Origin: Clostridia bacterium
GTDB taxonomy: Bacteria > Bacillota > Clostridia > Oscillospirales > Acutalibacteraceae
Direction: 5' to 3'
Assembly (NCBI GenBank): GCA_017410325.1
Contig: JAFQRA010000010.1
Location: forward strand, 80,183-144,182
DNA: 64,000 bases
Shown: piece by piece, positions 1 through 64,000 of the stretch
Layout: every line of letters starts with the position of its first letter
Position numbering within the stretch: position 1 is the first letter of the stretch
Program-made: the position numbers and the translations under genes
The notes under the pieces: generated by a model
The model's database searches: none
Seen by the model: the letters and a program-made list of their open reading frames with translations, nothing else
Told to the model about the DNA's origin: nothing

Positions 1-953
1 TTGTTGGAATCAAATTCTGTCAGAGGGTTGCGTGCGGCATCGCCGATATTGAAATATTTATCATAATTCAGTCCCCTTTTATCGCAGGGCACACGGTAGA
101 AATCGCCCATATCAACCGCAACGGAGCACTCCTCATTGGTAAGAAGTGTTTCATACATCTTTTCACCGTGACGTATACCGATAATTTTGATATTGTTCTT
201 ATCGGCACCGAACAGCTCGCAAACAGCCTCAGCCTGTGTCTGAATTGTACAGGCAGGTGCTTTCTGAACAAGAATATCACCCGACTGACCGTGCTCGAAC
301 GCAAACAGAACAAGGTCAACAGCCTCATCAAGAGACATAATAAAGCGTGTCATATTCGGGTCAGTAACCGTAACGGGATTTCCGCTTTTTATCTGATCAA
401 TCCAGAGCGGAATAACAGAGCCGCGTGAACACATAACATTACCGTAACGGGTACAGCATATTTTGGTCTTGTTTGTTGTGCGTGCTTTGGCAACAATTAC
501 CTTTTCCATCATTGCCTTTGATGTACCCATAGCGTTTACAGGATAAGCCGCTTTATCCGTAGAAAGGCAGACAACGTTCTCAACACCTGCTTCAATTGCC
601 GCAACAAGAACATTTTCCGTGCCGAGAACATTGGTCTTTACGGCCTCTATCGGGAAAAACTCACACGACGGCACCTGCTTGAGCGCCGCTGCATGGAATA
701 TGTAATTAACTCCGTGCATCGCATTTCTTACAGAAGCAATATCCCTGACATCACCGATGTAGAATTTTATTTTATCAGCAACGTCAGGCATTTTCACCTG
801 AAACTCATGGCGCATATCATCCTGCTTCTTTTCATCTCGTGAAAAAATGCGGATTTCTTCAATATCGGTACCAAGAAAACGGTTAAGCACAGCATTACCG
901 AAAGACCCTGTGCCACCTGTAATGAGCAAAGTTTTATTTTTAAACAAGGACAT
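1..953 (-). CDS. capE: UDP-GlcNAc 4,6-dehydratase, CapE/FlaA1 type (3' end cut by window)
   Basis: This protein would convert UDP-GlcNAc to a 4-keto-6-deoxy hexose nucleotide for capsule sugar synthesis. Visible residues 1-317 form an extended SDR domain with the NAD-binding motif GGTGSFG at 13-19. The active-site stretch STDKAAYPVNAMGTSK begins at 131, with Met142 and Lys146 where most SDRs have Tyr and Lys; this Met-x3-Lys form is characteristic of the CapE/FlaA1 inverting dehydratases. The start ATG at 953 lies two bases after the stop of wecB, so the genes are cotranscribed. The C-terminus runs off the left edge, and capF/capG-like genes may follow. The family call is secure; the exact stereochemistry is inferred. 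Confidence 0.9.
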   Translation of the reverse strand, partial: MSLFKNKTLLITGGTGSFGNAVLNRFLGTDIEEIRIFSRDEKKQDDMRHEFQVKMPDVADKIKFYIGDVRDIASVRNAMHGVNYIFHAAALKQVPSCEFFPIEAVKTNVLGTENVLVAAIEAGVENVVCLSTDKAAYPVNAMGTSKAMMEKVIVAKARTTNKTKICCTRYGNVMCSRGSVIPLWIDQIKSGNPVTVTDPNMTRFIMSLDEAVDLVLFAFEHGQSGDILVQKAPACTIQTQAEAVCELFGADKNNIKIIGIRHGEKMYETLLTNEECSVAVDMGDFYRVPCDKRGLNYDKYFNIGDAARNPLTEFDSN

Positions 954-955
954 AA

Positions 956-2050
956 TTATGCTTCCTCCAATATATCGGCTATCCGCTTGCAAGCAAAACC
1001 GTCACCATAGGGATTGCTTGCCTGAGCCATTTTATCGTATGCTTCTTTATTATCAAGAAGCTCCTTAAAGCTATTATAAATAACCGTTTCATCTGTTCCG
1101 ACCAGTTTAAGTGTGCCTGCCTTTATTCCCTCAGGTCTTTCGGTTGTATCCCTCATAACAAGAACAGGTTTTCCCAGCGAGGGTGCCTCCTCCTGAATTC
1201 CGCCACTATCTGTAAGGATAAGATAGCTGCGGGCAAGGAAATTATGAAAATCAAGCACCTCAAGCGGCTCAATAATATGAATCCTGTCACAGTCTCCAAG
1301 CTCTTCATCCGCTGCTTTACGGACAACAGGATTCATATGAATCGGGTAAATCGCTTTCACATCAGGGTATTCATCCATCGTTCTGCGAATTGCGCGGAAC
1401 ATATTGTGCATAGGTTCGCCAAGATTTTCCCTGCGATGAGCCGTTATGATAATAAGGCGGCTTCCCTCTGCCCATTCAAGCTCAGGGTGAGTATAGTTCT
1501 CCCTGACAGTTGTTTTCAGAGCATCAATCGCCGTATTACCCGTAACATAAATTGATTCGGAATTTTTGCCCTCGTTAAGCAAATTCTGCTTTGAGAGTTC
1601 AGTCGGAGAAAAATTATACTTCGCAACAATGCCGACTGCCTGACGGTTGAATTCTTCGGGATAAGGTGAATAAATATTGTAAGTACGCAGTCCTGCTTCC
1701 ACATGGCCAACAGGAATCTGCTTATAGAAGCACGCAAGCGCCGTTACAAAAGTTGTTGAGGTATCACCGTGAACAAGAACAACATCCGGTTTCACCTCGT
1801 CCAGCACTGCTCCGATTCTGTTAAGAATATTTGTTGTAATATCAAACAGCGTCTGCCCTGCTTTCATTATAGACAGGTCATAATCAGGCTCAACGCCAAA
1901 GGCATCCAGCACCTGATCGAGCATCTGACGGTGCTGACCCGTTACGCAAACAACCGTTTTTATATTTTCCCTTGACTTCAGCTCATTTACAAGCGGACAC
2001 ATTTTTATGGCTTCCGGCCTTGTACCGAAGACAAGCATAACCGTTTTCAT
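956..2050 (-). CDS. wecB: UDP-N-acetylglucosamine 2-epimerase (non-hydrolysing)
   Basis: Interconverts UDP-GlcNAc and UDP-ManNAc in the cytoplasm and feeds the dehydrogenase encoded just upstream. The 364-residue protein has the normal family length. Signature motifs are GTRPEAIK (9-16), HGDT (94-97), GHVEAGLRT (115-123), HRREN (205-209) and SGGIQEEAPSLGKP (282-295), which cover the catalytic and UDP-binding sites. The ATG at 2050 is preferred over an in-frame GTG at 2059 because AAAGGG sits 8 bases before it. The order wecC-wecB-capE in one transcription direction implies N-acetylmannosaminuronate or a related amino sugar in the polymer. Confidence 0.96.
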   Translation of the reverse strand: MKTVMLVFGTRPEAIKMCPLVNELKSRENIKTVVCVTGQHRQMLDQVLDAFGVEPDYDLSIMKAGQTLFDITTNILNRIGAVLDEVKPDVVLVHGDTSTTFVTALACFYKQIPVGHVEAGLRTYNIYSPYPEEFNRQAVGIVAKYNFSPTELSKQNLLNEGKNSESIYVTGNTAIDALKTTVRENYTHPELEWAEGSRLIIITAHRRENLGEPMHNMFRAIRRTMDEYPDVKAIYPIHMNPVVRKAADEELGDCDRIHIIEPLEVLDFHNFLARSYLILTDSGGIQEEAPSLGKPVLVMRDTTERPEGIKAGTLKLVGTDETVIYNSFKELLDNKEAYDKMAQASNPYGDGFACKRIADILEEA

Positions 2051-2088
2051 ATTATCCACCCTTTCCGATGGGTTATCAGATTTTGAAA

Positions 2089-3309
2089 TTATATATGATA
2101 TACACCGGGTAAATCACAGATATTGTGACAGTCAAGCACGATTTTTTCGCTGAGCTTGTCCATATTTTCTTTGATCTCGTTGTGCTTTACCATAATAACC
2201 ACAAGGTCTGTATCTGAAAGGAACTCATCAAGGTCGTGATACTGATTTTCAACAGCATCCTCCGTTATGAACGGATCATAAACCTTGAGCGGTGCAGCAA
2301 GATGGCGAGCCTGGCTTTCAAGAAGCTGAAGCGTCGGAGATTCACGGATATCATCAACATTTTCTTTATATGTAAGTCCGTAAAGGCCTACCCGTGCAGT
2401 ATCCTTTATTCCGTTTTCCTGCATAATTTCATAAATTCTGTTCAGGACGAAATCGGGCATACCGTCATTTGTTTTCATTGATTCGTCAATTACTTTTGCA
2501 AGGCTGGGATAATCGCCGACAAGGAACCACGGGTCAACGGAAATGCAGTGACCGCCAACGCCCGGACCGGGCTGAAGAATATTTACACGCGGATGCATAT
2601 TACAGATTCTGATAATTTCATAAACATCCATATTATCATGACGGCAAATTTTAGCAAGCTCATTTGCAAACGCAATGTTGACCGCACGGAATGTGTTTTC
2701 AACAACCTTAGTCATCTCTGCCGTACGGATATCGGTAACAACAATTTCGCCCTCGCAAAAAGAAGCATAAAGAGCCTTTATTTTTTCGCCGACAGTTTTA
2801 TCATCTGCGCCGATAGTACGGTCATTATGAAGAAGCTCGTGCACCATATTTCCGGGTATAATTCTTTCCGGTGCATGAACAAGGTTGATATCCTCACCTA
2901 TCACGAAGCCGTTTTCTTCAATCACCGGGCGAATAAATTTATCAATCGTTCCGGGAGAAACCGTTGACTCAATAACAACTGTAGCGCCCTTCGGACAAAT
3001 CTGCATAACGCTTTTAACCGCCGATATTATGTAACAGGCATCAACCTTTTTTGAAAACTTATCGTAAGGTGTAGGAACGGAAATGATATACGTATCTGTC
3101 ACCTGATACTCCGTCGAAAACCTGATGCCGGATTTGAGTGCATCGGCAAAAAGCTCGTCCAGACCGTTTTCTTTAAATGTGGTTTTGCCCGCATTAAGTG
3201 TGGCAACAAGCTCCTCGTTATAGTCCGTCCCTATAACCTCTACGCCGTGCGACGCAAGCATAAGCGCAGTAGGAAGTCCGATATATCCAAGTCCGATTAC
3301 GTTGATCAT
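2089..3309 (-). CDS. wecC: UDP-N-acetyl-D-mannosaminuronate dehydrogenase
   Basis: NAD-dependent four-electron oxidation of UDP-ManNAc to UDP-ManNAcA. The 406-residue protein belongs to the UDP-glucose/GDP-mannose dehydrogenase family: Rossmann motif GLGYIG (6-11), STVSPGT (116-121) and the catalytic block GPGVGGHCISVDP with nucleophile Cys255. The C-terminal UDP-binding domain carries YGLTYKENVDDIRESP. It precedes wecB by about 40 bases, so the pair supplies UDP-ManNAcA from UDP-GlcNAc. A closely related 6-dehydrogenase using another UDP-HexNAc cannot be excluded from sequence alone. Confidence 0.94.
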   Translation of the reverse strand: MINVIGLGYIGLPTALMLASHGVEVIGTDYNEELVATLNAGKTTFKENGLDELFADALKSGIRFSTEYQVTDTYIISVPTPYDKFSKKVDACYIISAVKSVMQICPKGATVVIESTVSPGTIDKFIRPVIEENGFVIGEDINLVHAPERIIPGNMVHELLHNDRTIGADDKTVGEKIKALYASFCEGEIVVTDIRTAEMTKVVENTFRAVNIAFANELAKICRHDNMDVYEIIRICNMHPRVNILQPGPGVGGHCISVDPWFLVGDYPSLAKVIDESMKTNDGMPDFVLNRIYEIMQENGIKDTARVGLYGLTYKENVDDIRESPTLQLLESQARHLAAPLKVYDPFITEDAVENQYHDLDEFLSDTDLVVIMVKHNEIKENMDKLSEKIVLDCHNICDLPGVYHI

Positions 3310-3323
3310 TTTTCATCATTCTC

Positions 3324-4097
3324 CTATATTATCGATCGTATTCTATGCATAAAGAAAGTTATGTTTCGGCTGGGTTTTGGTTGCGGCGGTAACAATTTCA
3401 TATTATCAATCTGAGGAAGACTGTCTGTACAAATCTCAATGTTGCATTTTCTTTGAATCCTGTTAACAGACTCTAAATTCCAATGACTTCTGTATATCGG
3501 CTTTCCCCAATCATAGTCAAAAACCATCTCGTGATCTTTTACAGCCGAATAGATTTCTTCTTTTAAAAAACGAGAGCGAAAACTTCCCCATCGCTCAAAT
3601 TCCCAAGCATTCTCATGTTTTCTCAAAACTTTTTTAAGAAAAGAAGTTTTCCAAAGACCGGCCTGACAGTTAATCCTATATGTTGCATTTGATTCCAATT
3701 TTGAGTATCCGCTTAATTGCTCGCTTTCAATTAGGCCTTCAGGTGTATTTTTAAAACTTATACATCCAACCTCAGGATGTTGGAGCATATACTCTGAACA
3801 TCTGTTAAATTCCTGTATATTAACAATATCTTCAATAAAAAAATCTTCCAGGAATACCAATACATAATCCGTAGATATTTTATCCAGTACATTCAAAAAG
3901 CGCTCTGACCATGTTTTTGCACTTGGGAAATTACATACCGTCAAGTTAATACCTTCAAAACTGTAATCCTTTGTTTCAGTATTAAGAACAACCGGCAAAT
4001 CAAACCCCTGCCAATTTTTCTCCAAAAGAGTAAAAAAAGGAGTCCAAGTATCACTATATTTGTCACAACTGTTTACTAAAAACGTAACGTTTTTCAT
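3324..4097 (-). CDS. Probable glycosyltransferase-like capsule protein
   Basis: A 257-residue soluble protein beginning MKNVTFLVNSCDKYSDTW, an opening typical of nucleotide-sugar-dependent transferases with a GT-A-like fold. The acidic stretch FLEDFF near residue 98 could be a DxD-like metal site. I do not recognise a specific subfamily. A longer in-frame start exists 45 bases upstream, but ATG at 4097 has GGAGG at ideal spacing. It lies between the pyruvyltransferase and wecC genes in one operon, so a role in assembling the repeat unit is likely. Substrate unknown. Confidence 0.6.
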   Translation of the reverse strand: MKNVTFLVNSCDKYSDTWTPFFTLLEKNWQGFDLPVVLNTETKDYSFEGINLTVCNFPSAKTWSERFLNVLDKISTDYVLVFLEDFFIEDIVNIQEFNRCSEYMLQHPEVGCISFKNTPEGLIESEQLSGYSKLESNATYRINCQAGLWKTSFLKKVLRKHENAWEFERWGSFRSRFLKEEIYSAVKDHEMVFDYDWGKPIYRSHWNLESVNRIQRKCNIEICTDSLPQIDNMKLLPPQPKPSRNITFFMHRIRSII

Positions 4098-4169
4098 TTT
4101 TCTTACCTCCTGGAAAAAAATACAAAATCTCTTTTTATGCAACTCTTATATAATTTACAGAGCCGCACA

Positions 4170-5375
4170 TCATTCAAGTTCACTCTTTATTTTGGAAATT
4201 CTTTCAAAAAAAATATTTGCAGATTCTGCTTCGTTGTTCATTCTATTCACAATTTCGTCGTGCATATCGGTAGAAAGATAAAAGTCTATTTTTTCTTTAA
4301 TTTTTTTAATATTTTCTGTTTTACAGTCTGTATGAAAATAATTATCTTCCAATCCTACTCTTTTTAAAAAATCCTCAACTTTGGTCGTGTGACTTTTAGA
4401 ATACTCACTCGGCAAAGCGATACATATTACCGGAACACCGTTTCTTAATGACAAAAGAGTGCCATGAAAAAAAGTTGTAACTGTAATTTGAAAAAATCTA
4501 AAACAGTAAGCCCATTCATATGGTGTGATTTCATATAATTTAACATCTGCACTCTTACAGCTGTTAGAAAGAGACACAATTTGATATTTGTTACCATACA
4601 TTTTTCTGACCATCTGGCACATTGCTTCAGTTCCCATAACAGCTATTGATTGTTTTGTGAAGTCAAAGCCATTTGACGAAAGCTTCGCTTTAAGCTTTTC
4701 TTCATCAATCGGCAAATTGTTAACATCCAGAAAAACTGTTGGATCGCAGGTATGAGTAGTCGGTACTGTACACCCAATAAAATCTACAAACTTTTCGCTC
4801 TCGCTATCGCGAACACCCAAAAAAGAATATGTGCTTAATATTTTAGATATTTTTTCTTTCTGGTCATGTGGTATTTTTTCATAACTCATTCCATAACAGC
4901 TTGCAGCATAAGAAAGTTTTTTTACCGTTATGGATTCATCCAAAAAATAAGGATTGGGAAAACCACGCATATTATAATTCCATATTGCATCGCTACCGGC
5001 AATAACCATGTCATAATTATCATTTATGTATTCAAATAATTTTTCTGTACCGTCATCAAATATTTTTTCTTTTGATAAGGGTAAATAATTATCAGCAACG
5101 CTTTCAAATGCAATCATTCTTTTTTTTGCAAAAAAATAACTCTCCGGATCTAAAAGAAACTTCAAAAACTTAGCCAAAGTAACAATCGGATTTCTTCCTT
5201 TAATATGTCTTTTGAATGTCAGTGTATCATTCTTTTTCGCTTTAGGCATATGATAATCTATTACTTCTATATTATCATCAGGAAACAGCTCCTGCAGCTT
5301 TTTACTCAAAGAATAACACTGCATAACAGCACCATTATTTATACTTTTATGAAATGTAAGAATACCTATCTTCAT
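4170..5375 (-). CDS. Polysaccharide pyruvyl transferase family protein
   Basis: A 401-residue cytoplasmic enzyme of the PS_pyruv_trans family, which transfers a pyruvyl ketal from phosphoenolpyruvate to glycan repeat-unit sugars. The N-terminus MKIGILTFHKSINNGAVMQ is the usual opening of the family. Mid-protein GSDAIWNYN and the later FFHGTLLSLRNGVPVI fit its two Rossmann-like halves. GGAGG precedes the ATG. The flippase gene ends 2 bp upstream. The acceptor sugar cannot be deduced. Pyruvylation would add negative charge to the polymer. Confidence 0.85.
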   Translation of the reverse strand: MKIGILTFHKSINNGAVMQCYSLSKKLQELFPDDNIEVIDYHMPKAKKNDTLTFKRHIKGRNPIVTLAKFLKFLLDPESYFFAKKRMIAFESVADNYLPLSKEKIFDDGTEKLFEYINDNYDMVIAGSDAIWNYNMRGFPNPYFLDESITVKKLSYAASCYGMSYEKIPHDQKEKISKILSTYSFLGVRDSESEKFVDFIGCTVPTTHTCDPTVFLDVNNLPIDEEKLKAKLSSNGFDFTKQSIAVMGTEAMCQMVRKMYGNKYQIVSLSNSCKSADVKLYEITPYEWAYCFRFFQITVTTFFHGTLLSLRNGVPVICIALPSEYSKSHTTKVEDFLKRVGLEDNYFHTDCKTENIKKIKEKIDFYLSTDMHDEIVNRMNNEAESANIFFERISKIKSELE

Positions 5376-5377
5376 TT

Positions 5378-6886
5378 TTACCTCCTATTCAAAAAATGGC
5401 CAAAAATGAATCGCTTTTCATCTGCGTTAAGTGCCCATATCATTAATGCTATTCCATAAACCCCAACAAAAACAACAATATTTATCATAAAAGCAATCCA
5501 AGAAGAATTTATAAAACAATGAACAGCATAAGTGATTAAGATAGAAATTACCGCACAGGGTAAAACCTTATACATAATTCTATAAAACATCCTGAATATC
5601 TTAAAATTGAGTTTCTTATGATAATAAATATTCATAAAAACCAAATTTGAGATTGTAGATGCCGCTGTACCGACAGCAGCTCCCCAGACTCCATAGAGCT
5701 TAATTCCGAAATATGTTATCACAACATTAATCAAACATGAAACTCCTAATGTTATGGTTCTATAAGTCATTTTATTCTGTGCACGTAAAATTGAAAGACT
5801 TACATTTTGAATCATTGGGAAAGTAATTGGAATAATGAGGATTAAAGTCAGGTAGTAACAGTTTTCAAATCCGTCGCCCAACCACAGCCAAAAGAAATCC
5901 TTGCCCAAAACAACAAATCCGCCTATTGCTGCTGCAAGCAACATAAACTGAAATTTCCCGGCTTTTTCAACACCGCTCTGCAATTGCTCCGAAGTCTGGC
6001 CGGCAGCAACACGTTTTGCCATATTGGGAAGCATTATGTTTGAAATCGAAGAAGAAAGCCCCTCATACATAGTAAACACAAGCAACGACATAGAATAAAC
6101 TGTAACACTCTCAACACCAATCTGTGCGCCAATTAACACATTATCAACATTGCCGTTAAACTGAACTGTAATTGACTGTATAAACATCAAAACAGTATAA
6201 AGAAAAGACTCTTTAAAAACAGATAAATCCCAACTTCTGAACTTTGGTTTAATTCCTATTGTTTTAGTAATATAGAATCCCAAAAACGCTATAGCAAGAA
6301 GTGCTACCACATTGTCGAGAATAACAATAGTAACCGTATCTTCAGTTATAGGAAGAAAAACCAATATTAACAAGAACTTAGTGAATACCGTTGAAAACCT
6401 TACACCGTTTGCAACAGTGAATTTTTCAAATCCACTGGCAATTCCGATAAGAAGATTTTCCAACATTCTCAGTATTACACTCAAAACAAGAAAAACCAGT
6501 AACTTCCTTGCAAGGATCAATTGGGTTTCAGAAAAAGTAGCACCGTATATTTTATTTAATGAAAAGAATAAAACTGTTCCTACAAGTGCAACCAAACACG
6601 CTAAAACAGCATATTGCCCGAACACCATACCTGCAAAGTTATTGGCTTTTTTTAGGTTATTTTCAGCGTTGTATTTAGCCATATATCTTGTCAATGTGGT
6701 TCCCAGTCCAAAATCCATAATTGCCATAGAGGAACTGATGGACACTACAGTCTTATAAACTCCATAAGAACTTTCACCAACATAACTAAGAATAAATGGG
6801 GTTGAAATCAATCCATATATAACATTAAAAAGCATCAATGCATAGGATAACATAATTCCCGCTTTGATTTCGCTTTTACTTTTCAT
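5378..6886 (-). CDS. Repeat-unit flippase, Wzx-like
   Basis: A 502-residue polytopic membrane protein of the MOP superfamily that would flip undecaprenyl-linked repeat units across the membrane. It shows about 12-14 hydrophobic segments, starting with IMLSYALMLFNVIYGLIS. Short charged loops follow, including the DFGLGTTLTRYMAKY region typical of Wzx proteins. Placed with a Wzy-like polymerase (9762-10976) and an initiating transferase (16008-16688), it supports a Wzx/Wzy-dependent assembly route. The ATG has only a weak ribosome site (GAGG). Confidence 0.88.
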   Translation of the reverse strand: MKSKSEIKAGIMLSYALMLFNVIYGLISTPFILSYVGESSYGVYKTVVSISSSMAIMDFGLGTTLTRYMAKYNAENNLKKANNFAGMVFGQYAVLACLVALVGTVLFFSLNKIYGATFSETQLILARKLLVFLVLSVILRMLENLLIGIASGFEKFTVANGVRFSTVFTKFLLILVFLPITEDTVTIVILDNVVALLAIAFLGFYITKTIGIKPKFRSWDLSVFKESFLYTVLMFIQSITVQFNGNVDNVLIGAQIGVESVTVYSMSLLVFTMYEGLSSSISNIMLPNMAKRVAAGQTSEQLQSGVEKAGKFQFMLLAAAIGGFVVLGKDFFWLWLGDGFENCYYLTLILIIPITFPMIQNVSLSILRAQNKMTYRTITLGVSCLINVVITYFGIKLYGVWGAAVGTAASTISNLVFMNIYYHKKLNFKIFRMFYRIMYKVLPCAVISILITYAVHCFINSSWIAFMINIVVFVGVYGIALMIWALNADEKRFIFGHFLNRR

Positions 6887-6963
6887 CTTTTAAAAACCTC
6901 AACGCTGAATAATATAATTACCTAACCATACAAAAGCACACCAAAGGAGTTGATGTTAAGGAT

Positions 6964-7905
6964 TTACCAATAACAACCGCCCTCAACATTCTTGAAATTC
7001 TTCGGTCTTTCATTTTCAGACGGGCGAACCCATGCATCATTAAACAGTCCTGCAATGATAGGATTTCCTTCCTCAGCTCTTTTGGATTTTATTCCGAAGA
7101 GATATTGTGTTGCTCCACCTAAATGAATAGCTTTTTTTCCTGACTGCTTAAGTTTTGCAGCCAAAGGAAAACCATAGGCCCCACAGCCTATAATAGCTAC
7201 ATCAAAATCAATCTTCATAGCCTCATCGTGCATGTATTCCAAAGCATCAAACCAAGTATCAAATCTTGAATCCTTTTCTCCTGCAATAGTCTGCACAGCT
7301 TTAAGCGTCTTCAACTCAAATTCCGGCAAAAGATTTGTTTCAGGGAACAACAAATCTCTTTTTTCATACTGTTTTTTTATTGTATCTTCAAAAGGATGTA
7401 TCACTAAAACTTTTTTACCCTTCAATGCTTTTGTCCACGGTTTTTCCACATACCACGGCTCAAGCCCTCTTGCTCTAACTACAGCAGACTGAGAAGCATA
7501 GTTTTTAATAACATGCTCTTCCATATGCCAATAAAAAACACCTATCAAATCAGCTTCTTTGCTTAACTCAAGCATCAAATCGCCGAATTTTGCCACCAAT
7601 TTTTGATCTTTAGGAAAAAAGCCTGCGTTATTGGTAATGTTTTTCATTTCTCCGGCAGCAAACTCTTTAACTATCCCATATTTTTGAGCCAATCTCCATT
7701 TTACAATGCTCAATTCCGTAGAACCATAGCGAGCGATCATACAAGGCTCTGCTTTTTCTAAAAGTTCCGCAATATAATCATTACCCTCTTGTAAAGAAAG
7801 CTTTTTTTTACCTGCATATTTTTCCGGTCTTGTTTCAGCTGTATATATTTTTCTGTCAACGCTTGCTTTTAAATATCCACTTGCAAATCCAAATAAATTA
7901 TTCAT
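6964..7905 (-). CDS. Conserved capsule-locus protein, possible GT-D-like transferase
   Basis: A 313-residue soluble protein. The region IARYGSTEL near residue 58 and the C-terminal IIGCGAYGFPLAAKLKQSG followed by HLGGATQYLFGIKSKR resemble proteins of the GT-D/DUF1792 group in surface-glycan loci, but the match is from memory and only partial. The longer in-frame start at 7983 would overlap the preceding gene. ATG at 7905 has AAAGG at good spacing. Adjacent genes are a GT4 transferase and the flippase. Function is inferred from context only. Confidence 0.55.
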   Translation of the reverse strand: MNNLFGFASGYLKASVDRKIYTAETRPEKYAGKKKLSLQEGNDYIAELLEKAEPCMIARYGSTELSIVKWRLAQKYGIVKEFAAGEMKNITNNAGFFPKDQKLVAKFGDLMLELSKEADLIGVFYWHMEEHVIKNYASQSAVVRARGLEPWYVEKPWTKALKGKKVLVIHPFEDTIKKQYEKRDLLFPETNLLPEFELKTLKAVQTIAGEKDSRFDTWFDALEYMHDEAMKIDFDVAIIGCGAYGFPLAAKLKQSGKKAIHLGGATQYLFGIKSKRAEEGNPIIAGLFNDAWVRPSENERPKNFKNVEGGCYW

Positions 7906-7939
7906 AATGCATACCTTTCTGAAAATCAAATATTCTGAT

Positions 7940-9097
7940 TCAAGGTTTTCTTTTTTGTAACAACGCTGTATATTCAAATTCAATCAACTTTCCGAATTCA
8001 TTTTCCCAGTTAACTTCATTCGAAAGTTTTTTGGCATTCTCTGCACACTGCGCATAAAAAGCCTTGTCTGTATACAGTTTTATTACCGCATCAGCAAAAG
8101 CCTTGGGAGTGATTTCCGAAATTACAATGCCGAAATTATATTTATCATTCAGATATCGGTGTTCAGGTATATCCGACATTATTACGGGTAACCCTGCCGA
8201 AGCATACTCAAAAAGTTTATTTGACACAGAAAGTTCAAAATTTAGACAAACCGCCTCTGTTATTGCAACACCCACTTTTGATTTTGAGGCAAAAGGAATA
8301 AGCTCTTCAACAAGGACCTTCGTATAGAAAACAAAATTTTCTCCGCCCAGTTCTTTAACACGTGCACGCAAGGATTCTTCAAGCTTTCCGAAGCCACGGA
8401 CAGCAAGATTTATTTCGGGATAATCTTTCAGCAAAGGAATTGCTTCTACCATAATATCGTAACCGCGTCCGTCATAAAACTGGCCGTGGTTGAGCACTTC
8501 AAAACCGGGATTTTTCTCATCGCTGATAATCTGTTCCGCTTTCAGCGAACAGTTTGTAACAACCATCGGCTTTTCGATGTTATACTCATTTGCAAAGTAT
8601 TCCGCTGCCGCATTGCTGACACAAACCATTTTGTTTAATTGCTTGCTACGGCAAATATGTCTTTCAAGCACTTTTAATATTTTTGCATACCAACGCTTAT
8701 TGTTATAATAAGCATTTTCGGTATTGATTTCATGAGAATCGTATATCAGCTTGCATTTGAGCTTTTTTGCAGCAAAAAAAGAAGGAATCAAAGCATCCAA
8801 ATCATTTGCGTGTATTACATCCGGCTTTTGATTTATTATAGCTTTATAAATGGCGTAGGGTTTAGCAAATTCCCTTTTTATCATAATCAAAAGGCTTTTA
8901 CCGCTGCCGATATATTTTTTATCTATGCTTGCAATATACGAATAACAAGGTAATTCAGACACCTTATTTGCATCATATCGTGAGCATCTATAACCAACAC
9001 ACGTCACAGATACACCTTGCCTTATATATTCTAAAATCTGTTTTCTAACTCTCGGGTCATACCAAATTGAATTACAAACAACATCGCAAACTTTCAC
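7940..9097 (-). CDS. Glycosyltransferase family 4
   Basis: A 385-residue GT-B-fold transferase. Its N-terminal half contains DVIHANDLDALIPSFFAAK, a GT4 acceptor-domain signature. The C-terminal half has KLFEYASAGLPVIMSDIPEHRYL, the donor-binding block with the E-x7-E type glutamates. GTG at 9097 has GGGAAG 8 bases upstream, while the GTG at 9106 lies too close to that site, so I chose the inner start. It is part of the minus-strand glycan operon. Donor and acceptor are unknown. Confidence 0.88.
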   Translation of the reverse strand: MKVCDVVCNSIWYDPRVRKQILEYIRQGVSVTCVGYRCSRYDANKVSELPCYSYIASIDKKYIGSGKSLLIMIKREFAKPYAIYKAIINQKPDVIHANDLDALIPSFFAAKKLKCKLIYDSHEINTENAYYNNKRWYAKILKVLERHICRSKQLNKMVCVSNAAAEYFANEYNIEKPMVVTNCSLKAEQIISDEKNPGFEVLNHGQFYDGRGYDIMVEAIPLLKDYPEINLAVRGFGKLEESLRARVKELGGENFVFYTKVLVEELIPFASKSKVGVAITEAVCLNFELSVSNKLFEYASAGLPVIMSDIPEHRYLNDKYNFGIVISEITPKAFADAVIKLYTDKAFYAQCAENAKKLSNEVNWENEFGKLIEFEYTALLQKRKP

Positions 9098-9131
9098 ATT
9101 TATCACTTCCCATGCAAAACAAATTAAAAGC

Positions 9132-9761
9132 TCACTGAATCAACAAATTATTTATATCAGAAAACTTATCTGCATTCTCCTTAATCCATTGCTCAGGTTT
9201 ATTCCACCATTTTAAATTGAGAAGATAATCTATTTCTTTATCACTGAACCTATAACGAATAACTTTTGCTGGAACTCCGCCTACAACTGCATAAGGAGGA
9301 ACATTTTTTGTTACAACCGCACCGGCAGCAATAATTGCACCGTCTCCGATTTTCACACCGTCTAAAATCAAGACAGAGTCACCTATCCAAACATCATTTC
9401 CGATTTCGATGATAGATTTATATTCGGAAAACCTATCCTCTTCTGCATAGGTCATTCCGCACTGCTTTTTCGTGGAAAAAAAAGCCGGATGAACCGACAC
9501 CCATTGCTTGGTAGGATGAGTTCCGCTAACCGTATTAACACGGGAAGCTATACAACAATACTTCCCGATTTTTGCGTTTATTGAGCAGTCGTTTCCTATG
9601 TATGAGGCATAACCCATAATACCCGAAAAGCTGCTGTCTTTTCCTATTTTATTATATCCTTCAAACACAGACGATACTGACACCTGTGTATTTTTACCGA
9701 ATTCAACCTGTTTCTTTCTGAATTTGCATCCCAACAAAAACATTTTTAATAATTTTTTCAT
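9132..9761 (-). CDS. CatB-like hexapeptide O-acetyltransferase
   Basis: A 209-residue left-handed beta-helix acyltransferase, likely acetylating a repeat-unit sugar from acetyl-CoA. Hexapeptide repeats run from about residue 40 (IGKDSSF, IGNDCSI, IGKYCCI). They close with [19 protein letters not shown] and the family tail [20 protein letters not shown]. The HPTKQW stretch holds the probable catalytic His. The ATG follows directly after the stop of the wzy-like gene, so translation may be coupled. Confidence 0.88.
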
Positions 9762-10976
9762 TTAATCATTAATCCTAATCACAGAAATTTGTCGCATAGC
9801 ACCCACACTCAAGCCAAGCAGCAAATAGAAATACGGCTCAAACACATAGCTGCTGCTGACCATCAGCTTAATAAACACCATACACGAAAGCATCATTATC
9901 AGCCAAAAAACATCCGTACCTTTTGAGCGAAGCATAGCTTTCATCGGCACAAGTGCCGTCAAAACAACGGCTACACTTCCGACAAAAAAGCCATAGCTGC
10001 ACCAGTATTCAAGCACGATATTGTGGGCATACTTGCCTACAACCGCTCTATCGCCCATAAAGCCGTAACCGAAAATTGCGTTTTGCTTTATCGCCTTCCA
10101 TACGGCTTCGGTAAGTTTTTCTCGTCCGGCAGATTCCGCCAGCTGCTCCTCGATAAGATAGTCAAATATTCGCGTACTGAAGCCTATCTTTCCAAATTCT
10201 TCCGAAAGATATTCGGCCAATTCGAGTATTCTGTTACCTGTACTGATATAAACCGCTGCTATACCAACAATCAGAATCAAAACCATTTTAACTACTATAT
10301 TTTTAATTTTGGAGAATCTGTAAATCAGACCAATAGCGCCAAAAACTGCTATAGCAACTATGGGACCTCGTGTGCCAAACACAAACGGCAGAACCAATGC
10401 CGCAAAAGCAATCATCCAGTTTTTCAGTCCGTTGTTAATAGTAGCCCAATAAATAAGATACATAACGCTGGGCAGAACATTGTACGAAGCGTTCATATTA
10501 TCGCTTTCCAGCACCCTACCTGATGCCAGAGAATATAGCTGATATAAAAACGCAACGAGCACACCGATAAGAGAGCACCAGAACAAATCTTTTTTTGTTT
10601 CTTCGTTGTCGTAAATAACACCAACGAAATAAAGCGGAACAGACATACCGAATATACGCCACAGCTGTGGAGAGATATATTCCTTGCTGTCGGGGTAAAT
10701 AAGCAGTGTCATCACCACAACAAGCACAAATGACAGCGCAAACAATACATCAGCCTTGCGTAACTGCCGCACAATATAAGGCAAAGACAATGCAAGCAAA
10801 GACATAAACAAAACCGGAATAAAGAACGGCGCAAAGCGGCTTACAAACGGCAGACGTTCGATAACTTCTTCAACATATCTCAGAATCGTATGCTGTGTCC
10901 AGAACACCAACACCAAGAAGCGGAACATTGTTTTGGGTGTTGCCGCAGGCATATTGAGTTTAAGAGCAACGCCCAT
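9762..10976 (-). CDS. O-antigen/capsule polymerase, Wzy-like
   Basis: A 404-residue integral membrane protein with about 10-11 hydrophobic segments and a larger loop around residues 240-300 containing GYGFMGDRAVVGKYAHN, where O-antigen ligase/Wzy family proteins carry their functional loop. It would polymerise flipped repeat units on the outer face. Wzy proteins have little sequence conservation, so the call rests on topology, the G-H-N loop and the neighbouring flippase and transferases. GGAGG precedes the ATG. Confidence 0.8.
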   Translation of the reverse strand: MGVALKLNMPAATPKTMFRFLVLVFWTQHTILRYVEEVIERLPFVSRFAPFFIPVLFMSLLALSLPYIVRQLRKADVLFALSFVLVVVMTLLIYPDSKEYISPQLWRIFGMSVPLYFVGVIYDNEETKKDLFWCSLIGVLVAFLYQLYSLASGRVLESDNMNASYNVLPSVMYLIYWATINNGLKNWMIAFAALVLPFVFGTRGPIVAIAVFGAIGLIYRFSKIKNIVVKMVLILIVGIAAVYISTGNRILELAEYLSEEFGKIGFSTRIFDYLIEEQLAESAGREKLTEAVWKAIKQNAIFGYGFMGDRAVVGKYAHNIVLEYWCSYGFFVGSVAVVLTALVPMKAMLRSKGTDVFWLIMMLSCMVFIKLMVSSSYVFEPYFYLLLGLSVGAMRQISVIRIND

Positions 10977-10994
10977 TTTTATTCCTCCGTTCAG

Positions 10995-12224
10995 TTAATT
11001 GAGTGATATAAAATCCAGTATTTTTTTTGACTGTACGATATAGTTTTTGTTTTCAGCAACAAAAGCCTGTGCCGTTTTACCTGCACCCACACGCACTTCA
11101 TCGCTCATATCAAGCACCTTTGATATTTCCCGAGCAAGGGACTCGGGTGAATTATCCGGAACATAGTTTATGTATGAATCGTATTCATCCGGTATACCGT
11201 CAAGCTTATAAGCAACCAACGGAACACCCGAAGACAGATATTCCATAGTCTTTGACGGGAAACTGTATTTTGTAAACTCCTCATTATTCTGTCTGGGATT
11301 GACAAGCACAGCTGCATTACGCTGAAGCGCCAAGGCATCTCTACGGTCCACCTTGCCAAGATATACAATGCGAGAATCACGCTTCATATCCTGCTTTATT
11401 CGCTCCTCCGCCTGGCCAAAGCCGCATATAATAAGATTTGTATTTTCATCTTTTATCATCGCAAACGCATCGAGAAGCCCGCCTATACCGAATTTATAAT
11501 TGAGCGTACCGGTATAAAGAATGTATTTTTTGTTTTTAAATTTTTCTGCTGTTTCAGATTCTAAATTCAAATCATTTTCTGGAGCTATTCCCTCTATAAC
11601 TGTAAACGGCACTTTAATTTTCAGCCGTTCAGCCATCTGCTTTGTCAGCAGAACAAACTTATCAATATATTTGTAAAGTGAAGCACATTTGTTAGTCTGA
11701 TAGGAGCTATATGCTTTTCTGATACCGTGCAAATCGCTTGCTGTAGCAAATTCGGGAAGATCAGCTATAATACAGCAAACCTCCACCTGAGGGTTTAACT
11801 TTTTCGCATACTTTGCCAACGATAAAAACATACTTAATGCCGTGTAAAGAACAAGCACCTTTTTTCCTTCGTTTTTATCAAGCGCCCATTTTTTTATCTC
11901 ACGTTTAAACGGATAAACGTTAGCAAATTGCTTTATTACCGACAAATTTGTGCATCCGACATTCAGGTCTTGGCAATCGTATTTGTCTGTATGTGCAAAA
12001 TGAAATGCTTCTATATTTTTTTCTGTATACCCGTTGGGATAACTGTCAACAGGAAGGTAATTGAGAACTTTCATTCTGCCGCATTCATTCGCTTCCAGTC
12101 CGTCAATAATATTCCACTGAAGCGCATTCGCAGCATCCTGCATACCGGTCTTCATTTTATTCTTTATTTCTGTTTCTTTTTCTCTCGGAAAAAGCCTGCC
12201 AAGAAAAAGTAAATCAAGTCCCAT
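10995..12224 (-). CDS. Glycosyltransferase family 4
   Basis: A 409-residue GT-B transferase. The donor-site block is SFPSKTMEYLSSGVPLVAYKLDGIP near residue 335, with KYILYTGTLNYKFGIGGLLDAF before it. A longer in-frame start at 12308 would overlap the upstream gene by about 60 bases. ATG at 12224 has GGAGG 4 bases ahead and still overlaps the upstream coding end slightly. It belongs to the glycan operon; linkage specificity is unknown. Confidence 0.86.
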   Translation of the reverse strand: MGLDLLFLGRLFPREKETEIKNKMKTGMQDAANALQWNIIDGLEANECGRMKVLNYLPVDSYPNGYTEKNIEAFHFAHTDKYDCQDLNVGCTNLSVIKQFANVYPFKREIKKWALDKNEGKKVLVLYTALSMFLSLAKYAKKLNPQVEVCCIIADLPEFATASDLHGIRKAYSSYQTNKCASLYKYIDKFVLLTKQMAERLKIKVPFTVIEGIAPENDLNLESETAEKFKNKKYILYTGTLNYKFGIGGLLDAFAMIKDENTNLIICGFGQAEERIKQDMKRDSRIVYLGKVDRRDALALQRNAAVLVNPRQNNEEFTKYSFPSKTMEYLSSGVPLVAYKLDGIPDEYDSYINYVPDNSPESLAREISKVLDMSDEVRVGAGKTAQAFVAENKNYIVQSKKILDFISLN

Positions 12225-12249
12225 ATTGCCTCCACAGCACAAAGCGAAC

Positions 12250-13065
12250 TTATTTTTTATATGTATTAACGTAATCAGAATAAGACATTGTCTTGGCATA
12301 ACCGTCAATGCCTTTTTTCATCCACACAAATTTTTCTTCCGTTGAAAATTTCGACTTGCTTTTTGTTCTGAATGCAAAATACAGCATCCATAAATACTTT
12401 GTTTTCGGATGAACCGCCTGATAAAATGCGCCTTTTCCGTAAAAAAACTTTTCGTCATATCCGGTAAACCAGGTTGACTCCTCAAAAGAAACCTTGCCAA
12501 TTGTTTCTTTTGAAACGTAAAATGTGAGGCCTTTTTTCCTGGCATCCGCAAGCCACATACTGTCTTCTCCCGACGGAAAAACACAGCCGCCGCCAAACAG
12601 AGTTGTAAACCAGAGGTTTGCTTTTTTTACCGAAGAAAGACGGAATGCCACACGGCAAGCCCCCCACGGCATACGGCAGAAGCGACCGCATTTTTTGGTT
12701 TGGCTGTATTTTATCTGTTTTCTTTCCGAATCAGTATCAAGGTGAAAAATTATGATATCCGCATCAGGGTGTGCATCAAACTCCGCAAGCACCCTTTGCT
12801 CCATATCATCGTCATAAGTAACATCATCATCGGCAAAAAGACAGACTTCACCCTTTGCATAAGTGAGCGCAAGATTACGGTTAACACCAACACCCCGTGT
12901 ATCTGTTGTAATCATACGTGCACAGTGTCCGCCGAAATTCAATTCATCATATCTTGTGGTATCAGACTGATTGGCAAAAACAACGTCCGAGTGAATATTC
13001 ATCTGTTCAATTTTAGAAAAATCCTTCTGGTGCATAGTAACGCACAGAATTTCAAACCTTGACAT
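12250..13065 (-). CDS. Glycosyltransferase family 2-like (GT-A)
   Basis: A 271-residue protein with a GT-A-type core. GVGVNRNLALTYAKGEVCLFADDDVTYDDD contains the FADDD metal-binding acidic triplet near residues 75-82, and SGEDSMWLADARKKG is the usual ED motif. The N-terminal nucleotide-binding strand diverges from the common GT2 opening, so it is a distant member. Its start codon overlaps the LicD stop by one base (TAATG), indicating translational coupling. Confidence 0.82.
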   Translation of the reverse strand: MSRFEILCVTMHQKDFSKIEQMNIHSDVVFANQSDTTRYDELNFGGHCARMITTDTRGVGVNRNLALTYAKGEVCLFADDDVTYDDDMEQRVLAEFDAHPDADIIIFHLDTDSERKQIKYSQTKKCGRFCRMPWGACRVAFRLSSVKKANLWFTTLFGGGCVFPSGEDSMWLADARKKGLTFYVSKETIGKVSFEESTWFTGYDEKFFYGKGAFYQAVHPKTKYLWMLYFAFRTKSKSKFSTEEKFVWMKKGIDGYAKTMSYSDYVNTYKK

Positions 13066-13895
13066 TACACATTCCCCAAATACTCCGTATAATCTTTTTC
13101 CGTATCAAACAAATAAGCGTGAACAGCCGCTTTCTGTTGCTCTTCGCTTGGCAGCTTCATATAATCGCCGTATCTGTATTCAAGATACTCCTTGATTTTT
13201 TCTGAACCGAGCAATACTGTATCCTCAAAAGGAATATCAATCGGCTTTTCAAAAAAAGAAGCGTCAAACAAGCCGTTACGAAAGCCGGCAGGAGTAATCC
13301 AGTAGCAGTATTTATAATTCTTTTCTCTGCCGTCATAGCGATAAATATGACTGTAAGCTATTCTTGCCATAAGTTTGCAGGGCAGAAATTTAAGCGAATT
13401 CAGCACAACAGCCTGTGCTTTCGATTTGGGCTTCCAATTTCTTTGTGACAAACCGTAAAGCGTAACAAATTTTGACTCAAGGTAAACCATTTTCTGAATG
13501 AGTATGTTTTCGGGCACCTTGTGAAGAATCATAATATCAATATAAATTCCGTGGTGCATATCTTTGAATTTTTTGAAATTCCCCTCAATAAAAGTTGTGC
13601 CATTCATACGTACTTTTGCATACTCAAGATATTTTGAATCGGTGCGCCACTCCTGAACAACAAACTGTCCGTTTTTTTCTTTTTCAAAAACAGCCTCGAA
13701 TTTCTCATACTGTTCAGGAGTCATAAAAATATCAAGATCATCATCCCACGGGATGAAGCCACCGTGACGCACAGCACCCAATGCAGTACCGCCCATTATG
13801 TAATAAACAATCCCATTCTCACGGCACAGCTTGTCAACATATTTCATTGTTTCAAGTATTTTCTCTTGTACCGCTCGCACGGACTGCTTACTCAT
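13065..13895 (-). CDS. LicD-family phosphotransferase
   Basis: A 276-residue LicD protein. The conserved nucleotidyltransferase-fold block is MGGTALGAVRHGG (34-46) with IPWDDDLDIFM (48-58), whose Asp residues would bind metal. LicD proteins attach phosphocholine or other phospho-linked groups to glycans. No choline uptake or kinase genes are visible here, so the transferred group is uncertain. A cytidylyltransferase two genes upstream (14747-15172) could provide a CDP-activated donor, which is an inference from context. Confidence 0.87.
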   Translation of the reverse strand: MSKQSVRAVQEKILETMKYVDKLCRENGIVYYIMGGTALGAVRHGGFIPWDDDLDIFMTPEQYEKFEAVFEKEKNGQFVVQEWRTDSKYLEYAKVRMNGTTFIEGNFKKFKDMHHGIYIDIMILHKVPENILIQKMVYLESKFVTLYGLSQRNWKPKSKAQAVVLNSLKFLPCKLMARIAYSHIYRYDGREKNYKYCYWITPAGFRNGLFDASFFEKPIDIPFEDTVLLGSEKIKEYLEYRYGDYMKLPSEEQQKAAVHAYLFDTEKDYTEYLGNV

Positions 13896-13919
13896 TTTAA
13901 TTTCACATCTTTTCGAATA

Positions 13920-14750
13920 TCAAATTTTTTTGGCAAGATAATAGTACTTACCCATAATTCTATTGAAAACAGGTATTTTAGCCATTATTTTTGCAACAGT
14001 TTTCAACACCTTAAATATACATTTTTTGCACAAATAAAACGTTGCAGATTTCACCCAGCGGTGAGGATGGATGCTTATAATATTTCCGATTTCGTTATCC
14101 AATCCATTCAGCAGTTCGTCCACGCTGTTGAACGGAATATTTTTATCATCGCTGTTAATAATGTCGTTATTAATCGGGTCATAAATCAGCTTGAACGTTC
14201 TGCCTGCATCAGAAAAATACAGATAATCGGTTGAAAAGCTCTCTTTGAAATTCACCATAATATCCGCAATATCGTTATATTTTTCTTTGATACTGCTGTT
14301 TCTGAAAAAATCTCGGTTTGAGCTGTATCCGTTACGCTCAATAATCGGATTACCGTGCTGACACACAGTAATAATCGGGAAGCCACTGTTTCTGAATAAA
14401 TTCAGATTTTTTTCAAACTCACGGTCAGCCTCAGCCATATTACCCCTGCAGGAATCCAGCACATCGTAATGATAAGATACCTCGTGCCCCATCTGCTGAA
14501 TTCCGGAAAGCAACTCAACATTTTTTTTGTTGTTCAGCAAATATGCCTGAACATAATAGCTTCCTCTATGTCCGTATTGTTTTTCAATCTGTGCTATTCT
14601 GTGTGCTCGCTGAACATCGGTTTCAACATCATGTTTCAGAACGACATAATTGCCCGAATCAGCTTTAACCTCGCAAGCAGGAATACTCTTCAAACCTTTT
14701 TCTTTTAGCTTGCGGCAAATCTCTTCCCACTTTTTGTAAACAAAAATCAT
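13920..14750 (-). CDS. Polysaccharide-deacetylase-like protein
   Basis: A 276-residue protein with a (beta/alpha)-barrel-like N-terminal half. VVLKHDVETDVQRAHRIA near residues 32-49 carries the H-D pair, and MGHEVSYHYDVLD near 87-99 carries the second His motif, both matching the metal site of carbohydrate esterase family 4 relatives. No signal peptide is present, so it probably acts on a cytoplasmic or lipid-linked substrate, or is a non-catalytic relative. It overlaps the cytidylyltransferase stop by four bases (ATGA). Confidence 0.66.
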   Translation of the reverse strand: MIFVYKKWEEICRKLKEKGLKSIPACEVKADSGNYVVLKHDVETDVQRAHRIAQIEKQYGHRGSYYVQAYLLNNKKNVELLSGIQQMGHEVSYHYDVLDSCRGNMAEADREFEKNLNLFRNSGFPIITVCQHGNPIIERNGYSSNRDFFRNSSIKEKYNDIADIMVNFKESFSTDYLYFSDAGRTFKLIYDPINNDIINSDDKNIPFNSVDELLNGLDNEIGNIISIHPHRWVKSATFYLCKKCIFKVLKTVAKIMAKIPVFNRIMGKYYYLAKKI

Positions 14751-15172
14751 TCTTCGTTTAGCCTTTCACGCAAAATAGTAGATGATATGCCATCCGTATG
14801 CTCTAAATACACAACATCACACCCAACAGTAGCAAACTCCTGCTCATACTTCAGCCACGAGGGTGTACCCTTCCAATCAGACCCTACAAAAACTGCATTT
14901 GCACCGTAATTTTTAACTGCCGACAGTTTATCCATATCGGATTGCAGAACGACTTTATCAACATATCTGATTGATTCTACAATTGCCACTCTCTCAGCTT
15001 CGCAGATTATAGGATGCTTATTTTTGCTCTTTGTGCACAGTTCATCGGTTGTAACACCTACAACAAGGTATTCGCACTGTTCCTTTGCTCTTCGGATAAT
15101 GTTGAGATGACCTATGTGAAACATATCAAAAACACCTGTTGTATATCCGATTTTATATTTCTTTTCACCCAT
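14747..15172 (-). CDS. Cytidylyltransferase, TagD/GCT type
   Basis: A 141-residue single-domain nucleotidyltransferase of the glycerol-3-phosphate/choline-phosphate cytidylyltransferase group. GVFDMFHIGHLNIIRRA contains the HxGH motif (His19, His22), and the C-terminus has the ISSTILRERL form of the ISTT-R motif. It would make a CDP-activated alcohol from CTP. An in-frame TTG at 15181 overlaps the upstream stop; the ATG at 15172 is chosen, though neither has a strong ribosome site. Its product may be the donor for the LicD protein nearby. Confidence 0.85.
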   Translation of the reverse strand: MGEKKYKIGYTTGVFDMFHIGHLNIIRRAKEQCEYLVVGVTTDELCTKSKNKHPIICEAERVAIVESIRYVDKVVLQSDMDKLSAVKNYGANAVFVGSDWKGTPSWLKYEQEFATVGCDVVYLEHTDGISSTILRERLNEE

Positions 15173-15177
15173 AAAAA

Positions 15178-16005
15178 TCAAACTGTCTTTCTTGCAAATT
15201 TTTTAAACACCCAGCTGCGGAGTTTATTCGGCAAAACAATCTGTACGATAAACCTTTTGCCGACATTAACAATAAAATCAATAAAGCCGATGACCTTATT
15301 GTCATACATATATTTCTGGAGCTTTGCTTCACTTAAGAAATATTTCTTACCGCCACGGCGCTGATACATCTCCTTGCCGACACGGACGTTTACAAGGTGA
15401 TCGGGCAGGTTGGCAAACCTTGCTCCGTCAAGATACATACGAAGCCAGAGGTAATAATCTTCATCGCAATACCAATCTGCGTATCCGCCTGCTTTATCTA
15501 CAATGCTTTTCTTAAACATAACCGTCATCTGATTCATCGGGCAGCGTGCCTTCATATCCGCTTTTATTGCCGCATCATCCGTTTCAACTACCCTCGCACC
15601 GACAATATTTTCCGGCTCGCCGACAAACTCAGTGATATTTGAGCCGACTATGGCAAGTGATTCGTCCGCCTCAAACATTTCAAGCTGCTTTTCAAAGCGG
15701 TTACTCGCACTTATATCATCCGCATCCATAAGAGCCACAAGCTCATAACGGCAGTGGGTAAGCCCTGCCCGTCTTGCTTTACCGTGGCCTACATTTTCCG
15801 GCAAGCGGACAACACGGAATATGGGATTGTTTTCATAGTGCGTTATCACCGCATCAAGCTGTGCGTTTACCGGTCCGTCAACTACCAGAACAACCTCGCT
15901 CGGTTTCACCGTCTGGTTAAGAATACTCTCAACAGCGGTTTTGAACCATTCGGGATTGTCCTTTATATAAACGCACATAGACACGGAAAATTTTGTATCG
16001 GGCAT
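15178..16005 (-). CDS. Glycosyltransferase family 2
   Basis: A 275-residue GT-A transferase with the classic opening FSVSMCVYIKDNPEWFKTAVESILNQT. The nucleotide-binding stretch is VVLVVDGPV, ALMDADDIS holds the DxD motif (near 93-96), and CDEDYYLWLRM is the ED motif. The C-terminal tail is basic. It starts within the ribosome-site region at the end of the initiating transferase gene, so the two are closely coupled. It is a candidate for adding the second sugar. Confidence 0.9.
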   Translation of the reverse strand: MPDTKFSVSMCVYIKDNPEWFKTAVESILNQTVKPSEVVLVVDGPVNAQLDAVITHYENNPIFRVVRLPENVGHGKARRAGLTHCRYELVALMDADDISASNRFEKQLEMFEADESLAIVGSNITEFVGEPENIVGARVVETDDAAIKADMKARCPMNQMTVMFKKSIVDKAGGYADWYCDEDYYLWLRMYLDGARFANLPDHLVNVRVGKEMYQRRGGKKYFLSEAKLQKYMYDNKVIGFIDFIVNVGKRFIVQIVLPNKLRSWVFKKFARKTV

Positions 16006-16007
16006 TA

Positions 16008-16688
16008 CTATACCTCCAGCAGCTCTTTAGCCTCTTGCTGACAAAGATTATATTTTTCTTGAGTTATTTCACCTTTTTCAAGCAGATAGTCACCGAAATC
16101 AAGGTCGCTGACCGTACCCTCACGTACAACATCATCACGGGCAAAAACTTTGCCTACCGTCTGCAGAACAATTTTTATATCCTTTACAAGGGTAATGCCA
16201 CTGTCTATGTACTCAAGATCATATTCAAATTTTTTCTCCCACGATATGTTATTTCTGCCGTTGACCTGAGCAAGACCCGTAAGCCCGGGCATAACGCTGT
16301 GGCGGCGCCTTTGTTCGGGAGTCATAAAAACCATATCCCTCACAAGCTGCGGGCGTGGACCGACAACAGACATATCTCCTTTGAGAATATTGATAAGCTC
16401 CGGCAATTCATCAAGCGATGTTGCACGCAGGAATTTGCCGTATTTTGTAAGCCTTTTTTCATCAGGCAGCAGATTTCCGTGAGCATCCTTTTCCTGCGTC
16501 ATCGAACTGAATTTGATTAGCTTGAAAATACGCTCATTCTTGCCCGGTCTCGGCTGAACAAAGAACACTTTACCCTTCATCTGAACCGAGCCGACAATTA
16601 TCAGCACAAAAATCAGCGGTGACAAAACGATAAGCGCTGCCAAAGCCAGCAGAAAGTCCATTACTCTTTTTATTGCTTTTTCGTACAT
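16008..16688 (-). CDS. Undecaprenyl-phosphate sugar-phosphate transferase (initiating)
   Basis: A 226-residue bacterial sugar transferase of the short, PglC/WcaJ-C-terminal type. It has one N-terminal membrane segment (about 9-33), then VFFVQPRPGKNERIFKLIKFSSM, RATSLDELPELINILKGD and MSVVGPRPQLV, which form the catalytic core. It would start repeat-unit assembly by placing a sugar-1-phosphate on undecaprenyl phosphate. No separate promoter is visible between this gene and the nucleotidyltransferase 30 bases upstream, so it appears to be transcribed together with the peptide-modification cassette. Confidence 0.93.
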   Translation of the reverse strand: MYEKAIKRVMDFLLALAALIVLSPLIFVLIIVGSVQMKGKVFFVQPRPGKNERIFKLIKFSSMTQEKDAHGNLLPDEKRLTKYGKFLRATSLDELPELINILKGDMSVVGPRPQLVRDMVFMTPEQRRRHSVMPGLTGLAQVNGRNNISWEKKFEYDLEYIDSGITLVKDIKIVLQTVGKVFARDDVVREGTVSDLDFGDYLLEKGEITQEKYNLCQQEAKELLEV

Positions 16689-16718
16689 TCTTCAAACCTC
16701 TTACAAAAGAAATCTGTT

Positions 16719-17873
16719 TTATTTAAGCCCCAAATTCTCAAACAATGAATAATTTTCAGGCTGTTCACCCAACACTCTGTCAAACAGTTTAGCATAATTT
16801 TTTCTGAATTTTTTTCTGTTCCCAAACAAAAAAGAGAACCAACGGTGAACCTCATAAAACGGAAACAAAAACGGATATTTTTCAAGAGCAGGATACAAAT
16901 ATTTCAGCGACCTGTACGGTACAAATATTTTCGACAAAAAATACTGTCGTTTTCCGCCTGTACGCTGCTGTTGAGATATTATTTTTGTTTTTTCCGTTCC
17001 GAAAACGCCGCCGTCAAGAATATATTTTTCCATCTGTAAAGTTATTTCATCATGTTCCTGACCGTCAAACCATATGGCACACAGCCTTCTTGCGTAATGA
17101 GAAAAAGCAGAAAGTCCGCTTTTTTTCAGTAGCTTTTCGACCTCATCAGAATCAAGGTTGTACGCCTGCTCAATCAGCCGCAAATCAACAAATGACCTTA
17201 TGCCGCAGCCGCCGTTTTCAAAATGCTTTGCCATATGCAAAATGTGATAATGGCAGAAAGCATCATCATTCATTTTAAATCTGTATCCGGACAATCCATC
17301 TGACTGTGCAGTCACCCACACATCCGGAACTCTCCTTGCCCGCTTCTTATCTGCAAAAAGTTTGTGGTGCAGTTCAATCAGCGTGCCGTTGGGCGATACA
17401 AACGAAACATCGTAAGCACCTGCTTTTTTTTGCTTATATCCACCGCATTTCAGAATTGCGTTTATTGCAGACTGCCTGTCTTTTTCTTTTACAAGAATAT
17501 CAACATCACCGCTCACACGCATCCACGGCTCCGGATACAGCCCACGCACAACCGCTCCCTTGAGCGGAATATACGGGATTTTCTCACTGTCAAATGCCGC
17601 ATAAATTTCACGGCAGGTTTCACTCATTTTTTCCTGCGAATATACCACAGAATATATTTCGTTAAGATACAGTCCCTTTTGCGGGCTGTTTTCAATAACA
17701 CCGCTTTTCAGTAAGGCAGAAGCAACAAGCTGTGCAACGTTATGGTTACGGGAAATAATAAGCATTTCCACAAGCGATTTATCCGCAAAGCAGCTTTCAT
17801 CAGGCAAAGAGAGCTTACTGCCGAAAACCTCACTGCCGATAAGCTGCATTATTATCTGAACTGCCTGCCTCAT
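16719..17873 (-). CDS. Nucleotidyltransferase family protein (PF14907-like)
   Basis: A 384-residue protein whose central part has the nucleotidyltransferase fold: IPLKGAVVRGLYPEPWMR (103-119) followed by SGDVDILV with Asp123 and Asp125 as the metal pair. This uncharacterised family is known from lasso-peptide and related RiPP loci, often beside HPr-kinase-like and PqqD-like genes, which is exactly the context here. Its target is unknown; modification of a peptide or of a phospho-peptide are possibilities. The ATG is 5 bases after the peptidase gene stop. Confidence 0.78.
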   Translation of the reverse strand: MRQAVQIIMQLIGSEVFGSKLSLPDESCFADKSLVEMLIISRNHNVAQLVASALLKSGVIENSPQKGLYLNEIYSVVYSQEKMSETCREIYAAFDSEKIPYIPLKGAVVRGLYPEPWMRVSGDVDILVKEKDRQSAINAILKCGGYKQKKAGAYDVSFVSPNGTLIELHHKLFADKKRARRVPDVWVTAQSDGLSGYRFKMNDDAFCHYHILHMAKHFENGGCGIRSFVDLRLIEQAYNLDSDEVEKLLKKSGLSAFSHYARRLCAIWFDGQEHDEITLQMEKYILDGGVFGTEKTKIISQQQRTGGKRQYFLSKIFVPYRSLKYLYPALEKYPFLFPFYEVHRWFSFLFGNRKKFRKNYAKLFDRVLGEQPENYSLFENLGLK

Positions 17874-17878
17874 TGCCC

Positions 17879-18340
17879 TTACTCCGCCAAAAATTTTCTT
17901 AACTTACGCCAGATTCTCATAATAAACGGGCGTAACGGCATAAGCAATTGCCAGAAAAAACACGCCGTTTTCCACGTTAAAGAATCTGCGCTGAATTTTT
18001 TACCTTTACGCTCAATATCGCTGACCACCGCAACAACCTGAGCCTTATTTATTGTTTCGCATTCCGTCTGACCGTCACCGACAACCTGAAGCCTTCCGTC
18101 AGGGAGTGAACGGTAAAGCCTATGCAGAACCACCTGACCGCCGTTTCGCCTGAACAGAAGTATTTTGCCTTTCTTCAGCTCCGCCTCGCAGAAGCCTTTC
18201 AAATAAACAACATCACGTCTGCTGACAAGAAACGGATTCATGCTGTTGCCGCTGACATATACAGGTACGGTTGCACCGTTTTTTATCAATTCTTCAATTG
18301 AGCCCGCCACATCAAGTGCGGAACAGTCCAGCTTTTCCAT
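17879..18340 (-). CDS. S24/S26 family peptidase, SipW-like
   Basis: A 153-residue serine peptidase. The nucleophile Ser33 lies in YVSGNSMNPFL, the usual S26/S24 motif. The general-base position is VVLHRLY with His73 rather than Lys, as in SipW/ER-type signal peptidases. VVGDGQ follows as the conserved box. There is no N-terminal membrane anchor; a hydrophobic stretch near residues 128-142 might associate with the membrane. Placed directly after the kinase and candidate precursor genes, it may remove the leader peptide; that role is inferred. Confidence 0.78.
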   Translation of the reverse strand: MEKLDCSALDVAGSIEELIKNGATVPVYVSGNSMNPFLVSRRDVVYLKGFCEAELKKGKILLFRRNGGQVVLHRLYRSLPDGRLQVVGDGQTECETINKAQVVAVVSDIERKGKKFSADSLTWKTACFFWQLLMPLRPFIMRIWRKLRKFLAE

Positions 18341-18343
18341 AGC

Positions 18344-19108
18344 TCACCCGAAAACAGCAGTTTTTGTAATTTCAACAGCCTCTTCATCAGGCCTGCACTC
18401 CAGAAGATACACCGGAACATTACTGATAAGCTTATCAAAAGTATCCAGCGCACTGCCCAGACATTCCTTATCCCAGTGCGGAAGAAAGACATGCGGCATA
18501 AAAAATTCTGTAGCTTCTTCATTAAGCCTTGTTATGCGGTTGCTTTCAGCCTGCCTGAGCACAACCACACCGCTAAGCTCTGCTTTTCTGTTGAGGCAGT
18601 ATTCCGAAGAGCCCTTCCACGGCAAACCGTATGCATAAAAGCTGCCGTCTGTCTCACGGAGCAGAACCTTATCGCCGTTTACTATTTCGGCATCCATATA
18701 CTCCGCCCAAAGTTCAGCCTGCGTAGTTTTTCCCACACCGGAATATCCTGTAAAAACAATGCCCTTACCACGATATATTACAAACGAAGAATGTGCAAGC
18801 AGAGCGTTGTAATACGAAAGCCTTGAGCAAATTGCCGCCAGCGGCAAGGTATAATCCGAGTTAGATTCAGGCAGAAGATACGAGGTTGCCTCAGACCAAT
18901 CCTTGTTGGCAAAAAGGAAGCCGCCGTTATCTGCACACAAAAACCTGTCAGACAGCCTGTCGGTGTATTTAACACTGTGGCATTCGGGCAAGCTTCTCCG
19001 AAAATCAATTCTCATCACGGGCGTACCGTATGAATCCGCAACAAAATTTTTTATAAAGCTGCGGCGGTCATCGTCCCACTCAATGAGTAAGTCCGCAATA
19101 CAAATCAT
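18344..19108 (-). CDS. HPr-kinase-like peptide kinase
   Basis: A 254-residue protein related to the C-terminal domain of HPr kinase. The P-loop is GYSGVGKTT (121-129), VNGDKVLLR (143-151) corresponds to the acidic catalytic segment, and GLPWKGSSEYC (161-171) fits the substrate loop. Related stand-alone kinases in lasso-peptide loci phosphorylate the precursor peptide. The canonical HPr substrate context is absent. Its start overlaps the stop of the candidate precursor gene (ATGA), so it is translationally coupled to that peptide. Confidence 0.8.
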   Translation of the reverse strand: MICIADLLIEWDDDRRSFIKNFVADSYGTPVMRIDFRRSLPECHSVKYTDRLSDRFLCADNGGFLFANKDWSEATSYLLPESNSDYTLPLAAICSRLSYYNALLAHSSFVIYRGKGIVFTGYSGVGKTTQAELWAEYMDAEIVNGDKVLLRETDGSFYAYGLPWKGSSEYCLNRKAELSGVVVLRQAESNRITRLNEEATEFFMPHVFLPHWDKECLGSALDTFDKLISNVPVYLLECRPDEEAVEITKTAVFG

Positions 19109-19386
19109 ATATCCTGCATACCGTTGAAGCAGTAAAAGTATGCTTCAAAATTACCGGTTGACTGTACCAGCGCCATAAAATCGCTGTAATAGTCGACAAA
19201 ATCAGGACCTACGCCTTGTGTTACGGGAATACGCTTGGTATAGGTTTCTCTGCAGGCATCCTTGGCTGCGTGGAACTTGATAACAGCCATACCGCTGACT
19301 ATATCGCCGCTTTCAGAAGCAGCAATACTCTCTTTAAAGTTGAGCGCGATGAGCTTACTTTCGGGAGCAACGTACTTATTCTTCAT
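19105..19386 (-). CDS. Candidate RiPP precursor / cassette-specific small protein
   Basis: A 93-residue protein with no recognised domain. The N-terminal KYVAPESKLIALNFKESIAAS looks like a leader (short, amphipathic, KYxxP start, ending in small residues). The remainder has two Cys (45, 86) and an aromatic/Asp-rich segment PDFVDYYSDFMALV at 61-74. GGGG sits 8 bases before the ATG. It overlaps the radical SAM gene by 11 bases and the kinase gene by four, so it is embedded between modifying enzymes, the expected place for a substrate. An accessory-protein role remains possible. Confidence 0.6.
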   Translation of the reverse strand: MKNKYVAPESKLIALNFKESIAASESGDIVSGMAVIKFHAAKDACRETYTKRIPVTQGVGPDFVDYYSDFMALVQSTGNFEAYFYCFNGMQDI

Positions 19387-20440
19387 AATTCATTCCCCTT
19401 TTCATATCGTATAACAGCTTTAACTGCTTTGCCGTTTCGCAAAAATTTTTATCAATTTTTTCAGGATGACCGCTTTCACAGCACAGTACTGCCGGACATC
19501 TCTGACAAAACTCTTTCCATTCGCAGGCAACACATTCGGGCGGATTTTTTATCTGTTCAAGTAAACCGTACAGCTTAGAAAAATCAGCTTTTATATCTCC
19601 AGAGTACTCGACATATGGCCTGCTCATAAAAGAGCAGAGCTGAAGATGCCCGTTCCACGTAATGAACAATGACTTACGGTAACCTGCGCACATTGAAAAA
19701 GGATATTCGGGAATACGGTATCGGCTGTTTTCCAAATCCTCCAACGTATATTCGTATGAATAGTCGAGAAACCCGAGTCTTGAGCTTTCTGCCGTATTAA
19801 CAGCACCACGTGACGGCTTGAGCACCGCCACCGAATGATGCAGCCGTATTCCTTTTTCTGCGGCAAATCTATACATAGCCTGCAGGTCATCTGCGTTTTC
19901 CCGAACAACGGTTGCCGACATTGTTACCGGCACGCCTGCGCTTTGCAGCAGGTCTATTGCTTTTGAAATTTTTGAAAAGCCGTCTGATGAACCGCATACC
20001 CTTACATAGGTGTCATCGCTTGCACCGTATAAAGTGAGCTTTACGCTGTGCGGCATACCGTACAAACGGAATTTTTCCATAACCGGCTCATCAATCAGCG
20101 AGCCGTTTGAAAGCACGGCTATCAGAAAGCCCATCCTGTTAAGCTCGCTGTACAGCTCCCAGAATTCGGGATATACAAAGACCTCGCCGCCTGTGAGGTC
20201 AATCTGAAGCGTACCCATATCCCGCAAGTCCTTTGCTATTTCCAGCCACTCGGAGGCTGACAGCAAACGACCCTGCTGCTCTGCCTGCTCTTTATCGAGG
20301 CGGACATAGCACATAACGCAGCGAAAATTACAGAAAGGTGTCAGCTCAAAGGACGTGCTGAACGGCACGCAGTTTTCCTTTGCCCAAATATTAAGTTTAC
20401 CGAGAAAACCTTCACCGAATTTTTCGCAGCCGTTAGTCAC
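19376..20440 (-). CDS. Radical SAM/SPASM peptide-modifying enzyme
   Basis: A 354-residue radical SAM protein with the cluster motif C-x3-C-x2-C (Cys37, 41, 44) in a TPFCNFRCVMCY context, LTGGEV at 82-87 for SAM binding, and a C-terminal SPASM region. That region starts near CAGYRKS and ends with CVACEWKEFCQRC and further Cys, giving ligands for one or two auxiliary 4Fe-4S clusters. Such enzymes install thioether, C-C or other cross-links in ribosomal peptides. It overlaps the PqqD-like gene upstream and the small-protein gene downstream. Confidence 0.88.
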   Translation of the reverse strand: MTNGCEKFGEGFLGKLNIWAKENCVPFSTSFELTPFCNFRCVMCYVRLDKEQAEQQGRLLSASEWLEIAKDLRDMGTLQIDLTGGEVFVYPEFWELYSELNRMGFLIAVLSNGSLIDEPVMEKFRLYGMPHSVKLTLYGASDDTYVRVCGSSDGFSKISKAIDLLQSAGVPVTMSATVVRENADDLQAMYRFAAEKGIRLHHSVAVLKPSRGAVNTAESSRLGFLDYSYEYTLEDLENSRYRIPEYPFSMCAGYRKSLFITWNGHLQLCSFMSRPYVEYSGDIKADFSKLYGLLEQIKNPPECVACEWKEFCQRCPAVLCCESGHPEKIDKNFCETAKQLKLLYDMKRGMNYEE

Positions 20441-20703
20441 TGTAAAGCACCCTGCTCTTTGAGCATATCAATAAATCTGGTTACATCGCTGAGTGCAACC
20501 GACCTTTCTACTTCATAATGCTCGGCAAGTGCCTGGGCAAGCTCTTCGGACTCAGCGCCCTTTTCGAGCATATTCCAAAGCAGCTCTCCGGTTTCGTTGA
20601 GCGCAATCATACCGTGCATCTCGGATGTCTGTGTTCCTGTCGGCACAGCCATAACATACCCGCCTATTTTGCGTATGATGAAACCTTCTTTAACACGGTA
20701 CAT
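20437..20703 (-). CDS. PqqD-family peptide chaperone (RRE domain)
   Basis: An 88-residue PqqD-like RiPP recognition element: beta-strand N-terminus (MYRVKEGFIIRKIGGYVMAV), then ALNETGELLWNMLEKG, the conserved helix motif of PqqD proteins, and a winged-helix-like end. It would bind the leader peptide and present it to the radical SAM enzyme. ATG at 20703 has GGGAGG 7 bases upstream, so the longer in-frame start at 20730 is rejected. It is the first gene after the promoter at 20,751-20,779. Confidence 0.87.
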   Translation of the reverse strand: MYRVKEGFIIRKIGGYVMAVPTGTQTSEMHGMIALNETGELLWNMLEKGAESEELAQALAEHYEVERSVALSDVTRFIDMLKEQGALQ

Positions 20704-20750
20704 AACCGGACCTCCCGAAAATGAATGCACTGCCTTTTTATACAGAGTAA

Positions 20751-20779
20751 ATTATATCATCTATTTCTACACAAATCAA
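20751..20779 (-). promoter_or_regulatory. Sigma-A promoter of the PqqD/radical SAM cassette
   Basis: On the minus strand TTGATT (20774-20779) and TATAAT (20751-20756) are separated by 17 bases, about 48 bases before the PqqD start. It is the last clear promoter before the initiating sugar transferase, so glycan genes downstream may depend on it too. Confidence 0.8.
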
Positions 20780-20808
20780 CTAAAATCTTTAAAATAAATA
20801 TAAATAAA

Positions 20809-20841
20809 ATAGCTTGCGTAGCTTTACCTGCTGCACAAGCT
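20809..20841 (-). terminator. Stem-loop after the ABC exporter gene
   Basis: Inverted repeat AGCTTG(T/C)G, 8 bp with one wobble, followed on the minus strand by ATTTTATTT. It lies just after the exporter stop and before the cassette promoter, so it probably attenuates transcription from the kinase-exporter operon. Confidence 0.6.
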
Positions 20842-20850
20842 GTTTTGTCT

Positions 20851-22566
20851 TTATTTAAGTGTGAGATTACCTGCAACATCTACCTCGTATACCCTGTTGC
20901 AGTATTGCAGCATACTCGGTCTGTGAGTGGTGATAACACAAGTTCTGTTAGGATAGGATTTCATAATATTTGCAAGAACTGTGGCTTCCGTTTCGGCATC
21001 AAGTGCGCTGGTTGCCTCGTCCATTACCAGTACGGGAGCATTTCTCAGCAATGCCCGTGCAATTGAAATTCGCTGCACCTGACCCTCTGAAAAATTCACG
21101 CCTTTTTCATTCATCTGTGTATACATTCCGTCAGGGAGTTTTTCAATAAAGCCCCATGCATCTGCGTTTTTCAGTGCTTCAACAAGCTCTTTATCCGCAG
21201 CGTCCGGCTTTACTATGCGCAGATTATCGGCTATACTGCCCGCAAAAACCGCATTTTCCTGCGGTACGTACGAGCAGAATCTTCTGGTGCTTGCAGAAAC
21301 ATCAAGCACCCTGCCGTCTGCAACAGACATTGTCATACATCCGTCCTGCGGTTTGACAAGGCCGAGAATAAGGCGGAGTATTGTTGTTTTACCCTCGCCC
21401 GAAGGGCCGACCAAAGCAACCGTTTCACCGGGATTCACATAGAACGATATATCCTTTACAACAGGTATATCCGTACCCTTATATGCATAAGTCAGGTTAT
21501 CGCATTTCAGAGAAATCCCCGATTCTTCAGCTGCGGCAGCCATATCTTCAGCAGCGGAATCATCGTCATTTTTTTCCGGCGGAATATCAGTAATCTCCAT
21601 GATTCTGCCTGCCGCCGTAGCAATGGAAATTGATGTGGGCAGCAATGAAACGATAGCGGAAAACGATGATGTAAGCTGACCAGAAATCTGCAAAAACAGC
21701 GTCATCGTACCAAAGGTTATAAAGCCCTGCCACAAGCGCCACACACCCCAGCCGTAGCAGAGATATGCAACCAGCAAGCCTATAACGGATAGACCGGCAG
21801 TCATCACAACGGAAAACTTATTGTGGTCAAGTCTCATTTTCCTGTAAACAGCCATATAATCCTTGAGCTGACCGACATATCTTCCCGTTATTCCAAACGC
21901 CTTGATAGTCTGAATATTCTGTATGGACTCCGAATAAAACGAAAGAATTTTTCCGTTCATATTACGGCTTTCAACATTATACTTGCGCATCATTTTGGCA
22001 GAAATGTTTGATGTAACCGCAAGGAAAGGAGCGCTCAGCAAAGCAAAAAGCGCCATTATCGGATCATAGTAAAGAACAACCGCAAGGCAGCCTGCAAACT
22101 GAGTTACTCTCATAAAAACGTTAGGCACAAAAGAAATCACGCTGCTTGCCAAGGCAGAAACATCGCCTTCAATTCTGTTTAGCAGATCACCCGAATGATA
22201 TTTGCTTATATCCTCCCAATCCGAACAAACCATATGCTCGTACACATTTGAGCGAATTTCATTGCTCACCTTAGTGCCAACAACGGTCGCAACCCTTGAT
22301 GTTACTGCGTTTACGACAATCTGCGCCAAAGCAAGGCTAACCGCCAGCACAGCGCTTACGGCAACGGTTTTCGTGTCACGGGAAACGACAGAATCTATAA
22401 GATATTTTGAAGCAACGGTTGAGCCAATGCCCATCGCCGTACTCAGAATGCCTATTACGACATAAACAATTATCTGAAGACGATAACGTGAAACATAACG
22501 CAGAATCCACCTCCACTCCTTTCTCATTGAGCGGAACAGAGATACATATTCAGCCGGTTTTTTCAC
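20851..22566 (-). CDS. ABC transporter, fused permease-ATPase
   Basis: A 571-residue half-transporter: six membrane segments in about the first 310 residues, then an ATPase domain with GPSGEGKTT (near 385-393), the signature FSEGQVQR and LVMDEATSALD. There is no N-terminal C39 peptidase domain. The signature has SEGQ instead of SGGQ. Its position directly before the PqqD/radical SAM cassette suggests export of the modified peptide, as in other RiPP loci; a lipid or glycan substrate is the alternative. The start is GTG, preceded by AGGAGGTGAT. Confidence 0.88.
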   Translation of the reverse strand: MKKPAEYVSLFRSMRKEWRWILRYVSRYRLQIIVYVVIGILSTAMGIGSTVASKYLIDSVVSRDTKTVAVSAVLAVSLALAQIVVNAVTSRVATVVGTKVSNEIRSNVYEHMVCSDWEDISKYHSGDLLNRIEGDVSALASSVISFVPNVFMRVTQFAGCLAVVLYYDPIMALFALLSAPFLAVTSNISAKMMRKYNVESRNMNGKILSFYSESIQNIQTIKAFGITGRYVGQLKDYMAVYRKMRLDHNKFSVVMTAGLSVIGLLVAYLCYGWGVWRLWQGFITFGTMTLFLQISGQLTSSFSAIVSLLPTSISIATAAGRIMEITDIPPEKNDDDSAAEDMAAAAEESGISLKCDNLTYAYKGTDIPVVKDISFYVNPGETVALVGPSGEGKTTILRLILGLVKPQDGCMTMSVADGRVLDVSASTRRFCSYVPQENAVFAGSIADNLRIVKPDAADKELVEALKNADAWGFIEKLPDGMYTQMNEKGVNFSEGQVQRISIARALLRNAPVLVMDEATSALDAETEATVLANIMKSYPNRTCVITTHRPSMLQYCNRVYEVDVAGNLTLK

Positions 22567-22597
22567 ATTATCACCTCCTATTCAGATATTATTTTTA

Positions 22598-24052
22598 TTA
22601 CAACCGGCTCTTCTTTTTGCCGTAGCTGTGTTTTGCCGAGTAACCGTAGCGATAGTTGCTGTAATAGCCGCCATACCGATAATAGCCGCCAAAGCCGATT
22701 GCAGCACCGTTAAGTATACAGCCAAGGAATTGTGCATCGGTTTCCAGCATTGAGCTGATACCCGTGCGGATAGTTTTTTGCATAACAGCATCTTCCCTTA
22801 TTACATAAACGATTGCATCAACCGACTGCGCAAGCATTGCGGCATCTGAAATTATACCGCAGGGAGGAGTATCAACAAAGACAAAATCATACTCCGACCT
22901 GAACTCATTAAGCTTTCGTTTCAGTTCGTCTGAACGGAAAATTTTCCGAACATCGTTAATCTGTTTGTTAAATGTAAGCAGATCAAAACCGAGAGAATCT
23001 ATTGTATCCACACGGTAAAAGCTGTTTTTTACTTTCTCAGTTTTCGGAACCTTTACCCTTCCGAACAAGCTCTTAAGACCCGAATTGCGAAGGTCAGCAT
23101 CTATCAAGAGGACTTTTTTCTCCTCCTTTGCAAAAATTGAAGCAAGGTTTGCCGCAACAACGGTCTTACCCTCTGCGGGAGCAGTGCTTGTAACCATTAC
23201 CGTTTTTTTGTCATCTGCCAGCAAGCTCTGAAGCGAGCCTCTCATCAAACGCAGAGATTCAAGGAAATCATTACCTACAAGAGGGTTGGTAATAAGTATG
23301 CTTTTGTCAATTTCTCTGCGGTATTTTTTGAATACGACCTGCGGTAAAACCGCAACACAGTGCTGATTGAACACCGTTCTGATATCCTCTTTGGTGCGTA
23401 CGGTCTTACGCATAAACGCATATACAACAATCCACGCCAGACCCAGCGCTGCTCCGATAAGGACAGCTCTTGATACAGAAGCTACCCACGCCCCTTCGTT
23501 GGAGGGCTTTTCAGGCACGATAGGCTCGTTTATCATTACAACCTTAGTGCGTCCGATAATATAATCAGCCAGCTCGGGATAATTCTCTATGACAGAAAGC
23601 AGCGTATCATACGTCAGCTGAGGGTCAGTTCCGGTTGCGGTAAGTGTAACCATATTCGTACCCTGAACACATTTTGCACTGACTGAAGCAGGCATACTTT
23701 CAACACCCAGGTCATTGCAAACCTTGGTACGCAGAATTTGATTGCCGATAATATGCGGAAAAACCGTTGCCAACTGGTCAGCCGTTTCACGGTCATAATA
23801 GAAAGAATATGCTGCTATTCCGTTATCTCCCGTAAGAACTTCGTTTTCGGTGTGAACGGTAAAGGTTGCAGAAACATTATACGCAGGCACAAAGCTTGTA
23901 AAGCTGCGATAAAACTGCACTCCGCCCAACAGCACAGCGAGAGCAACAGCAACCCAACCGAATTTTCTTACACCACGCCATATATCTCCGAAAAATATGC
24001 GCAGTTCAACGCTCGACCCATTATTCTCTTTATTAACAGGATTGTTATTCAT
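22598..24052 (-). CDS. Wzz-BY-kinase fusion (second of a tandem pair)
   Basis: A 484-residue polysaccharide co-polymerase fused to a bacterial tyrosine kinase. Two membrane helices (near 33-52 and 185-205) bracket an extracellular Wzz domain. The cytoplasmic part has APAEGKT (Walker A), LLIDADLR (Walker A') and FVFVDTPP (Walker B). The tail GGYYRYGGYYSNYRYGYSAK is a tyrosine-rich cluster, the autophosphorylation site typical of this family. It would set chain length together with the CpsB-type phosphatase. A paralogue is encoded directly upstream. Confidence 0.9.
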   Translation of the reverse strand: MNNNPVNKENNGSSVELRIFFGDIWRGVRKFGWVAVALAVLLGGVQFYRSFTSFVPAYNVSATFTVHTENEVLTGDNGIAAYSFYYDRETADQLATVFPHIIGNQILRTKVCNDLGVESMPASVSAKCVQGTNMVTLTATGTDPQLTYDTLLSVIENYPELADYIIGRTKVVMINEPIVPEKPSNEGAWVASVSRAVLIGAALGLAWIVVYAFMRKTVRTKEDIRTVFNQHCVAVLPQVVFKKYRREIDKSILITNPLVGNDFLESLRLMRGSLQSLLADDKKTVMVTSTAPAEGKTVVAANLASIFAKEEKKVLLIDADLRNSGLKSLFGRVKVPKTEKVKNSFYRVDTIDSLGFDLLTFNKQINDVRKIFRSDELKRKLNEFRSEYDFVFVDTPPCGIISDAAMLAQSVDAIVYVIREDAVMQKTIRTGISSMLETDAQFLGCILNGAAIGFGGYYRYGGYYSNYRYGYSAKHSYGKKKSRL

Positions 24053-24064
24053 AGTCTACCAACC

Positions 24065-25585
24065 TTATTCGTCACTTCTTGTATCATCTGATGAGTCGTA
24101 AGAATATCCCGCCTCAGGGTTTCTCAAATAGCCGTCCGTATTTGTATGGGCAGGCCTCGAATAGCCGTAACCGTATCCGTAATGGTTACTGCGGGAATAG
24201 TAACCTCTTTCATCAACGCCAATCTGACCAAACAAGGTGAACGGTTCGTAAACATTATTGAGTATACAGCCTTCAAGCTTGCCGCCGGATTCCGTAATAT
24301 TAAGGACAGCCTCGTTTATATCTTCAACAAGTACGCAGTCTGTTCGGACAACAAGAACTGTTGCATCCGCTTTTTCAGCAATTGCAACCGCATCCGCCGA
24401 AACAGAAGTAGGCGGGGTATCAATAATTATAAAATCAGCCTTGGCCTTGAGCTTTTCAAGCCTGCTGCCCACCACCTGATTGTTTATCATAACCTTTTTA
24501 TTTGTGTTGGTTTTCTTGTTGAACGCAATTATAAGTCCGCTTTTTCTGTAGCGGTAAAACCTCATATTGACAAGCTCCGTTTTGCTTGACAGTATATCAG
24601 ACCAATCTGTTTCGGCCGCATCATAGAAATCGAAAATCTTATAAATTGAAGGCTTATGCAAGTCCATATCCAGGAGAATAACGTTATAGCCACGTTCCGC
24701 AAGAGCAAGCGAAATGTTTGACGCAACGGTTGATTTACCTTCGTTTTCAGCCACACTGGAAATAACAAAGGTTTGTTTGCCCTGGTTCTTGTACATATAC
24801 TCAAACTTATTACAGATCTTCTGATAATCCTCCGAAAACTTCAAGCTGGCATAAGCATCGTTGATAAGAAGTGCTCTTTTTTTGCGTCTGAAGCGTTCTT
24901 TTCTGGAAAGGTGAGGCTTTTCGTGAGATATTGTGCCTAAGAGCTTGGCGTCAACCTTATCGTCAAAGCCTTTTTCCTCCTTAACCGTGCCTCTGAACAG
25001 CGAGAAAACCGCAACAAGTCCTCCTTCCAGCAGCATAGCAAGAAATATTATTTCATTTCTGTACACCGTAAGCCTTGAGTTTGAGGGAAATGTTGCCATT
25101 TTAGGCTCAGAAACAATATCTATAACCGAATCGGTAAAAACTGCCTGCGTAACCTCGGGATAAACCTCAAGAATTGACCTGAGCAGCCTGAATGCAAGCT
25201 CGGGATCCTTTGCTTTGACGGAAACATTCAGAAGGTTTGTAGCCTCCGTAAGGCTTGTGGTAATTGTACCGTCAAAAGAATCCAGTCCTATATTCTCGGC
25301 TGCCAGCTTTTTAAGAGAATTCTGCTTGAATACATCTGTAAAAATGTTGGCCATTTCCATCGATGCAGTCAGGCTGCTGAACGCACCCGTTGTGCCGACC
25401 CTTGAGCGCACAACGAGAACAGCCGTACTGGTATATGTAGGGGTATAAATGCTCTTTTCAACAACCTGAATACTCATCAGGGCAGCCAGAGCGATAAGAA
25501 CAATACACCACAGACTTTGCACCATATCTTTTATCAGACTGTTCCATTCAAAATTGAAAGTTATTTCTGAACTTCTGTTTTTCAT
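24065..25585 (-). CDS. Wzz-BY-kinase fusion (first of a tandem pair)
   Basis: A 506-residue protein with the same architecture as its neighbour: Wzz domain between membrane helices, then AENEGKST (Walker A), ILLDMDLHKPS (Walker A'), FIIIDTPPTSV (Walker B) and a Tyr cluster GYYSRSNHYGYGYGYSR near the C-terminus. Its sequence is clearly diverged from the second copy. Three in-frame starts exist; ATG at 25585 has GAGGAG at 8 bases, while the earlier GTG/ATG overlap that site. Confidence 0.9.
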   Translation of the reverse strand: MKNRSSEITFNFEWNSLIKDMVQSLWCIVLIALAALMSIQVVEKSIYTPTYTSTAVLVVRSRVGTTGAFSSLTASMEMANIFTDVFKQNSLKKLAAENIGLDSFDGTITTSLTEATNLLNVSVKAKDPELAFRLLRSILEVYPEVTQAVFTDSVIDIVSEPKMATFPSNSRLTVYRNEIIFLAMLLEGGLVAVFSLFRGTVKEEKGFDDKVDAKLLGTISHEKPHLSRKERFRRKKRALLINDAYASLKFSEDYQKICNKFEYMYKNQGKQTFVISSVAENEGKSTVASNISLALAERGYNVILLDMDLHKPSIYKIFDFYDAAETDWSDILSSKTELVNMRFYRYRKSGLIIAFNKKTNTNKKVMINNQVVGSRLEKLKAKADFIIIDTPPTSVSADAVAIAEKADATVLVVRTDCVLVEDINEAVLNITESGGKLEGCILNNVYEPFTLFGQIGVDERGYYSRSNHYGYGYGYSRPAHTNTDGYLRNPEAGYSYDSSDDTRSDE

Positions 25586-25590
25586 TCCCA

Positions 25591-26418
25591 TCACTCCTCT
25601 ACAACAACCGTCAGAATCGAGTGGCCCTCATAGCCTTCATTGGTTGTGATATAGTAATGTACGTTATAGGTACCGGTTTCTTCGGAATCAAAGTTGGTAG
25701 AAATAAGAAGCTGAATTTCATCCTTCTTCATCAGCACACCGTTAACCGTAACGTCACCGAGATAGTCCTCAAAAATCGGCTCTTCGCCCTTCTTTACATA
25801 AATCAGGCTCTTTTTAAGCTGAATTTGCGGTGCCATTGTTTCGTTGCCTTCAACATGAACCGTAACATCGAGATAAATCGTATCACCCATGCTGTTTGAA
25901 ACCTGAAGCGAAACAGTAAAAACACCTATTGTGTTCTTGACGTAATCGGTGGTGACAATGGAAACTCTGTCACTTATATCACCGTCTATACTATCACGTG
26001 CACCTACGGCTGCCCTTATATCAAGCGCCTCATCAACACCGTAAACCAACGCACGCTTCATATAAAATTCGGGCGGAGTATAATCTGTATAGCGGACAGT
26101 ACGCGTCTGCTTTGCAACATGCTTATCAGAATCTGCCACTGCATAGGTTACCGAGCAAACACCGGGCTCAATAAATTTGGATATAGACTCAATGAGAATT
26201 CTGTCGGAAATATCTCCGTCCTTTCCGTCGTATGCAGTAACTCCGGAAAGCAGAGCTTCTTTTTTATCCTTTACGCTTATTTCAATAACATCGGAATCAA
26301 CCGTTATGTAAGGCATTGTTGTATCTGTTGTCAGTCTTTCCACAATTGAAAAAGCTATAAAAGCCGCCAGCACCAGAATAAACAGCACCAGAGTAAGTCT
26401 TTGCAACAGTTTAACCAT
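25591..26418 (-). CDS. Membrane-anchored protein with Ig-like (DUF5011-type) domains
   Basis: A 275-residue protein with one N-terminal membrane helix (about 7-27) and an extracytoplasmic part. Two repeats have the pattern VTAYDGKDGDISDRI (near 60-75) and VGARDSIDGDISDRV (near 137-152), typical of HYR/DUF5011 Ig-like folds, plus a third beta-rich segment. It sits between the CpsB-type phosphatase and the BY-kinases, with overlapping or near-contiguous coding, so it probably belongs to the envelope assembly or sensing complex. No enzymatic motif is seen. Confidence 0.75.
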   Translation of the reverse strand: MVKLLQRLTLVLFILVLAAFIAFSIVERLTTDTTMPYITVDSDVIEISVKDKKEALLSGVTAYDGKDGDISDRILIESISKFIEPGVCSVTYAVADSDKHVAKQTRTVRYTDYTPPEFYMKRALVYGVDEALDIRAAVGARDSIDGDISDRVSIVTTDYVKNTIGVFTVSLQVSNSMGDTIYLDVTVHVEGNETMAPQIQLKKSLIYVKKGEEPIFEDYLGDVTVNGVLMKKDEIQLLISTNFDSEETGTYNVHYYITTNEGYEGHSILTVVVEE

Positions 26419-26424
26419 AAATCA

Positions 26425-27156
26425 TCACCGTATTTCTTTGTTATTTATCACGTTCAGAGGATTCCCATCCAACAGTAAATCTGCATATTCATAGGAATAA
26501 TTTTCACATATCATTTCGTGCACCGAAAAAAGGTCGGGAGTTCTGGAATACTGGCTGTGTGCATCACTTGCAACAAAATCGGCCAGTTGATTTTCAAGGA
26601 AATATGAAGCCACACGTTCAGGATAATAGCCAAAGTTTCCTGTAATACTTGAGCTGTTGACCTGGACAAGTGCACCGACAGAGCGAATATCCCTAACAGT
26701 TTCAGGGGCTTCACCGAAAAGAAAATATCGCTCAGGATGAGCAACAATCGGCACATAACCCTCTGCCATTATCATCCGGAGATATTTAAGCATCTCCCGC
26801 TCAGACACCGAAAAATCGAACTCAACAAGAATGTATTTTGAATTATTAAGCGTAATCAACTCATTGTTTTTTATCCGCTCGACAATATTGCCGTAAGCAA
26901 ATATTTCCTGACCCGGATAGACCATTATCGGAATGTTTCGGTTCAGAAGGGCACCATTCAGTTCCTTAATCTTTGCATCAAAATCTGCCGACCAAAAATT
27001 CTCAAATGCTCCCGGCATATTGCAGTGCGGTGTTGCGATAATTCCGACCGTTCCCGAACGAATCGCCAGCTCGGCCATTTCAACCGAATCAATCAGGCTT
27101 CCCGAGCCGTCATCAACACAAGGTAATATATGGCAATGAATATCAAACACAAGCAT
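26425..27156 (-). CDS. cpsB: Tyrosine-protein phosphatase, CpsB/YwqE type
   Basis: A 243-residue PHP-family phosphatase: DIHCHILPCVDDG at the N-terminus, TPHCN, the GQE stretch and VAHPERY with ASDAH near the C-terminus give the metal-binding His/Asp/Glu set. It would dephosphorylate the BY-kinases encoded next in the operon. ATG at 27156 is used. The GTG two codons later has a better-placed AGGTGAT site and may be the true start. First gene of the exopolysaccharide operon. Confidence 0.9.
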   Translation of the reverse strand: MLVFDIHCHILPCVDDGSGSLIDSVEMAELAIRSGTVGIIATPHCNMPGAFENFWSADFDAKIKELNGALLNRNIPIMVYPGQEIFAYGNIVERIKNNELITLNNSKYILVEFDFSVSEREMLKYLRMIMAEGYVPIVAHPERYFLFGEAPETVRDIRSVGALVQVNSSSITGNFGYYPERVASYFLENQLADFVASDAHSQYSRTPDLFSVHEMICENYSYEYADLLLDGNPLNVINNKEIR

Positions 27157-27205
27157 CACCTGACATAAAATTTGCACAAAAAAACACTTCCACATATACT
27201 TTGTA

Positions 27206-27234
27206 ATTTTATCACAATTTGCAGAACAAAGCAA
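27206..27234 (-). promoter_or_regulatory. Probable promoter of the exopolysaccharide operon
   Basis: Minus-strand TTGCTT (27229-27234), a 17-base spacer and TAAAAT (27206-27211), about 50 bases before the phosphatase start. The surrounding 100 bases are AT-rich. Confidence 0.6.
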
Positions 27235-27309
27235 CATAAAATATTAAACTTATAAATTATAATTTGGATTTGCTTATAACTTACAACCGTAACAAAAGCA
27301 AATAAAATG

Positions 27310-27337
27310 TCGGTGTACGGATTTTTCCGCACACCGA
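27310..27337. terminator. Bidirectional stem-loop terminator
   Basis: Eleven-base stem TCGGTGT(A/G)CGG with one mismatch and a six-base T-rich loop, flanked by AAATAAAA on the left and TTTTATTT on the right, so it can work in both directions. It follows the minus-strand gene fragment at 27,366. Confidence 0.7.
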
Positions 27338-27362
27338 TTTGTTTTATTTCAGATATTGTCCT

Positions 27363-27473
27363 TTTTCAGCAGCCGCAGTTTTTGTCAAACGACGGGTTGC
27401 AGGCGTAGAAATTCTTGCTGTCGAGCTTATCGGTTGCAAAGCGTAAGCCTTCACCGTTACAATCAAAGTGAAA
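27363..27473 (-). repeat. 111-bp direct repeat, copy 1 (C-terminal gene fragment)
   Basis: Same orientation as the copy at 36,083. On the minus strand it reads 35 codons ending CNPSFDKNCGCC and stop (27,366-27,368), preceded at once by an in-frame TAG, and has no start codon. It differs from copy 2 at four bases, all synonymous third positions. A terminator-like hairpin follows, so it appears to be the 3' end of a lost or relocated gene. Family not recognised. Confidence 0.75.
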
Positions 27474-27730
27474 CTATGCCAGACCACTCTTTTTTTCTTC
27501 TATGCTATAAACTACCTTTGCTGTTGTACCAACCATACCTTCAGATATTCGGTTTTCACAACAAAAGTTACAGCTGTTTCATATACACTAAAATTCATTA
27601 TAATTTTGTACTTTAAACGCTTCGATAAGCGTTACGAAATTACAAACGGTCATCCACATAAATCCAGACCTTCGATGGCTGCTTATATGATCCGAAACGG
27701 CGTTGATATTAAAACAGCATTCAAAGCAGC
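27474..27730. other. Gap without a supported gene
   Basis: Between the repeat fragment and the reductase gene I see no complete gene. A plus-strand stretch at about 27,615-27,735 stays open and reads RYEITNGHPHKSRPSMAAY and similar residues, which look protein-like, but it has no start or ribosome site and may be a gene remnant. Confidence 0.4.
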
Positions 27731-29797
27731 TTATATCTTTTTTACGCATTCAAAGGCACTTCGGGTGGCATCGGCAATTCTGCCTACCCTTTCGCCGTCA
27801 CCGATAAGCCATGCGTTGATTCCTGCATTTTTAAGCTCGTTGTAAAGAGCGTTGTCACTCTTTGCGCCGAGGGAAAGAACGACAAAATCGGTCGCAATTT
27901 CAGATTTACTGCCGTTTTTATCCTCCACAACAATTGCGCTTTCCTTAATTTCGGTAAGCTTGCTTGAGGTGAAGAACCTTGCACTTTTTGCTTTAAGTCG
28001 GGGCATTATGTCGTTGACGTGCTGATGCCATACACCCGGGGCAATTTCATCCGCCATTTCCACAACGGTTACCTCGTTATCCGTTACGGTAAGCAGCTCC
28101 GCTGTTTCAAGGCCCGTCATACCGCTGCCGATAACGGCAACCTTTTTGTTTTCAAGCACGACGTCACCGTTAAGAATTTCGGTAGTCGTGTAAACGTTTT
28201 CACGGTCGTGGCCGTTGATGAATCCCGGTTTTGTTGCATAAGCACCCGTTGCACAGATTACGGCGTAAGGCTTGGCCTTTTCAACAAGCTCCCTGGTAAT
28301 TTCCGTATTCATCATAAACTCTACGCCAAGCTTACTGCAGGCTGTATAAAGGTCCTCAATACACCAGTAAAGCTTATCCTTATGCGGCGGTTTAACGGCA
28401 AGGTCAACCTGTCCGCCGAGTTTATCGCTTTTTTCGGCAACCGTAACGCAAAAGCCGCGCTTTGCAAGAAGCTCTGCGGCAGTAAGACCTGCAGGACCTG
28501 AGCCGACAACAAGAACCTTTCTGCCATTACCGTCGTTTTTCAGCTCGTATTTTTCACTGCCGACAAAGGGGTTTACCGCACAGTAGCCGTGGTCGCCTAT
28601 GTAAGCGTTGTTCTGCATACTTTCTATACAGTAAAGGCAACAGATACAGCGCTTTATATCCTCGGGGTGTCCGCTTTGTGCCTTGCTTGCCCAATAGGGG
28701 TCGGCAATATGCGGCCTGCCGAGTGAAACCATATCCTGCACGCCTTCATTAAGCTGCTGTTCAGCCTGCTCGGGGCTGCGGATAAGGTTTGCGGCAATAA
28801 CGGGTATGCTGACCGCATCCTTGACAGCCTTGGCCATATATTTTCTCCAGCCGCATTCAAACGAAACGGGCTCAAGCCAGTAGTTAAATGCATCATAAGA
28901 AGCAGAGGAAACGTCAATAGCATCAACGCCTGCTTTTTCAAGGCGCTTTGCCATTTCAACGCCCTCGTTAAGTCCGTAGCCCTTGCCTTCTTTGCCTATC
29001 ATAGAATAGCACTCGTCAACGGTAAGACGTACGATAATCGGGAAATCCCTACCGCATTTTTCACGTATGCCTTCAATAATTTCGAGAATAAATCTCATTC
29101 TGTTTTCAAGGCTTCCGCCGTATTCGTCCGTGCGCTTGTTTGTGTTGGGCGATAAAAACTGCTGAAGCAGATATCCGTGGGAAGCGTGAAGCTGAACGCC
29201 GTCACAGCCTGCCTTCTTTACTCTTTCGGCAGCAGCAATAAAATCGGCAATAAGCTTCTTGATTTCTCTCTTAGTAAGCGCCCTGTTGTTACCGTCGGAA
29301 AAATAGCTGTTTTCACATTTTGACGGCGAAACAACTCTGGGTACGATGTGGTGCTTCATCAGAAGCTTGCCTGCAGGTACTACCTTGTAAAGCACGTCCT
29401 TGAAAAACGGCAGTGCTTTGTCGCACGCAATGCTCAGCGGCAAAGTGCCGATAAGCAGGCCCATATTCTGTCTGCCCGGGTGATGAAGCTGAACGAAAAG
29501 TTTGGAGCCGTGGGAATGGATGCGCCTTGCAAACTCCGCCATACCCTCAATCTGGTAATCGTGGCTCATACCGAGCTGTGCAAATGCAGCACCGCCCGTA
29601 ACGTCGTTTACTCGTGTAATTTCCGTTACGATCAGGCCCGTACCGCCCTTTGCCCTTTCTTCGTAATAATCCATAAGCTGTTCAGTTGTACAGCCGTCAA
29701 ACTGACCGAAATCCATAAGCATAGGTGCCATACAGATTCGGTTTTTTATTTCAACGCTACCTATTTTTACAGGCGAAAACAGAGTGGTAAATTCCAT
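27731..29797 (-). CDS. 2-enoate reductase-type FAD/FMN/4Fe-4S oxidoreductase
   Basis: A 688-residue old-yellow-enzyme fusion. An N-terminal FMN barrel (LFSPVKIGSVEIKNR, HHPGRQN, LHASHGYLLQQFLSP) is followed by a Cys cluster CICCLYCIES for 4Fe-4S binding. The C-terminal FAD/NAD domain has VVGSGPAGLTAAELLAKRG and VIGSGMTGLETAELL. Family members reduce enoates, dienoyl-CoA or bile-acid and flavonoid substrates in anaerobes; the substrate here is unknown. ATG at 29797 has AAAGGA upstream and removes a 16-residue extension. Confidence 0.9.
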   Translation of the reverse strand: MEFTTLFSPVKIGSVEIKNRICMAPMLMDFGQFDGCTTEQLMDYYEERAKGGTGLIVTEITRVNDVTGGAAFAQLGMSHDYQIEGMAEFARRIHSHGSKLFVQLHHPGRQNMGLLIGTLPLSIACDKALPFFKDVLYKVVPAGKLLMKHHIVPRVVSPSKCENSYFSDGNNRALTKREIKKLIADFIAAAERVKKAGCDGVQLHASHGYLLQQFLSPNTNKRTDEYGGSLENRMRFILEIIEGIREKCGRDFPIIVRLTVDECYSMIGKEGKGYGLNEGVEMAKRLEKAGVDAIDVSSASYDAFNYWLEPVSFECGWRKYMAKAVKDAVSIPVIAANLIRSPEQAEQQLNEGVQDMVSLGRPHIADPYWASKAQSGHPEDIKRCICCLYCIESMQNNAYIGDHGYCAVNPFVGSEKYELKNDGNGRKVLVVGSGPAGLTAAELLAKRGFCVTVAEKSDKLGGQVDLAVKPPHKDKLYWCIEDLYTACSKLGVEFMMNTEITRELVEKAKPYAVICATGAYATKPGFINGHDRENVYTTTEILNGDVVLENKKVAVIGSGMTGLETAELLTVTDNEVTVVEMADEIAPGVWHQHVNDIMPRLKAKSARFFTSSKLTEIKESAIVVEDKNGSKSEIATDFVVLSLGAKSDNALYNELKNAGINAWLIGDGERVGRIADATRSAFECVKKI

Positions 29798-29835
29798 AAC
29801 AGAACATTCCTTTCGGAGCTTTGATTTATATGTTG

Positions 29836-29864
29836 ATTTTACCACTTTTGCACCACGAATTCAA
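29836..29864 (-). promoter_or_regulatory. Promoter of the enoate reductase gene
   Basis: Minus-strand TTGAAT (29859-29864), 17-base spacer, TAAAAT (29836-29841), about 40 bases before the start codon and divergent from the SDR promoter. Confidence 0.7.
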
Positions 29865-29874
29865 CAGCTTTTCA

Positions 29875-29903
29875 TTGACATAAAGGTAAATTTAATCTAT
29901 CAT
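29875..29903 (+). promoter_or_regulatory. Promoter of the SDR gene
   Basis: Perfect TTGACA (29875-29880), 17-base spacer, TATCAT (29898-29903), 27 bases before the SDR start. Confidence 0.8.
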
Positions 29904-29930
29904 AAAAACGTAAAGGATGTGAATTTCATT

Positions 29931-30716
29931 ATGATTTCAAATAAGAAAATAGTTCTCACAGGCGCCGACAGCGGAATAGGCTTCGAGGTGCTCAGACTCC
30001 TTGCCGCAGAAAAGACAAACACTATTCTTGCAGTAGATATCAAGCAGACAAAAATGCATACTCTGTCAGATAATGTTATTCCTTTTGTGTGCGATGTTTC
30101 CTCAAAAGAAAACGTTGACCTGATTTTTGAAAAAGCCGAAAAAGAGCTCGGTGAAATTGACATTTTCTATGCCAACGCAGGCTATCCCTATTACGAGCTT
30201 ATGGACTATACCGATTGGGACAGAACAGCAAGAATGTTTGAAACAAACGTGTATTCTCCCATTTATTCTTATCAGAAATATGTAAAGCATCTGAACGGCA
30301 GAAACGGTCACTATGCCATAACAGTTTCGGCAATCGGCAAAATGGCTATGCCCGGCTTCACTACATACTCCGCATCAAAATTCGCAATGGAAGGTTTCCA
30401 GCAGGGCATCCGCTTTGAGCTTCCGAAAAACGTGAAACTCACCTGCCTCTACCCGATTGCAACTGACACAAATTTCTTTGCGGCTGCAAACGAGGTTGAG
30501 TTTGAGCGGCCCTTCCCTGTTCAGAGCCCTGCCGTTGTTGCAAAGAAAATGGTAAAGGGAATTGAAAAGGGTAAAAAGAGCGTTAACCCGAGCTTCCTCT
30601 TTACACTCTCGGGCGTGCTTTTTGCCGTACTTCCCCCTGTTAAAAAGGTTTACCTTGCGCTTGAAAAAGGCAAGCTGAAAAGATTTGTTGCAAAAATCGG
30701 AAAACACGTAGATTAA
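29931..30716 (+). CDS. Short-chain dehydrogenase/reductase
   Basis: A 261-residue classical SDR: cofactor motif TGADSGIG (10-17), NAG at 82-84, catalytic Ser133, Tyr146 and Lys150 (YSASK). A C-terminal hydrophobic segment near 223-238 is longer than in soluble SDRs and may associate with the membrane. ATG at 29931 has AAAGGATGTG upstream and follows a strong promoter, so the longer open frame from 29784 is rejected. It is a monocistronic gene divergent from the enoate reductase. Substrate unknown. Confidence 0.9.
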   Translation: MISNKKIVLTGADSGIGFEVLRLLAAEKTNTILAVDIKQTKMHTLSDNVIPFVCDVSSKENVDLIFEKAEKELGEIDIFYANAGYPYYELMDYTDWDRTARMFETNVYSPIYSYQKYVKHLNGRNGHYAITVSAIGKMAMPGFTTYSASKFAMEGFQQGIRFELPKNVKLTCLYPIATDTNFFAAANEVEFERPFPVQSPAVVAKKMVKGIEKGKKSVNPSFLFTLSGVLFAVLPPVKKVYLALEKGKLKRFVAKIGKHVD

Positions 30717-30722
30717 AACATC

Positions 30723-30750
30723 AAGCCGTCTGTAATCAGGCGGCTCTTTT
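30723..30750 (+). terminator. Terminator after the SDR gene
   Basis: AGCCG(T/C)CTG stem with a TAAT loop, followed by CTTTT on the plus strand, right after the SDR stop. Confidence 0.75.
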
Positions 30751-30799
30751 GGTATAATGAGATACAAATAAAACTTGTTTGTTTATGTCTATTATGTAA

Positions 30800-30828
30800 T
30801 TGAAAACTTTGATTAATACTGTTATAAT
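30800..30828 (+). promoter_or_regulatory. Promoter of the CooC-dehydratase operon
   Basis: TTGAAA (30800-30805), 17-base spacer, perfect TATAAT (30823-30828), 36 bases before the first start codon. Confidence 0.8.
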
Positions 30829-30864
30829 GTATTTATTAATATCCTAAGTGGGAGTGAAATAATT

Positions 30865-31632
30865 TTGAAAGAAAACGCAACAATTATAGCTCTTTCAGGT
30901 AAAGGCGGCGTAGGTAAAACCTCGATTTCCGCCGCAATAGTAAAACTTCTTGTCCAGGCTTACCCCGACAAAAAAATACTTGCAATCGATGCTGACCCTG
31001 CAGTAGGTCTTTCAACCGCGCTCGGTATTGACGTGAAGATGACTATTGACGATATCCGCAAGGAAATTGTCGAAACCGTTGAGGACGGTCAGACAAAGGC
31101 TGCCATTGAGCTTTTGGGCGATGCAAGATATAAAATATTCGACGCTCTCGTTGAAACAGACGGTTTTGCATTTATTGCCGTCGGCAGACCCGAAAGTGCA
31201 GGCTGTTACTGCAGAATCAATTCCTATCTCAAGGAAGTTATCAGTATTCTTTCAAACGAATTTGACTATGTTGTTATTGACGGTGAGGCAGGAATTGAGC
31301 AAATTAACCGCCGTGTTATGGAAAAAGTCACTCACCTTCTGCTCATCACGGATGCAAGCAAAAAAGGTACGCAGGTTATTTCCACAATCAAGAGTGTTGC
31401 TGACGAGCTTGTGATGTACAAAAAAATCGGTGCAATCGTCAACCGTATTCCCGACGAAAGCGTTATTCCCCATATAGACACAAATGGTATACCTGTTTTG
31501 TCATATATTCCTACTGATTCAAATCTTGCAATCTACGATATTGAAGGCAAAAACATAACAAAGTTACCAGACGATTCAAACGTTGTTGAAGGAGCCAGAA
31601 AAGCTCTTGTTGAAATGGAGATTATGAAGTGA
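30865..31632 (+). CDS. CooC-like metal-cofactor maturation ATPase
   Basis: A 255-residue SIMIBI-class ATPase with deviant P-loop GKGGVGKT (12-19) and IDADPAVGLS. A C-x-C pair (Cys114, Cys116) in the context SAGCYCR matches the metal-binding motif of CooC/AcsF proteins that help insert nickel into CO dehydrogenase or acetyl-CoA synthase. The start is TTG with GGGAG about 10 bases upstream. It is the first gene of an operon with dehydratase-like subunits and overlaps the next gene by four bases, so it probably matures a metal site in this complex. Confidence 0.84.
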   Translation: MKENATIIALSGKGGVGKTSISAAIVKLLVQAYPDKKILAIDADPAVGLSTALGIDVKMTIDDIRKEIVETVEDGQTKAAIELLGDARYKIFDALVETDGFAFIAVGRPESAGCYCRINSYLKEVISILSNEFDYVVIDGEAGIEQINRRVMEKVTHLLLITDASKKGTQVISTIKSVADELVMYKKIGAIVNRIPDESVIPHIDTNGIPVLSYIPTDSNLAIYDIEGKNITKLPDDSNVVEGARKALVEMEIMK

Positions 31633-32834
31633 GAGATTTAAAACATCTTTATGAATTTGAAAACCTGCTTCAGGAAGCAAACAACGCACTTGTTCAGCAG
31701 GCAAAAAGCGAAGGCGGCATAGCACTCGGCTACACCTGCTACCACATTCCCGAAGTTTTGCTCAACTGCGGCAGCTGCTTTTCCGTGAGACTGCGTGCAC
31801 CTCGCACAGGCTCAATGGATATCGCAACCTACTATATGAGCAACTTCCTTTGCGGATATTCAAAGGCTATTCTTGAAAGAGCAATAGAGGGCGGATACAA
31901 TTTTCTTAATGCACTTCTTGCAAGCGAAACCTGCTCTGAAATGAACAGGGCCGCCGAACATTTCGAACTGCTAAACCTGGTTGAAAACGATAAGATCTTT
32001 TTGACATTTCTTGATATGCCGTTCAAAATTGCCGACCATACGGTAAAACATTATGTTACACAGACGAGGAACAAAATTCTCAACAAAATGGCTGAAGTGT
32101 ACGGTGTTGACACTTCAGATGAAGCACTTTTAAAGGCTGTCGAAGAACATAACGAAGTATGTCGGATTATGAAAGAAATCGGTGAATACCGCAAAGAGGA
32201 TAATCCGAGAATAACAGGTTACGAATACCACATACTAAGCCTTATTACATACTGTTGCCCCAAGGCCCTTATTCTGCCAAAACTGCGTGAAACTGCAGAA
32301 GAGCTTAAAACACGTGAACCTGATGTGAAAAAGAACTTCAGGGCTAAAATCGTTGTTGTCGGTTCCGAAATGGATGATCCGGAATTCACCGCACTTATTG
32401 AAGACAGCGGTGCACTTGTTGTGGCTGACAGATACTGCTTCGGCACTATGCCCGGCAGAGAAGAAATAATAATAAAACCGGACGAGGATGTGCTCACACA
32501 GATTTGTATGCACTATCTCAAAACCAGCCAATGTCCGAGATATATGAGCCACGAAAAGGTTCAGGAACGCAGGGACTATGTAAAGCACCTTGTTGACGAA
32601 TATCACGCAGACGGTGTTATGTACGAACAGCTTAAATTCTGCGAATACTGGGGCTACGAAAGAGCACTTGCATCTTATGTTATGAGTAACGATTACGGTG
32701 TACCCACAGCCGCAGTTGACAGGCAGTACACCGCTTCTGCATCGGGTCAGCTGCGAACCCGTGTTCAGGCTTTTGTTGAAAGCCTTGAAATCAAGAAAAT
32801 CCAGAAGGAAAGGCAGGCAAAGAACAATGGCTGA
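31629..32834 (+). CDS. 2-hydroxyacyl-CoA dehydratase family, subunit 1
   Basis: A 401-residue protein of the HgdB/FldC/benzoyl-CoA-reductase family. Cys residues in GYTCYHIPEVLLNCGSC (near 35-51) and the downstream DRYCFGT and LKFCEYWGYERA regions fit 4Fe-4S ligand positions of this family. Starts on the overlapping GTG of the previous gene end. Paired with a second, larger subunit and an activase, it should form a reductase or dehydratase driven by ATP-dependent electron transfer. Substrate unknown; strict anaerobic function is expected. Confidence 0.82.
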   Translation: MRDLKHLYEFENLLQEANNALVQQAKSEGGIALGYTCYHIPEVLLNCGSCFSVRLRAPRTGSMDIATYYMSNFLCGYSKAILERAIEGGYNFLNALLASETCSEMNRAAEHFELLNLVENDKIFLTFLDMPFKIADHTVKHYVTQTRNKILNKMAEVYGVDTSDEALLKAVEEHNEVCRIMKEIGEYRKEDNPRITGYEYHILSLITYCCPKALILPKLRETAEELKTREPDVKKNFRAKIVVVGSEMDDPEFTALIEDSGALVVADRYCFGTMPGREEIIIKPDEDVLTQICMHYLKTSQCPRYMSHEKVQERRDYVKHLVDEYHADGVMYEQLKFCEYWGYERALASYVMSNDYGVPTAAVDRQYTASASGQLRTRVQAFVESLEIKKIQKERQAKNNG

Positions 32835-34359
32835 CCTTGGAAAGCTTTATTCGCAAGACCGTAAAGCTGTTCTTAAGCACAGGGAATGGCGCGGTTTCAA
32901 GGACACGATGTACGACTACTACCGCTGGCTTGTAACCTGGAAAGATATGATAGTTATGGTACTCAAAGCACCCATTTCAACTGTCAGAGGCTTGTGGAAA
33001 TACCGTTGGATGGCGTCTTACCTTTCAACTCCTTCGTTTATTGACAGACACACCGCAGGCTTAAGAGGTACGCACCTTCGCATTGTTCACCTGCACTTTA
33101 ATATGATAGTCAAGCACGCAACGGGACTTATTCACACATCCTTTGTTGCAGACGAAAAAATCAATCCGAACAACAAGCTTTCAAAGAAAATAGTTCTTAC
33201 GGATGAAATTATTCCAAATGAAATTTTCTCGGGCTTTCCGAATCTGACGGTTGTGCCACTTCAGACTATTCCGATTTTCCTCACATCAATGGTTGACCAG
33301 CAGATTACTCCGCCTTACCTTGAAGTTACGGAAAGCTTCGGTGTGCCTGCCGATGTATGTCCCCTTCCCAGTGCGGAGGCAGGTGTTGCGATTGATGACG
33401 ATTACCCGAAAATGGGCTGCTGTATGGTTGCAACAAATATGCCGTGCGACGGCTCAGTTATGAACTCAACCTTCCTTGACAGAAGATTGAATCTTCCCGT
33501 TCACCTTTTCAACATTCCGCTTCGCTATAACGACGAGGATGTGCAGGAATATGCAGTTGAAGAAGTCAAAGAGCTTATTAAGTTTATCGAGAATCATACG
33601 GGCGAAAAGTTTGACTGGGATGTATTCTTCAAAGCCCTTGAAACCTCCAACGAACAGCTTGAATACGAGCTTGAAAAATGGGATATAAACAAAACAAAAT
33701 ATCCACAGATGACGGGTGCTGCTTTCTGGCTTTACAGAATTTATTATTTCAACCTTTCAGGCGGTGTTGACAAGCGTTTCCTCAAGGTTGATAAAAAAGT
33801 CAACAAGCTTATGCTTAAAGGTTACGAGAAAAAAGAAGCCGTTTCAAAAGAAATGCGCCACCGTGCAGTTGTATGGAGCTGTCCTGCAAACTACTACACA
33901 AGCTTTGCGAACTGGCTCGAAAACTGCTGGGGTATGAACGTTGTTATGGATATGGAAACGATGATTTCCTATATCAAGTATGACACAAGAGACAAAGAAC
34001 AGGCTCTTAAAGATGTTGCAAAAACATATCAGCGTTCAATTATGCGTAAGCACACAAAGGGCGGCTACAGAAACGTTGTTGACGAGCTGTGGAGAATAGT
34101 TGAAGAATACGATGCCGATACGGTTATTATGTATGACCAGATTTCATGCAAAGGCATGGACGGTCTTGCAGGCATCTTTGATGACCAGGCAAGGGAAAGA
34201 AACGTCAACTTCATTTGGGTAAAGCAGGACCTTATGAACCCCAGAACAATTTCAAGACGAGATATGCGTGAGCAGGTCAACAAATATATGCAAACCGTTC
34301 TTCAGGAGGAGCCGCTCGACCCCTCACTTGTTGATTTTGAAGACGACTTAGCTTGGTAA
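32827..34359 (+). CDS. 2-hydroxyacyl-CoA dehydratase family, subunit 2
   Basis: A 510-residue partner subunit of the same family, with an N-terminal extension of about 100 basic/aromatic residues not usual in short dehydratase subunits. Candidate cluster ligands lie in VCPLPSAE, KMGCCMVATNMPCDG, VVWSCPANYY and YDQISCKGMDG. ATG at 32827 overlaps the stop of subunit 1 by eight bases, so the two are translated in a coupled way. The large size and extra Cys (GCC) suggest a cofactor arrangement unlike simple hydroxyglutaryl-CoA dehydratase. Confidence 0.8.
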   Translation: MADLGKLYSQDRKAVLKHREWRGFKDTMYDYYRWLVTWKDMIVMVLKAPISTVRGLWKYRWMASYLSTPSFIDRHTAGLRGTHLRIVHLHFNMIVKHATGLIHTSFVADEKINPNNKLSKKIVLTDEIIPNEIFSGFPNLTVVPLQTIPIFLTSMVDQQITPPYLEVTESFGVPADVCPLPSAEAGVAIDDDYPKMGCCMVATNMPCDGSVMNSTFLDRRLNLPVHLFNIPLRYNDEDVQEYAVEEVKELIKFIENHTGEKFDWDVFFKALETSNEQLEYELEKWDINKTKYPQMTGAAFWLYRIYYFNLSGGVDKRFLKVDKKVNKLMLKGYEKKEAVSKEMRHRAVVWSCPANYYTSFANWLENCWGMNVVMDMETMISYIKYDTRDKEQALKDVAKTYQRSIMRKHTKGGYRNVVDELWRIVEEYDADTVIMYDQISCKGMDGLAGIFDDQARERNVNFIWVKQDLMNPRTISRRDMREQVNKYMQTVLQEEPLDPSLVDFEDDLAW

Positions 34360-34373
34360 AGGAGAAAGTTATT

Positions 34374-35168
34374 ATGAAATATTTCGGCGGATGTGACGTC
34401 GGCTCAACATACACAAAATGCATTATTCTTGATGAAAACGGCAAAATCGTTGCCAATGTCACAAACAGAAGCAAAATCAACCCCGTTGCAAGTGCTGAAA
34501 TAGCACTTTCTGACGCTGTTGCACAGGTAGAAGGACTTAATTCGGCAGAAGAGCTTACCTACCTTATCGGTACGGGCTACGGCAGAAACAAGGTTCCCTT
34601 TGCCGATGAAAACATTTCGGAAATCAGCTGTCACGCAATGGGTGTTCACGTTACCAATCCCGATGTAAAGGCTATTATCGATATCGGCGGTCAGGACGTC
34701 AAAGGTATTTCAATTGACACCGACGGCACAGTCAAAAACTTTGCAATGAACGATAAGTGTGCTGCAGGTACAGGCAGATTTTATGAGGCTATGGCAAACG
34801 CATTTGAAATGACTCTGCCCGAGTTTTCCAAGCTTTCGCTTGAGGCTAAAAACACTATTCCGATTACTGCACAGTGCACCGTTTTTGCTGAAAGCGAGGT
34901 TATCTCACTTGTCGGTGAAGGCAAGCCGATGGATGAAATTGCGGCAGGTATTCAGCTTGCAGTTGCCAAAAGATGCTTTGTTATGGCTAAAAAAGCAGGT
35001 GCAACAGACAGCATAACCCTCACAGGCGGCTGCGCAAAGAATGACGGACTCAAGAAGGCCATTGAAAAGGTGCTTAAAATTAAGGTGGTTGAGCTTTCAA
35101 CAGACCCGCAGCTTATGGGTGCACTCGGTGCGGCTGAATATGCACGCCAGAAGGGACTGGATAAATAA
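34374..35168 (+). CDS. Dehydratase activase, HgdC-like ASKHA ATPase
   Basis: A 264-residue homologue of the 2-hydroxyglutaryl-CoA dehydratase activator. Phosphate-1 motif DVGSTYTK (8-15), DIGGQDVKGI (103-112), NDKCAAGTGRF with Cys129, AQCTVF with Cys168, and GGCAKNDG. The two Cys match the ligands of the subunit-bridging 4Fe-4S cluster in the homodimer. It injects electrons into the dehydratase component at the cost of ATP. A start with GGAGAAAG upstream was chosen over the longer frame at 34353. Confidence 0.9.
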   Translation: MKYFGGCDVGSTYTKCIILDENGKIVANVTNRSKINPVASAEIALSDAVAQVEGLNSAEELTYLIGTGYGRNKVPFADENISEISCHAMGVHVTNPDVKAIIDIGGQDVKGISIDTDGTVKNFAMNDKCAAGTGRFYEAMANAFEMTLPEFSKLSLEAKNTIPITAQCTVFAESEVISLVGEGKPMDEIAAGIQLAVAKRCFVMAKKAGATDSITLTGGCAKNDGLKKAIEKVLKIKVVELSTDPQLMGALGAAEYARQKGLDK

Positions 35169-35169
35169 T

Positions 35170-35325
35170 ATGGAAATTATTTTAATAATCCTCGGTGTTA
35201 TACTGGCGCTTTTCGTTATTACCTTTACAATCTATTTTTTCAATCTGGATATGAAGCTCATCCGCAAGGTTTACGACCTGCTCGGCAAGCACTACGACAC
35301 AATGAAAAGGGATAAAAAGCTCTGA
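35170..35325 (+). CDS. Small membrane protein in dehydratase operon
   Basis: A 51-residue protein with one hydrophobic helix at residues 2-24 and a basic cytoplasmic tail ending KRDKKL. It starts one base after the activase stop and its TGA overlaps the next ATG (TGATG), so the reading frame is held tightly in the operon. No recognised domain; it might tether the complex to the membrane. Confidence 0.65.
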   Translation: MEIILIILGVILALFVITFTIYFFNLDMKLIRKVYDLLGKHYDTMKRDKKL

Positions 35326-36008
35326 TGAAATTCTTTGATTCGTTGATTCTTGAAACGGAAAAGTTAATATCGCCTTTTCCGAAAAAAGAGTTTGAGGTGT
35401 GTAAACCGTGGCACGATGCACAGCAGGCACAGGTAATAATGCGGCGCGATACCGCATTTGAGCTTGAGGGTGTCGGTTTCAATATTGTCACTTCAGGTGA
35501 AATTAAAGACGGTATTGTTCTTGTCGGTGATAACCTGAATGAAATCAAGGACAACAGAAAGTTTGCACGTATCACAGTTGTCCAGATTGAGGATAGCGAT
35601 GACGAGCAAAAAGCATATAACCTCATAAAAAAGATTGACTATGTGAAATACCACACCTTTCCCGATGGGTATATGATGCGCAGCACTTCACGCTCGCACA
35701 AAGAGGCTGTGCGTGTTTCAAAGCAGGCATTGCAAGACGGTGCAGATTTCAGAAAAATCGGCTCGTTGCTGATTGAAAAGCACAAGGAAATACCTGCCGT
35801 CATAGGCGTTAAGGTTATTTTCATAACCGCAAAAGAAGCAGATTACAACGAAACCGAAAGAATTGCTGAAAAAAATTATGCAATAACCGAAACGCTGAAT
35901 CACGTTATGAACAGCGTGAACTTTGATTGCGACACCTGCAATCTCAAAGCAATCTGCGACGAGGTTGAAGGAATGAAAGAGCTTCACTTCAACAAAGCTG
36001 ACAAATAA
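35325..36008 (+). CDS. Possible CdhC/ACS-beta-related protein
   Basis: A 227-residue soluble protein. AFELEGVGFNIVTSGEIKDG near 44-63 and the C-terminal FDCDTCNLKAICDEVEG (near 203-219), with three Cys in a C-x2-C-x5-C pattern, remind me of the acetyl-CoA synthase/CdhC family, though it is much shorter than a full enzyme. The CooC-like gene at the operon start supports a nickel or iron-sulfur role. I am not certain of the family; an unrelated 4Fe-4S accessory protein is the alternative. Confidence 0.5.
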   Translation: MKFFDSLILETEKLISPFPKKEFEVCKPWHDAQQAQVIMRRDTAFELEGVGFNIVTSGEIKDGIVLVGDNLNEIKDNRKFARITVVQIEDSDDEQKAYNLIKKIDYVKYHTFPDGYMMRSTSRSHKEAVRVSKQALQDGADFRKIGSLLIEKHKEIPAVIGVKVIFITAKEADYNETERIAEKNYAITETLNHVMNSVNFDCDTCNLKAICDEVEGMKELHFNKADK

Positions 36009-36014
36009 TATGAA

Positions 36015-36055
36015 AACCGCTCCACCGTATTTTTAAAAGTGGAGCGGTTGTTTTT
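36015..36055 (+). terminator. Terminator of the dehydratase operon
   Basis: Perfect 11-base stem AACCGCTCCAC / GTGGAGCGGTT followed by GTTTTTG. It can also end minus-strand transcription from the repeat fragment. Confidence 0.85.
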
Positions 36056-36082
36056 GTTTTATTTCAAATACTTACTATTGCG

Positions 36083-36193
36083 TTTTCAGCAGCCGCAGTT
36101 TTTGTCAAACGACGGGTTGCAGGCATAGAAATTCTTGCTGTCGAGCTTATCAGTTGCAAAGCGCAACCCTTCACCGTTACAATCAAAGTGAAA
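36083..36193 (-). repeat. 111-bp direct repeat, copy 2 (C-terminal gene fragment)
   Basis: Second copy of the fragment at 27,363. It encodes the same 35 residues ending CNPSFDKNCGCC on the minus strand, preceded by an in-frame TGA. Identity stops abruptly after GTGAAA on the upstream side, at the same base as in copy 1. A hairpin lies downstream, as in copy 1. Confidence 0.75.
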
Positions 36194-36225
36194 TCAACGC
36201 AAAATCAAGGGTTTTGAGGGTCTTT

Positions 36226-37047
36226 TCAGCCTTCCATTGCTTTCATTCGTGTCAGAATAGTAGTTATAACTCTTTTTCTGATAAGTTCTCTATCACGCTC
36301 AGGATAAAACAGCAGCAAATCATCCAACACTTTGTTCATCTTATCAGTAGTGATATTGATGCTTCCAATTTGTCTTCCGTACAAACTCTGTGCAGATTTA
36401 ATCTGTCTGTTGAAAGTTGTGTTGAAAGGTCTTGCTACAGCATTTGAAATAAACGATTTTGCTTCAACATCAAGCCGAGCAGAAATTACATCAGAAAGCA
36501 CGGCTGCTCCGTTATCGAAAATAGGACAATAACGATATTTGCCGTTTTTCTCAATAATTGCAATATTATTAAGATGCCTGTCATCATTCAAAACAAGACC
36601 GTCAATCTCAAACAACAATGTAAGATACTGAGGGAATTTTTTAAGTTTGGTTATATCTTTGGTTTTCTCCGCTATAAACTGAATCCGTTTTTTGTCACTA
36701 CTCAAAGACTCAAGCTCCGCTGTAAGTGGATACCCCAGATGAAGAGTAAGCAAACGGTTAAGGGTTATTATTGATTCGCCTTCTTGGAGAAAGTTTTTGC
36801 TCGAACAGCAAACCCTTTCTCTGCCGCCTACCGTAACCTTTTCTATTTCGTACGCTACACGGGATCCTAAGAATCCTGAAGGATCTATAGAAACATATTT
36901 CAGAATTTTTGATACAAAAACTTCTGCCAAAGCCTCATATCCGAACTGATCGAGCTTGTACCATGTTCCGTTCTCGCACCATTTTTCTTGGTTGCCCTTC
37001 GACGATGTTTCAGCTATTTTGCCTTTAGTCACAAGTTTTATTGACAT
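36226..37047 (-). CDS. HipA-like kinase domain protein
   Basis: A 273-residue HipA C-terminal-type kinase: LNDDRHLNN (153-161) is the catalytic loop and IFDNGAAV (176-183) the metal-binding DFG-like segment. It lacks the N-terminal HipA subdomain of E. coli HipA. It overlaps the upstream gene by ten bases. In this arrangement the kinase would be the toxin or effector that phosphorylates a cellular target (HipA acts on GltX). The partner is an AbrB-like protein and not a HipB-type HTH, which is unusual. Confidence 0.8.
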   Translation of the reverse strand: MSIKLVTKGKIAETSSKGNQEKWCENGTWYKLDQFGYEALAEVFVSKILKYVSIDPSGFLGSRVAYEIEKVTVGGRERVCCSSKNFLQEGESIITLNRLLTLHLGYPLTAELESLSSDKKRIQFIAEKTKDITKLKKFPQYLTLLFEIDGLVLNDDRHLNNIAIIEKNGKYRYCPIFDNGAAVLSDVISARLDVEAKSFISNAVARPFNTTFNRQIKSAQSLYGRQIGSINITTDKMNKVLDDLLLFYPERDRELIRKRVITTILTRMKAMEG

Positions 37048-37586
37048 AAATCTTCAACCTCCAGCCACTGCGCATCCTCAGCCATTCTGCCCTTAGTAAC
37101 ACGCACAATTTCGAGCGGATCATAGTCAACTACACCAATTTCATCAAGATAGTCTTTTATACCGTCTCTCGATTCGGGAACACAACGCTCCTTCAGAAAA
37201 TCAATAAACTCATTCCAATCCGGAATTTCATTTCTTCCGAATGCTGTTTTTACAATATTATCCGTATGGTTTTCAATCTCCAACATCTGCGATGTAAAAT
37301 CGGCATAAATTACTGTACAGAGTTTATCGTCATCATAATAGCTTAATTTTTTAACGTCACTACCAAAACCGATAGCCGTCATAGCAAACTGAACCGGAGT
37401 CTGCTTTTTGGTTATTATAATTTTAGTTCCGTCGAAATGCATTTCGATTTCTTTGCTCTGCTCCGTACCAAGTTCCATCTCTTTAACCCACTTTGTAGGC
37501 AACGAAACCTTATACGTCACAGGGTTCTTTCCGCCGGCATTGCCGCCGGATTTGCCGATTATTATGTTGGCTTTTCTCTTTTCCAA
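37038..37586 (-). CDS. AbrB/MazE-like partner of the HipA-like kinase
   Basis: A 182-residue protein. The first 60 residues (TYKVSLPTKWVKEMELG, then IEMHFDGTKIIITKK) have the swapped-hairpin AbrB/SpoVT look. The C-terminal 120 residues are acidic with no recognised domain and may contact the kinase. The start is TTG with AGAGGTGA 6 bases upstream. It is first in a two-gene operon behind a near-consensus promoter, as expected of an autoregulating antitoxin. Confidence 0.72.
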   Translation of the reverse strand: MEKRKANIIIGKSGGNAGGKNPVTYKVSLPTKWVKEMELGTEQSKEIEMHFDGTKIIITKKQTPVQFAMTAIGFGSDVKKLSYYDDDKLCTVIYADFTSQMLEIENHTDNIVKTAFGRNEIPDWNEFIDFLKERCVPESRDGIKDYLDEIGVVDYDPLEIVRVTKGRMAEDAQWLEVEDLCQ

Positions 37587-37608
37587 TTTACTTCACCTCT
37601 GATTATAT

Positions 37609-37637
37609 ATTATATCTTAAAAGTAACGAATTGTCAA
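37609..37637 (-). promoter_or_regulatory. Promoter of the AbrB-HipA pair
   Basis: Perfect minus-strand TTGACA (37632-37637), 17-base spacer and perfect TATAAT (37609-37614), 22 bases before the TTG start. Near-consensus strength implies repression by the gene product. Confidence 0.85.
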
Positions 37638-37712
37638 TAATATTCAATTTTAAAGTTATCGTCAATGTAAATCTTTCATACTGTTATTGACTCAACTAAT
37701 GACGAATTTGAG

Positions 37713-37787
37713 TTACCACACGGGCTGTGCATCATATTTTTCTCCTGTCACTCCCCCGACAGGGTCGCTATCAAAAGCAGTATACAT
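37713..37787 (-). CDS. Possible 24-residue peptide ORF
   Basis: A 24-codon minus-strand frame beginning MYTAFDSDPVGG and ending AQPVW, with AAAGGA 10 bases before the ATG. No homology is recognised and no promoter is evident. It could be a small peptide gene or the 5' remnant of a longer one. The rest of the 37,640-37,948 gap holds several scattered ACGTG words but no gene I can support. Confidence 0.3.
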   Translation of the reverse strand: MYTAFDSDPVGGVTGEKYDAQPVW

Positions 37788-37948
37788 TTTTTAAATATCC
37801 TTTCTTTAACTACGTGTTTGTTGTCTCCTTAGCATACACGTGCTCTATGTCATATTTAAGTTGTAATTAACCACGTGAAACTCCATATCGTGAAAGAACA
37901 CGTTCGCTCCAAACGTGTTGTGAAAATCCAAAACCGCACAGCTCAGCA

Positions 37949-37982
37949 AAAGACCGCTATCGATCCCGGGATAGCGGTCTTT
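37949..37982. terminator. Bidirectional terminator
   Basis: Perfect 13-base stem AAAGACCGCTATC with an eight-base loop, T-run on both sides; it ends the lipoprotein gene on the minus strand. Confidence 0.8.
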
Positions 37983-37986
37983 GTTT

Positions 37987-38361
37987 TCAGTCTGTTGTTT
38001 TTATTTTTACTTTCTGGTGGTTGCTACATTCGTGACAACGGAAGCTTGTGTCCAACGTTCCGACACCTTTGCTGACGTTCACTCGGGTGTTATCGAGATA
38101 TCCGCACACGTCGCACTTTTTCTGATACTTAAAACTCCTGCTGCCGTCCTGCTCAACAATCACTGCACCTTGTAATGCTGCATGGTAATACGTCTTTTCA
38201 GTGCGTATCTCCCGCGGAGCATAAGCAGTTGTTGCAGATACCTGTACCTGCACCGTTGCTTCGGTTGTTGAAATCCCATCTGCAGATTCTTCTCCACAAG
38301 CCGTGCAACCCAAGCACAAAACAGCAGCCGACACCAACAATAAAACTTTTCTGAAATTCAT
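37987..38361 (-). CDS. Small lipoprotein with zinc-ribbon-like domain
   Basis: A 124-residue protein. The signal peptide MNFRKVLLLVSAAVLCLGC leads to a lipobox, with either Cys19 or Cys22 lipidated (CLGCTAC). A Thr/Ala/Val-rich linker follows, then two C-x2-C pairs (KKCDVCGY and FRCHECSN) that would form a zinc ribbon outside the cell. AGGAGG precedes the ATG. Single gene with its own terminator. Function unknown. Confidence 0.75.
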   Translation of the reverse strand: MNFRKVLLLVSAAVLCLGCTACGEESADGISTTEATVQVQVSATTAYAPREIRTEKTYYHAALQGAVIVEQDGSRSFKYQKKCDVCGYLDNTRVNVSKGVGTLDTSFRCHECSNHQKVKIKTTD

Positions 38362-38428
38362 AAAAAACGCCTCCTGAATTATTTTTACTCATTATAATCC
38401 AGGAGGTGGTCTTATTTAGGGGCACAGA

Positions 38429-39895
38429 TTATGACAATTTATCAATTTCATCTTTTGTCAAGAACTTCACATCAATAACCGCTGCGAGTTTCTGCCAAGT
38501 TGTATATCCGCAATACGAAGATATAACATCCATCTTTTCGCTATAACTTAATGAAATGGTTTCTTTTTCAACCTGCTCTGCAAACGAGTCTTTTTCTAAA
38601 TCTTTAGTATATCCACAGTTTTCATCAACAATATAGAAAGCATAAACTTTTTTATTTCCTGCAGAGTTTAATGCACCTTGAATATGACGAACCATCTGAT
38701 TTCTATATTCACCTTTTGCGGTTTTAAGATAAGTTGTTTCTGTTGTAATGTGGGGCTCTGTCCATTTACCCTCGCAGATTATGATATAATCATCACCTTC
38801 AATATACAAATCAGGGTATGTATGACCTTCAAATATATACCATGCCTTAGCGGGTAAATTTTCATAATTCTTCTCAATTTCAGATATTGCTGATTTTTTA
38901 GCCGCTTCTACTCCATTCAACAAATCCTCGCGATTCTTACCACTAACGGAATAATTATCAGCTTGTTTTCCAAAAAGATATTCAATCAAACCCAATAAGT
39001 GATTTTTTGTCGGTTTCAATGCTTTTTCTTTTTTACCTGATTGGTCATCGGCATAAGCATATTCTTTGGGCACACCCAAACCGGTGATTCTAATAACACT
39101 CAAAAACTTTTCGAAATTCTGAGGATCATCTTCAATTGCATTCATAAGAGGTTTGATTCTACGTTCTGAACTGTTATATTTTCCCATTATTTTCCCCTTG
39201 TCTGTTACAAAATATTTTCCGTTTTCTTCTTTTATGTAATACGGCTTACTGTTGAGCAAATTCATAACCTTTTTAAGCCACGGTCTGTCTTCGTTCATTT
39301 CGTCATTCTGGCATCTACCCCAAAAAACGAACGGGCAGGAAACGACACGGGTGCTGAGAGGAAGTTTAAAATCCACCAACAGTTTTTCCGCATCAAGCGT
39401 TTTCAGATAAGTGAATCCCTCAAACACACAGCGAAGCATCGTTTCATCACTGTCAGGCTCTTTCAGTTCGAGAATATAGAGAGTAGTACCGTCATAAGCA
39501 AGCAAATCTATTTTTCCTACGCCCTTATTATCTTCATCTCTTTTGTTTTTCAGAGGTGTCTGGTAGTCAATCATTTTACCGACAAAGTCAAGATTTTCTT
39601 TTTTACCCTGATTAAAAATCTTAACGGCAATTTTCTCTTCCAATCTGTCATCGCTCGGTATATGCTCGCCCGTATGGCTTTCTGTTTTATATGTCTCTTC
39701 TCTGGTGATTCTTTTAATTCCGTCAATAAATTCATCTATATGATTGCACACATACTCTGCAACAACCTCGTTATAGAGTTCGCCTGTATCGGTAGTTCTT
39801 CCACGGTAATTGACAAACGGTTGCTGATAAAACGTTGACGGATTTGCCATAGCATTTTTACATTCGTTTAAAATATAATCTTTTGTATGAGCCAT
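38429..39895 (-). CDS. PD-(D/E)XK-type nuclease, partner of the adjacent ATPase
   Basis: A 488-residue protein with no familiar full-length family. KIDLLAYDGTTLYILELKE (near 128-146) has Asp130, Glu143 and Lys145 in the spacing of a PD-(D/E)XK site. A second segment with PDLYIEGDDYIIICEGKW near 375-392 repeats the D...ExK layout, so there may be two nuclease folds or one with a split site. ATG at 39895 has AGGTGA upstream. It is second in an operon with an AAA ATPase under the shared box at 40,876. Confidence 0.65.
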   Translation of the reverse strand: MAHTKDYILNECKNAMANPSTFYQQPFVNYRGRTTDTGELYNEVVAEYVCNHIDEFIDGIKRITREETYKTESHTGEHIPSDDRLEEKIAVKIFNQGKKENLDFVGKMIDYQTPLKNKRDEDNKGVGKIDLLAYDGTTLYILELKEPDSDETMLRCVFEGFTYLKTLDAEKLLVDFKLPLSTRVVSCPFVFWGRCQNDEMNEDRPWLKKVMNLLNSKPYYIKEENGKYFVTDKGKIMGKYNSSERRIKPLMNAIEDDPQNFEKFLSVIRITGLGVPKEYAYADDQSGKKEKALKPTKNHLLGLIEYLFGKQADNYSVSGKNREDLLNGVEAAKKSAISEIEKNYENLPAKAWYIFEGHTYPDLYIEGDDYIIICEGKWTEPHITTETTYLKTAKGEYRNQMVRHIQGALNSAGNKKVYAFYIVDENCGYTKDLEKDSFAEQVEKETISLSYSEKMDVISSYCGYTTWQKLAAVIDVKFLTKDEIDKLS

Positions 39896-39938
39896 TATAC
39901 TCACCTCATCTTCAATATAGCATTAATTATTTTTCTAT

Positions 39939-40820
39939 TCAATTGTTTTCAAACTCATCTTCGTGGGATTTAAAAAACTCATAATACTTTCTTACGTTTT
40001 CAAGCTCGGTCCATTTTTCAGTTTTTACAGGCACTTTATCCAGATTATAAATCAGTGCATTTTTAAGGCTGAGAAACACCGGCGAATGCGTTGAAATAAT
40101 GAACTGACAGTTATAAAATCTGGCTGAATCCTCAATATATTTTGCAAGATCGAGCTGATATTTTATAGACAAGCTGTTTTCGGGCTCATCAAGAAGATAC
40201 AGCGCATCGCTGTCTATGTGCTCGGTAAAATACCGCAATGCTGTTTCTCCGTTTGAAAACATATCGATGTTTCTTGCGAGGCGCTCGTTTACAAACTTTG
40301 ACTGAGTTTTATTTTTGTTGAATGCCGCTTTTGTTTCTTTCCAACGGTCATAATCGTCAAGTCCATGGAGTTTTCGATACTCCTCATCTTCGCCGGCTCT
40401 TTTTCGCATTGTTGCATATCCCTTAATCAGTTGTTCTCGGTGGTCATCGATATCCTGATTAAGATATCGCATATTCATTACGTAATCAAAAACATCGTCA
40501 CTTGAAAGGAACTGACTTGTTTCAGGAACATTACCGAAAGCTTCACAACATTTAAGATACCTACCGAAAAACGCACTGTTGCTGAATTCAGAATGTCTGA
40601 TTACATTAAGCTCTTCACCGATTATATTGAGCAGCGTTGTTTTGCCCGAACCGTTTGAACCGTAAAAGCAGGTTATGTTTCCAAACTCAATCCACTCAAG
40701 ACCTTTCTGCGGAAAAATCTTCAAAGGATACACACCGTTAAAACAGGTTCTGTGTTCATCCAATATTATTCCCAATTCATCACCATCTGATGCCAGTTTA
40801 AACTGTCGCAAATGTACCAT
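39939..40820 (-). CDS. ABC/RecF-like AAA ATPase, defence-type
   Basis: A 293-residue SMC/RecF-type ATPase lacking a coiled coil. Walker A GSNGSGKTT (54-62), signature-like MFSNGETALRYF, Walker B ALYLLDEPENSLS and the H-switch FIISTHSPVFLSL. Such compact ATPases pair with nucleases in phage-defence modules. ATG at 40820 has GGAAGGAAG upstream; the start at 40850 lies about 9 bases from the -10 (40859-40864), leaving almost no 5' leader and no ribosome site. Followed by the PD-(D/E)XK-like gene after 43 bases. Confidence 0.78.
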   Translation of the reverse strand: MVHLRQFKLASDGDELGIILDEHRTCFNGVYPLKIFPQKGLEWIEFGNITCFYGSNGSGKTTLLNIIGEELNVIRHSEFSNSAFFGRYLKCCEAFGNVPETSQFLSSDDVFDYVMNMRYLNQDIDDHREQLIKGYATMRKRAGEDEEYRKLHGLDDYDRWKETKAAFNKNKTQSKFVNERLARNIDMFSNGETALRYFTEHIDSDALYLLDEPENSLSIKYQLDLAKYIEDSARFYNCQFIISTHSPVFLSLKNALIYNLDKVPVKTEKWTELENVRKYYEFFKSHEDEFENN

Positions 40821-40858
40821 AACTATCTTCCTTCCGTTATTTGCTGTCATTATAACAG

Positions 40859-40892
40859 ATTATAGCAAAACATCAGTCCCATAAAACGGACT
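40859..40892 (-). promoter_or_regulatory. Shared box + -10: ATPase-nuclease operon
   Basis: Perfect palindrome AGTCC-N8-GGACT (40875-40892), then 11 bases to TATAAT (40859-40864) on the minus strand; no -35 match. One of seven such promoters. Confidence 0.8.
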
Positions 40893-41001
40893 CTGCTTTG
40901 ACAATTCTATGTTATACTATGTCGTGTACCGAAAACGCCCCACCAAACTATTGTATAATGCAAACATAAGTGATATATTGAAACTAACGGAGGTAATCAA
41001 T

Positions 41002-42066
41002 ATGGATTCCATGCAACCGAAAAAGCTTATAATTATGAATATTCTCGCTGTACTCAGGAAATACAGCGACGAGAATCACCGCATGAGTCAGAAAGAGATC
41101 GCGAAAAAACTCGAATCGGACCACGGTATGAAGGTTGACCGCAAGGCTGTCAAGCGCAATCTTATGAACCTGATGACGTACGGTCTGGAGATTGAATGCA
41201 GCGAAACAACCAGAATGGTTAAGAATCCGCACACAGGCGAAATGGAAGAAAGCTCCATTCTTACCGATTTTTATATTGTCCGTGATTTTACGGATGCTGA
41301 ACTTCGACTATTGATTGACAGCCTGCTTTTTTCAAAGCACATCCCCTATTCCCAATGCAAAGAATTAATCGAAAAAATCGAGGGGCTTTCAAACAAATAT
41401 TTTCTTTCCAAGGTGAAGCACATCTGCAATCTGCCCGAAAATCTGCCGCAGAACAAAGAGCTGTTCTACACTATCGAGATGCTTGACGAAGCAATCAGCG
41501 AAGGCAGACAGGTCAGCTTCAAGTATAACCGATACGGTACGGACAAAAAGCTTCATCCCCGTCAGTCGAGCAACGGCGAAGACAGGATTTATATAGTTAA
41601 TCCCTACCAGATGGTAGCTACCAACGGCAGATATTACCTTGTCTGTAATTATGACAAGTACGATAATATCGCCAACTACCGTGTGGATATGATTACAGAT
41701 ATTAAAGTGCTCGACTCTCCCGTAAAGCCCAAAAAGCAAGTCAGAGGACTTGAAGCCGGACTCGACCTGCCCAAGCATATGGCAGAGCACATTTATATGT
41801 TCAGCGACGAAACCGTCAGGGTTAGGTTTATTGCAAAGAAATACATCGTCGGCGAAATCATTGATTGGTTCGGCAAGGACGTAAAGTTCTCAAATGAAAC
41901 GGAAGACGAAGTCACCGCAGAAGTTAGAGTCAGCGCAATGGCAATGAAATTCTGGGCATTGCAGTACGCCCCGCACATCACCGTAACCGAACCCAAAACT
42001 TTAAGAGAAGAAATAGGAACCGAACTACGCAAAGCAGCAGAGAGATACGGAAAGTTAGGGGAATAA
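41002..42066 (+). CDS. WYL-domain transcriptional regulator 1
   Basis: A 354-residue regulator with an N-terminal winged HTH (KKLIIMNILAVLRKYSDENH to about residue 70) and a WYL ligand-binding domain from about 165. The WYL region includes VSFKYNRYG, YIVNPYQMVATNGRYYLVC and the C-terminal WCX-type module. WYL proteins sense nucleic-acid-like ligands and often control defence genes. GGAGG precedes the ATG at 41002. It is divergent from the ATPase-nuclease operon, with the shared palindrome lying between them, and contiguous with the UDG-like gene. Confidence 0.9.
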   Translation: MDSMQPKKLIIMNILAVLRKYSDENHRMSQKEIAKKLESDHGMKVDRKAVKRNLMNLMTYGLEIECSETTRMVKNPHTGEMEESSILTDFYIVRDFTDAELRLLIDSLLFSKHIPYSQCKELIEKIEGLSNKYFLSKVKHICNLPENLPQNKELFYTIEMLDEAISEGRQVSFKYNRYGTDKKLHPRQSSNGEDRIYIVNPYQMVATNGRYYLVCNYDKYDNIANYRVDMITDIKVLDSPVKPKKQVRGLEAGLDLPKHMAEHIYMFSDETVRVRFIAKKYIVGEIIDWFGKDVKFSNETEDEVTAEVRVSAMAMKFWALQYAPHITVTEPKTLREEIGTELRKAAERYGKLGE

Positions 42067-42068
42067 TT

Positions 42069-42707
42069 ATGTATGACTTTTTAAAAAACTCAAATGGTGA
42101 ATATGTTGAAGGTTACCTGAGTTCAGAAAAAGATTTCAATGGAGTCGTTTTCTTGCTCCGCGAACCAAACAACAAAAGTAAAGACGATATAGATTCTCCA
42201 AAACAAGTTACAGAGGAATTCTGGTTTAAAAAAGTTCTTGATGATTTTGATTCATATCATAAAGAATTAAAGCTTAAAAACGAACCCGACGATAAAATAG
42301 TGAAAAGTAAAAGGGCTGCAACAAAATATATAAACCGATTTAAAGAAATGCTTAAAGCAGCAAAATTTGATGAGAGTTTCATATTTAACGCCGCTTTTTG
42401 TAATATCCATCCGCAATATGGAAAAACATATAAAACAAAGGCATACTGTGAGCTTTTGAAAACTCGTCCGGCAGAAATTTTAGAATATTTATCATCCGCA
42501 CATTCAAATATTACTATTTTTACTTGCAGAGATATTTACGAGCAATTAAAAAAGGAAAAATCTTTGCAACTGTTACAAGAAGACGATGGTTTTGTTTATA
42601 AAAGAAACCCTTTGAAAAAATTTTCAGCAAAATATAACTCTTGCAATATTATTGTTTATGAAATATATCACCCTTCGTTTAGTGGAAGAATAATTAACAA
42701 AACGTAA
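42069..42707 (+). CDS. Uracil-DNA-glycosylase-like protein
   Basis: A 212-residue protein starting 2 bases after the regulator stop. VVFLLREPNN near 26-35 and IIVYEIYHPSFSGRI near 195-209 resemble the first and last motifs (GxxPG-like and HPS) of the UDG superfamily, and ITIFTCRDIYEQL between them fits its core strand. The catalytic Asp is not obvious, so it may be a nucleic-acid-binding relative. Assignment is by motif impression only. A strong terminator follows. Confidence 0.5.
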   Translation: MYDFLKNSNGEYVEGYLSSEKDFNGVVFLLREPNNKSKDDIDSPKQVTEEFWFKKVLDDFDSYHKELKLKNEPDDKIVKSKRAATKYINRFKEMLKAAKFDESFIFNAAFCNIHPQYGKTYKTKAYCELLKTRPAEILEYLSSAHSNITIFTCRDIYEQLKKEKSLQLLQEDDGFVYKRNPLKKFSAKYNSCNIIVYEIYHPSFSGRIINKT

Positions 42708-42729
42708 TATCTATTATGCACCAAAAACA

Positions 42730-42772
42730 AACCATCTCTTTTGGTATTCTTACCTCAAGAGATGGTTATTAT
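42730..42772 (+). terminator. Terminator after the UDG-like gene
   Basis: Perfect 11-base stem AACCATCTCTT / AAGAGATGGTT, 16-base loop, followed by ATTATTTTT. Confidence 0.8.
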
Positions 42773-42789
42773 TTTTAAAGGTGATATTT

Positions 42790-43590
42790 ATGCTTAAAAA
42801 CAACACATTAGAAATCACGGTTGACGGTAAAGTTTATAAGGTTGTACAGATAATCAAAGCTATCGATTTTTGTCCATATGACGATCAGGAATTTGTCTAT
42901 ATATCTGAAAAAGACGGTAAGCTGGGTGTTTTCAGTCAAACACAAGAAAAGATGCTCATTTACTTTGAATACGATAACATAACCTATGCAGGCAACGGTA
43001 TTTATATTGTATTCAGGAACAGTAAAATGGGTCTGATTCATCCCGCATATACCGACTATGATTTTTGCTATAATTTACAGATGGAAATCCCTGGTGAATA
43101 TGATTTTATTCACACGCTCGGTTCATACGGGAAAAATTTTATCTTGCAAAATAATAAACTCGACGGAATTGCGGTTTGTGCATATCTGTCAGAGCCAAGA
43201 TATCTTACCGAAGAATATGACAGCTACCGCTATTTCAGAGAAGGTTTTATTGAACTCCGGCGTCCGAACGAAAGAATAGTGATTGATACATACACCGGTA
43301 AAGAAATAATCGATGACCCGAAAGGTCGGGTGTTTAATGTGTACTCAACTGCGGCAGGAACAGTAATACAGGAATTTCTCGAGGAAGATAAATACCGACT
43401 TACATTCATATGTGAATATTTTGGTAATACGATAATTCAGGATAAGACGAAAATTATTGATTATGAAGGCGAACTTTCTGTTACTTATGAAGCAGATGAA
43501 TGTGGCTACCCTATCGCAAAACAGTTTAAGATTATTTACCCCGACGGCAACATAAAACTTTTCAACAACAAAGGCTTTGAGATGAAATAA
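42790..43590 (+). CDS. WG-repeat-like protein
   Basis: A 266-residue protein built of short beta-rich repeats such as EKDGKLGVFSQ and NSKMGLIHPAY, comparable to WG repeats (xDGKxGxxD). No catalytic motif, signal peptide or membrane helix. ATG at 42790 has AAAGGTGAT upstream. No promoter of the shared-box type is seen, and it lies behind a terminator. Function unknown. Confidence 0.5.
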   Translation: MLKNNTLEITVDGKVYKVVQIIKAIDFCPYDDQEFVYISEKDGKLGVFSQTQEKMLIYFEYDNITYAGNGIYIVFRNSKMGLIHPAYTDYDFCYNLQMEIPGEYDFIHTLGSYGKNFILQNNKLDGIAVCAYLSEPRYLTEEYDSYRYFREGFIELRRPNERIVIDTYTGKEIIDDPKGRVFNVYSTAAGTVIQEFLEEDKYRLTFICEYFGNTIIQDKTKIIDYEGELSVTYEADECGYPIAKQFKIIYPDGNIKLFNNKGFEMK

Positions 43591-43735
43591 AATTACTGTT
43601 TATCAGTTATCAGCATCACCAATCTGTCATACTGTCAGTAACAGGCGGTTCATATATATTTCCATTTGCTTATTTAATTATGCTCCAATCTTCAGTCAAT
43701 AAGATTACGTTTGTATATTCATCTCTCTGCCTGTT

Positions 43736-43774
43736 ACAGAGCCTCGTTTCTGCCCATTCGAGGCTCTGTTTTTC
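43736..43774 (+). terminator. Intergenic stem-loop terminator
   Basis: Perfect stem ACAGAGCCTCG / CGAGGCTCTGT with a 12-base loop and TTTTTC tail. Confidence 0.75.
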
Positions 43775-43924
43775 TTTTATCTGCCTTCAAAAAATTGCAT
43801 AATTTATGTGACTAAGGAAAAACAAAAATATATTAAAAGAACTTCAACTCTATAAAGTATAAAAGATGACAGGAGCAAATAAATCATCAAGGAGGAAAGA
43901 GAAATTTCAACAGCACCTATACGC

Positions 43925-43952
43925 AAAGCCGCCCGATTTGGGGCGGCTTTTT
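43925..43952. terminator. Bidirectional terminator
   Basis: Stem AAAGCCGCCC / GGGCGGCTTT with a six-base loop and T-run on the plus strand; ends the vWA gene on the minus strand. Confidence 0.75.
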
Positions 43953-43963
43953 GTGTTGCGGAT

Positions 43964-44629
43964 TCAGTTTTTCTTGCCTCTGCGGATGTAGTCTTCGTTG
44001 ATTTCGTGGCTCCAGTCTTCGCAGAGAGGGGCTTTTGCCCTTACGTTGCAGACAGCTTTTGCAACTGTCTCATACACAATGCTCGTACCCTCTTTATCGG
44101 CGTTGTAGTTTACCGCTCTGTCGGCACCGATGCCATATCTCGAAGCGGTTTCAACAGCATCGATATTAGCACCGATGAAGAGAAACTCCCAACCGTATTT
44201 TTCCTTCTGCCGCTCAATCATAGCTTTCACTTTTCCGCTCGAATACTTGCGGCTTGCGTTTTCCATACCGTCTGTTGTGATTACAAACATTGTGTTTTCG
44301 GGCACGTCTTCGGGGCGAGCATACTTATGAATGTTGCCTATGTGGTGAATCGCACCGCCGAGCGCATCAATCAGCGCAGTACAGCCTCTGACGGTATAAT
44401 CTTCATCTGTCATCGGCTTGATTTCACTCAGTCGTACTCTGTCGTGAAGCACTTCGCTCACACCGTCGAAAAGCACGGTTGATACAAAGCATTCGCCGTC
44501 CTGCTTTTTCTGCTTTTCAATCATAGCGTTGAATCCGCCGATTGTGTCTGCTTCAAGCCCAACCATAGAGCCGCTTCTGTCAAGGATAAATACAAGCTCC
44601 GTAACGTTGTTTCTGATTTTTTCTTTCAT
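43964..44629 (-). CDS. vWA-domain protein (TerY-like)
   Basis: A 221-residue stand-alone von Willebrand A domain. ELVFILDRSGSM gives the MIDAS DxSxS (Asp17, Ser19, Ser21), with CTALIDALGGA carrying the metal Thr and TTDGMENAS the distal Asp. Similar TerY-type proteins accompany stress and defence modules and often work with kinases or phosphatases as scaffolds. AAAGGAG lies 9 bases before the ATG. Cotranscribed after the ADP-ribosylglycohydrolase (20-base gap). Confidence 0.86.
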   Translation of the reverse strand: MKEKIRNNVTELVFILDRSGSMVGLEADTIGGFNAMIEKQKKQDGECFVSTVLFDGVSEVLHDRVRLSEIKPMTDEDYTVRGCTALIDALGGAIHHIGNIHKYARPEDVPENTMFVITTDGMENASRKYSSGKVKAMIERQKEKYGWEFLFIGANIDAVETASRYGIGADRAVNYNADKEGTSIVYETVAKAVCNVRAKAPLCEDWSHEINEDYIRRGKKN

Positions 44630-44648
44630 TGTTCAAAACTCCTTTTTA

Positions 44649-45584
44649 TTATTCTTCAAATAAGTCTATCGGCTGAATTCCGCCGCAGTCTGTCAGATAC
44701 CCGTCATCTTCCGCATATTCGCCAAGGTGATATTTCTTGCGTATTTCCTCGGAGAAATAATCACCCGGCTCGGAATATCGAAATTCGGCTTTGTTCTTTT
44801 CCATAAAAGCTTCAAATTCTTCTGCAATACCCAGCAGATATTCATCAAGATAAGAAAGCGCCGTTTCTTTTATTTCTTCATCAATACCGTAATACGCCTG
44901 GGCGATTGAGCCTGCGATGGCAGCGATTGTGTCGCTGTCGCCGCCGATTGAAATTGCGTTTCTGATTGTGTCCTCAAACGACGTAGATTCAAAAAACGCT
45001 TCAAACGCCTGCGGCACGGACTTCTGACAGCTTACTTCAAACTCATACTCCTCACGGATTTCATCGAGCGTGAAATCAATGGTGTAGAACTTGCTGACAT
45101 ATTCCTTTATTTCGTCCATTGTGTGACCGGTTCTCGCAAGGTAAATCGCACCTGCAACGGACACAGCGCCTTTGATTCCCTCGGGGTGGTTGTGAGTAAC
45201 TTCTGCCGTTGCACGGGCAAGCTTTTCGCACTCTTCAAGTGAAGAAGCAAACCACGCAACGGGTGAAACTCTCATTGCAGAGCCGTTGCCGTAGCTGTTG
45301 TACGGCTCTATACAAGCATATTTCAGCCACATATAAAATCTTCCGCCGTAACCGCAGCCCATATACCTGCCGCCCACCTTGTGCATCACTTTGACAAGGT
45401 GATTTTTAAACTCTTCATAATCTGTGATTTCATCATAGTCTGCCAGAGCCTTTGCAACTGCAAGAGTCATAACGGAATCATCCGTAAAATCGCACTCCGG
45501 GCTGAACAGCTCAAACTCCTTTGATTTGTGGTCATCAAACTCAAACCTTGAACCTACAATATCGCCTATAATAGCACCCAACAT
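44649..45584 (-). CDS. ADP-ribosylglycohydrolase family protein
   Basis: A 311-residue DraG/ARH-type hydrolase: GAIIGDIVGSRFEF at the start, DFTDDSVMTLA (near 32-42) with the metal-binding Thr/Asp pair, and GGDSDTIAAIAG near 222-233 completing the dinuclear magnesium site. It would remove ADP-ribose from proteins or nucleic acids. It lies in a run of ADP-ribose-related genes (macrodomain gene upstream), which suggests reversal of a toxin or defence modification. Confidence 0.9.
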   Translation of the reverse strand: MLGAIIGDIVGSRFEFDDHKSKEFELFSPECDFTDDSVMTLAVAKALADYDEITDYEEFKNHLVKVMHKVGGRYMGCGYGGRFYMWLKYACIEPYNSYGNGSAMRVSPVAWFASSLEECEKLARATAEVTHNHPEGIKGAVSVAGAIYLARTGHTMDEIKEYVSKFYTIDFTLDEIREEYEFEVSCQKSVPQAFEAFFESTSFEDTIRNAISIGGDSDTIAAIAGSIAQAYYGIDEEIKETALSYLDEYLLGIAEEFEAFMEKNKAEFRYSEPGDYFSEEIRKKYHLGEYAEDDGYLTDCGGIQPIDLFEE

Positions 45585-45610
45585 ATTTCATTTCCTCCTT
45601 AAAAAATTAA

Positions 45611-45650
45611 TGTGGCTGTAAGGCTTTCTTAACCTTACAACCACATTATA
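45611..45650 (-). promoter_or_regulatory. Hairpin overlapping the -10 of the ADP-ribosylglycohydrolase gene
   Basis: A 13-base inverted repeat TGTGG(T/C)TGTAAGG with a nine-base loop spans the start of the leader. A TATAAT (45645-45650) overlaps its edge, and ATTAATTTTTT follows it. It may terminate the upstream HD-gene transcript, act as an operator, or fold in the 5' leader. Confidence 0.6.
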
Positions 45651-45692
45651 GCGATTAGTGTTATTCTATTGGTCGCTTGTCAGGAGACTTTT

Positions 45693-46253
45693 TTATTTGC
45701 TGAAAGTATTTTCCACCAAAGCACAATATTCCTGATATGCAGTATACTCTTCCAGCTCCGAAAGGCAATCGGCAATACTCTGATAATACCAACAATGCTC
45801 ATTTTTATCCTTCTGATTAAATCTGTTCCACAGTTCATCACCAAATGCTTTATAGTCACGGTTAATGGCACGTATATTGGAAAGTTTATCGCCGAGAGTA
45901 ATCATCTTTATTTCCTTTGATGCTGATTTCAGATGAATCAGCGTTTCTTTTTTGCGTATTTTCCACGTAGATTCAGCAGATAAATTTTCCCGTTTGTTTT
46001 CACTTTCTGCACCCACATACTCAGCCACCTTTTCACCAAACAGCTCTTTTACTTTTTCTATTGTTGTTTCGGTATCTTCAACAACATCGTGCAAAACAGC
46101 TGCAGCAAGAACGGAATCATCATCAGTCATTGTTGCCGCAACGGCAGCAGCCTCTAACGGATGCAGAATATACGGAATCTGTGTTCCTTTTCTGAACTGA
46201 CCGTCATGTGCCTCAACAGCATAAGCTATAGCCCGATTCAACAGTGTACCCAT
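45693..46253 (-). CDS. HD-domain hydrolase, RelA/SpoT-hydrolase-like
   Basis: A 186-residue protein resembling small (p)ppGpp hydrolases: His31 in YILHPLEAA, the HD pair His55-Asp56 in AAVLHDVVEDT, and ITLGDKLSNIRAI with the distal Asp. No synthetase domain. It could hydrolyse (p)ppGpp or a related nucleotide made in a stress or defence response. AGGAGG lies before the ATG; 30 bases separate it from the macrodomain gene upstream. Confidence 0.85.
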   Translation of the reverse strand: MGTLLNRAIAYAVEAHDGQFRKGTQIPYILHPLEAAAVAATMTDDDSVLAAAVLHDVVEDTETTIEKVKELFGEKVAEYVGAESENKRENLSAESTWKIRKKETLIHLKSASKEIKMITLGDKLSNIRAINRDYKAFGDELWNRFNQKDKNEHCWYYQSIADCLSELEEYTAYQEYCALVENTFSK

Positions 46254-46283
46254 ATAATAAACCTCCTGATTTAATATTCATAT

Positions 46284-47351
46284 TCAGCAGCCCAGCAGCA
46301 TCTGGTCAAACTCGAATAATGCTTCGTTTATTACAAAAACATCGTACTCGCCTTTCTGGATAAAGTAGCGGATGATTTTGTCGAAGGCAAAACTGCGGGA
46401 AAGTGTAAGACCTGCTGACGAGAGCAGATCCTGCGTTTCGTCAAGGCTGAGTTCAAGCGCAATAGCAAAGGCAACTGCGGTCTGTTTTGATGGCTTGTAG
46501 CTTTGCGGATTGCACTTGATTTTTGAGAAAGTCTTTTTATCAACGTTGGCTTTTTTGTAGCACTCAACGTCGGTCATACCCTTGCTGTCGATATAATCAA
46601 AGAGCTTATACGCAAAGGATTTGTCCATCGCCTTCATATATTCTTCGAGCGATTTACCGGCAATACTGCTGCACGGTGGTGGCACCGACGCACACGGCAT
46701 CATTTCCGCAACGTAACATTCGGAAAAATCTGCCGTTATTGTTTCATCCTCGCAAACATCGCGCCTGCGTGCTGAAGCACCCTTATTAAATCTCAGCGTA
46801 AAGCATGATCCAGCTTTTTTTCTTGCGGCATAACCGTCATCAATAAACTCGCTGATTTCATTGAAAAGCTCTTTGCTGAATTCGTATGAGCTGCGGTCAA
46901 AAACGCAGAGATATACCGTCAGCTCGTGCTCAAACAGAAAGTCGGTTATAACCTGAATTGCAAACCTCAACACCTTATCCTTCGGGTAACCGTAAGCGCC
47001 TGCGGAGATAAGCGGAAACGCAACGGATTCACAGCCGTTTTCAACTGCAAGCTTTAATGACTCAAGGTAGCAGGATTTTAAAATTATACTCTCACCTTCA
47101 AGACCGCCCTGCCATACTGGACCGGAAGTATGGATTATGTACTTTGCATCAAGATTATATGCTTTCGTTACCTTCGCTGTGCCGAGCCCGAGCGGAGCAA
47201 TGCGCTGACACTCTTTATCAAGTTCAGGTCCCGCAGCGGTGTGTACAGCATAGTCAACACCGCTGTACCCAATCATTTCTTCGTTGGTGGTGTTTACTAT
47301 GGCATCAACCTTCATTTTAGTTATATCCTGTCGGATAATCTGCAACGGCAT
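46284..47351 (-). CDS. Macrodomain protein with C-terminal helical domain
   Basis: A 355-residue fusion. Residues 1-170 form a macrodomain: VDAIVNTTNEEMIGYSGVDYAVHTAAG, YIIHTSGPVWQGG and the loop PLISAGAYGYPKD, which bind ADP-ribose. The C-terminal ~110 residues (SFAYKLFDYIDSKGMTDVECYKKANVDKK onward) look like a helix-turn-helix-type regulatory or binding domain found on several stress proteins. The start has GGGGTGATAAA upstream, just after the WYL regulator stop, so it is in the regulator operon. Confidence 0.87.
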   Translation of the reverse strand: MPLQIIRQDITKMKVDAIVNTTNEEMIGYSGVDYAVHTAAGPELDKECQRIAPLGLGTAKVTKAYNLDAKYIIHTSGPVWQGGLEGESIILKSCYLESLKLAVENGCESVAFPLISAGAYGYPKDKVLRFAIQVITDFLFEHELTVYLCVFDRSSYEFSKELFNEISEFIDDGYAARKKAGSCFTLRFNKGASARRRDVCEDETITADFSECYVAEMMPCASVPPPCSSIAGKSLEEYMKAMDKSFAYKLFDYIDSKGMTDVECYKKANVDKKTFSKIKCNPQSYKPSKQTAVAFAIALELSLDETQDLLSSAGLTLSRSFAFDKIIRYFIQKGEYDVFVINEALFEFDQMLLGC

Positions 47352-47366
47352 TTTATCACCCCGTTA

Positions 47367-48353
47367 TTATTTATACATTTGTGTAAGCCGTTTAAGTTGA
47401 TTTTTCATTTCGTCTTTGACGGATTCGGGCGAGAGAATTTCAGCCTCTGTGCCGAAGCCGAAAACCCAGGCAAGAAAATGCGTGCTCGGCACGACATCTA
47501 CATTTACTATAAAGTGTTCTTCACCGTCGGGAATGAGCATAGTGTCCTTGCCGAAGCGGTCAATCACAACGCCTGCGAGACGGTTGGCAAAGCGTAGTTT
47601 GACCTTGACATCTTCGCCGCCGAACATACCAAAAACAGTTTTGGTGTACGCCGACATATCGAAGCCTTCAAACGCCTTGCTGCCCTCTCTTGCTTCGTCA
47701 GTCACTTCAACGCCGTACATTTTGTCAACGCGGTAGTGCTTCATCTTCTGCGCTGCCGAATCCCATGCAAGCATATAATAGTTTTCATCGTCCCATATAA
47801 GTGCAAACGGACTGACATTATAAACCGCACCGTCATGGCGGAATTTGCGCTCCTTGCTGACGGTGTATTCAAAATATTTATACCTGATTTTTTTGTTCTG
47901 CGCTATCGCATCCGAAACAGCATCAACGGCATAGTATATGCTTTCGTTCATGCTCTTGACCCTGTTCTTGACGTAAACCTGCCTTTGCAGAAGCTGACCG
48001 TCATAGATACTTGCAAGATTTTCAATTTTCTTAATCAGCTTATAAGTTTTTTCTTCTGTAATGAATTTTGAAGACTGAACGCTGTCAACAAGAAGCTTGA
48101 GCTCGGGCAGTTCAAAATCACGCTCGCCGATATAATATCCGCCGTTTTTACCGCCGATGTGGTTTACATCAAGCCCGAATACCCTGAGCGACTCCATATC
48201 GTCATAAATGCTCTTACGCTCGGCAGAAATTCCGTTGCGGTTAAGTTCTTCCAGAATCTGATCCATTTTTACCGGATGATTCTCATCCGAATTATTCATC
48301 AGCAGTTTTGTGATGTATAACAGCTTCAGTTTCTGGTTTGCGGATTTTGCCAT
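47367..48353 (-). CDS. WYL-domain transcriptional regulator 2
   Basis: A 328-residue WYL regulator: N-terminal HTH (KLKLLYITKLLMNNSDENHPVKMDQILEELN), middle WYL domain with KKIRYKYFEYTV, NVSPFALIWDDENYYMLAWD and a C-terminal WCX-like part. It is the first gene of the macro-HD operon. Its own promoter carries the shared box (48,399-48,414) with GTAC half-sites, so autoregulation is likely. ATG at 48353 is preceded by GGGG. It is the best candidate to bind the boxes. Confidence 0.9.
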   Translation of the reverse strand: MAKSANQKLKLLYITKLLMNNSDENHPVKMDQILEELNRNGISAERKSIYDDMESLRVFGLDVNHIGGKNGGYYIGERDFELPELKLLVDSVQSSKFITEEKTYKLIKKIENLASIYDGQLLQRQVYVKNRVKSMNESIYYAVDAVSDAIAQNKKIRYKYFEYTVSKERKFRHDGAVYNVSPFALIWDDENYYMLAWDSAAQKMKHYRVDKMYGVEVTDEAREGSKAFEGFDMSAYTKTVFGMFGGEDVKVKLRFANRLAGVVIDRFGKDTMLIPDGEEHFIVNVDVVPSTHFLAWVFGFGTEAEILSPESVKDEMKNQLKRLTQMYK

Positions 48354-48381
48354 ACAGCGCACCCCTTTCTTGGTTACCGCT

Positions 48382-48414
48382 ATTATACATCATTATCTGT
48401 ACAATAACAAGTAC
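48382..48414 (-). promoter_or_regulatory. Shared box + -10: WYL regulator 2 operon
   Basis: GTAC-N8-GTAC (48399-48414), 11 bases, TATAAT (48382-48387) on the minus strand; lies 25 bases from the oppositely oriented sbcD box. Confidence 0.78.
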
Positions 48415-48439
48415 ATCAACCACAAAATTTTCCAATCAA

Positions 48440-48472
48440 GTCCGTTTTATTGTACACATATACTGATATAAT
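48440..48472 (+). promoter_or_regulatory. Shared box + -10: sbcDC
   Basis: GTCC-GTTTTATT-GTAC (48440-48455), 11 bases, TATAAT (48467-48472); no recognisable -35 hexamer. Confidence 0.8.
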
Positions 48473-48535
48473 TTTTGTTGTAATTAACAAACCGTTTTGC
48501 TAAAATATACCTATAAATCTACGGAGGCTCTGCTG

Positions 48536-49672
48536 ATGAAACTATTTCACTTATCCGACCTGCATATCGGCAAGAGAGTAAATGAATTCTCTATGCTTGA
48601 GGACCAGGAATATATACTCAAAAAAATTATCAATGTTATTGATGACGAAAAGCCCGATGCTGTGCTTATAGCAGGCGATGTTTACGACAAGTCCGTACCG
48701 TCTGCCGAAGCGGTACAGCTTTTTGACAGCTTTCTAACGGACCTTGCAAAGCGAAAGCTGCACACCTTCATTATCAGTGGCAACCACGATTCTGCCGAGC
48801 GGCTTGCTTTCGGCGGCAGACTTATGGAGCTGAGCGGCGTACATATGTCCCCGGTTTATTCCGGTGAAGTTTTGCCCGTAAGCCTTGAGGATGAAAACGG
48901 CAAGGTAAAATTTTATATGCTCCCGTTTATCAAGCCTGCCAATGTGCGCAGATTTTTTGAAGAAGAAGCGATTGAAAGCTACACAGACGCTGTGCGCATT
49001 GCAGTGGAGAATATGAATATCAACACAGCCGAGCGAAATGTTATCGTCACACACCAGTTTGTAACCGGCGCAGAAAGAAGCGAATCGGAAGAGGTTTCTG
49101 TCGGCGGCTCGGACAACGTTGACGCAATCGTTTTTGACGGGTTTGATTATGTTGCACTGGGTCATATTCACTCTCCGCAGAATATCGGCAGCGAAAGAAT
49201 CCGCTACTGCGGCACTCCGCTTAAATATTCATTCTCCGAAGTCAAGCATAATAAGAGCGTAACTGTTGTCAACCTCGGCAAGAAGGGTGAGCTTGAAATC
49301 CGCACCGTACCGCTTATCCCTAAGCACGATATGCGCGAAATCAAGGGCAAGTATGATGATATTGTATTAAAAGAAAACTATGAGGGCACCGACACAGACG
49401 ACTATATGCACATCACCCTCACAGACGAGGACGATATCCCCGACGCATTAGGCAAGCTGCGCTCCATTTACCCCAATCTTATGAAAATTGACTACGACAA
49501 CAAGCGCACGCGAAGCAGCTCAAGCCTTGATGTAACAGATAATATTGAGCAGAAATCTCCTCTGGAGCTTTTCTGCGAGCTTTACAAAAAACAGAACGGT
49601 CAGACAATGAGCGATGAACAGCTCACATTTTCAAAACAGCTTATCGAAAGCATATGGGAGGGCGAAAAATGA
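48536..49672 (+). CDS. sbcD: Exonuclease subunit SbcD (Mre11-like)
   Basis: A 378-residue calcineurin-type phosphoesterase: SDLHIGK (7-13), GDVYDK, SGNHDSAERL and GHIHSP with the dinuclear metal ligands. It is the nuclease of the SbcCD complex that opens hairpins and processes DNA ends. ATG at 48536 has ACGGAGG 8 bases upstream, so the 13-residue extension from 48497 is rejected. Stop and sbcC start overlap (ATGA). Confidence 0.95.
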   Translation: MKLFHLSDLHIGKRVNEFSMLEDQEYILKKIINVIDDEKPDAVLIAGDVYDKSVPSAEAVQLFDSFLTDLAKRKLHTFIISGNHDSAERLAFGGRLMELSGVHMSPVYSGEVLPVSLEDENGKVKFYMLPFIKPANVRRFFEEEAIESYTDAVRIAVENMNINTAERNVIVTHQFVTGAERSESEEVSVGGSDNVDAIVFDGFDYVALGHIHSPQNIGSERIRYCGTPLKYSFSEVKHNKSVTVVNLGKKGELEIRTVPLIPKHDMREIKGKYDDIVLKENYEGTDTDDYMHITLTDEDDIPDALGKLRSIYPNLMKIDYDNKRTRSSSSLDVTDNIEQKSPLELFCELYKKQNGQTMSDEQLTFSKQLIESIWEGEK

Positions 49673-52440
49673 GACCTTTAAAACTTAAAATGTCCGCTTT
49701 CGGTCCTTATGCAGGTGTGACCGAGGTCGATTTTGAAGCACTTGGCACAAACGGACTTTACCTTATCACAGGTGATACAGGTGCAGGCAAGACAACAATA
49801 TTTGACGCCATATCCTTTGCCCTCTACGGTGCGCCCAGCGGCGATGTACGCGAAAGCTCTATGCTTCGTTCAATGTATGCAGACCCGTCTACGCCTACCT
49901 TTGTTGAGCTGACTTTTATGTATGACGGCAGAATATACACCGTCAAGCGCAACCCTGACTATATGCGTGAATCAAAAACAAAAAGGGGCAGCGGCATAAC
50001 AAAACAGAGTGCAGAAGCAGAGCTTATTATGCCCGACGGTGCTCCAATCACAAAAATCAAAGAGGTCAACGCCGCCATAACAGATATTCTCGGAATTGAC
50101 CACAACCAGTTTTCACAAATAGCAATGATTGCTCAGGGTGAATTCAGAAAGCTGCTTACGGCTGAAACCAAAGACCGTGAGATAATTTTCCGCAAAATAT
50201 TCAAAACAACACCTTACCAGGATTTCCAGTTCAGAATAAACACAGATTACTCGGCAGTCAAGGCGGAATGCGACCGACTTAAAGACAGCGTAAAGCAGTA
50301 TATCAGCGGAATCAACTGTGATGAGGATGATGTGCTGGCTATTGATGTAGCAAAAGCCGTAAACGGTGAAATGCTCGTTGAGGATGTACTGCTGCTGATT
50401 GAAAAGCTGCTTGAGCAGGACAGACAGGCAGAGGAACAGAACAAAAAGCTGCTTGCCCAGACAGAAGCAAATCTTACAAGTGTAATCGCAACACTCACCA
50501 AGGGTCAGGAGCAGCTCAAAGCCCGCGACAACCTCAGCCAGGCTCTTGAAAACCGCAAGCCTATGCTTGAATACCTTGAAAAGGCAAAAGCTGTACTTGA
50601 AACAGAAAAGGCAAAAAAGCCCGAGCAGGAAAAGCTCACAAAACAGATTGCCGCACTTGAAGCAGAGCTGAAAAAATATGATGAGTATGATTCGGTTGTC
50701 CGCAAAGCAAAAACTCTTGATGCGAGCATCAAAAAAGACAACCTTACCCTTGAACAGACACAGGCTACAGCAGATAAGCTTACCAAATCGCTTGAAGCCC
50801 TTAAAGCCGAACAGAAGGCACTTGAAAACGCAGGCGCACGCAAAGAGAAGCTTCTGCGTGAAAAAGAACGGCTTGAGACCAATAAAGCCGAGCTTGAAAA
50901 GCTACTTGCAAATCTCACTCAGCTTGTCAGACTAAATGCACAGCACGCTAAAGAAAAGCAGGCTTATCTCATTGCATCACAAAACTCAGAAGCTGCACAG
51001 AACAACTACTCTGCAAAGAACAAAGCCTTTCTCGATGAGCAGGCAGGAATACTTGCAGAAAATCTGCAGCAGGATAAGCCCTGCCCCGTTTGCGGCTCGG
51101 TTACTCACCCACGCCCTGCTGTCAAATCCGAAAGCGCACCAACCGAGACAGAGGTAAACCGCGCAAAAGCTGAAGCCGATGCGGCACAGAAGCTTGCCGC
51201 AGATTCAAGCCTTCGTGCAGGTGAAACCAACGGCAAAATTGCAGCACTTGAAGAGACTTTGTACAAACAGGTTGAAGCCCTGCTCTACGAAGCTGAAATT
51301 GAAGGTGCAGGAGAGCTTACCCAAAAATATATTGAAGAAACCAAAGCAGAAACAGTTGCCGTTGAATCCGCCATAGCCAAAGAAGAAGCGAATGTCAGGC
51401 GAAAGGCTCAGCTTGACAGCGGTATTCCGTCCTACGAAGAAAAAGCGAAAGCTGCTGAAAAGAATATTGTCGGGCTCAAGGAAAAAATCGCATCCGATAC
51501 TGCTGCAAAAGCTGAAATCGAAAGCCAGAGCAAAGCCCTTGCTGAAAGCCTGAAGTTTGCAGATAAGACCACAGCAGTAGCACAGATAAATAAGCTTAAT
51601 GCTTCACTCGCAGCTATGAAAACTGCACTTGAAGCAGCAGAAAGAAATTTCAGCAAAGCCGAAAAGGATATAACCGAGCTTGACGGCAGAATCAATCAGC
51701 TCAAAGCACAGCTTGAAGAAGCAGAAGATATTGACATTGAGGGCTGTGAAGAAGAAAGAACAGAACTTATTGAAATAAAGAAACAGCTTACCGAAGCCCT
51801 GAAGCTCCTCGGCGTGCACACAAGCGCAAACTCCGCTGCATACAGCAACATCAGAACAAGGTCTGATGAGCTGGCAGTTGCCGAAAAGAAAAGCATATGG
51901 CTCAAGGCTCTTGCAGACACCGCAAACGGAAAGGTTTCAGGCAAGGCGCGTATAACACTTGAATCATATATACAGATGACTTATCTTGACCGCATTCTTG
52001 CCCGCGCAAACACTCGCTTTATGAAGATGTCGGGCGGTCAGTTCGAGCTGAGAAGAAGTGAAACAGCCGAAAACCACCAGAGCAAAAGCGGACTTGAACT
52101 TTCCGTAAAAGACCACTACAACGGCTCTGTCAGAAGCGTCAAATCCCTTTCGGGCGGTGAAAGCTTCAAGGCTTCGCTTTCACTTGCACTCGGTCTTGCC
52201 GACGAAATTCAGTGCAGCGCAGGCGGTATAAAGCTCGACACTATGTTTGTTGACGAGGGCTTCGGCTCGCTTGATTCGGAATCTCTCACCCAGGCATTCA
52301 ACGCCCTTGCCGAGCTTTCCGACGGCAACAGACTTGTCGGTATAATATCACACGTTGCCGAGCTTAAAGAAAAAATTGACAAGCAGATTATCATCACCAA
52401 AGATAAAACAGGCGGCAGTAGTATAAAATTTTCCGTTTAA
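49669..52440 (+). CDS. sbcC: Exonuclease subunit SbcC (Rad50-like)
   Basis: A 923-residue SMC-type ATPase. Walker A GDTGAGKTT (35-43), long coiled coils either side of the zinc hook CPVC (Cys472, Cys475), signature LSGGE (827-831) and Walker B FVDEGFGSLD (near 858-867). With SbcD it forms the end-processing nuclease. Here it is preceded by the shared box and not by a constitutive promoter, unusual for a housekeeping repair gene and consistent with the island regulon. Confidence 0.96.
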   Translation: MRPLKLKMSAFGPYAGVTEVDFEALGTNGLYLITGDTGAGKTTIFDAISFALYGAPSGDVRESSMLRSMYADPSTPTFVELTFMYDGRIYTVKRNPDYMRESKTKRGSGITKQSAEAELIMPDGAPITKIKEVNAAITDILGIDHNQFSQIAMIAQGEFRKLLTAETKDREIIFRKIFKTTPYQDFQFRINTDYSAVKAECDRLKDSVKQYISGINCDEDDVLAIDVAKAVNGEMLVEDVLLLIEKLLEQDRQAEEQNKKLLAQTEANLTSVIATLTKGQEQLKARDNLSQALENRKPMLEYLEKAKAVLETEKAKKPEQEKLTKQIAALEAELKKYDEYDSVVRKAKTLDASIKKDNLTLEQTQATADKLTKSLEALKAEQKALENAGARKEKLLREKERLETNKAELEKLLANLTQLVRLNAQHAKEKQAYLIASQNSEAAQNNYSAKNKAFLDEQAGILAENLQQDKPCPVCGSVTHPRPAVKSESAPTETEVNRAKAEADAAQKLAADSSLRAGETNGKIAALEETLYKQVEALLYEAEIEGAGELTQKYIEETKAETVAVESAIAKEEANVRRKAQLDSGIPSYEEKAKAAEKNIVGLKEKIASDTAAKAEIESQSKALAESLKFADKTTAVAQINKLNASLAAMKTALEAAERNFSKAEKDITELDGRINQLKAQLEEAEDIDIEGCEEERTELIEIKKQLTEALKLLGVHTSANSAAYSNIRTRSDELAVAEKKSIWLKALADTANGKVSGKARITLESYIQMTYLDRILARANTRFMKMSGGQFELRRSETAENHQSKSGLELSVKDHYNGSVRSVKSLSGGESFKASLSLALGLADEIQCSAGGIKLDTMFVDEGFGSLDSESLTQAFNALAELSDGNRLVGIISHVAELKEKIDKQIIITKDKTGGSSIKFSV

Positions 52441-52442
52441 GA

Positions 52443-52475
52443 GTCCTTTTTATTGGACACGACTTATGTCATAAT
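52443..52475 (+). promoter_or_regulatory. Shared box + -10: 52522 operon
   Basis: Perfect GTCC-TTTTTATT-GGAC (52443-52458), 11 bases, CATAAT (52470-52475); starts three bases after the sbcC stop. Confidence 0.8.
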
Positions 52476-52521
52476 GTAGTCAAGATAAAAACACGGCGAC
52501 AGCCAAAAAGGAGATTATATT

Positions 52522-53436
52522 ATGAACACAGAGAAAGAAATCATCGTACTTATGGGCAGCTCAGAGTATCACGAAAGACTCACCTTTAACAAGCCGGCAC
52601 CCGCCGAAACCGTTCTCGCCATCAATTTCTACTGTGACGAGCTCGTTAACCGTGCCGGCAACCCTGCCGAAGATGAAGACATCAAGGCAAGCGCTTACCT
52701 CATCGTTGACGGTGTCCGCACCGACCTTACCGACTCCCAGGCCTTCCTTGCATCCGCCGGAAAGCTTTCAGATGCAGAAGCCTTTGAGCTTGACGTTCGT
52801 CTTGATGCTCACTACCGTTCAGCTGTTTACAATGCACACCCCGAAGATGACGAAGAGGGTGACGGCACAGGAGAAATCGTAACGTTCTTCAGCGACGGTC
52901 TTCTTAACCATTTAAGCTCCCTTGAAAACGTTGACGGCTTTGAGTACAAGCATATTGCTTTTTACCCCAACAGCAGTGAGTTCGGCTATTTCAAAATCAA
53001 GGACAGCAAGCGTATCGATATTGACGGTATGGCAAACAAGGAATTCCCTCTTGCAATCAAGGATACAGCACCCTGGTACTCATATAATATGGGCTTGTCA
53101 TACAACCTTGACAGCATCACAGATGAGCAGGCTGAAAAGGTCCACGAAATCGTAAAAAGATACGTTCCCGAATCGGAAATAGAGTATTGCTCAGATTACT
53201 GGGAGGATGATAACTCAATCATTCTCGGCTGTATCCAGTGGACACCCGAAAACTTCACAAAGGTTGCAGAGTTCCTCGCTGAACTCAATGCCGCTGTTGA
53301 AAACCCTGCACTTGAAAGCTATATGCCCACAGCTGCCGCAACATCTTTTAACGCATGGTTTGATATGGAAAACTTCGGTATCATCTTCATGGACGAAACC
53401 GACGGTAAATTCTCTCTCCTCGGCACAGATTTCTGA
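52522..53436 (+). CDS. Acidic protein of unknown function, box-controlled
   Basis: A 304-residue soluble, strongly acidic protein with no recognised domain. Patterns visible are DDEEGDGTGEIVTFF near 110-124, a WEDDNSIILGCIQW segment, and several aromatic-Asp-Asn turns. AAGGAG precedes the ATG, and the gene sits directly behind a shared box. It is followed 26 bases later by the DUF2779 nuclease gene, so the two probably function together. DNA mimicry or a scaffold role is conceivable but not shown. Confidence 0.6.
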   Translation: MNTEKEIIVLMGSSEYHERLTFNKPAPAETVLAINFYCDELVNRAGNPAEDEDIKASAYLIVDGVRTDLTDSQAFLASAGKLSDAEAFELDVRLDAHYRSAVYNAHPEDDEEGDGTGEIVTFFSDGLLNHLSSLENVDGFEYKHIAFYPNSSEFGYFKIKDSKRIDIDGMANKEFPLAIKDTAPWYSYNMGLSYNLDSITDEQAEKVHEIVKRYVPESEIEYCSDYWEDDNSIILGCIQWTPENFTKVAEFLAELNAAVENPALESYMPTAAATSFNAWFDMENFGIIFMDETDGKFSLLGTDF

Positions 53437-53462
53437 TTAACAAAACACGGAGGTCAACACAA

Positions 53463-54944
53463 ATGGCACTTCATCTTTCAAAATCAAAATACTGCAACGC
53501 TGTACAATGCCCGAAAATGCTGTGGCTCAACAAATACAAACGGGAAGAATTTGACGAATCCGTTATGAATCAGGCCGTACTTGAAACGGGTAACGCAGTT
53601 GGCGACCTTGCCATGGGCCTGCTTGGTGATTATGTTGAAGTGCCTTTCGGTGACCTTGGCGATATGATAAACGAAACCCAAAGGCTGCTTGACGAAGGCA
53701 CGCCAATAATTGCGGAAGCATCGTTTTCATACGAAGGACTTTTCTGCAGCGTGGATATACTCAAAAACAAGGGCAACGGTCATGTTGAGATTTACGAGGT
53801 CAAAAGTTCAACAAAGCTCAGCGAAATTTATCTGCACGACGTTGCTTATCAGCAGTATGTGCTTGAAGGCTTAGGCTACAAGGTTGACGGAGCAAAGCTT
53901 GTGCACATCAACCCCGAGTATGTCCGCCATGGTGAAATTAATCTTAACGAGCTTTTTGTAATCAACAATATAAAGGTCGATACAGATGCTTTGCAGAGCA
54001 GCGTCAGAAATTATATCCCCGAGCTCGAAGAGATTATGAGCAACGGCGTTGAGCCCGAGATACCTGTCGGCTGCCATTGCCACACACCCTACGCCTGCGG
54101 TTTTTTCGATTACTGCACAGGACGTCTGCCCCACCCCAATGTTTTTGATGTCAGCCGTCTTGGTTTTGACAAGAAAATAAATTTCTATAACGACGGCGAC
54201 TACACCTTTGAGCGCCTTGCACAGCGCAAGGAAATAAAGGGTACTCAGCGCCTGCAGGTTGAATCGCATTTAAGCGGTCAGGGCACAATCAACCCGAAGG
54301 AAATAGCAAAGCTTCTCGACACACTTTCGTTTCCGCTTTATTTTCTGGACTTTGAAACCTTCCAGGAGGCAATACCTCCCTTTGACAACACAAAGCCGTA
54401 TGAGCAGATTCCGTTCCAGTATTCTCTGCATTGGCTTGACAGCCCCGACGGTGATCTGAAGCACACCGAATTTCTGGCGCAGGCAGGCACAGACCCACGC
54501 AGAGCACTTGCCGAAAAGCTGTGTGCAGATATTCCGTGCGGAGTCTGCACCACCGCCTACAATATGAGCTTTGAAAAGAATGTCATCAAAAAGCTGGCAG
54601 AAATTTATCCCGACCTTGCCGACCACCTGATGGACATTCACGACAATATAAAGGACCTTATGCTTCCTTTCCAGAAAAAGCACTACTACCTGCCCGAAAT
54701 GCAGGGCTCATACTCTATCAAATATGTTCTTCCTGCGCTTTATCCAACCGAGCCTTCGCTCGATTACCACAACCTCGAGGGCATACAGAAAGGCGACCAG
54801 GCGGCAAACGCCTTCAGCGCAATGAAGCGTATGACACCCGAAAAAGTCACCGAAACAAGAAAACAGCTCCTCGCCTACTGTAAGCTCGACACCTTCGCAA
54901 TGGTAAAGCTTTGGGAGAAGCTGACTCAGACATCAAAAGAATAA
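53463..54944 (+). CDS. DUF2779 protein: Cas4-like nuclease plus DEDD-like exonuclease
   Basis: A 493-residue two-part protein. The N-terminal part has SKYCNAVQCPKMLWL and GHVEIYEVKSST, giving the E-x-K of a PD-(D/E)XK nuclease, with Cys at 11, 16 and a later HCHTPYACGFFDYC cluster, comparable to Cas4/AddB-type iron-sulfur nucleases. The C-terminal part has LYFLDFETFQEAIP and AYNMSFEKNVIKKLA, typical of RNase H-like DEDD exonucleases. A likely nucleic-acid processing enzyme of the box regulon. Confidence 0.82.
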   Translation: MALHLSKSKYCNAVQCPKMLWLNKYKREEFDESVMNQAVLETGNAVGDLAMGLLGDYVEVPFGDLGDMINETQRLLDEGTPIIAEASFSYEGLFCSVDILKNKGNGHVEIYEVKSSTKLSEIYLHDVAYQQYVLEGLGYKVDGAKLVHINPEYVRHGEINLNELFVINNIKVDTDALQSSVRNYIPELEEIMSNGVEPEIPVGCHCHTPYACGFFDYCTGRLPHPNVFDVSRLGFDKKINFYNDGDYTFERLAQRKEIKGTQRLQVESHLSGQGTINPKEIAKLLDTLSFPLYFLDFETFQEAIPPFDNTKPYEQIPFQYSLHWLDSPDGDLKHTEFLAQAGTDPRRALAEKLCADIPCGVCTTAYNMSFEKNVIKKLAEIYPDLADHLMDIHDNIKDLMLPFQKKHYYLPEMQGSYSIKYVLPALYPTEPSLDYHNLEGIQKGDQAANAFSAMKRMTPEKVTETRKQLLAYCKLDTFAMVKLWEKLTQTSKE

Positions 54945-54985
54945 ATTCTTTTTATATACAACCTCTTTTCTTTTTTAGTGTGTGC

Positions 54986-55028
54986 CGAAAGACCGCTGTG
55001 TAACAAGCAGCGGTCTTTCGGTTTTGTG
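54986..55028 (+). terminator. Terminator after the DUF2779 gene
   Basis: Perfect 14-base stem CCGAAAGACCGCTG / CAGCGGTCTTTCGG followed by TTTTG. Confidence 0.85.
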
Positions 55029-55037
55029 TTATATCAA

Positions 55038-55070
55038 GTCCGTTTTATTGTACTTATAATATGATAAAAT
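55038..55070 (+). promoter_or_regulatory. Shared box + -10: zinc-ribbon gene
   Basis: GTCC-GTTTTATT-GTAC (55038-55053), 11 bases, TAAAAT (55065-55070); box sequence identical to that before sbcD. Confidence 0.8.
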
Positions 55071-55102
55071 AAAGACACTACAGAGAAAGAAGGACACGGT
55101 TT

Positions 55103-55702
55103 ATGGCAAGGAAATCACAACAAAAGCAAACATACTCAACAATTAAATGCTCTCATTGCTCCTATGAGTATTCCGAGAGTTTAAAATATTGTCCCAATTG
55201 CAGCGAGTCTACCGCTACAAGCAAATCAAAATACAGGCTCAATCGGTTTCAGGAACATCAGCACAAAAAAATTTGCGCTCACGAAATAGCCGGATACTCC
55301 GTAGTTGCGTTGGTTCTTGTAATACTTTTTCTGGGCCTTGTTGCCGCTTACTCTTTTATTTCATCAGGACCGGTTAAGATTTCGCTTATCATTGCTTCGG
55401 CAATTGTTGTACCTGCCGCAATAATAATGGTTACCATCAAAGCAGCAGACCTTATAAAGGACAAAAAGAAAACGAAAATACTTGCTCAGTTCTATAAAGA
55501 TAACACAAGCATCTGTCCCTCTTGCGGCTGCCAGAAAATTTCCTTTGGCCGCAGAGGTTACAATTGGAATTATGCATACTGGGGAGACATTTTCAACATA
55601 AAGGGCTCGCAATATATAGCCGGTATGAATTCACGTCAGGTTATAGCTTACTGCAACCGCTGCGGACACAGCTGGAATACGCACAGAGAATGGCTCAGTT
55701 AA
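55103..55702 (+). CDS. Membrane protein with two zinc ribbons
   Basis: A 199-residue protein: N-terminal ribbon (KCSHCSY and KYCPNCSE), two membrane helices (near 66-88 and 92-114), and a C-terminal ribbon (SICPSCGCQ and YCNRCGHSW). Both ribbons face the same side if the helices form a hairpin, presumably the cytoplasm. The fold suggests binding of nucleic acid or a partner at the membrane; no catalytic motif is seen. Monocistronic under a shared box. Confidence 0.72.
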   Translation: MARKSQQKQTYSTIKCSHCSYEYSESLKYCPNCSESTATSKSKYRLNRFQEHQHKKICAHEIAGYSVVALVLVILFLGLVAAYSFISSGPVKISLIIASAIVVPAAIIMVTIKAADLIKDKKKTKILAQFYKDNTSICPSCGCQKISFGRRGYNWNYAYWGDIFNIKGSQYIAGMNSRQVIAYCNRCGHSWNTHREWLS

Positions 55703-55721
55703 CAGAAACAACTCATATATT

Positions 55722-55765
55722 AAAAAGCAACACCTCAGCTTGTAACGGCAGAGGTGTTGCTTTTT
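55722..55765. terminator. Bidirectional terminator between convergent genes
   Basis: Perfect 15-base stem AAAAAGCAACACCTC / GAGGTGTTGCTTTTT. Confidence 0.85.
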
Positions 55766-55780
55766 CTATTCAGATTCAAA

Positions 55781-57904
55781 TCATTTGTCTTCCAGCATAT
55801 AAACAGAAACCTTTGTTTCAACATATACTTCGTCAGAGCTCTTGCCATAAGAGTTCTGTTCCGATATCGGTTCGTTTACTATTGCAATGAACTCTTTGCC
55901 TGCATCCATCATTCTTGCAAGCATTTCGTTTTTGGTACGGGCTAAAAAACCGATTTTGTCATTATCATCAAGATAAACGGCAACCGCATTTTTATCGTAC
56001 TCGTTATACGGTTCTCTTACAAGCTTAAGTATATCGCCCGGTTTGAGCTCGCGGAGTTTTTCACGCTCTGAATCACTCTCAATGTAATACTTCATACCGG
56101 AAATTTTGCTCTCAAGCACATAAATCTTATTCTGTATGTCTATAATCCTTTTATCCTGTACAGGTGCTTGAGTTTCCTTCGTCTCAAACACATAACCTGC
56201 ATCAATTGTTCCGCCGGCGGCAAGGAAATCCTGAACGGTAATTGTTACAAGGTCCTTGTCCGTCGGAAAGGCTTTTGAAACAACACGTCCTGCTTGTTTT
56301 TCCACAAGCTTTTCAAAGAAATTGCGCACCTCTCTGCCGTTGGCAAAATTATCACCACGGTTTTCGTAAACGGAATCAAAATACTTCCTGATGACCTTAT
56401 CCAGTCCGTCCTGTAGCTGATACTGATTTTTCTTCAGCTGAAGTTTGAAAATCGCATAAAGCTCATCGCCGGAATAATCGGGGAAATAAACATACTTATT
56501 AAACCTGGATTTAAGGCCCGGATTTGAATTGATGAATTTTTTCATCGGCTCCGGATAGCCTGCTACAATAACAATAAATTCGTCGCGATGGTCTTCCATT
56601 TCCTTGAGTATTGTCTCTATAGATTCCTGCCCGAAGTCCTTTGTACCAGCGCTTTCAGCATAAAGAGAATATGCTTCATCGATAAACAGAACACCACCCA
56701 TTGCAGAGTCGATAACTTCCTGTGTTTTCATTGCTGTCTGTCCGACATAGCCTGCAACCAGTTCACTTCTGTCGACCTCCACACAATGACCTTTTTCAAG
56801 ATAGCCGAGCTTGTTATAAATTTTGCCTATCAGCCTTGCAACCGTTGTTTTACCTGTACCGGGATTGCCGAGAAACACAAGGTGCTGTGAGGTATCGGGA
56901 ACTTTTATATCACGCTTTTTACGCATCTGACTTACACGGATCAGATTTGTAAGGTTAGCTACCTCCGCCTTGACACTTCCGAGACCAATCAGCTCGTTAA
57001 GTTCTTTCATATAGTCTTCAAGTGTTTCCGGCTTCTGCTGCTTTTCAGCCGTCCCGGTGCTTTCCTCTTCCTCCTCGGAATCCTCTTCTATGCAATCGTT
57101 TTCCTCGTATTTGTCATCATCTTTCGGCTTGTTGGATTTTGTGTTTTTTGTTGAACGGTTCTGTATAAAGTCTTCAAAATCGGTTCTGGCTGATTTGCTG
57201 CTTTGAGCTGCTGCCTTGCTCTGGCGGTCTTTTTCTTCCATAAACCGTTCAGTACCGCCTTCAGCCATAAACAAACCGAACGGCATAGCACCTCTCGGTG
57301 CTCCGTTTTCAACGCAGTCTATTACGCTCAGCAGAGCTACTTCAATTTCGGCTCTGTGTCCTTCATCTTCAAGCTTTGCTATCCATTTACTGATATAGTC
57401 AATACCCGCAGAGGTCATTTCCCATTTCGCATTACTGTATGAAACTACAGTCGTCAGCAGTTCGTAAAGGTTGATTTTCGGTTTGTTTTCATCCCTGTCA
57501 TTCTGCATATACAGGTTTATCAGAGTTTCGGCAAGCTCAAATTCCTCATCATAAACAAGTTGTGCAATAAACTTTTCGGCATCAAGATGGTTCTCGTACG
57601 CATCAAGCCTGTAAACATGTTCACGTATAATTTCACTTGATTTAAACGCTTTCTTCAAAGCGCCATAGTCTGCTGTTTCTATTACGTGGTTGGTAAGAGG
57701 TGTATAATTAACGGGGTGTTTACAGTTTACATATTTCTGGAGCATATACTCCCACATGCGGATACCTTCATCCAGATCTTCTTTAAGCATTACGGCTATA
57801 ATGTCTTCTGTTATGGTGTATTGCAGAGTAAAACCATCTCTGTCAAGATAACGGTCTTTCAGCTTTTCAAATCTTTCTTTCAGGAGTTCTGCCTTTTTTG
57901 ACAT
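55781..57904 (-). CDS. CbbX/SpoVK-type AAA ATPase fused to a HIRAN domain
   Basis: A 707-residue fusion. Residues 1-220 are helical (TPR-like) with no recognised fold; 225-300 is an acidic, Lys/Glu-rich linker; 310-560 is an AAA domain with GNPGTGKTT (346-354), GVLFIDEAYSL and SNPGLKSRF (arginine finger). The C-terminal 90 residues (ELKPGDILKLVREPYNEYDKN, IGFLARTKNEMLARM) match HIRAN domains, which bind DNA 3' ends in HLTF-type proteins. A motor coupled to a DNA-end sensor is the likely reading. GGGAGG precedes the ATG. Confidence 0.85.
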   Translation of the reverse strand: MSKKAELLKERFEKLKDRYLDRDGFTLQYTITEDIIAVMLKEDLDEGIRMWEYMLQKYVNCKHPVNYTPLTNHVIETADYGALKKAFKSSEIIREHVYRLDAYENHLDAEKFIAQLVYDEEFELAETLINLYMQNDRDENKPKINLYELLTTVVSYSNAKWEMTSAGIDYISKWIAKLEDEGHRAEIEVALLSVIDCVENGAPRGAMPFGLFMAEGGTERFMEEKDRQSKAAAQSSKSARTDFEDFIQNRSTKNTKSNKPKDDDKYEENDCIEEDSEEEEESTGTAEKQQKPETLEDYMKELNELIGLGSVKAEVANLTNLIRVSQMRKKRDIKVPDTSQHLVFLGNPGTGKTTVARLIGKIYNKLGYLEKGHCVEVDRSELVAGYVGQTAMKTQEVIDSAMGGVLFIDEAYSLYAESAGTKDFGQESIETILKEMEDHRDEFIVIVAGYPEPMKKFINSNPGLKSRFNKYVYFPDYSGDELYAIFKLQLKKNQYQLQDGLDKVIRKYFDSVYENRGDNFANGREVRNFFEKLVEKQAGRVVSKAFPTDKDLVTITVQDFLAAGGTIDAGYVFETKETQAPVQDKRIIDIQNKIYVLESKISGMKYYIESDSEREKLRELKPGDILKLVREPYNEYDKNAVAVYLDDNDKIGFLARTKNEMLARMMDAGKEFIAIVNEPISEQNSYGKSSDEVYVETKVSVYMLEDK

Positions 57905-57982
57905 ATACGAGTCCTCCCACCCATAGATAAACTATTCTGGAACAATAATATCATTTACTTTTTATTATTTCAACAATTAATA

Positions 57983-58285
57983 TCAGAAATCATCTATATC
58001 ATACCCTGCGTCTGAAAGTGCTTCGGCTCGTTCGTCGTCACTCATCAGCTCAAAATCATACGCATCAATTCCGGCGTCGTCAAGTGCATCCTCAAGCTCT
58101 GTTGTTCCGCCAAAGCCTGAATATCCGTAGCCACCCGATGTGCTGCTCTTGCTTTCCTTGTTGGATTTTTCTGATTCATCCATCATATGCATAAAGAAGC
58201 CGAACTCTGCCGCTTTTTCAAACGAATCCATTTTACCGTCGTTGTTAAAATCGAACATACCGCCGAATAAACCCTTATCAAACAT
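57983..58285 (-). CDS. Small EF-hand protein
   Basis: A 100-residue acidic protein with one clear calcium loop DFNNDGKMDSFE at 12-23, a Gly/Ser linker and an acidic C-terminal repeat (LEDALDDAGIDAYDFELM, then SDAGYDIDDF). Its N-terminus resembles that of the next gene upstream, suggesting duplication. GAGG lies before the ATG. It precedes the AAA-HIRAN gene by 78 bases. EF-hand proteins in such a bacterial operon are unusual. Confidence 0.7.
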   Translation of the reverse strand: MFDKGLFGGMFDFNNDGKMDSFEKAAEFGFFMHMMDESEKSNKESKSSTSGGYGYSGFGGTTELEDALDDAGIDAYDFELMSDDERAEALSDAGYDIDDF

Positions 58286-58290
58286 GGCTG

Positions 58291-58881
58291 TTACCTCACA
58301 TTAGTTTTTTCTGTTTTAATTTCTTCTTTGATATCGCATTGCCTCTTATAAAAGTTTTCTTTTTCAGTATCACTCATATCGAAAAATCCTGAAATATGCA
58401 GCATCTTATCATAATATCCCATAGCTATCAGTTTCTGATAACTCGGGTTGTTTCTGTCTACATATACTCCACAGCCTTCAGGATAGTCTGCATCATATTT
58501 TCTCCGAAGCATTCTGCTCCGGAATTCAGGATGAAAATCTTCAAAGTAAAACGGATATATATCTTCATTATCCTCCCCACAGAACTCTTTCAGATCATAT
58601 TCATTATATCCATGGAACTCAACCAGATAGTCGCCGGTATAATAGTTATCATATTTATCTTTTTGGTATAATGAATATTTACTGTCAGTATCTGCTGCAG
58701 CTTCTGAAGGCATATCATATGCTGCAGCATAACTATCAGCAAAGCTGCACGTGTGGTTAGTATCATCATTATCATCGTCGCTGAAAAAACGCTGGTTAAT
58801 CCACATATCACATTCAGATGCTTCCCAGAAATTCAGTTTGCCGTCTCCATCGTGATCAAACATAAAATGAAAAATGCTCAT
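58291..58881 (-). CDS. EF-hand protein with unknown C-terminal domain
   Basis: A 196-residue protein starting with a calcium loop DHDGDGKLNFWE (9-20), like the adjacent small EF-hand protein, followed by an Asp/Tyr-rich linker. The C-terminal 90 residues include GCGVYVDRNNPSYQKLIAMG and other motifs I do not recognise. AAGGAG precedes the ATG. It is cotranscribed between the NYN gene and the AAA-HIRAN gene. Confidence 0.68.
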   Translation of the reverse strand: MSIFHFMFDHDGDGKLNFWEASECDMWINQRFFSDDDNDDTNHTCSFADSYAAAYDMPSEAAADTDSKYSLYQKDKYDNYYTGDYLVEFHGYNEYDLKEFCGEDNEDIYPFYFEDFHPEFRSRMLRRKYDADYPEGCGVYVDRNNPSYQKLIAMGYYDKMLHISGFFDMSDTEKENFYKRQCDIKEEIKTEKTNVR

Positions 58882-58952
58882 CCTTCTTGTCTCCTTTTTA
58901 TCAGTTTACTGTAATCTGACATAACTACCGTAATACTTTCTGTTTCACATCA

Positions 58953-60380
58953 TCACTTACCCGCAATCTCGAGGACAAACTCACCGTCGGAATTGATTTT
59001 AAGGGTAAGTGTTTTTATGTACTTATCAAAAAGCATATCCTCTTCCGCCTTTGATACACCTGCTCTGCACGAACGGAGAACGCTTGTTAAAAGCTCCCTT
59101 GCATTGCCAAGGAAGAACCTGTCACTGATTATCTTTTCGAGCTCGGAACGGAACACAATATTAAAGAATCTGTCGTCGTCTGGTGTTATGAATTTATCAA
59201 GGTAGCAATAGAATACATCCTTATCACGCAGAAGTGTTTTAAATTCGTGTCCGCATTTTTCGCTTTCAACCATTACAAGATATCTGACATCCTCCGAGGC
59301 ATCAATAACGGACCAGAAATCCGAATCACTTGAAACGAGAATTACAGAATCAACGTCATCCTTATAAATCGCTTTCGACACGCCCATAACGAGCCGGTGA
59401 TCAACAAGTGATTTATTTTCGACAATACGCTCAACCGGTACTGTCTCAACCTCAATTCCGTAAGTAAAGTGCTTGAGCATGGTCCATGCTTTTGTGGTAT
59501 GCTCGCTGTCATAATAAACAACTATCTTGTTTATTTTTTCAATTTCGTGGTCCTTCAGGCTTTCGATGGCTGAAGCAAATCTGTATGGGTCAGCGTTTTC
59601 GCCGTCGATAAAAACCTGAATTTTTGAGGATCTGTTTATAAATTCATTTATGTTGTTTTTTACGTTGTCGCTTGCGTCGCAGACTCTGTCATTGTCGGTA
59701 AAAACCTCGTTGCCATTCATATAAATTACGCTGAGCAGATCCTGATCAGTTGCAAGTATATAGCCGCAGTCACAGGGTTCACGCCAGTTGAAATACCTCT
59801 GGAACGGATAAAAGCTCTGATTTGCCTGAAACTTTTTAGATTCCTCTTCAGTATTTACAGGCATTATAAACATTGCTCTGATATGCCTGAATCTTACCCA
59901 CTCCGGGAAAAGTCTTTCTGTTCTGTCAATTCTTTTAAGTATTTCGCTGTTGATTCTTTTAAGGTATTCGTTTATATCGGAATTGCCTGTAATGATATAA
60001 ACAGACATTCTGTTGAGAACTTTAAAATCTTCTTTGAATAAATCGGTTTTATCAAGAGGTACAAAGGTTGTATTCATATTTCTTAAATTTCTGCTTACCT
60101 CTTTAAAATGCAACATAAGGTTGGAACGGATGTTGTTAAGGTGTCTGATTGCTACTGCATCCTCGTTCTTTTCCAATGTTTCTTTTACCGGCAGATACTC
60201 GTCGGGGTTATCAAGTCTTTTCATTAAAGCATCCTCGCTTACACCTATCATAAAGCCAACGGTAAGAGCAATATTCTTTGAATATTTCCTGTACCCTGAC
60301 TTATCCGTTATTTCGGGTAAATCAATATTTTCTTCAATTACAATGTCCTTCAGGTCTTCCAGACTGATACGCTTTGTCAT
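58953..60380 (-). CDS. NYN-domain (PIN-like) ribonuclease
   Basis: A 475-residue protein. The middle part is an NYN domain: VFIDGENADP (Asp259 region), KIVVYYDSEHTTKAW, VDHRLVMGVSKAIYKDD and SVILVSSDSDFW, which gives the acidic PIN-type active site for RNA cleavage. The N-terminal 240 and C-terminal 90 residues are unassigned. An in-frame ATG at 60416 lies inside the -10 hexamer (60415-60420) and cannot be used, so ATG 60380 with AGGAG is the start. First gene of the box-controlled EF-hand/AAA operon. Confidence 0.82.
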   Translation of the reverse strand: MTKRISLEDLKDIVIEENIDLPEITDKSGYRKYSKNIALTVGFMIGVSEDALMKRLDNPDEYLPVKETLEKNEDAVAIRHLNNIRSNLMLHFKEVSRNLRNMNTTFVPLDKTDLFKEDFKVLNRMSVYIITGNSDINEYLKRINSEILKRIDRTERLFPEWVRFRHIRAMFIMPVNTEEESKKFQANQSFYPFQRYFNWREPCDCGYILATDQDLLSVIYMNGNEVFTDNDRVCDASDNVKNNINEFINRSSKIQVFIDGENADPYRFASAIESLKDHEIEKINKIVVYYDSEHTTKAWTMLKHFTYGIEVETVPVERIVENKSLVDHRLVMGVSKAIYKDDVDSVILVSSDSDFWSVIDASEDVRYLVMVESEKCGHEFKTLLRDKDVFYCYLDKFITPDDDRFFNIVFRSELEKIISDRFFLGNARELLTSVLRSCRAGVSKAEEDMLFDKYIKTLTLKINSDGEFVLEIAGK

Positions 60381-60414
60381 AATGCTTTTATCTCCTCTTT
60401 CTTTGATTGTACTC

Positions 60415-60447
60415 ATTATAGCAAGTTAAGTGTCCAATAAAACTCCC
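60415..60447 (-). promoter_or_regulatory. Shared box + -10: NYN operon
   Basis: GGGA-GTTTTATT-GGAC (60432-60447) with one degenerate half-site, 11 bases, TATAAT (60415-60420) on the minus strand. Confidence 0.75.
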
Positions 60448-60483
60448 TTGATTTTGCACTGAGCGCAAATTCCGTCCATTTGA

Positions 60484-60516
60484 GTCCGTTTTAACGTACA
60501 CCTGATGCGATATACT
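60484..60516 (+). promoter_or_regulatory. Shared box + -10: 60571 gene
   Basis: GTCC-GTTTTAAC-GTAC (60484-60499), 11 bases, TATACT (60511-60516); divergent from the NYN box 36 bases away. Confidence 0.78.
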
Positions 60517-60570
60517 TTAATCACAGCGAACGACAAACAAAAAATCATTTACACTTAAGGAGAATTAAAA

Positions 60571-61416
60571 ATGAGCATTTACTACAACGTCAAAGAACAC
60601 TTCATCGTTTCCGACACAACCGAGCAGGATTATTCCGTAGGAGTTTATTCACACCGCCTTGTACGTATCGGAGCACTCGTCCTCGAAGATAACGCCAGCT
60701 TCAACAAGCTTGTTGTTATAGCCGATGGTAAAAGAAGCGAATTTTCAGGCGACACCATCACCAAAAAGTTTCACAGCATTATCCGCAAGATAAGCAACGC
60801 TGACTCATTGGAAATTATTGCGGATTATAACTATTTCAAATACGGTATGAGCGCTATTGCCCCCGATGTACTCGATATGGTTACACACCTTGATGAATGT
60901 ATCAAAGAATTCGGCACAGATTGTCTCGACGGTCTGTTCTACTCCATTTACCATAAAGCCGACTGTTCAGAAAGCGCAGGCATAGTTCTTGCTTATGGCG
61001 AGAAGAACGGCAAGCTTTACACAGGTGAGGTGGAGAAAAAAGCTGCCGATACTCTGCCTGACGGTGTGTGGTACTCTCCGCAGACTGCGGTTATTTTCGA
61101 CCCCGTTGAAGACGGGCTGAAGAATATCGAAGAAATTGAACCCATCTGCCGTGAAATGACAAAGTTCAGCAGCTATGATGAACTGACTGTCAATGAAGAC
61201 GGAATTTCTTTCTACCTCAATAACCTTGAACTCAAAAACAACGACGAGCTGATTGAGTTCACAGACCTTTGCAGAAAGCTCCTCAAAGCAACCAACGGCG
61301 AAGCTTTCGCACAGGAGCTCGGTCTCACCGACCTTATCAGCGATGACGGACGTATCGCAACCGTTAAAATCGACATCAACGGCGGACACGAACTGCAACT
61401 TGAATCAGTTGAATAA
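60571..61416 (+). CDS. Acidic protein of unknown function, box-controlled
   Basis: A 281-residue acidic protein, no known domain. YNYFKYGMSAIAPDVLDMV and a C-terminal IDINGGHELQL are visible but uninformative. AAGGAG precedes the ATG. Like the 52522 gene product it is acidic, soluble and controlled by the shared box, though I see no convincing alignment between them. Monocistronic, followed by a hairpin. Confidence 0.6.
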   Translation: MSIYYNVKEHFIVSDTTEQDYSVGVYSHRLVRIGALVLEDNASFNKLVVIADGKRSEFSGDTITKKFHSIIRKISNADSLEIIADYNYFKYGMSAIAPDVLDMVTHLDECIKEFGTDCLDGLFYSIYHKADCSESAGIVLAYGEKNGKLYTGEVEKKAADTLPDGVWYSPQTAVIFDPVEDGLKNIEEIEPICREMTKFSSYDELTVNEDGISFYLNNLELKNNDELIEFTDLCRKLLKATNGEAFAQELGLTDLISDDGRIATVKIDINGGHELQLESVE

Positions 61417-61417
61417 A

Positions 61418-61458
61418 AAGCATTAAGCCGCCCGAACACTCGGACGGCTATTGCTTTA
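61418..61458. terminator. Bidirectional terminator
   Basis: AGCCG(C/T)CCGA stem with an ACAC loop, flanked by AAAGCA and TTGCTTT, between two convergent genes. Confidence 0.7.
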
Positions 61459-62607
61459 CTCTGCAACCTTGTATTTAGTTCTTGTTCCGTATTTGACCGA
61501 TGTAAGAAGTCCGAGCTTTTCGAGCTTGAGTACAAAACTGCGGATTGTTGCGTAAGCGGCATTACCAAAGTCTTTTTCAAGCTGTTTGGTTGAGAATTCT
61601 TCCGTTCCGTAGCACGAAATAACAAACTGCCACAATGCAACTTCCTTTGCGGTGAGTTCGCCTGACTTTACCGCTTCATCATAAGCTGAAAGGGTATCCG
61701 TTGAGTCGTTCATCTTGTTATAAACATTTTCAATAAAATAAAGAACAAATGGCGTTACATCGATTACACCGCTGAATATCTGGTTATCTTCAACCGCCGA
61801 AAACGCATCATAATATGCCTTGCGGCTTTTTTCAATCAAACCCGAAAACGGAATGAAAAGCGCTGACTGATAACCTTTTTGAATGAGAAACCAAAGATGC
61901 ATTAACCTTGCCGTTCTGCCGTTGCCGTCAAAATACGGATGAACATAGGCAAAATAAAAATGAACTATAGCTGCTTTAACAAGGTCATTAATGCCGTCAT
62001 CAGTATTTATAAACTCAATCAGGACCTTCATAAGCCCCGGTATCTTTTTGTAGTTAACACCCATATGCTCAATTTGACTTCCTACAATAGAAACGGTATC
62101 GTGACGGTAGAATTCACCGTCATTCAGCCTGTCATCACCTTCAAGGAAATCGCCGACTGTCATCATATAAAGCTTGTGCAAATTTTCTTCCGTGATTTTG
62201 TTGGAAGTATCGGCAATAAATTCCAATCCCTTTTTGATACCAAGAATTCTGCTTTCCTGATCGTTTTTCGGTGCATAGCCTTTAAGAATATTACGCACGC
62301 TGTCACGGCTGAAATCAATGTTTTCAATAGCAGAAGTAGCCACAATTTCATCTTCGGCTGTTTTGACACCGTAATAATTGTTCCGATTTTTTAAAAGCAA
62401 TTTTACCGCATTCTGACTGACCGCCGCATGGTTTTCGATGAAAACAATATTGTTTCCGTTGAAGTCCAAAATGGGCAAATCTTTGTAATAAAGCTCAGAT
62501 AGAGTCTGCAGAAACTCTGCAAAATCCCCACTGTATTTGTATTTCATTTTCTCAAGATTACAAAAATGCTTGTCTTTGAGCATTTTTGAAAAAAGCTTTA
62601 TATCCAT
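61456..62607 (-). CDS. Fic-family protein with C-terminal winged helix
   Basis: A 383-residue Fic protein. The catalytic loop HPYFDGNGRTAR starts at His223, so AMPylation or a related nucleotidyl transfer is expected. The preceding helices are normal for the family. The C-terminal ~60 residues (KQLEKDFGNAAYATIRSFVLKLEKLG) form a winged HTH, as in Fic proteins that may bind their own promoter. ATG at 62607 has GGAG 6 bases upstream; a TTG at 62619 is rejected. The leader has an operator-like repeat. Confidence 0.9.
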   Translation of the reverse strand: MDIKLFSKMLKDKHFCNLEKMKYKYSGDFAEFLQTLSELYYKDLPILDFNGNNIVFIENHAAVSQNAVKLLLKNRNNYYGVKTAEDEIVATSAIENIDFSRDSVRNILKGYAPKNDQESRILGIKKGLEFIADTSNKITEENLHKLYMMTVGDFLEGDDRLNDGEFYRHDTVSIVGSQIEHMGVNYKKIPGLMKVLIEFINTDDGINDLVKAAIVHFYFAYVHPYFDGNGRTARLMHLWFLIQKGYQSALFIPFSGLIEKSRKAYYDAFSAVEDNQIFSGVIDVTPFVLYFIENVYNKMNDSTDTLSAYDEAVKSGELTAKEVALWQFVISCYGTEEFSTKQLEKDFGNAAYATIRSFVLKLEKLGLLTSVKYGTRTKYKVAE

Positions 62608-62621
62608 AACAAACTCCAAAT

Positions 62622-62639
62622 TGATAGTAATTAGTATCA
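62622..62639. promoter_or_regulatory. Operator-like inverted repeat before fic
   Basis: Perfect TGATA-N8-TATCA just downstream of the -10, followed by a further TATCA word; position suits a repressor, possibly the Fic winged helix itself. Confidence 0.55.
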
Positions 62640-62648
62640 GTTTGTATC

Positions 62649-62677
62649 AATATATCATAAAATATACATTAAGTCAA
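62649..62677 (-). promoter_or_regulatory. Promoter of fic
   Basis: Minus-strand TTGACT (62672-62677), 17 bases, TATATT (62649-62654). Confidence 0.75.
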
Positions 62678-62692
62678 CCGATTTTTAAACAT

Positions 62693-62725
62693 CAAGCCGC
62701 CCGATTGCTCGGACGGCTCTTTTTA
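62693..62725. terminator. Stem-loop terminator after the GNAT gene
   Basis: AGCCG(C/T)CCGA stem, TTGC loop, CTTTTT on the plus strand; near-copy of the hairpin at 61,425. Confidence 0.7.
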
Positions 62726-62735
62726 TTCGGTCAGA

Positions 62736-63359
62736 TTAAAACAGTTGTGTTGGGAGTTTCAGCTTTTCTTTCGGCGGGAACTGTTTGTCGAATTCTTCGG
62801 CTTCTGCCTCATCAACAAAATATCCTTTCGGCGGAGTATATTCACCGCTGATGCCGTCAAGATAACCTTTTTTCAGCTCCTTGCACAGAAAGAACGATGC
62901 GTCCGCACCTTCGGGCAAACCGTGGTAACGTATACCAAACTCGCTCGCATAAGTGAATCCGCTTTTGCCGTAAAAATTGATGTTCCCCTCAAAGCAAAGC
63001 GCTCCGCAGCCAAACTCTGCAGCCTTTTCCAAAGAATAGTCAAGCAGTATCTTGCCGTAGCCCTTGCCCTGTAATTCGGGCGTAATGCAAATCGGTCCCA
63101 TAGTCATAATAGGCAAATCTGAGCCGTCATCGGCTTTGATAACCGCCCTCATAAACATATTCTGACCGATTATCTTTCCGTCTTTCTCCATAACGAAATC
63201 CAGTTCGGGCACAAACGCTTCATCGTTCCTCAGCTGATTGATTACATAATGCTCAAGACAGCCGGGACGGTAAACGTTCCAGAACGCTTCTCTGATAAGA
63301 GTTTCAGTTTCACGGTGTTCTTCTGTTCTTTCCAAACGAATGATGCAGTCATTTTTCAT
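62736..63359 (-). CDS. GNAT N-acetyltransferase
   Basis: A 207-residue GNAT protein. PIMTMGPICITPELQGKGYGKILLDYSLEKA near 85-113 holds the acetyl-CoA-binding R/Q-x2-G-x-G-like loop (QGKGYG), followed by GALCFEGNINFYGKSGFTYA. Substrate unknown. TTGGAGG precedes the ATG. It carries its own terminator and no shared box, so it seems unrelated to the regulon. Confidence 0.88.
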   Translation of the reverse strand: MKNDCIIRLERTEEHRETETLIREAFWNVYRPGCLEHYVINQLRNDEAFVPELDFVMEKDGKIIGQNMFMRAVIKADDGSDLPIMTMGPICITPELQGKGYGKILLDYSLEKAAEFGCGALCFEGNINFYGKSGFTYASEFGIRYHGLPEGADASFFLCKELKKGYLDGISGEYTPPKGYFVDEAEAEEFDKQFPPKEKLKLPTQLF

Positions 63360-63568
63360 TGTTAATCCTCCAAAAATTGTTGACCTTCAATCACCGGAGG
63401 CTTGCGGAGAAGTATTTGCAAACCTCATGGTTTACATTACTATCTCCAAGGTGTTGTTCATTTTCAAACAGCATTCTCCAAAAATTTTATTCAGGCACAG
63501 CCTGTAAATTCAGTATAGCATACGCACAGACAAATAACAAGAGCAGACCGTCGGTCTGCTCTTAATGC
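63360..63568. other. Intergenic stretch with XRE-gene terminator
   Basis: Holds the GNAT leader region and, at 63,539-63,563, a perfect 11-base stem AAGAGCAGACC / GGTCTGCTCTT that ends the minus-strand XRE gene. No gene seen. Confidence 0.6.
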
Positions 63569-63880
63569 TTATTTACGTATTAAATCTTTTACAAGTGTCG
63601 AAATCGTATCAAGCTGTTTATCATCAAGGCATTTCAAATCCTTAATAATTGCATCAAGCTTTGTAGGATTCTTTGATCCCAAATCGAAAAACTCGCTCGG
63701 AGTTACACCTAAATAATCACAGATATAAAATATTCCCGGCAACGATGGAAGTGATTTTCCTGATTCGATATTGTTGATATATCCCGGATTTTGTCCCATT
63801 GACAGACTCATATCTCGGGCAGACACACCTTTCTTTTCTCTGAGCTGTGCAAGTCTTAATGCAAAATCTTTTTCTTCCAT
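63569..63880 (-). CDS. XRE-family HTH regulator
   Basis: A 103-residue Cro/CI-type regulator: LAQLREKKGVSARDMSLSMGQ with NPGYINNIESGKSLPSL gives the HTH at about 9-47, followed by a short helical dimerisation tail. Its start codon is only about 8 bases from the point where an unrelated sequence begins, so its natural promoter and ribosome site are missing from the window. A junction at the upstream side is therefore likely. Confidence 0.85.
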   Translation of the reverse strand: MEEKDFALRLAQLREKKGVSARDMSLSMGQNPGYINNIESGKSLPSLPGIFYICDYLGVTPSEFFDLGSKNPTKLDAIIKDLKCLDDKQLDTISTLVKDLIRK

Positions 63881-63890
63881 TACACCGTCA

Positions 63891-64000
63891 CGCTTTGACC
63901 TGATGGGACTTCACGATGTGGAGACTATGCAGGAAGTGGAGAGCGCGGTACATGCCATCAATTCCCATGCGATCATTTACGGCGAGGGCTGGACGATGGG
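63891..64000 (+). CDS. Pullulanase (type I) catalytic-region fragment, truncated
   Basis: An open plus-strand frame reads RFDLMGLHDVETM, then AIIYGEGWTMG, the classic active-site segments (catalytic Asp and Glu regions) of GH13 pullulanase or amylopullulanase. The N-terminal part of the enzyme is absent: the homology starts at about 63,891 with no start codon or ribosome site, and the frame runs off the right edge. Either a partial gene created by recombination or a misjoined sequence. Confidence 0.7.

Follow-up and report, generated by a model that had tools for sequence, protein, structure and literature searches.

A promoter box shared by repair and anti-phage genes points to a WYL-controlled alarm system in Clostridia

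Genes and promoter boxes of the island

The window, the whole stretch of 64,000 nucleotides that was analysed, contains a 20-kb island in which seven promoter boxes stand before genes for repair-type nucleases, ATPases, ADP-ribose-related proteins and several acidic or small proteins (Table 1). Two WYL-WCX proteins are encoded here, WYL2 by a single gene that is followed by the Macro and HD genes, and WYL1 5 kb away. The Macro/WYL2 neighbourhood is retained at two loci of the same genus (L009 and L220). The ATPase behind box 1 has a homologue with 54% identity in another genus (L152) that likewise lies behind a box, and a 40% identical homologue of the smaller EF-hand-like protein is also a box target (L212). 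The initial annotation had called the first gene pair an ATPase and a nuclease; the second label is kept as a possible one, since a D-x(12)-ELK pattern is visible by eye but the product matched no Pfam, NCBIfam or PADLOC family at the thresholds used.

Table 1. Promoter boxes and genes of the island, with positions in the window
Feature	Position	Strand	Remarks
491-aa partner, possible PD-(D/E)XK nuclease (by eye)	38429..39904	-	without family match
AAA_21/OLD-like ATPase	39942..40820	-	behind box 1
Box 1, GTCCGTTTTATGGGAC	40876..40891	-	-10 TATAAT 40859-40864; predicted to drive AAA ATPase and 491-aa partner
WYL1, second WYL-WCX protein	40909..42066	+	24% identical to WYL2; recognition helix differs
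vWA-like protein	43964..44629	-	Pfam match below cut-off
ADP-ribosylglycohydrolase	44649..45584	-	
HD_4 domain protein	45693..46253	-	
Macro-domain protein	46284..47351	-	adjoins WYL2, same strand
WYL2, wHTH-three-helix-WYL-WCX regulator	47367..48353	-	putative box-binding activator
Box 2, GTACTTGTTATTGTAC	48399..48414	-	-10 TATAAT 48382-48387; WYL2 operon promoter; TTGTTA at -35
Box 3, GTCCGTTTTATTGTAC	48440..48455	+	-10 TATAAT 48467-48472; predicted to drive sbcD-sbcC
SbcD	48536..49672	+	start picked by ribosome-binding site; listed ORF from 48497
SbcC	49654..52440	+	
Box 4, GTCCTTTTTATTGGAC	52443..52458	+	-10 CATAAT 52470-52475
Acidic protein	52522..53436	+	without family
DUF2779 protein with Cas4-like stretch	53463..54944	+	
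Box 5, GTCCGTTTTATTGTAC	55038..55053	+	-10 TAAAAT 55065-55070
Zinc-ribbon membrane protein	55103..55702	+	Pfam matches under the cut-off; membrane segment seen by eye
AAA ATPase with HIRAN domain	55781..57904	-	
EF-hand-like small protein	57983..58285	-	
EF-hand-like acidic protein	58291..58881	-	DHDGDGKLNFWE by eye
NYN-domain protein	58953..60416	-	ORF as listed; later internal start likely
Box 6, GGGAGTTTTATTGGAC	60432..60447	-	-10 TATAAT 60415-60420; predicted to drive NYN/EF-hand/AAA-HIRAN genes
Box 7, GTCCGTTTTAACGTAC	60484..60499	+	-10 TATACT 60511-60516
Acidic protein	60571..61416	+	without family

All seven boxes listed in the initial annotation were recovered at the same positions and on the same strands, each ending exactly 11 bases before its -10 element. 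The shared pattern GTCC-N8-GKAC holds exactly at five of them, whereas the boxes at 48399-48414 and 60432-60447 read GTAC-N8-GTAC and GGGA-N8-GGAC; the inner eight bases, described as usually one sequence, are exactly GTTTTATT at three of the seven and differ at the other sites. The claim that a recognisable -35 element is lacking describes six promoters well (two to three of six matches to TTGACA at a spacing of 17), but the WYL2 promoter keeps TTGTTA, matching at four of six. An extended -10 (TGn), a point absent from the earlier description, is seen by eye in five of the seven promoters and was found in 27 of 74 in a wider promoter set. The box is an oriented imperfect palindrome at -39 to -24, with a -10 that is often extended and a -35 that is mostly poor.

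Frequency and conservation of the box

A chance origin of the boxes was rejected, as shuffled sequence, the genome control and the order-wide control all gave far lower counts. The pattern GTCC-N8-GKAC occurs in the window as seven strand matches (five sites, two palindromic ones being counted twice) against 0.95 expected, and none of 100 shuffles reached seven; GTCCGTTTTATTGKAC with up to three mismatches gives seven sites against 1.06 expected, again with none of 100 shuffles giving as many. A position weight matrix scan of the window (at least 12 bits) returned the seven boxes at 30-41 bits and one further match of 16 bits inside the AAA-HIRAN gene. Across the whole 2.67-Mb genome, GTCCNTTTTATTGKAC-N11-TATAAT with up to three mismatches has eight matches (control 1), seven of them within the island and the eighth a poor match on another contig, while a search for the box only gave nine matches, six in the island and three elsewhere (control 2); for one of those outside the island (L238), no -10 was found. 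The oriented motif is present in 64 of 147 genomes of the order, with 150 matches against 3 in the control; one genome (G303) carries 13 boxes on a single chromosome.

The boxes of this genome hardly occur outside the island, and all seven lying together would fit a repeat of a mobile element or gene cassette without regulatory meaning, as would an identical 33-base box that precedes one gene family (DUF6076, by a Pfam run on one member) in three genera (G145, G177 and G190) and suggests horizontal spread. Such a repeat is nevertheless a most improbable explanation, given that conservation is mainly that of the 16-base box, the two following bases and the -10, the rest of the spacer being nearly free, and that the boxes of relatives are found on many contigs and before unrelated genes. 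Roughly 31 of 80 loci from relatives carry GTCCKKTTTATnGGACA-N10-TATAAT immediately before the gene for the WYL2 orthologue, and WYL2 accounts for 32 of the 140 first genes downstream of boxes. Cultured relatives are represented among the loci by Oscillibacter valericigenes An890 and An907 (L069 and L057), Pseudoflavonifractor phocaeensis An901 (L064) and Sporobacter termitidis DSM 10068 (L072). Other first genes in relatives are of repair type (AddB in six genera, RecA, RmuC and a GyrB-like protein) or of defence type (HsdM, Cas6, Cas12a, reverse transcriptase and BrxA, the last among the box-target matches without a link to its locus), together with RlaP, HIRAN and small proteins; first genes were picked by a simple ORF chooser, and many short ones are surely in wrong frames. 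The presence of AddB, RecA, RmuC, HsdM, Cas6, Cas12a and BrxA supports the damage and defence character proposed for the response.

The spacing between box and -10 was examined in a way that is blind to the -10, an earlier test having been partly circular in that its matrix was trained on sites that already included this element. With both strands counted, exact GTCC-N8-GGAC gave 104 readings, which correspond to about 52 sites because the sequence is palindromic. A hexamer matching TATAAT at five or more of six positions follows 28 of these readings at a spacing of 11, and no other spacing between 4 and 21 yields more than four. Orientation is similarly constrained, with 25 forward and no reversed motifs at up to one mismatch, and 52 against 7 at up to three. 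A fixed spacing of 11 bases and a fixed orientation across diverse genes are required for contact with RNA polymerase, and are unneeded for a repressor.

This bears on the possibility that WYL2 acts like CapW or BrxR, keeping extended -10 promoters shut by occupying the box until it is released by a ligand. WYL proteins that repress defence genes are known, CapW being one (PMC9122588), the extended -10 in five of the seven promoters could work without a -35, and a comparison of folds leaves WYL2 unseparated from CapW/BrxR. However, the CapW operator, in the part of the report drawn on here, overlaps the -10 (PMC9122588), whereas all seven boxes end 11 bases upstream of it, and the named PDB sequence matches of WYL2 are activators. 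We therefore regard repression as unlikely.

WYL2 as the candidate regulator

WYL and WCX domains were found in all 27 WYL2 sequences and HTH_11 in 15 of 27 (E ≤1), and the recognition helix AERK-x-x-Y is constant throughout the set. The predicted structure (mean pLDDT 78, with a weak linker) runs from a wHTH through three helices to WYL and WCX, an order like that of DriD, to which identity in structure alignments is 16-19%; activators were not separated from the CapW/BrxR repressors by fold. Six PDB sequence matches were obtained at E 0.01, comprising four named DriD, 7u02 and PafC (0.0044). The best-matching WYL chain by HMMER is 7u02, and two residues invariant in the 27 sequences, R208 and K211, are set by the HMMER alignment opposite R and R of that chain.

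In the order, boxes occur in 48 of 63 genomes with a strong WYL2 and in 16 of the 84 others, namely 8 of 21 with a weaker match and 8 of 63 with none (p 3.7e-12, kinship ignored). At the family level the corresponding figures, again ignoring kinship, are 38 of 50 with a strong WYL2, 39 of 86 with a paralogue or weaker match only and 16 of 64 with none. The boxes in paralogue-only genomes, and a similar recognition helix in the paralogue on contig C39, could mean that the box is read by another regulator, such as WYL1 or the C39 paralogue, or by an alternative sigma factor, such as an ECF sigma, WYL2 being one target among others. We consider this improbable: boxes track the strong WYL2 far better (1.94 per genome, against 0.52 with weaker matches and 0.27 with none), and contig C39 has no box match in the genome scan. 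An ECF or other sigma factor is judged unlikely because the -10 of boxed promoters is the housekeeping hexamer TATAAT, and WYL1 because no box faces it and its recognition helix differs. Sequence comparison thus makes WYL2 (47367-48353) the likelier regulator of the boxes than WYL1 (40909-42066).

Comparison with known WYL systems

WYL-controlled damage regulons that do not depend on LexA are known from Caulobacter (PMC12340889) and mycobacteria (PMC11804915), and the comparisons made here draw on parts of the cited reports. DriD of Caulobacter crescentus is described as an SOS-independent activator switched on by ssDNA, whose sites all lie equally far from the -10 and extend over poor -35s (PMC12340889). 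WYL2 resembles it in length (both about 328 aa), in carrying wHTH, three-helix bundle, WYL and WCX in one chain, in its pseudo-palindromic sites at one distance from the -10 over a poor -35 (except in WYL2's own promoter, with its four of six), in a promoter region divergent with another operon and in repair-type targets (PMC12340889). The two differ in that the DriD gene, in the portion cited, is not DriD-controlled, whereas a box lies in the promoter of WYL2, and in that targets here include CRISPR-Cas, BREX and restriction genes (PMC12340889). A DriD orthologue was rejected on the operator, which is ATACGAC-N7-GTCGTAT for DriD and GTCCKKTTTATnGGAC here (PMC12340889).

SiwR of Mycobacterium smegmatis, a homodimeric WYL activator with a palindrome in the promoter, requires a region with a conserved GGA triplet at -26, comparable to GGAC at -27 to -24 here, and has two basic WYL residues three apart (R204/R207), to which the invariant R208/K211 of WYL2 may correspond; one operon is shown for SiwR in the part of the report used, in contrast to many promoters across an order (PMC10693628). 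Mycobacterial PafBC also consists of WYL proteins that act at a -26 element, replace -35 recognition and control a damage regulon, but it is a heterodimer from one operon (PMC11804915), whereas no second WYL subunit is encoded together with WYL2, whose gene is followed by that of the Macro protein. CapW and BrxR share the fold and, for CapW, the link to phage defence, yet CapW represses from an operator on the -10, of which the box is clear (PMC9122588). The position of the box at the GGA of -26, together with the domain order, matches DriD, SiwR and PafBC rather than CapW.

Proposed function and implications

The initial annotation had proposed that a WYL protein coordinates a single response to nucleic-acid damage or for defence and that the box takes the place of the -35, and sequence comparison supports this: the boxes are non-random, track the WYL2 family and precede the WYL2 gene itself. 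The box is probably the operator of WYL2, a transcription activator like DriD and SiwR that would control the damage and defence response of the island. A WYL2 dimer would sit on the box, at the usual location of the -35, and anchor housekeeping RNA polymerase, turning the promoter on, while its WYL domain may respond to nucleic acid, the likeliest signal being ssDNA that stems from DNA damage or from invading DNA. Its own promoter could provide basal expression through the partial -35, boosted by WYL2 itself. Predicted targets are SbcCD, the ATPase/nuclease-like pair and the DUF2779 protein, as well as the NYN/HIRAN/EF-hand and ADP-ribose (Macro/ADPRH) genes, all of which would form one response alongside LexA.

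The LexA/SOS system would be analogous in function to the box regulon, with RecA and repair nucleases, and a LexA gene lies elsewhere in this genome, on contig C5. A shared box before repair and anti-phage genes points to an alarm system apart from the classical SOS response, and the best reading is an undescribed, LexA-independent, DriD-like WYL activator regulon that unites DNA repair and phage defence. A title-level search of the open-licence literature found no clostridial WYL damage regulon; what it returned on WYL in Clostridia was PafBC, SiwR, DriD, a Myxococcus study and a C. difficile LexA study.

Tentatively, the regulon might amount to a second SOS for clostridial bacteria of the gut: a WYL/ssDNA alarm that spans the order, amplifies itself and, through a single fixed promoter architecture, licenses repair, phage defence and microproteins together, and into which each genome recruits its own genes by acquiring the box. 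Its repair arm would then consist of RecA, AddB, SbcCD and RmuC, its defence arm, both adaptive and innate, of Cas12a, Cas6, BREX, type I RM and reverse transcriptase, and its undescribed microproteins of GHVEV-FSAD, EF-hand and small membrane proteins. In the 147 genomes the box is specific enough to allow a sequence-based prediction of response genes throughout the order. The box would link DNA repair to the expression of CRISPR-Cas and BREX, the many unknown small proteins behind it are candidates for stress-response functions, and the proposed sensing of damaged or invading DNA by WYL proteins becomes testable in cultured species.

Box architecture and spacing

The seven copies of the box, GTCC-N8-G(G/T)AC, that the initial annotation had reported in a 20-kb island all lie where it had placed them, pointing at the genes it had named, with the -10 hexamer beginning exactly 11 bases past each box end, and their number exceeds the chance expectation within the window. 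A composite-pattern scan (up to 3 mismatches) of the whole 2.67-Mb genome, which is that of a gut lineage of clostridia, gave 8 matches, 7 of them the island boxes, against 1 for the reversed-pattern control. When sites were picked by exact GTCC-N8-GGAC alone, ignoring centre and -10, 28 of 104 strand readings (each of roughly 52 palindromes being counted on both strands) had at least 5 TATAAT matches at spacing 11, the next best spacing in the range 4-21 reaching 4; the box centre is asymmetric and oriented, with 25 (up to 1 mismatch) and 52 (up to 3) unique forward sites against 0 and 7 for the reversed box, not all sites in either comparison being independent because many are homologous WYL2 promoters.

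WYL2, the WYL-WCX protein taken as the likely box-binding activator, was searched in genome contigs, and the best 80 of 299 relatives provided the loci for a profile. In these, GTCCNTTTTATTGKAC-N11-TATAAT (up to 4 mismatches) matched 47 times against 2 in the reversed control, and the iterated PWM gave 74 matches of at least 13 bits, window included, compared with a mean of 3.0 and a maximum of 7 for ten column-permuted PWMs. The consensus is G T C C (G/T)(T/G) T T T A T n G (G/T) A C A (G/C) N9 TATA(A/C)T, best kept in the -10-proximal half (G 99%, G 75/T 24%, A 97%, C 100%). Matches to TTGACA at spacing 17 numbered 0 at 1 of the 74 sites, 1 at 12, 2 at 31, 3 at 18 and 4 at 12. Directly upstream of the WYL2 gene lie 32 PWM matches (30 labelled by script, L017 and the window assigned via their protein), that is, the window and 31 of the 80 loci, leaving 49 without such a match on the gene's strand; the remaining matches are upstream of neighbouring or divergent genes.

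Distribution and association with WYL2

With up to 3 mismatches allowed, 93 of 200 family genomes contained boxes (209 tallied matches; control 45 in 38 genomes); with up to 2, so did 64 of 147 order genomes (150 matches; control 3). In the class set, 25 of 148 genomes had 47 matches (control 5). These sets overlap in G000 and several other genomes. Many relatives carry boxes on several contigs, and G303 has 13 on one chromosome. With the strong WYL2 class cut by eye at 340 bits or more, boxes occur in 38/50 family genomes with strong WYL2 (2.3 boxes per genome), 39/86 with a weaker match only (0.83) and 16/64 with no match at 1e-40 (0.36), while control boxes stay at 0.21-0.25 per genome in all three classes. 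The order gave 48/63 (1.94), 8/21 (0.52) and, with none at 1e-60, 8/63 (0.27), for a Fisher p of 3.7e-12 that ignores phylogeny and includes boxes upstream of WYL2 itself. The HTH stretch AERK-x-x-Y is identical in 27/27 WYL2 proteins, the corresponding stretch being AERKALYGD in the genome's own C39 paralogue and VDRKAVKRN in WYL1.

A same-genus locus (L009/L220) retains WYL2-Macro-ADPRH-vWA and divergent SbcDC with boxes in both directions, the first gene toward sbcDC belonging to an exonuclease-like family (in relative L181 the RNase_T match falls below cut-off). A LexA-type gene is present elsewhere in this genome, so the box/WYL2 system stands beside SOS; such genes occur in 168/200 family genomes at E 0.001 (165 above cut-off).

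Genes following the box

Pfam confirmed AAA_21, WYL+WCX (twice), Macro, HD_4, ADP-ribosylglycohydrolase, SbcD, SbcC, DUF2779, AAA+HIRAN and NYN in the window, and gave no family at E 0.01 for the 491-aa partner, both acidic proteins or the EF-hand-like proteins; EF-hand and PD-(D/E)XK patterns were recognised by eye. The Cas4-like stretch of the DUF2779 protein would imply a fused PD-(D/E)XK nuclease.

Features of the window and loci of recurrent small proteins
Feature	Position (window unless stated)	Strand	Loci in relatives
491-aa partner, beside AAA_21 ATPase	38429-39904	-	
WYL1, second WYL-WCX protein	40909-42066	+	
vWA match under Pfam cut-off	43964-44629		
WYL2	47367-48353	-	
Acidic proteins	52522-53436; 60571-61416		
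DUF2779 protein, Cas4-like at residues 14-220	53463-54944		
EF-hand-like proteins	57983-58285; 58291-58881		L190, L212, L264, L306, L341
Fic/DOC-family protein adjoining island, no box of its own	61456-62619		
Microproteins			L055, L069, L072, L074, L076, L103, L126, L128, L244, L245, L246, L273, L280, L281, L286, L298, L303
Small membrane proteins, one family			L183, L195, L197, L272, L282, L284
Small membrane proteins, other family			L100, L101, L113, L207, L214
Four boxes inside ~1.5 kb (L252)	G303:C1:2343500-2349700		

First genes in relatives came from 155 sites of at least 20 bits, 140 with a gene (drawn from search loci, the 80 loci of WYL2 and, among the matches listed, 71 regions containing family sites that departed from the pattern by no more than 2 mismatches), and from 104 order sites, 103 with an ORF (100 regions, most of 145 non-own matches). 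WYL2 itself was first gene 32 and 2 times, respectively. AddB follows the box in six genera (L097, L172, L193, L203, L211, L250; assigned by Pfam on L203 and within A3, otherwise via BLAST cluster), these six hits comparing with about 0.13 expected by chance on our own estimate (~259 sites, one gene in ~2000). Other Pfam-matched first genes encode RmuC, GyrB-like, HsdM, IrrE-type peptidase, HIRAN, SNF2/PLD helicase, NgoFVII-like, reverse transcriptase, Cas6, RecA, Cas12a, SNF2 helicase, DnaB-like, RlaP, AAA_33 kinase and ADPRH proteins, and the order tally of 86 first ORFs (103 minus 17 of 38-65 aa, 7 being the GHVEV/FSAD microprotein) added BrxA (1) and XRE regulators (3). Counting against a repair/defence theme are IspE-like (2), Maf, lipid kinase, S30AE, methyltransferase, sugar transferase and MaoC proteins, and many first ORFs match no family.

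Small proteins, shared cassettes and box clusters

The microproteins (~40-50 aa, YVNGHVEVYD..G.F.FSAD....EA..EL, C-terminus often AA) all lie 54-244 nt downstream of a box (17/17 occurrences in collected loci, themselves mostly box-selected). Two small membrane-protein families (one or two TM) recur as first genes and might, at a guess, play a role equivalent to that of the cell-division inhibitor DidA, and small EF-hand-like proteins are repeatedly box targets in several genera. In three genera (L093, L150, L215; G177, G145, G190), related genes, for which Pfam gave DUF6076 on L150, have an identical 33-base box and promoter upstream, which suggests that box and gene were transferred horizontally together. 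Downstream of three of the four L252 boxes lie ATAACGA(A/G)GGAGC and an inverted repeat (GGAGC..GCTCC) but no ORF that convinces, a layout that would suit small RNAs transcribed from the box.

Relation to known WYL activators

No such clostridial regulon was found in the literature searched, mostly open-access and largely at abstract level. The box/WYL2 system is predicted to work in the same way as the known WYL activators DriD and SiwR, from which it appears to differ in having its own operator, an order-wide, fast-changing target set and targets that mix repair and defence.
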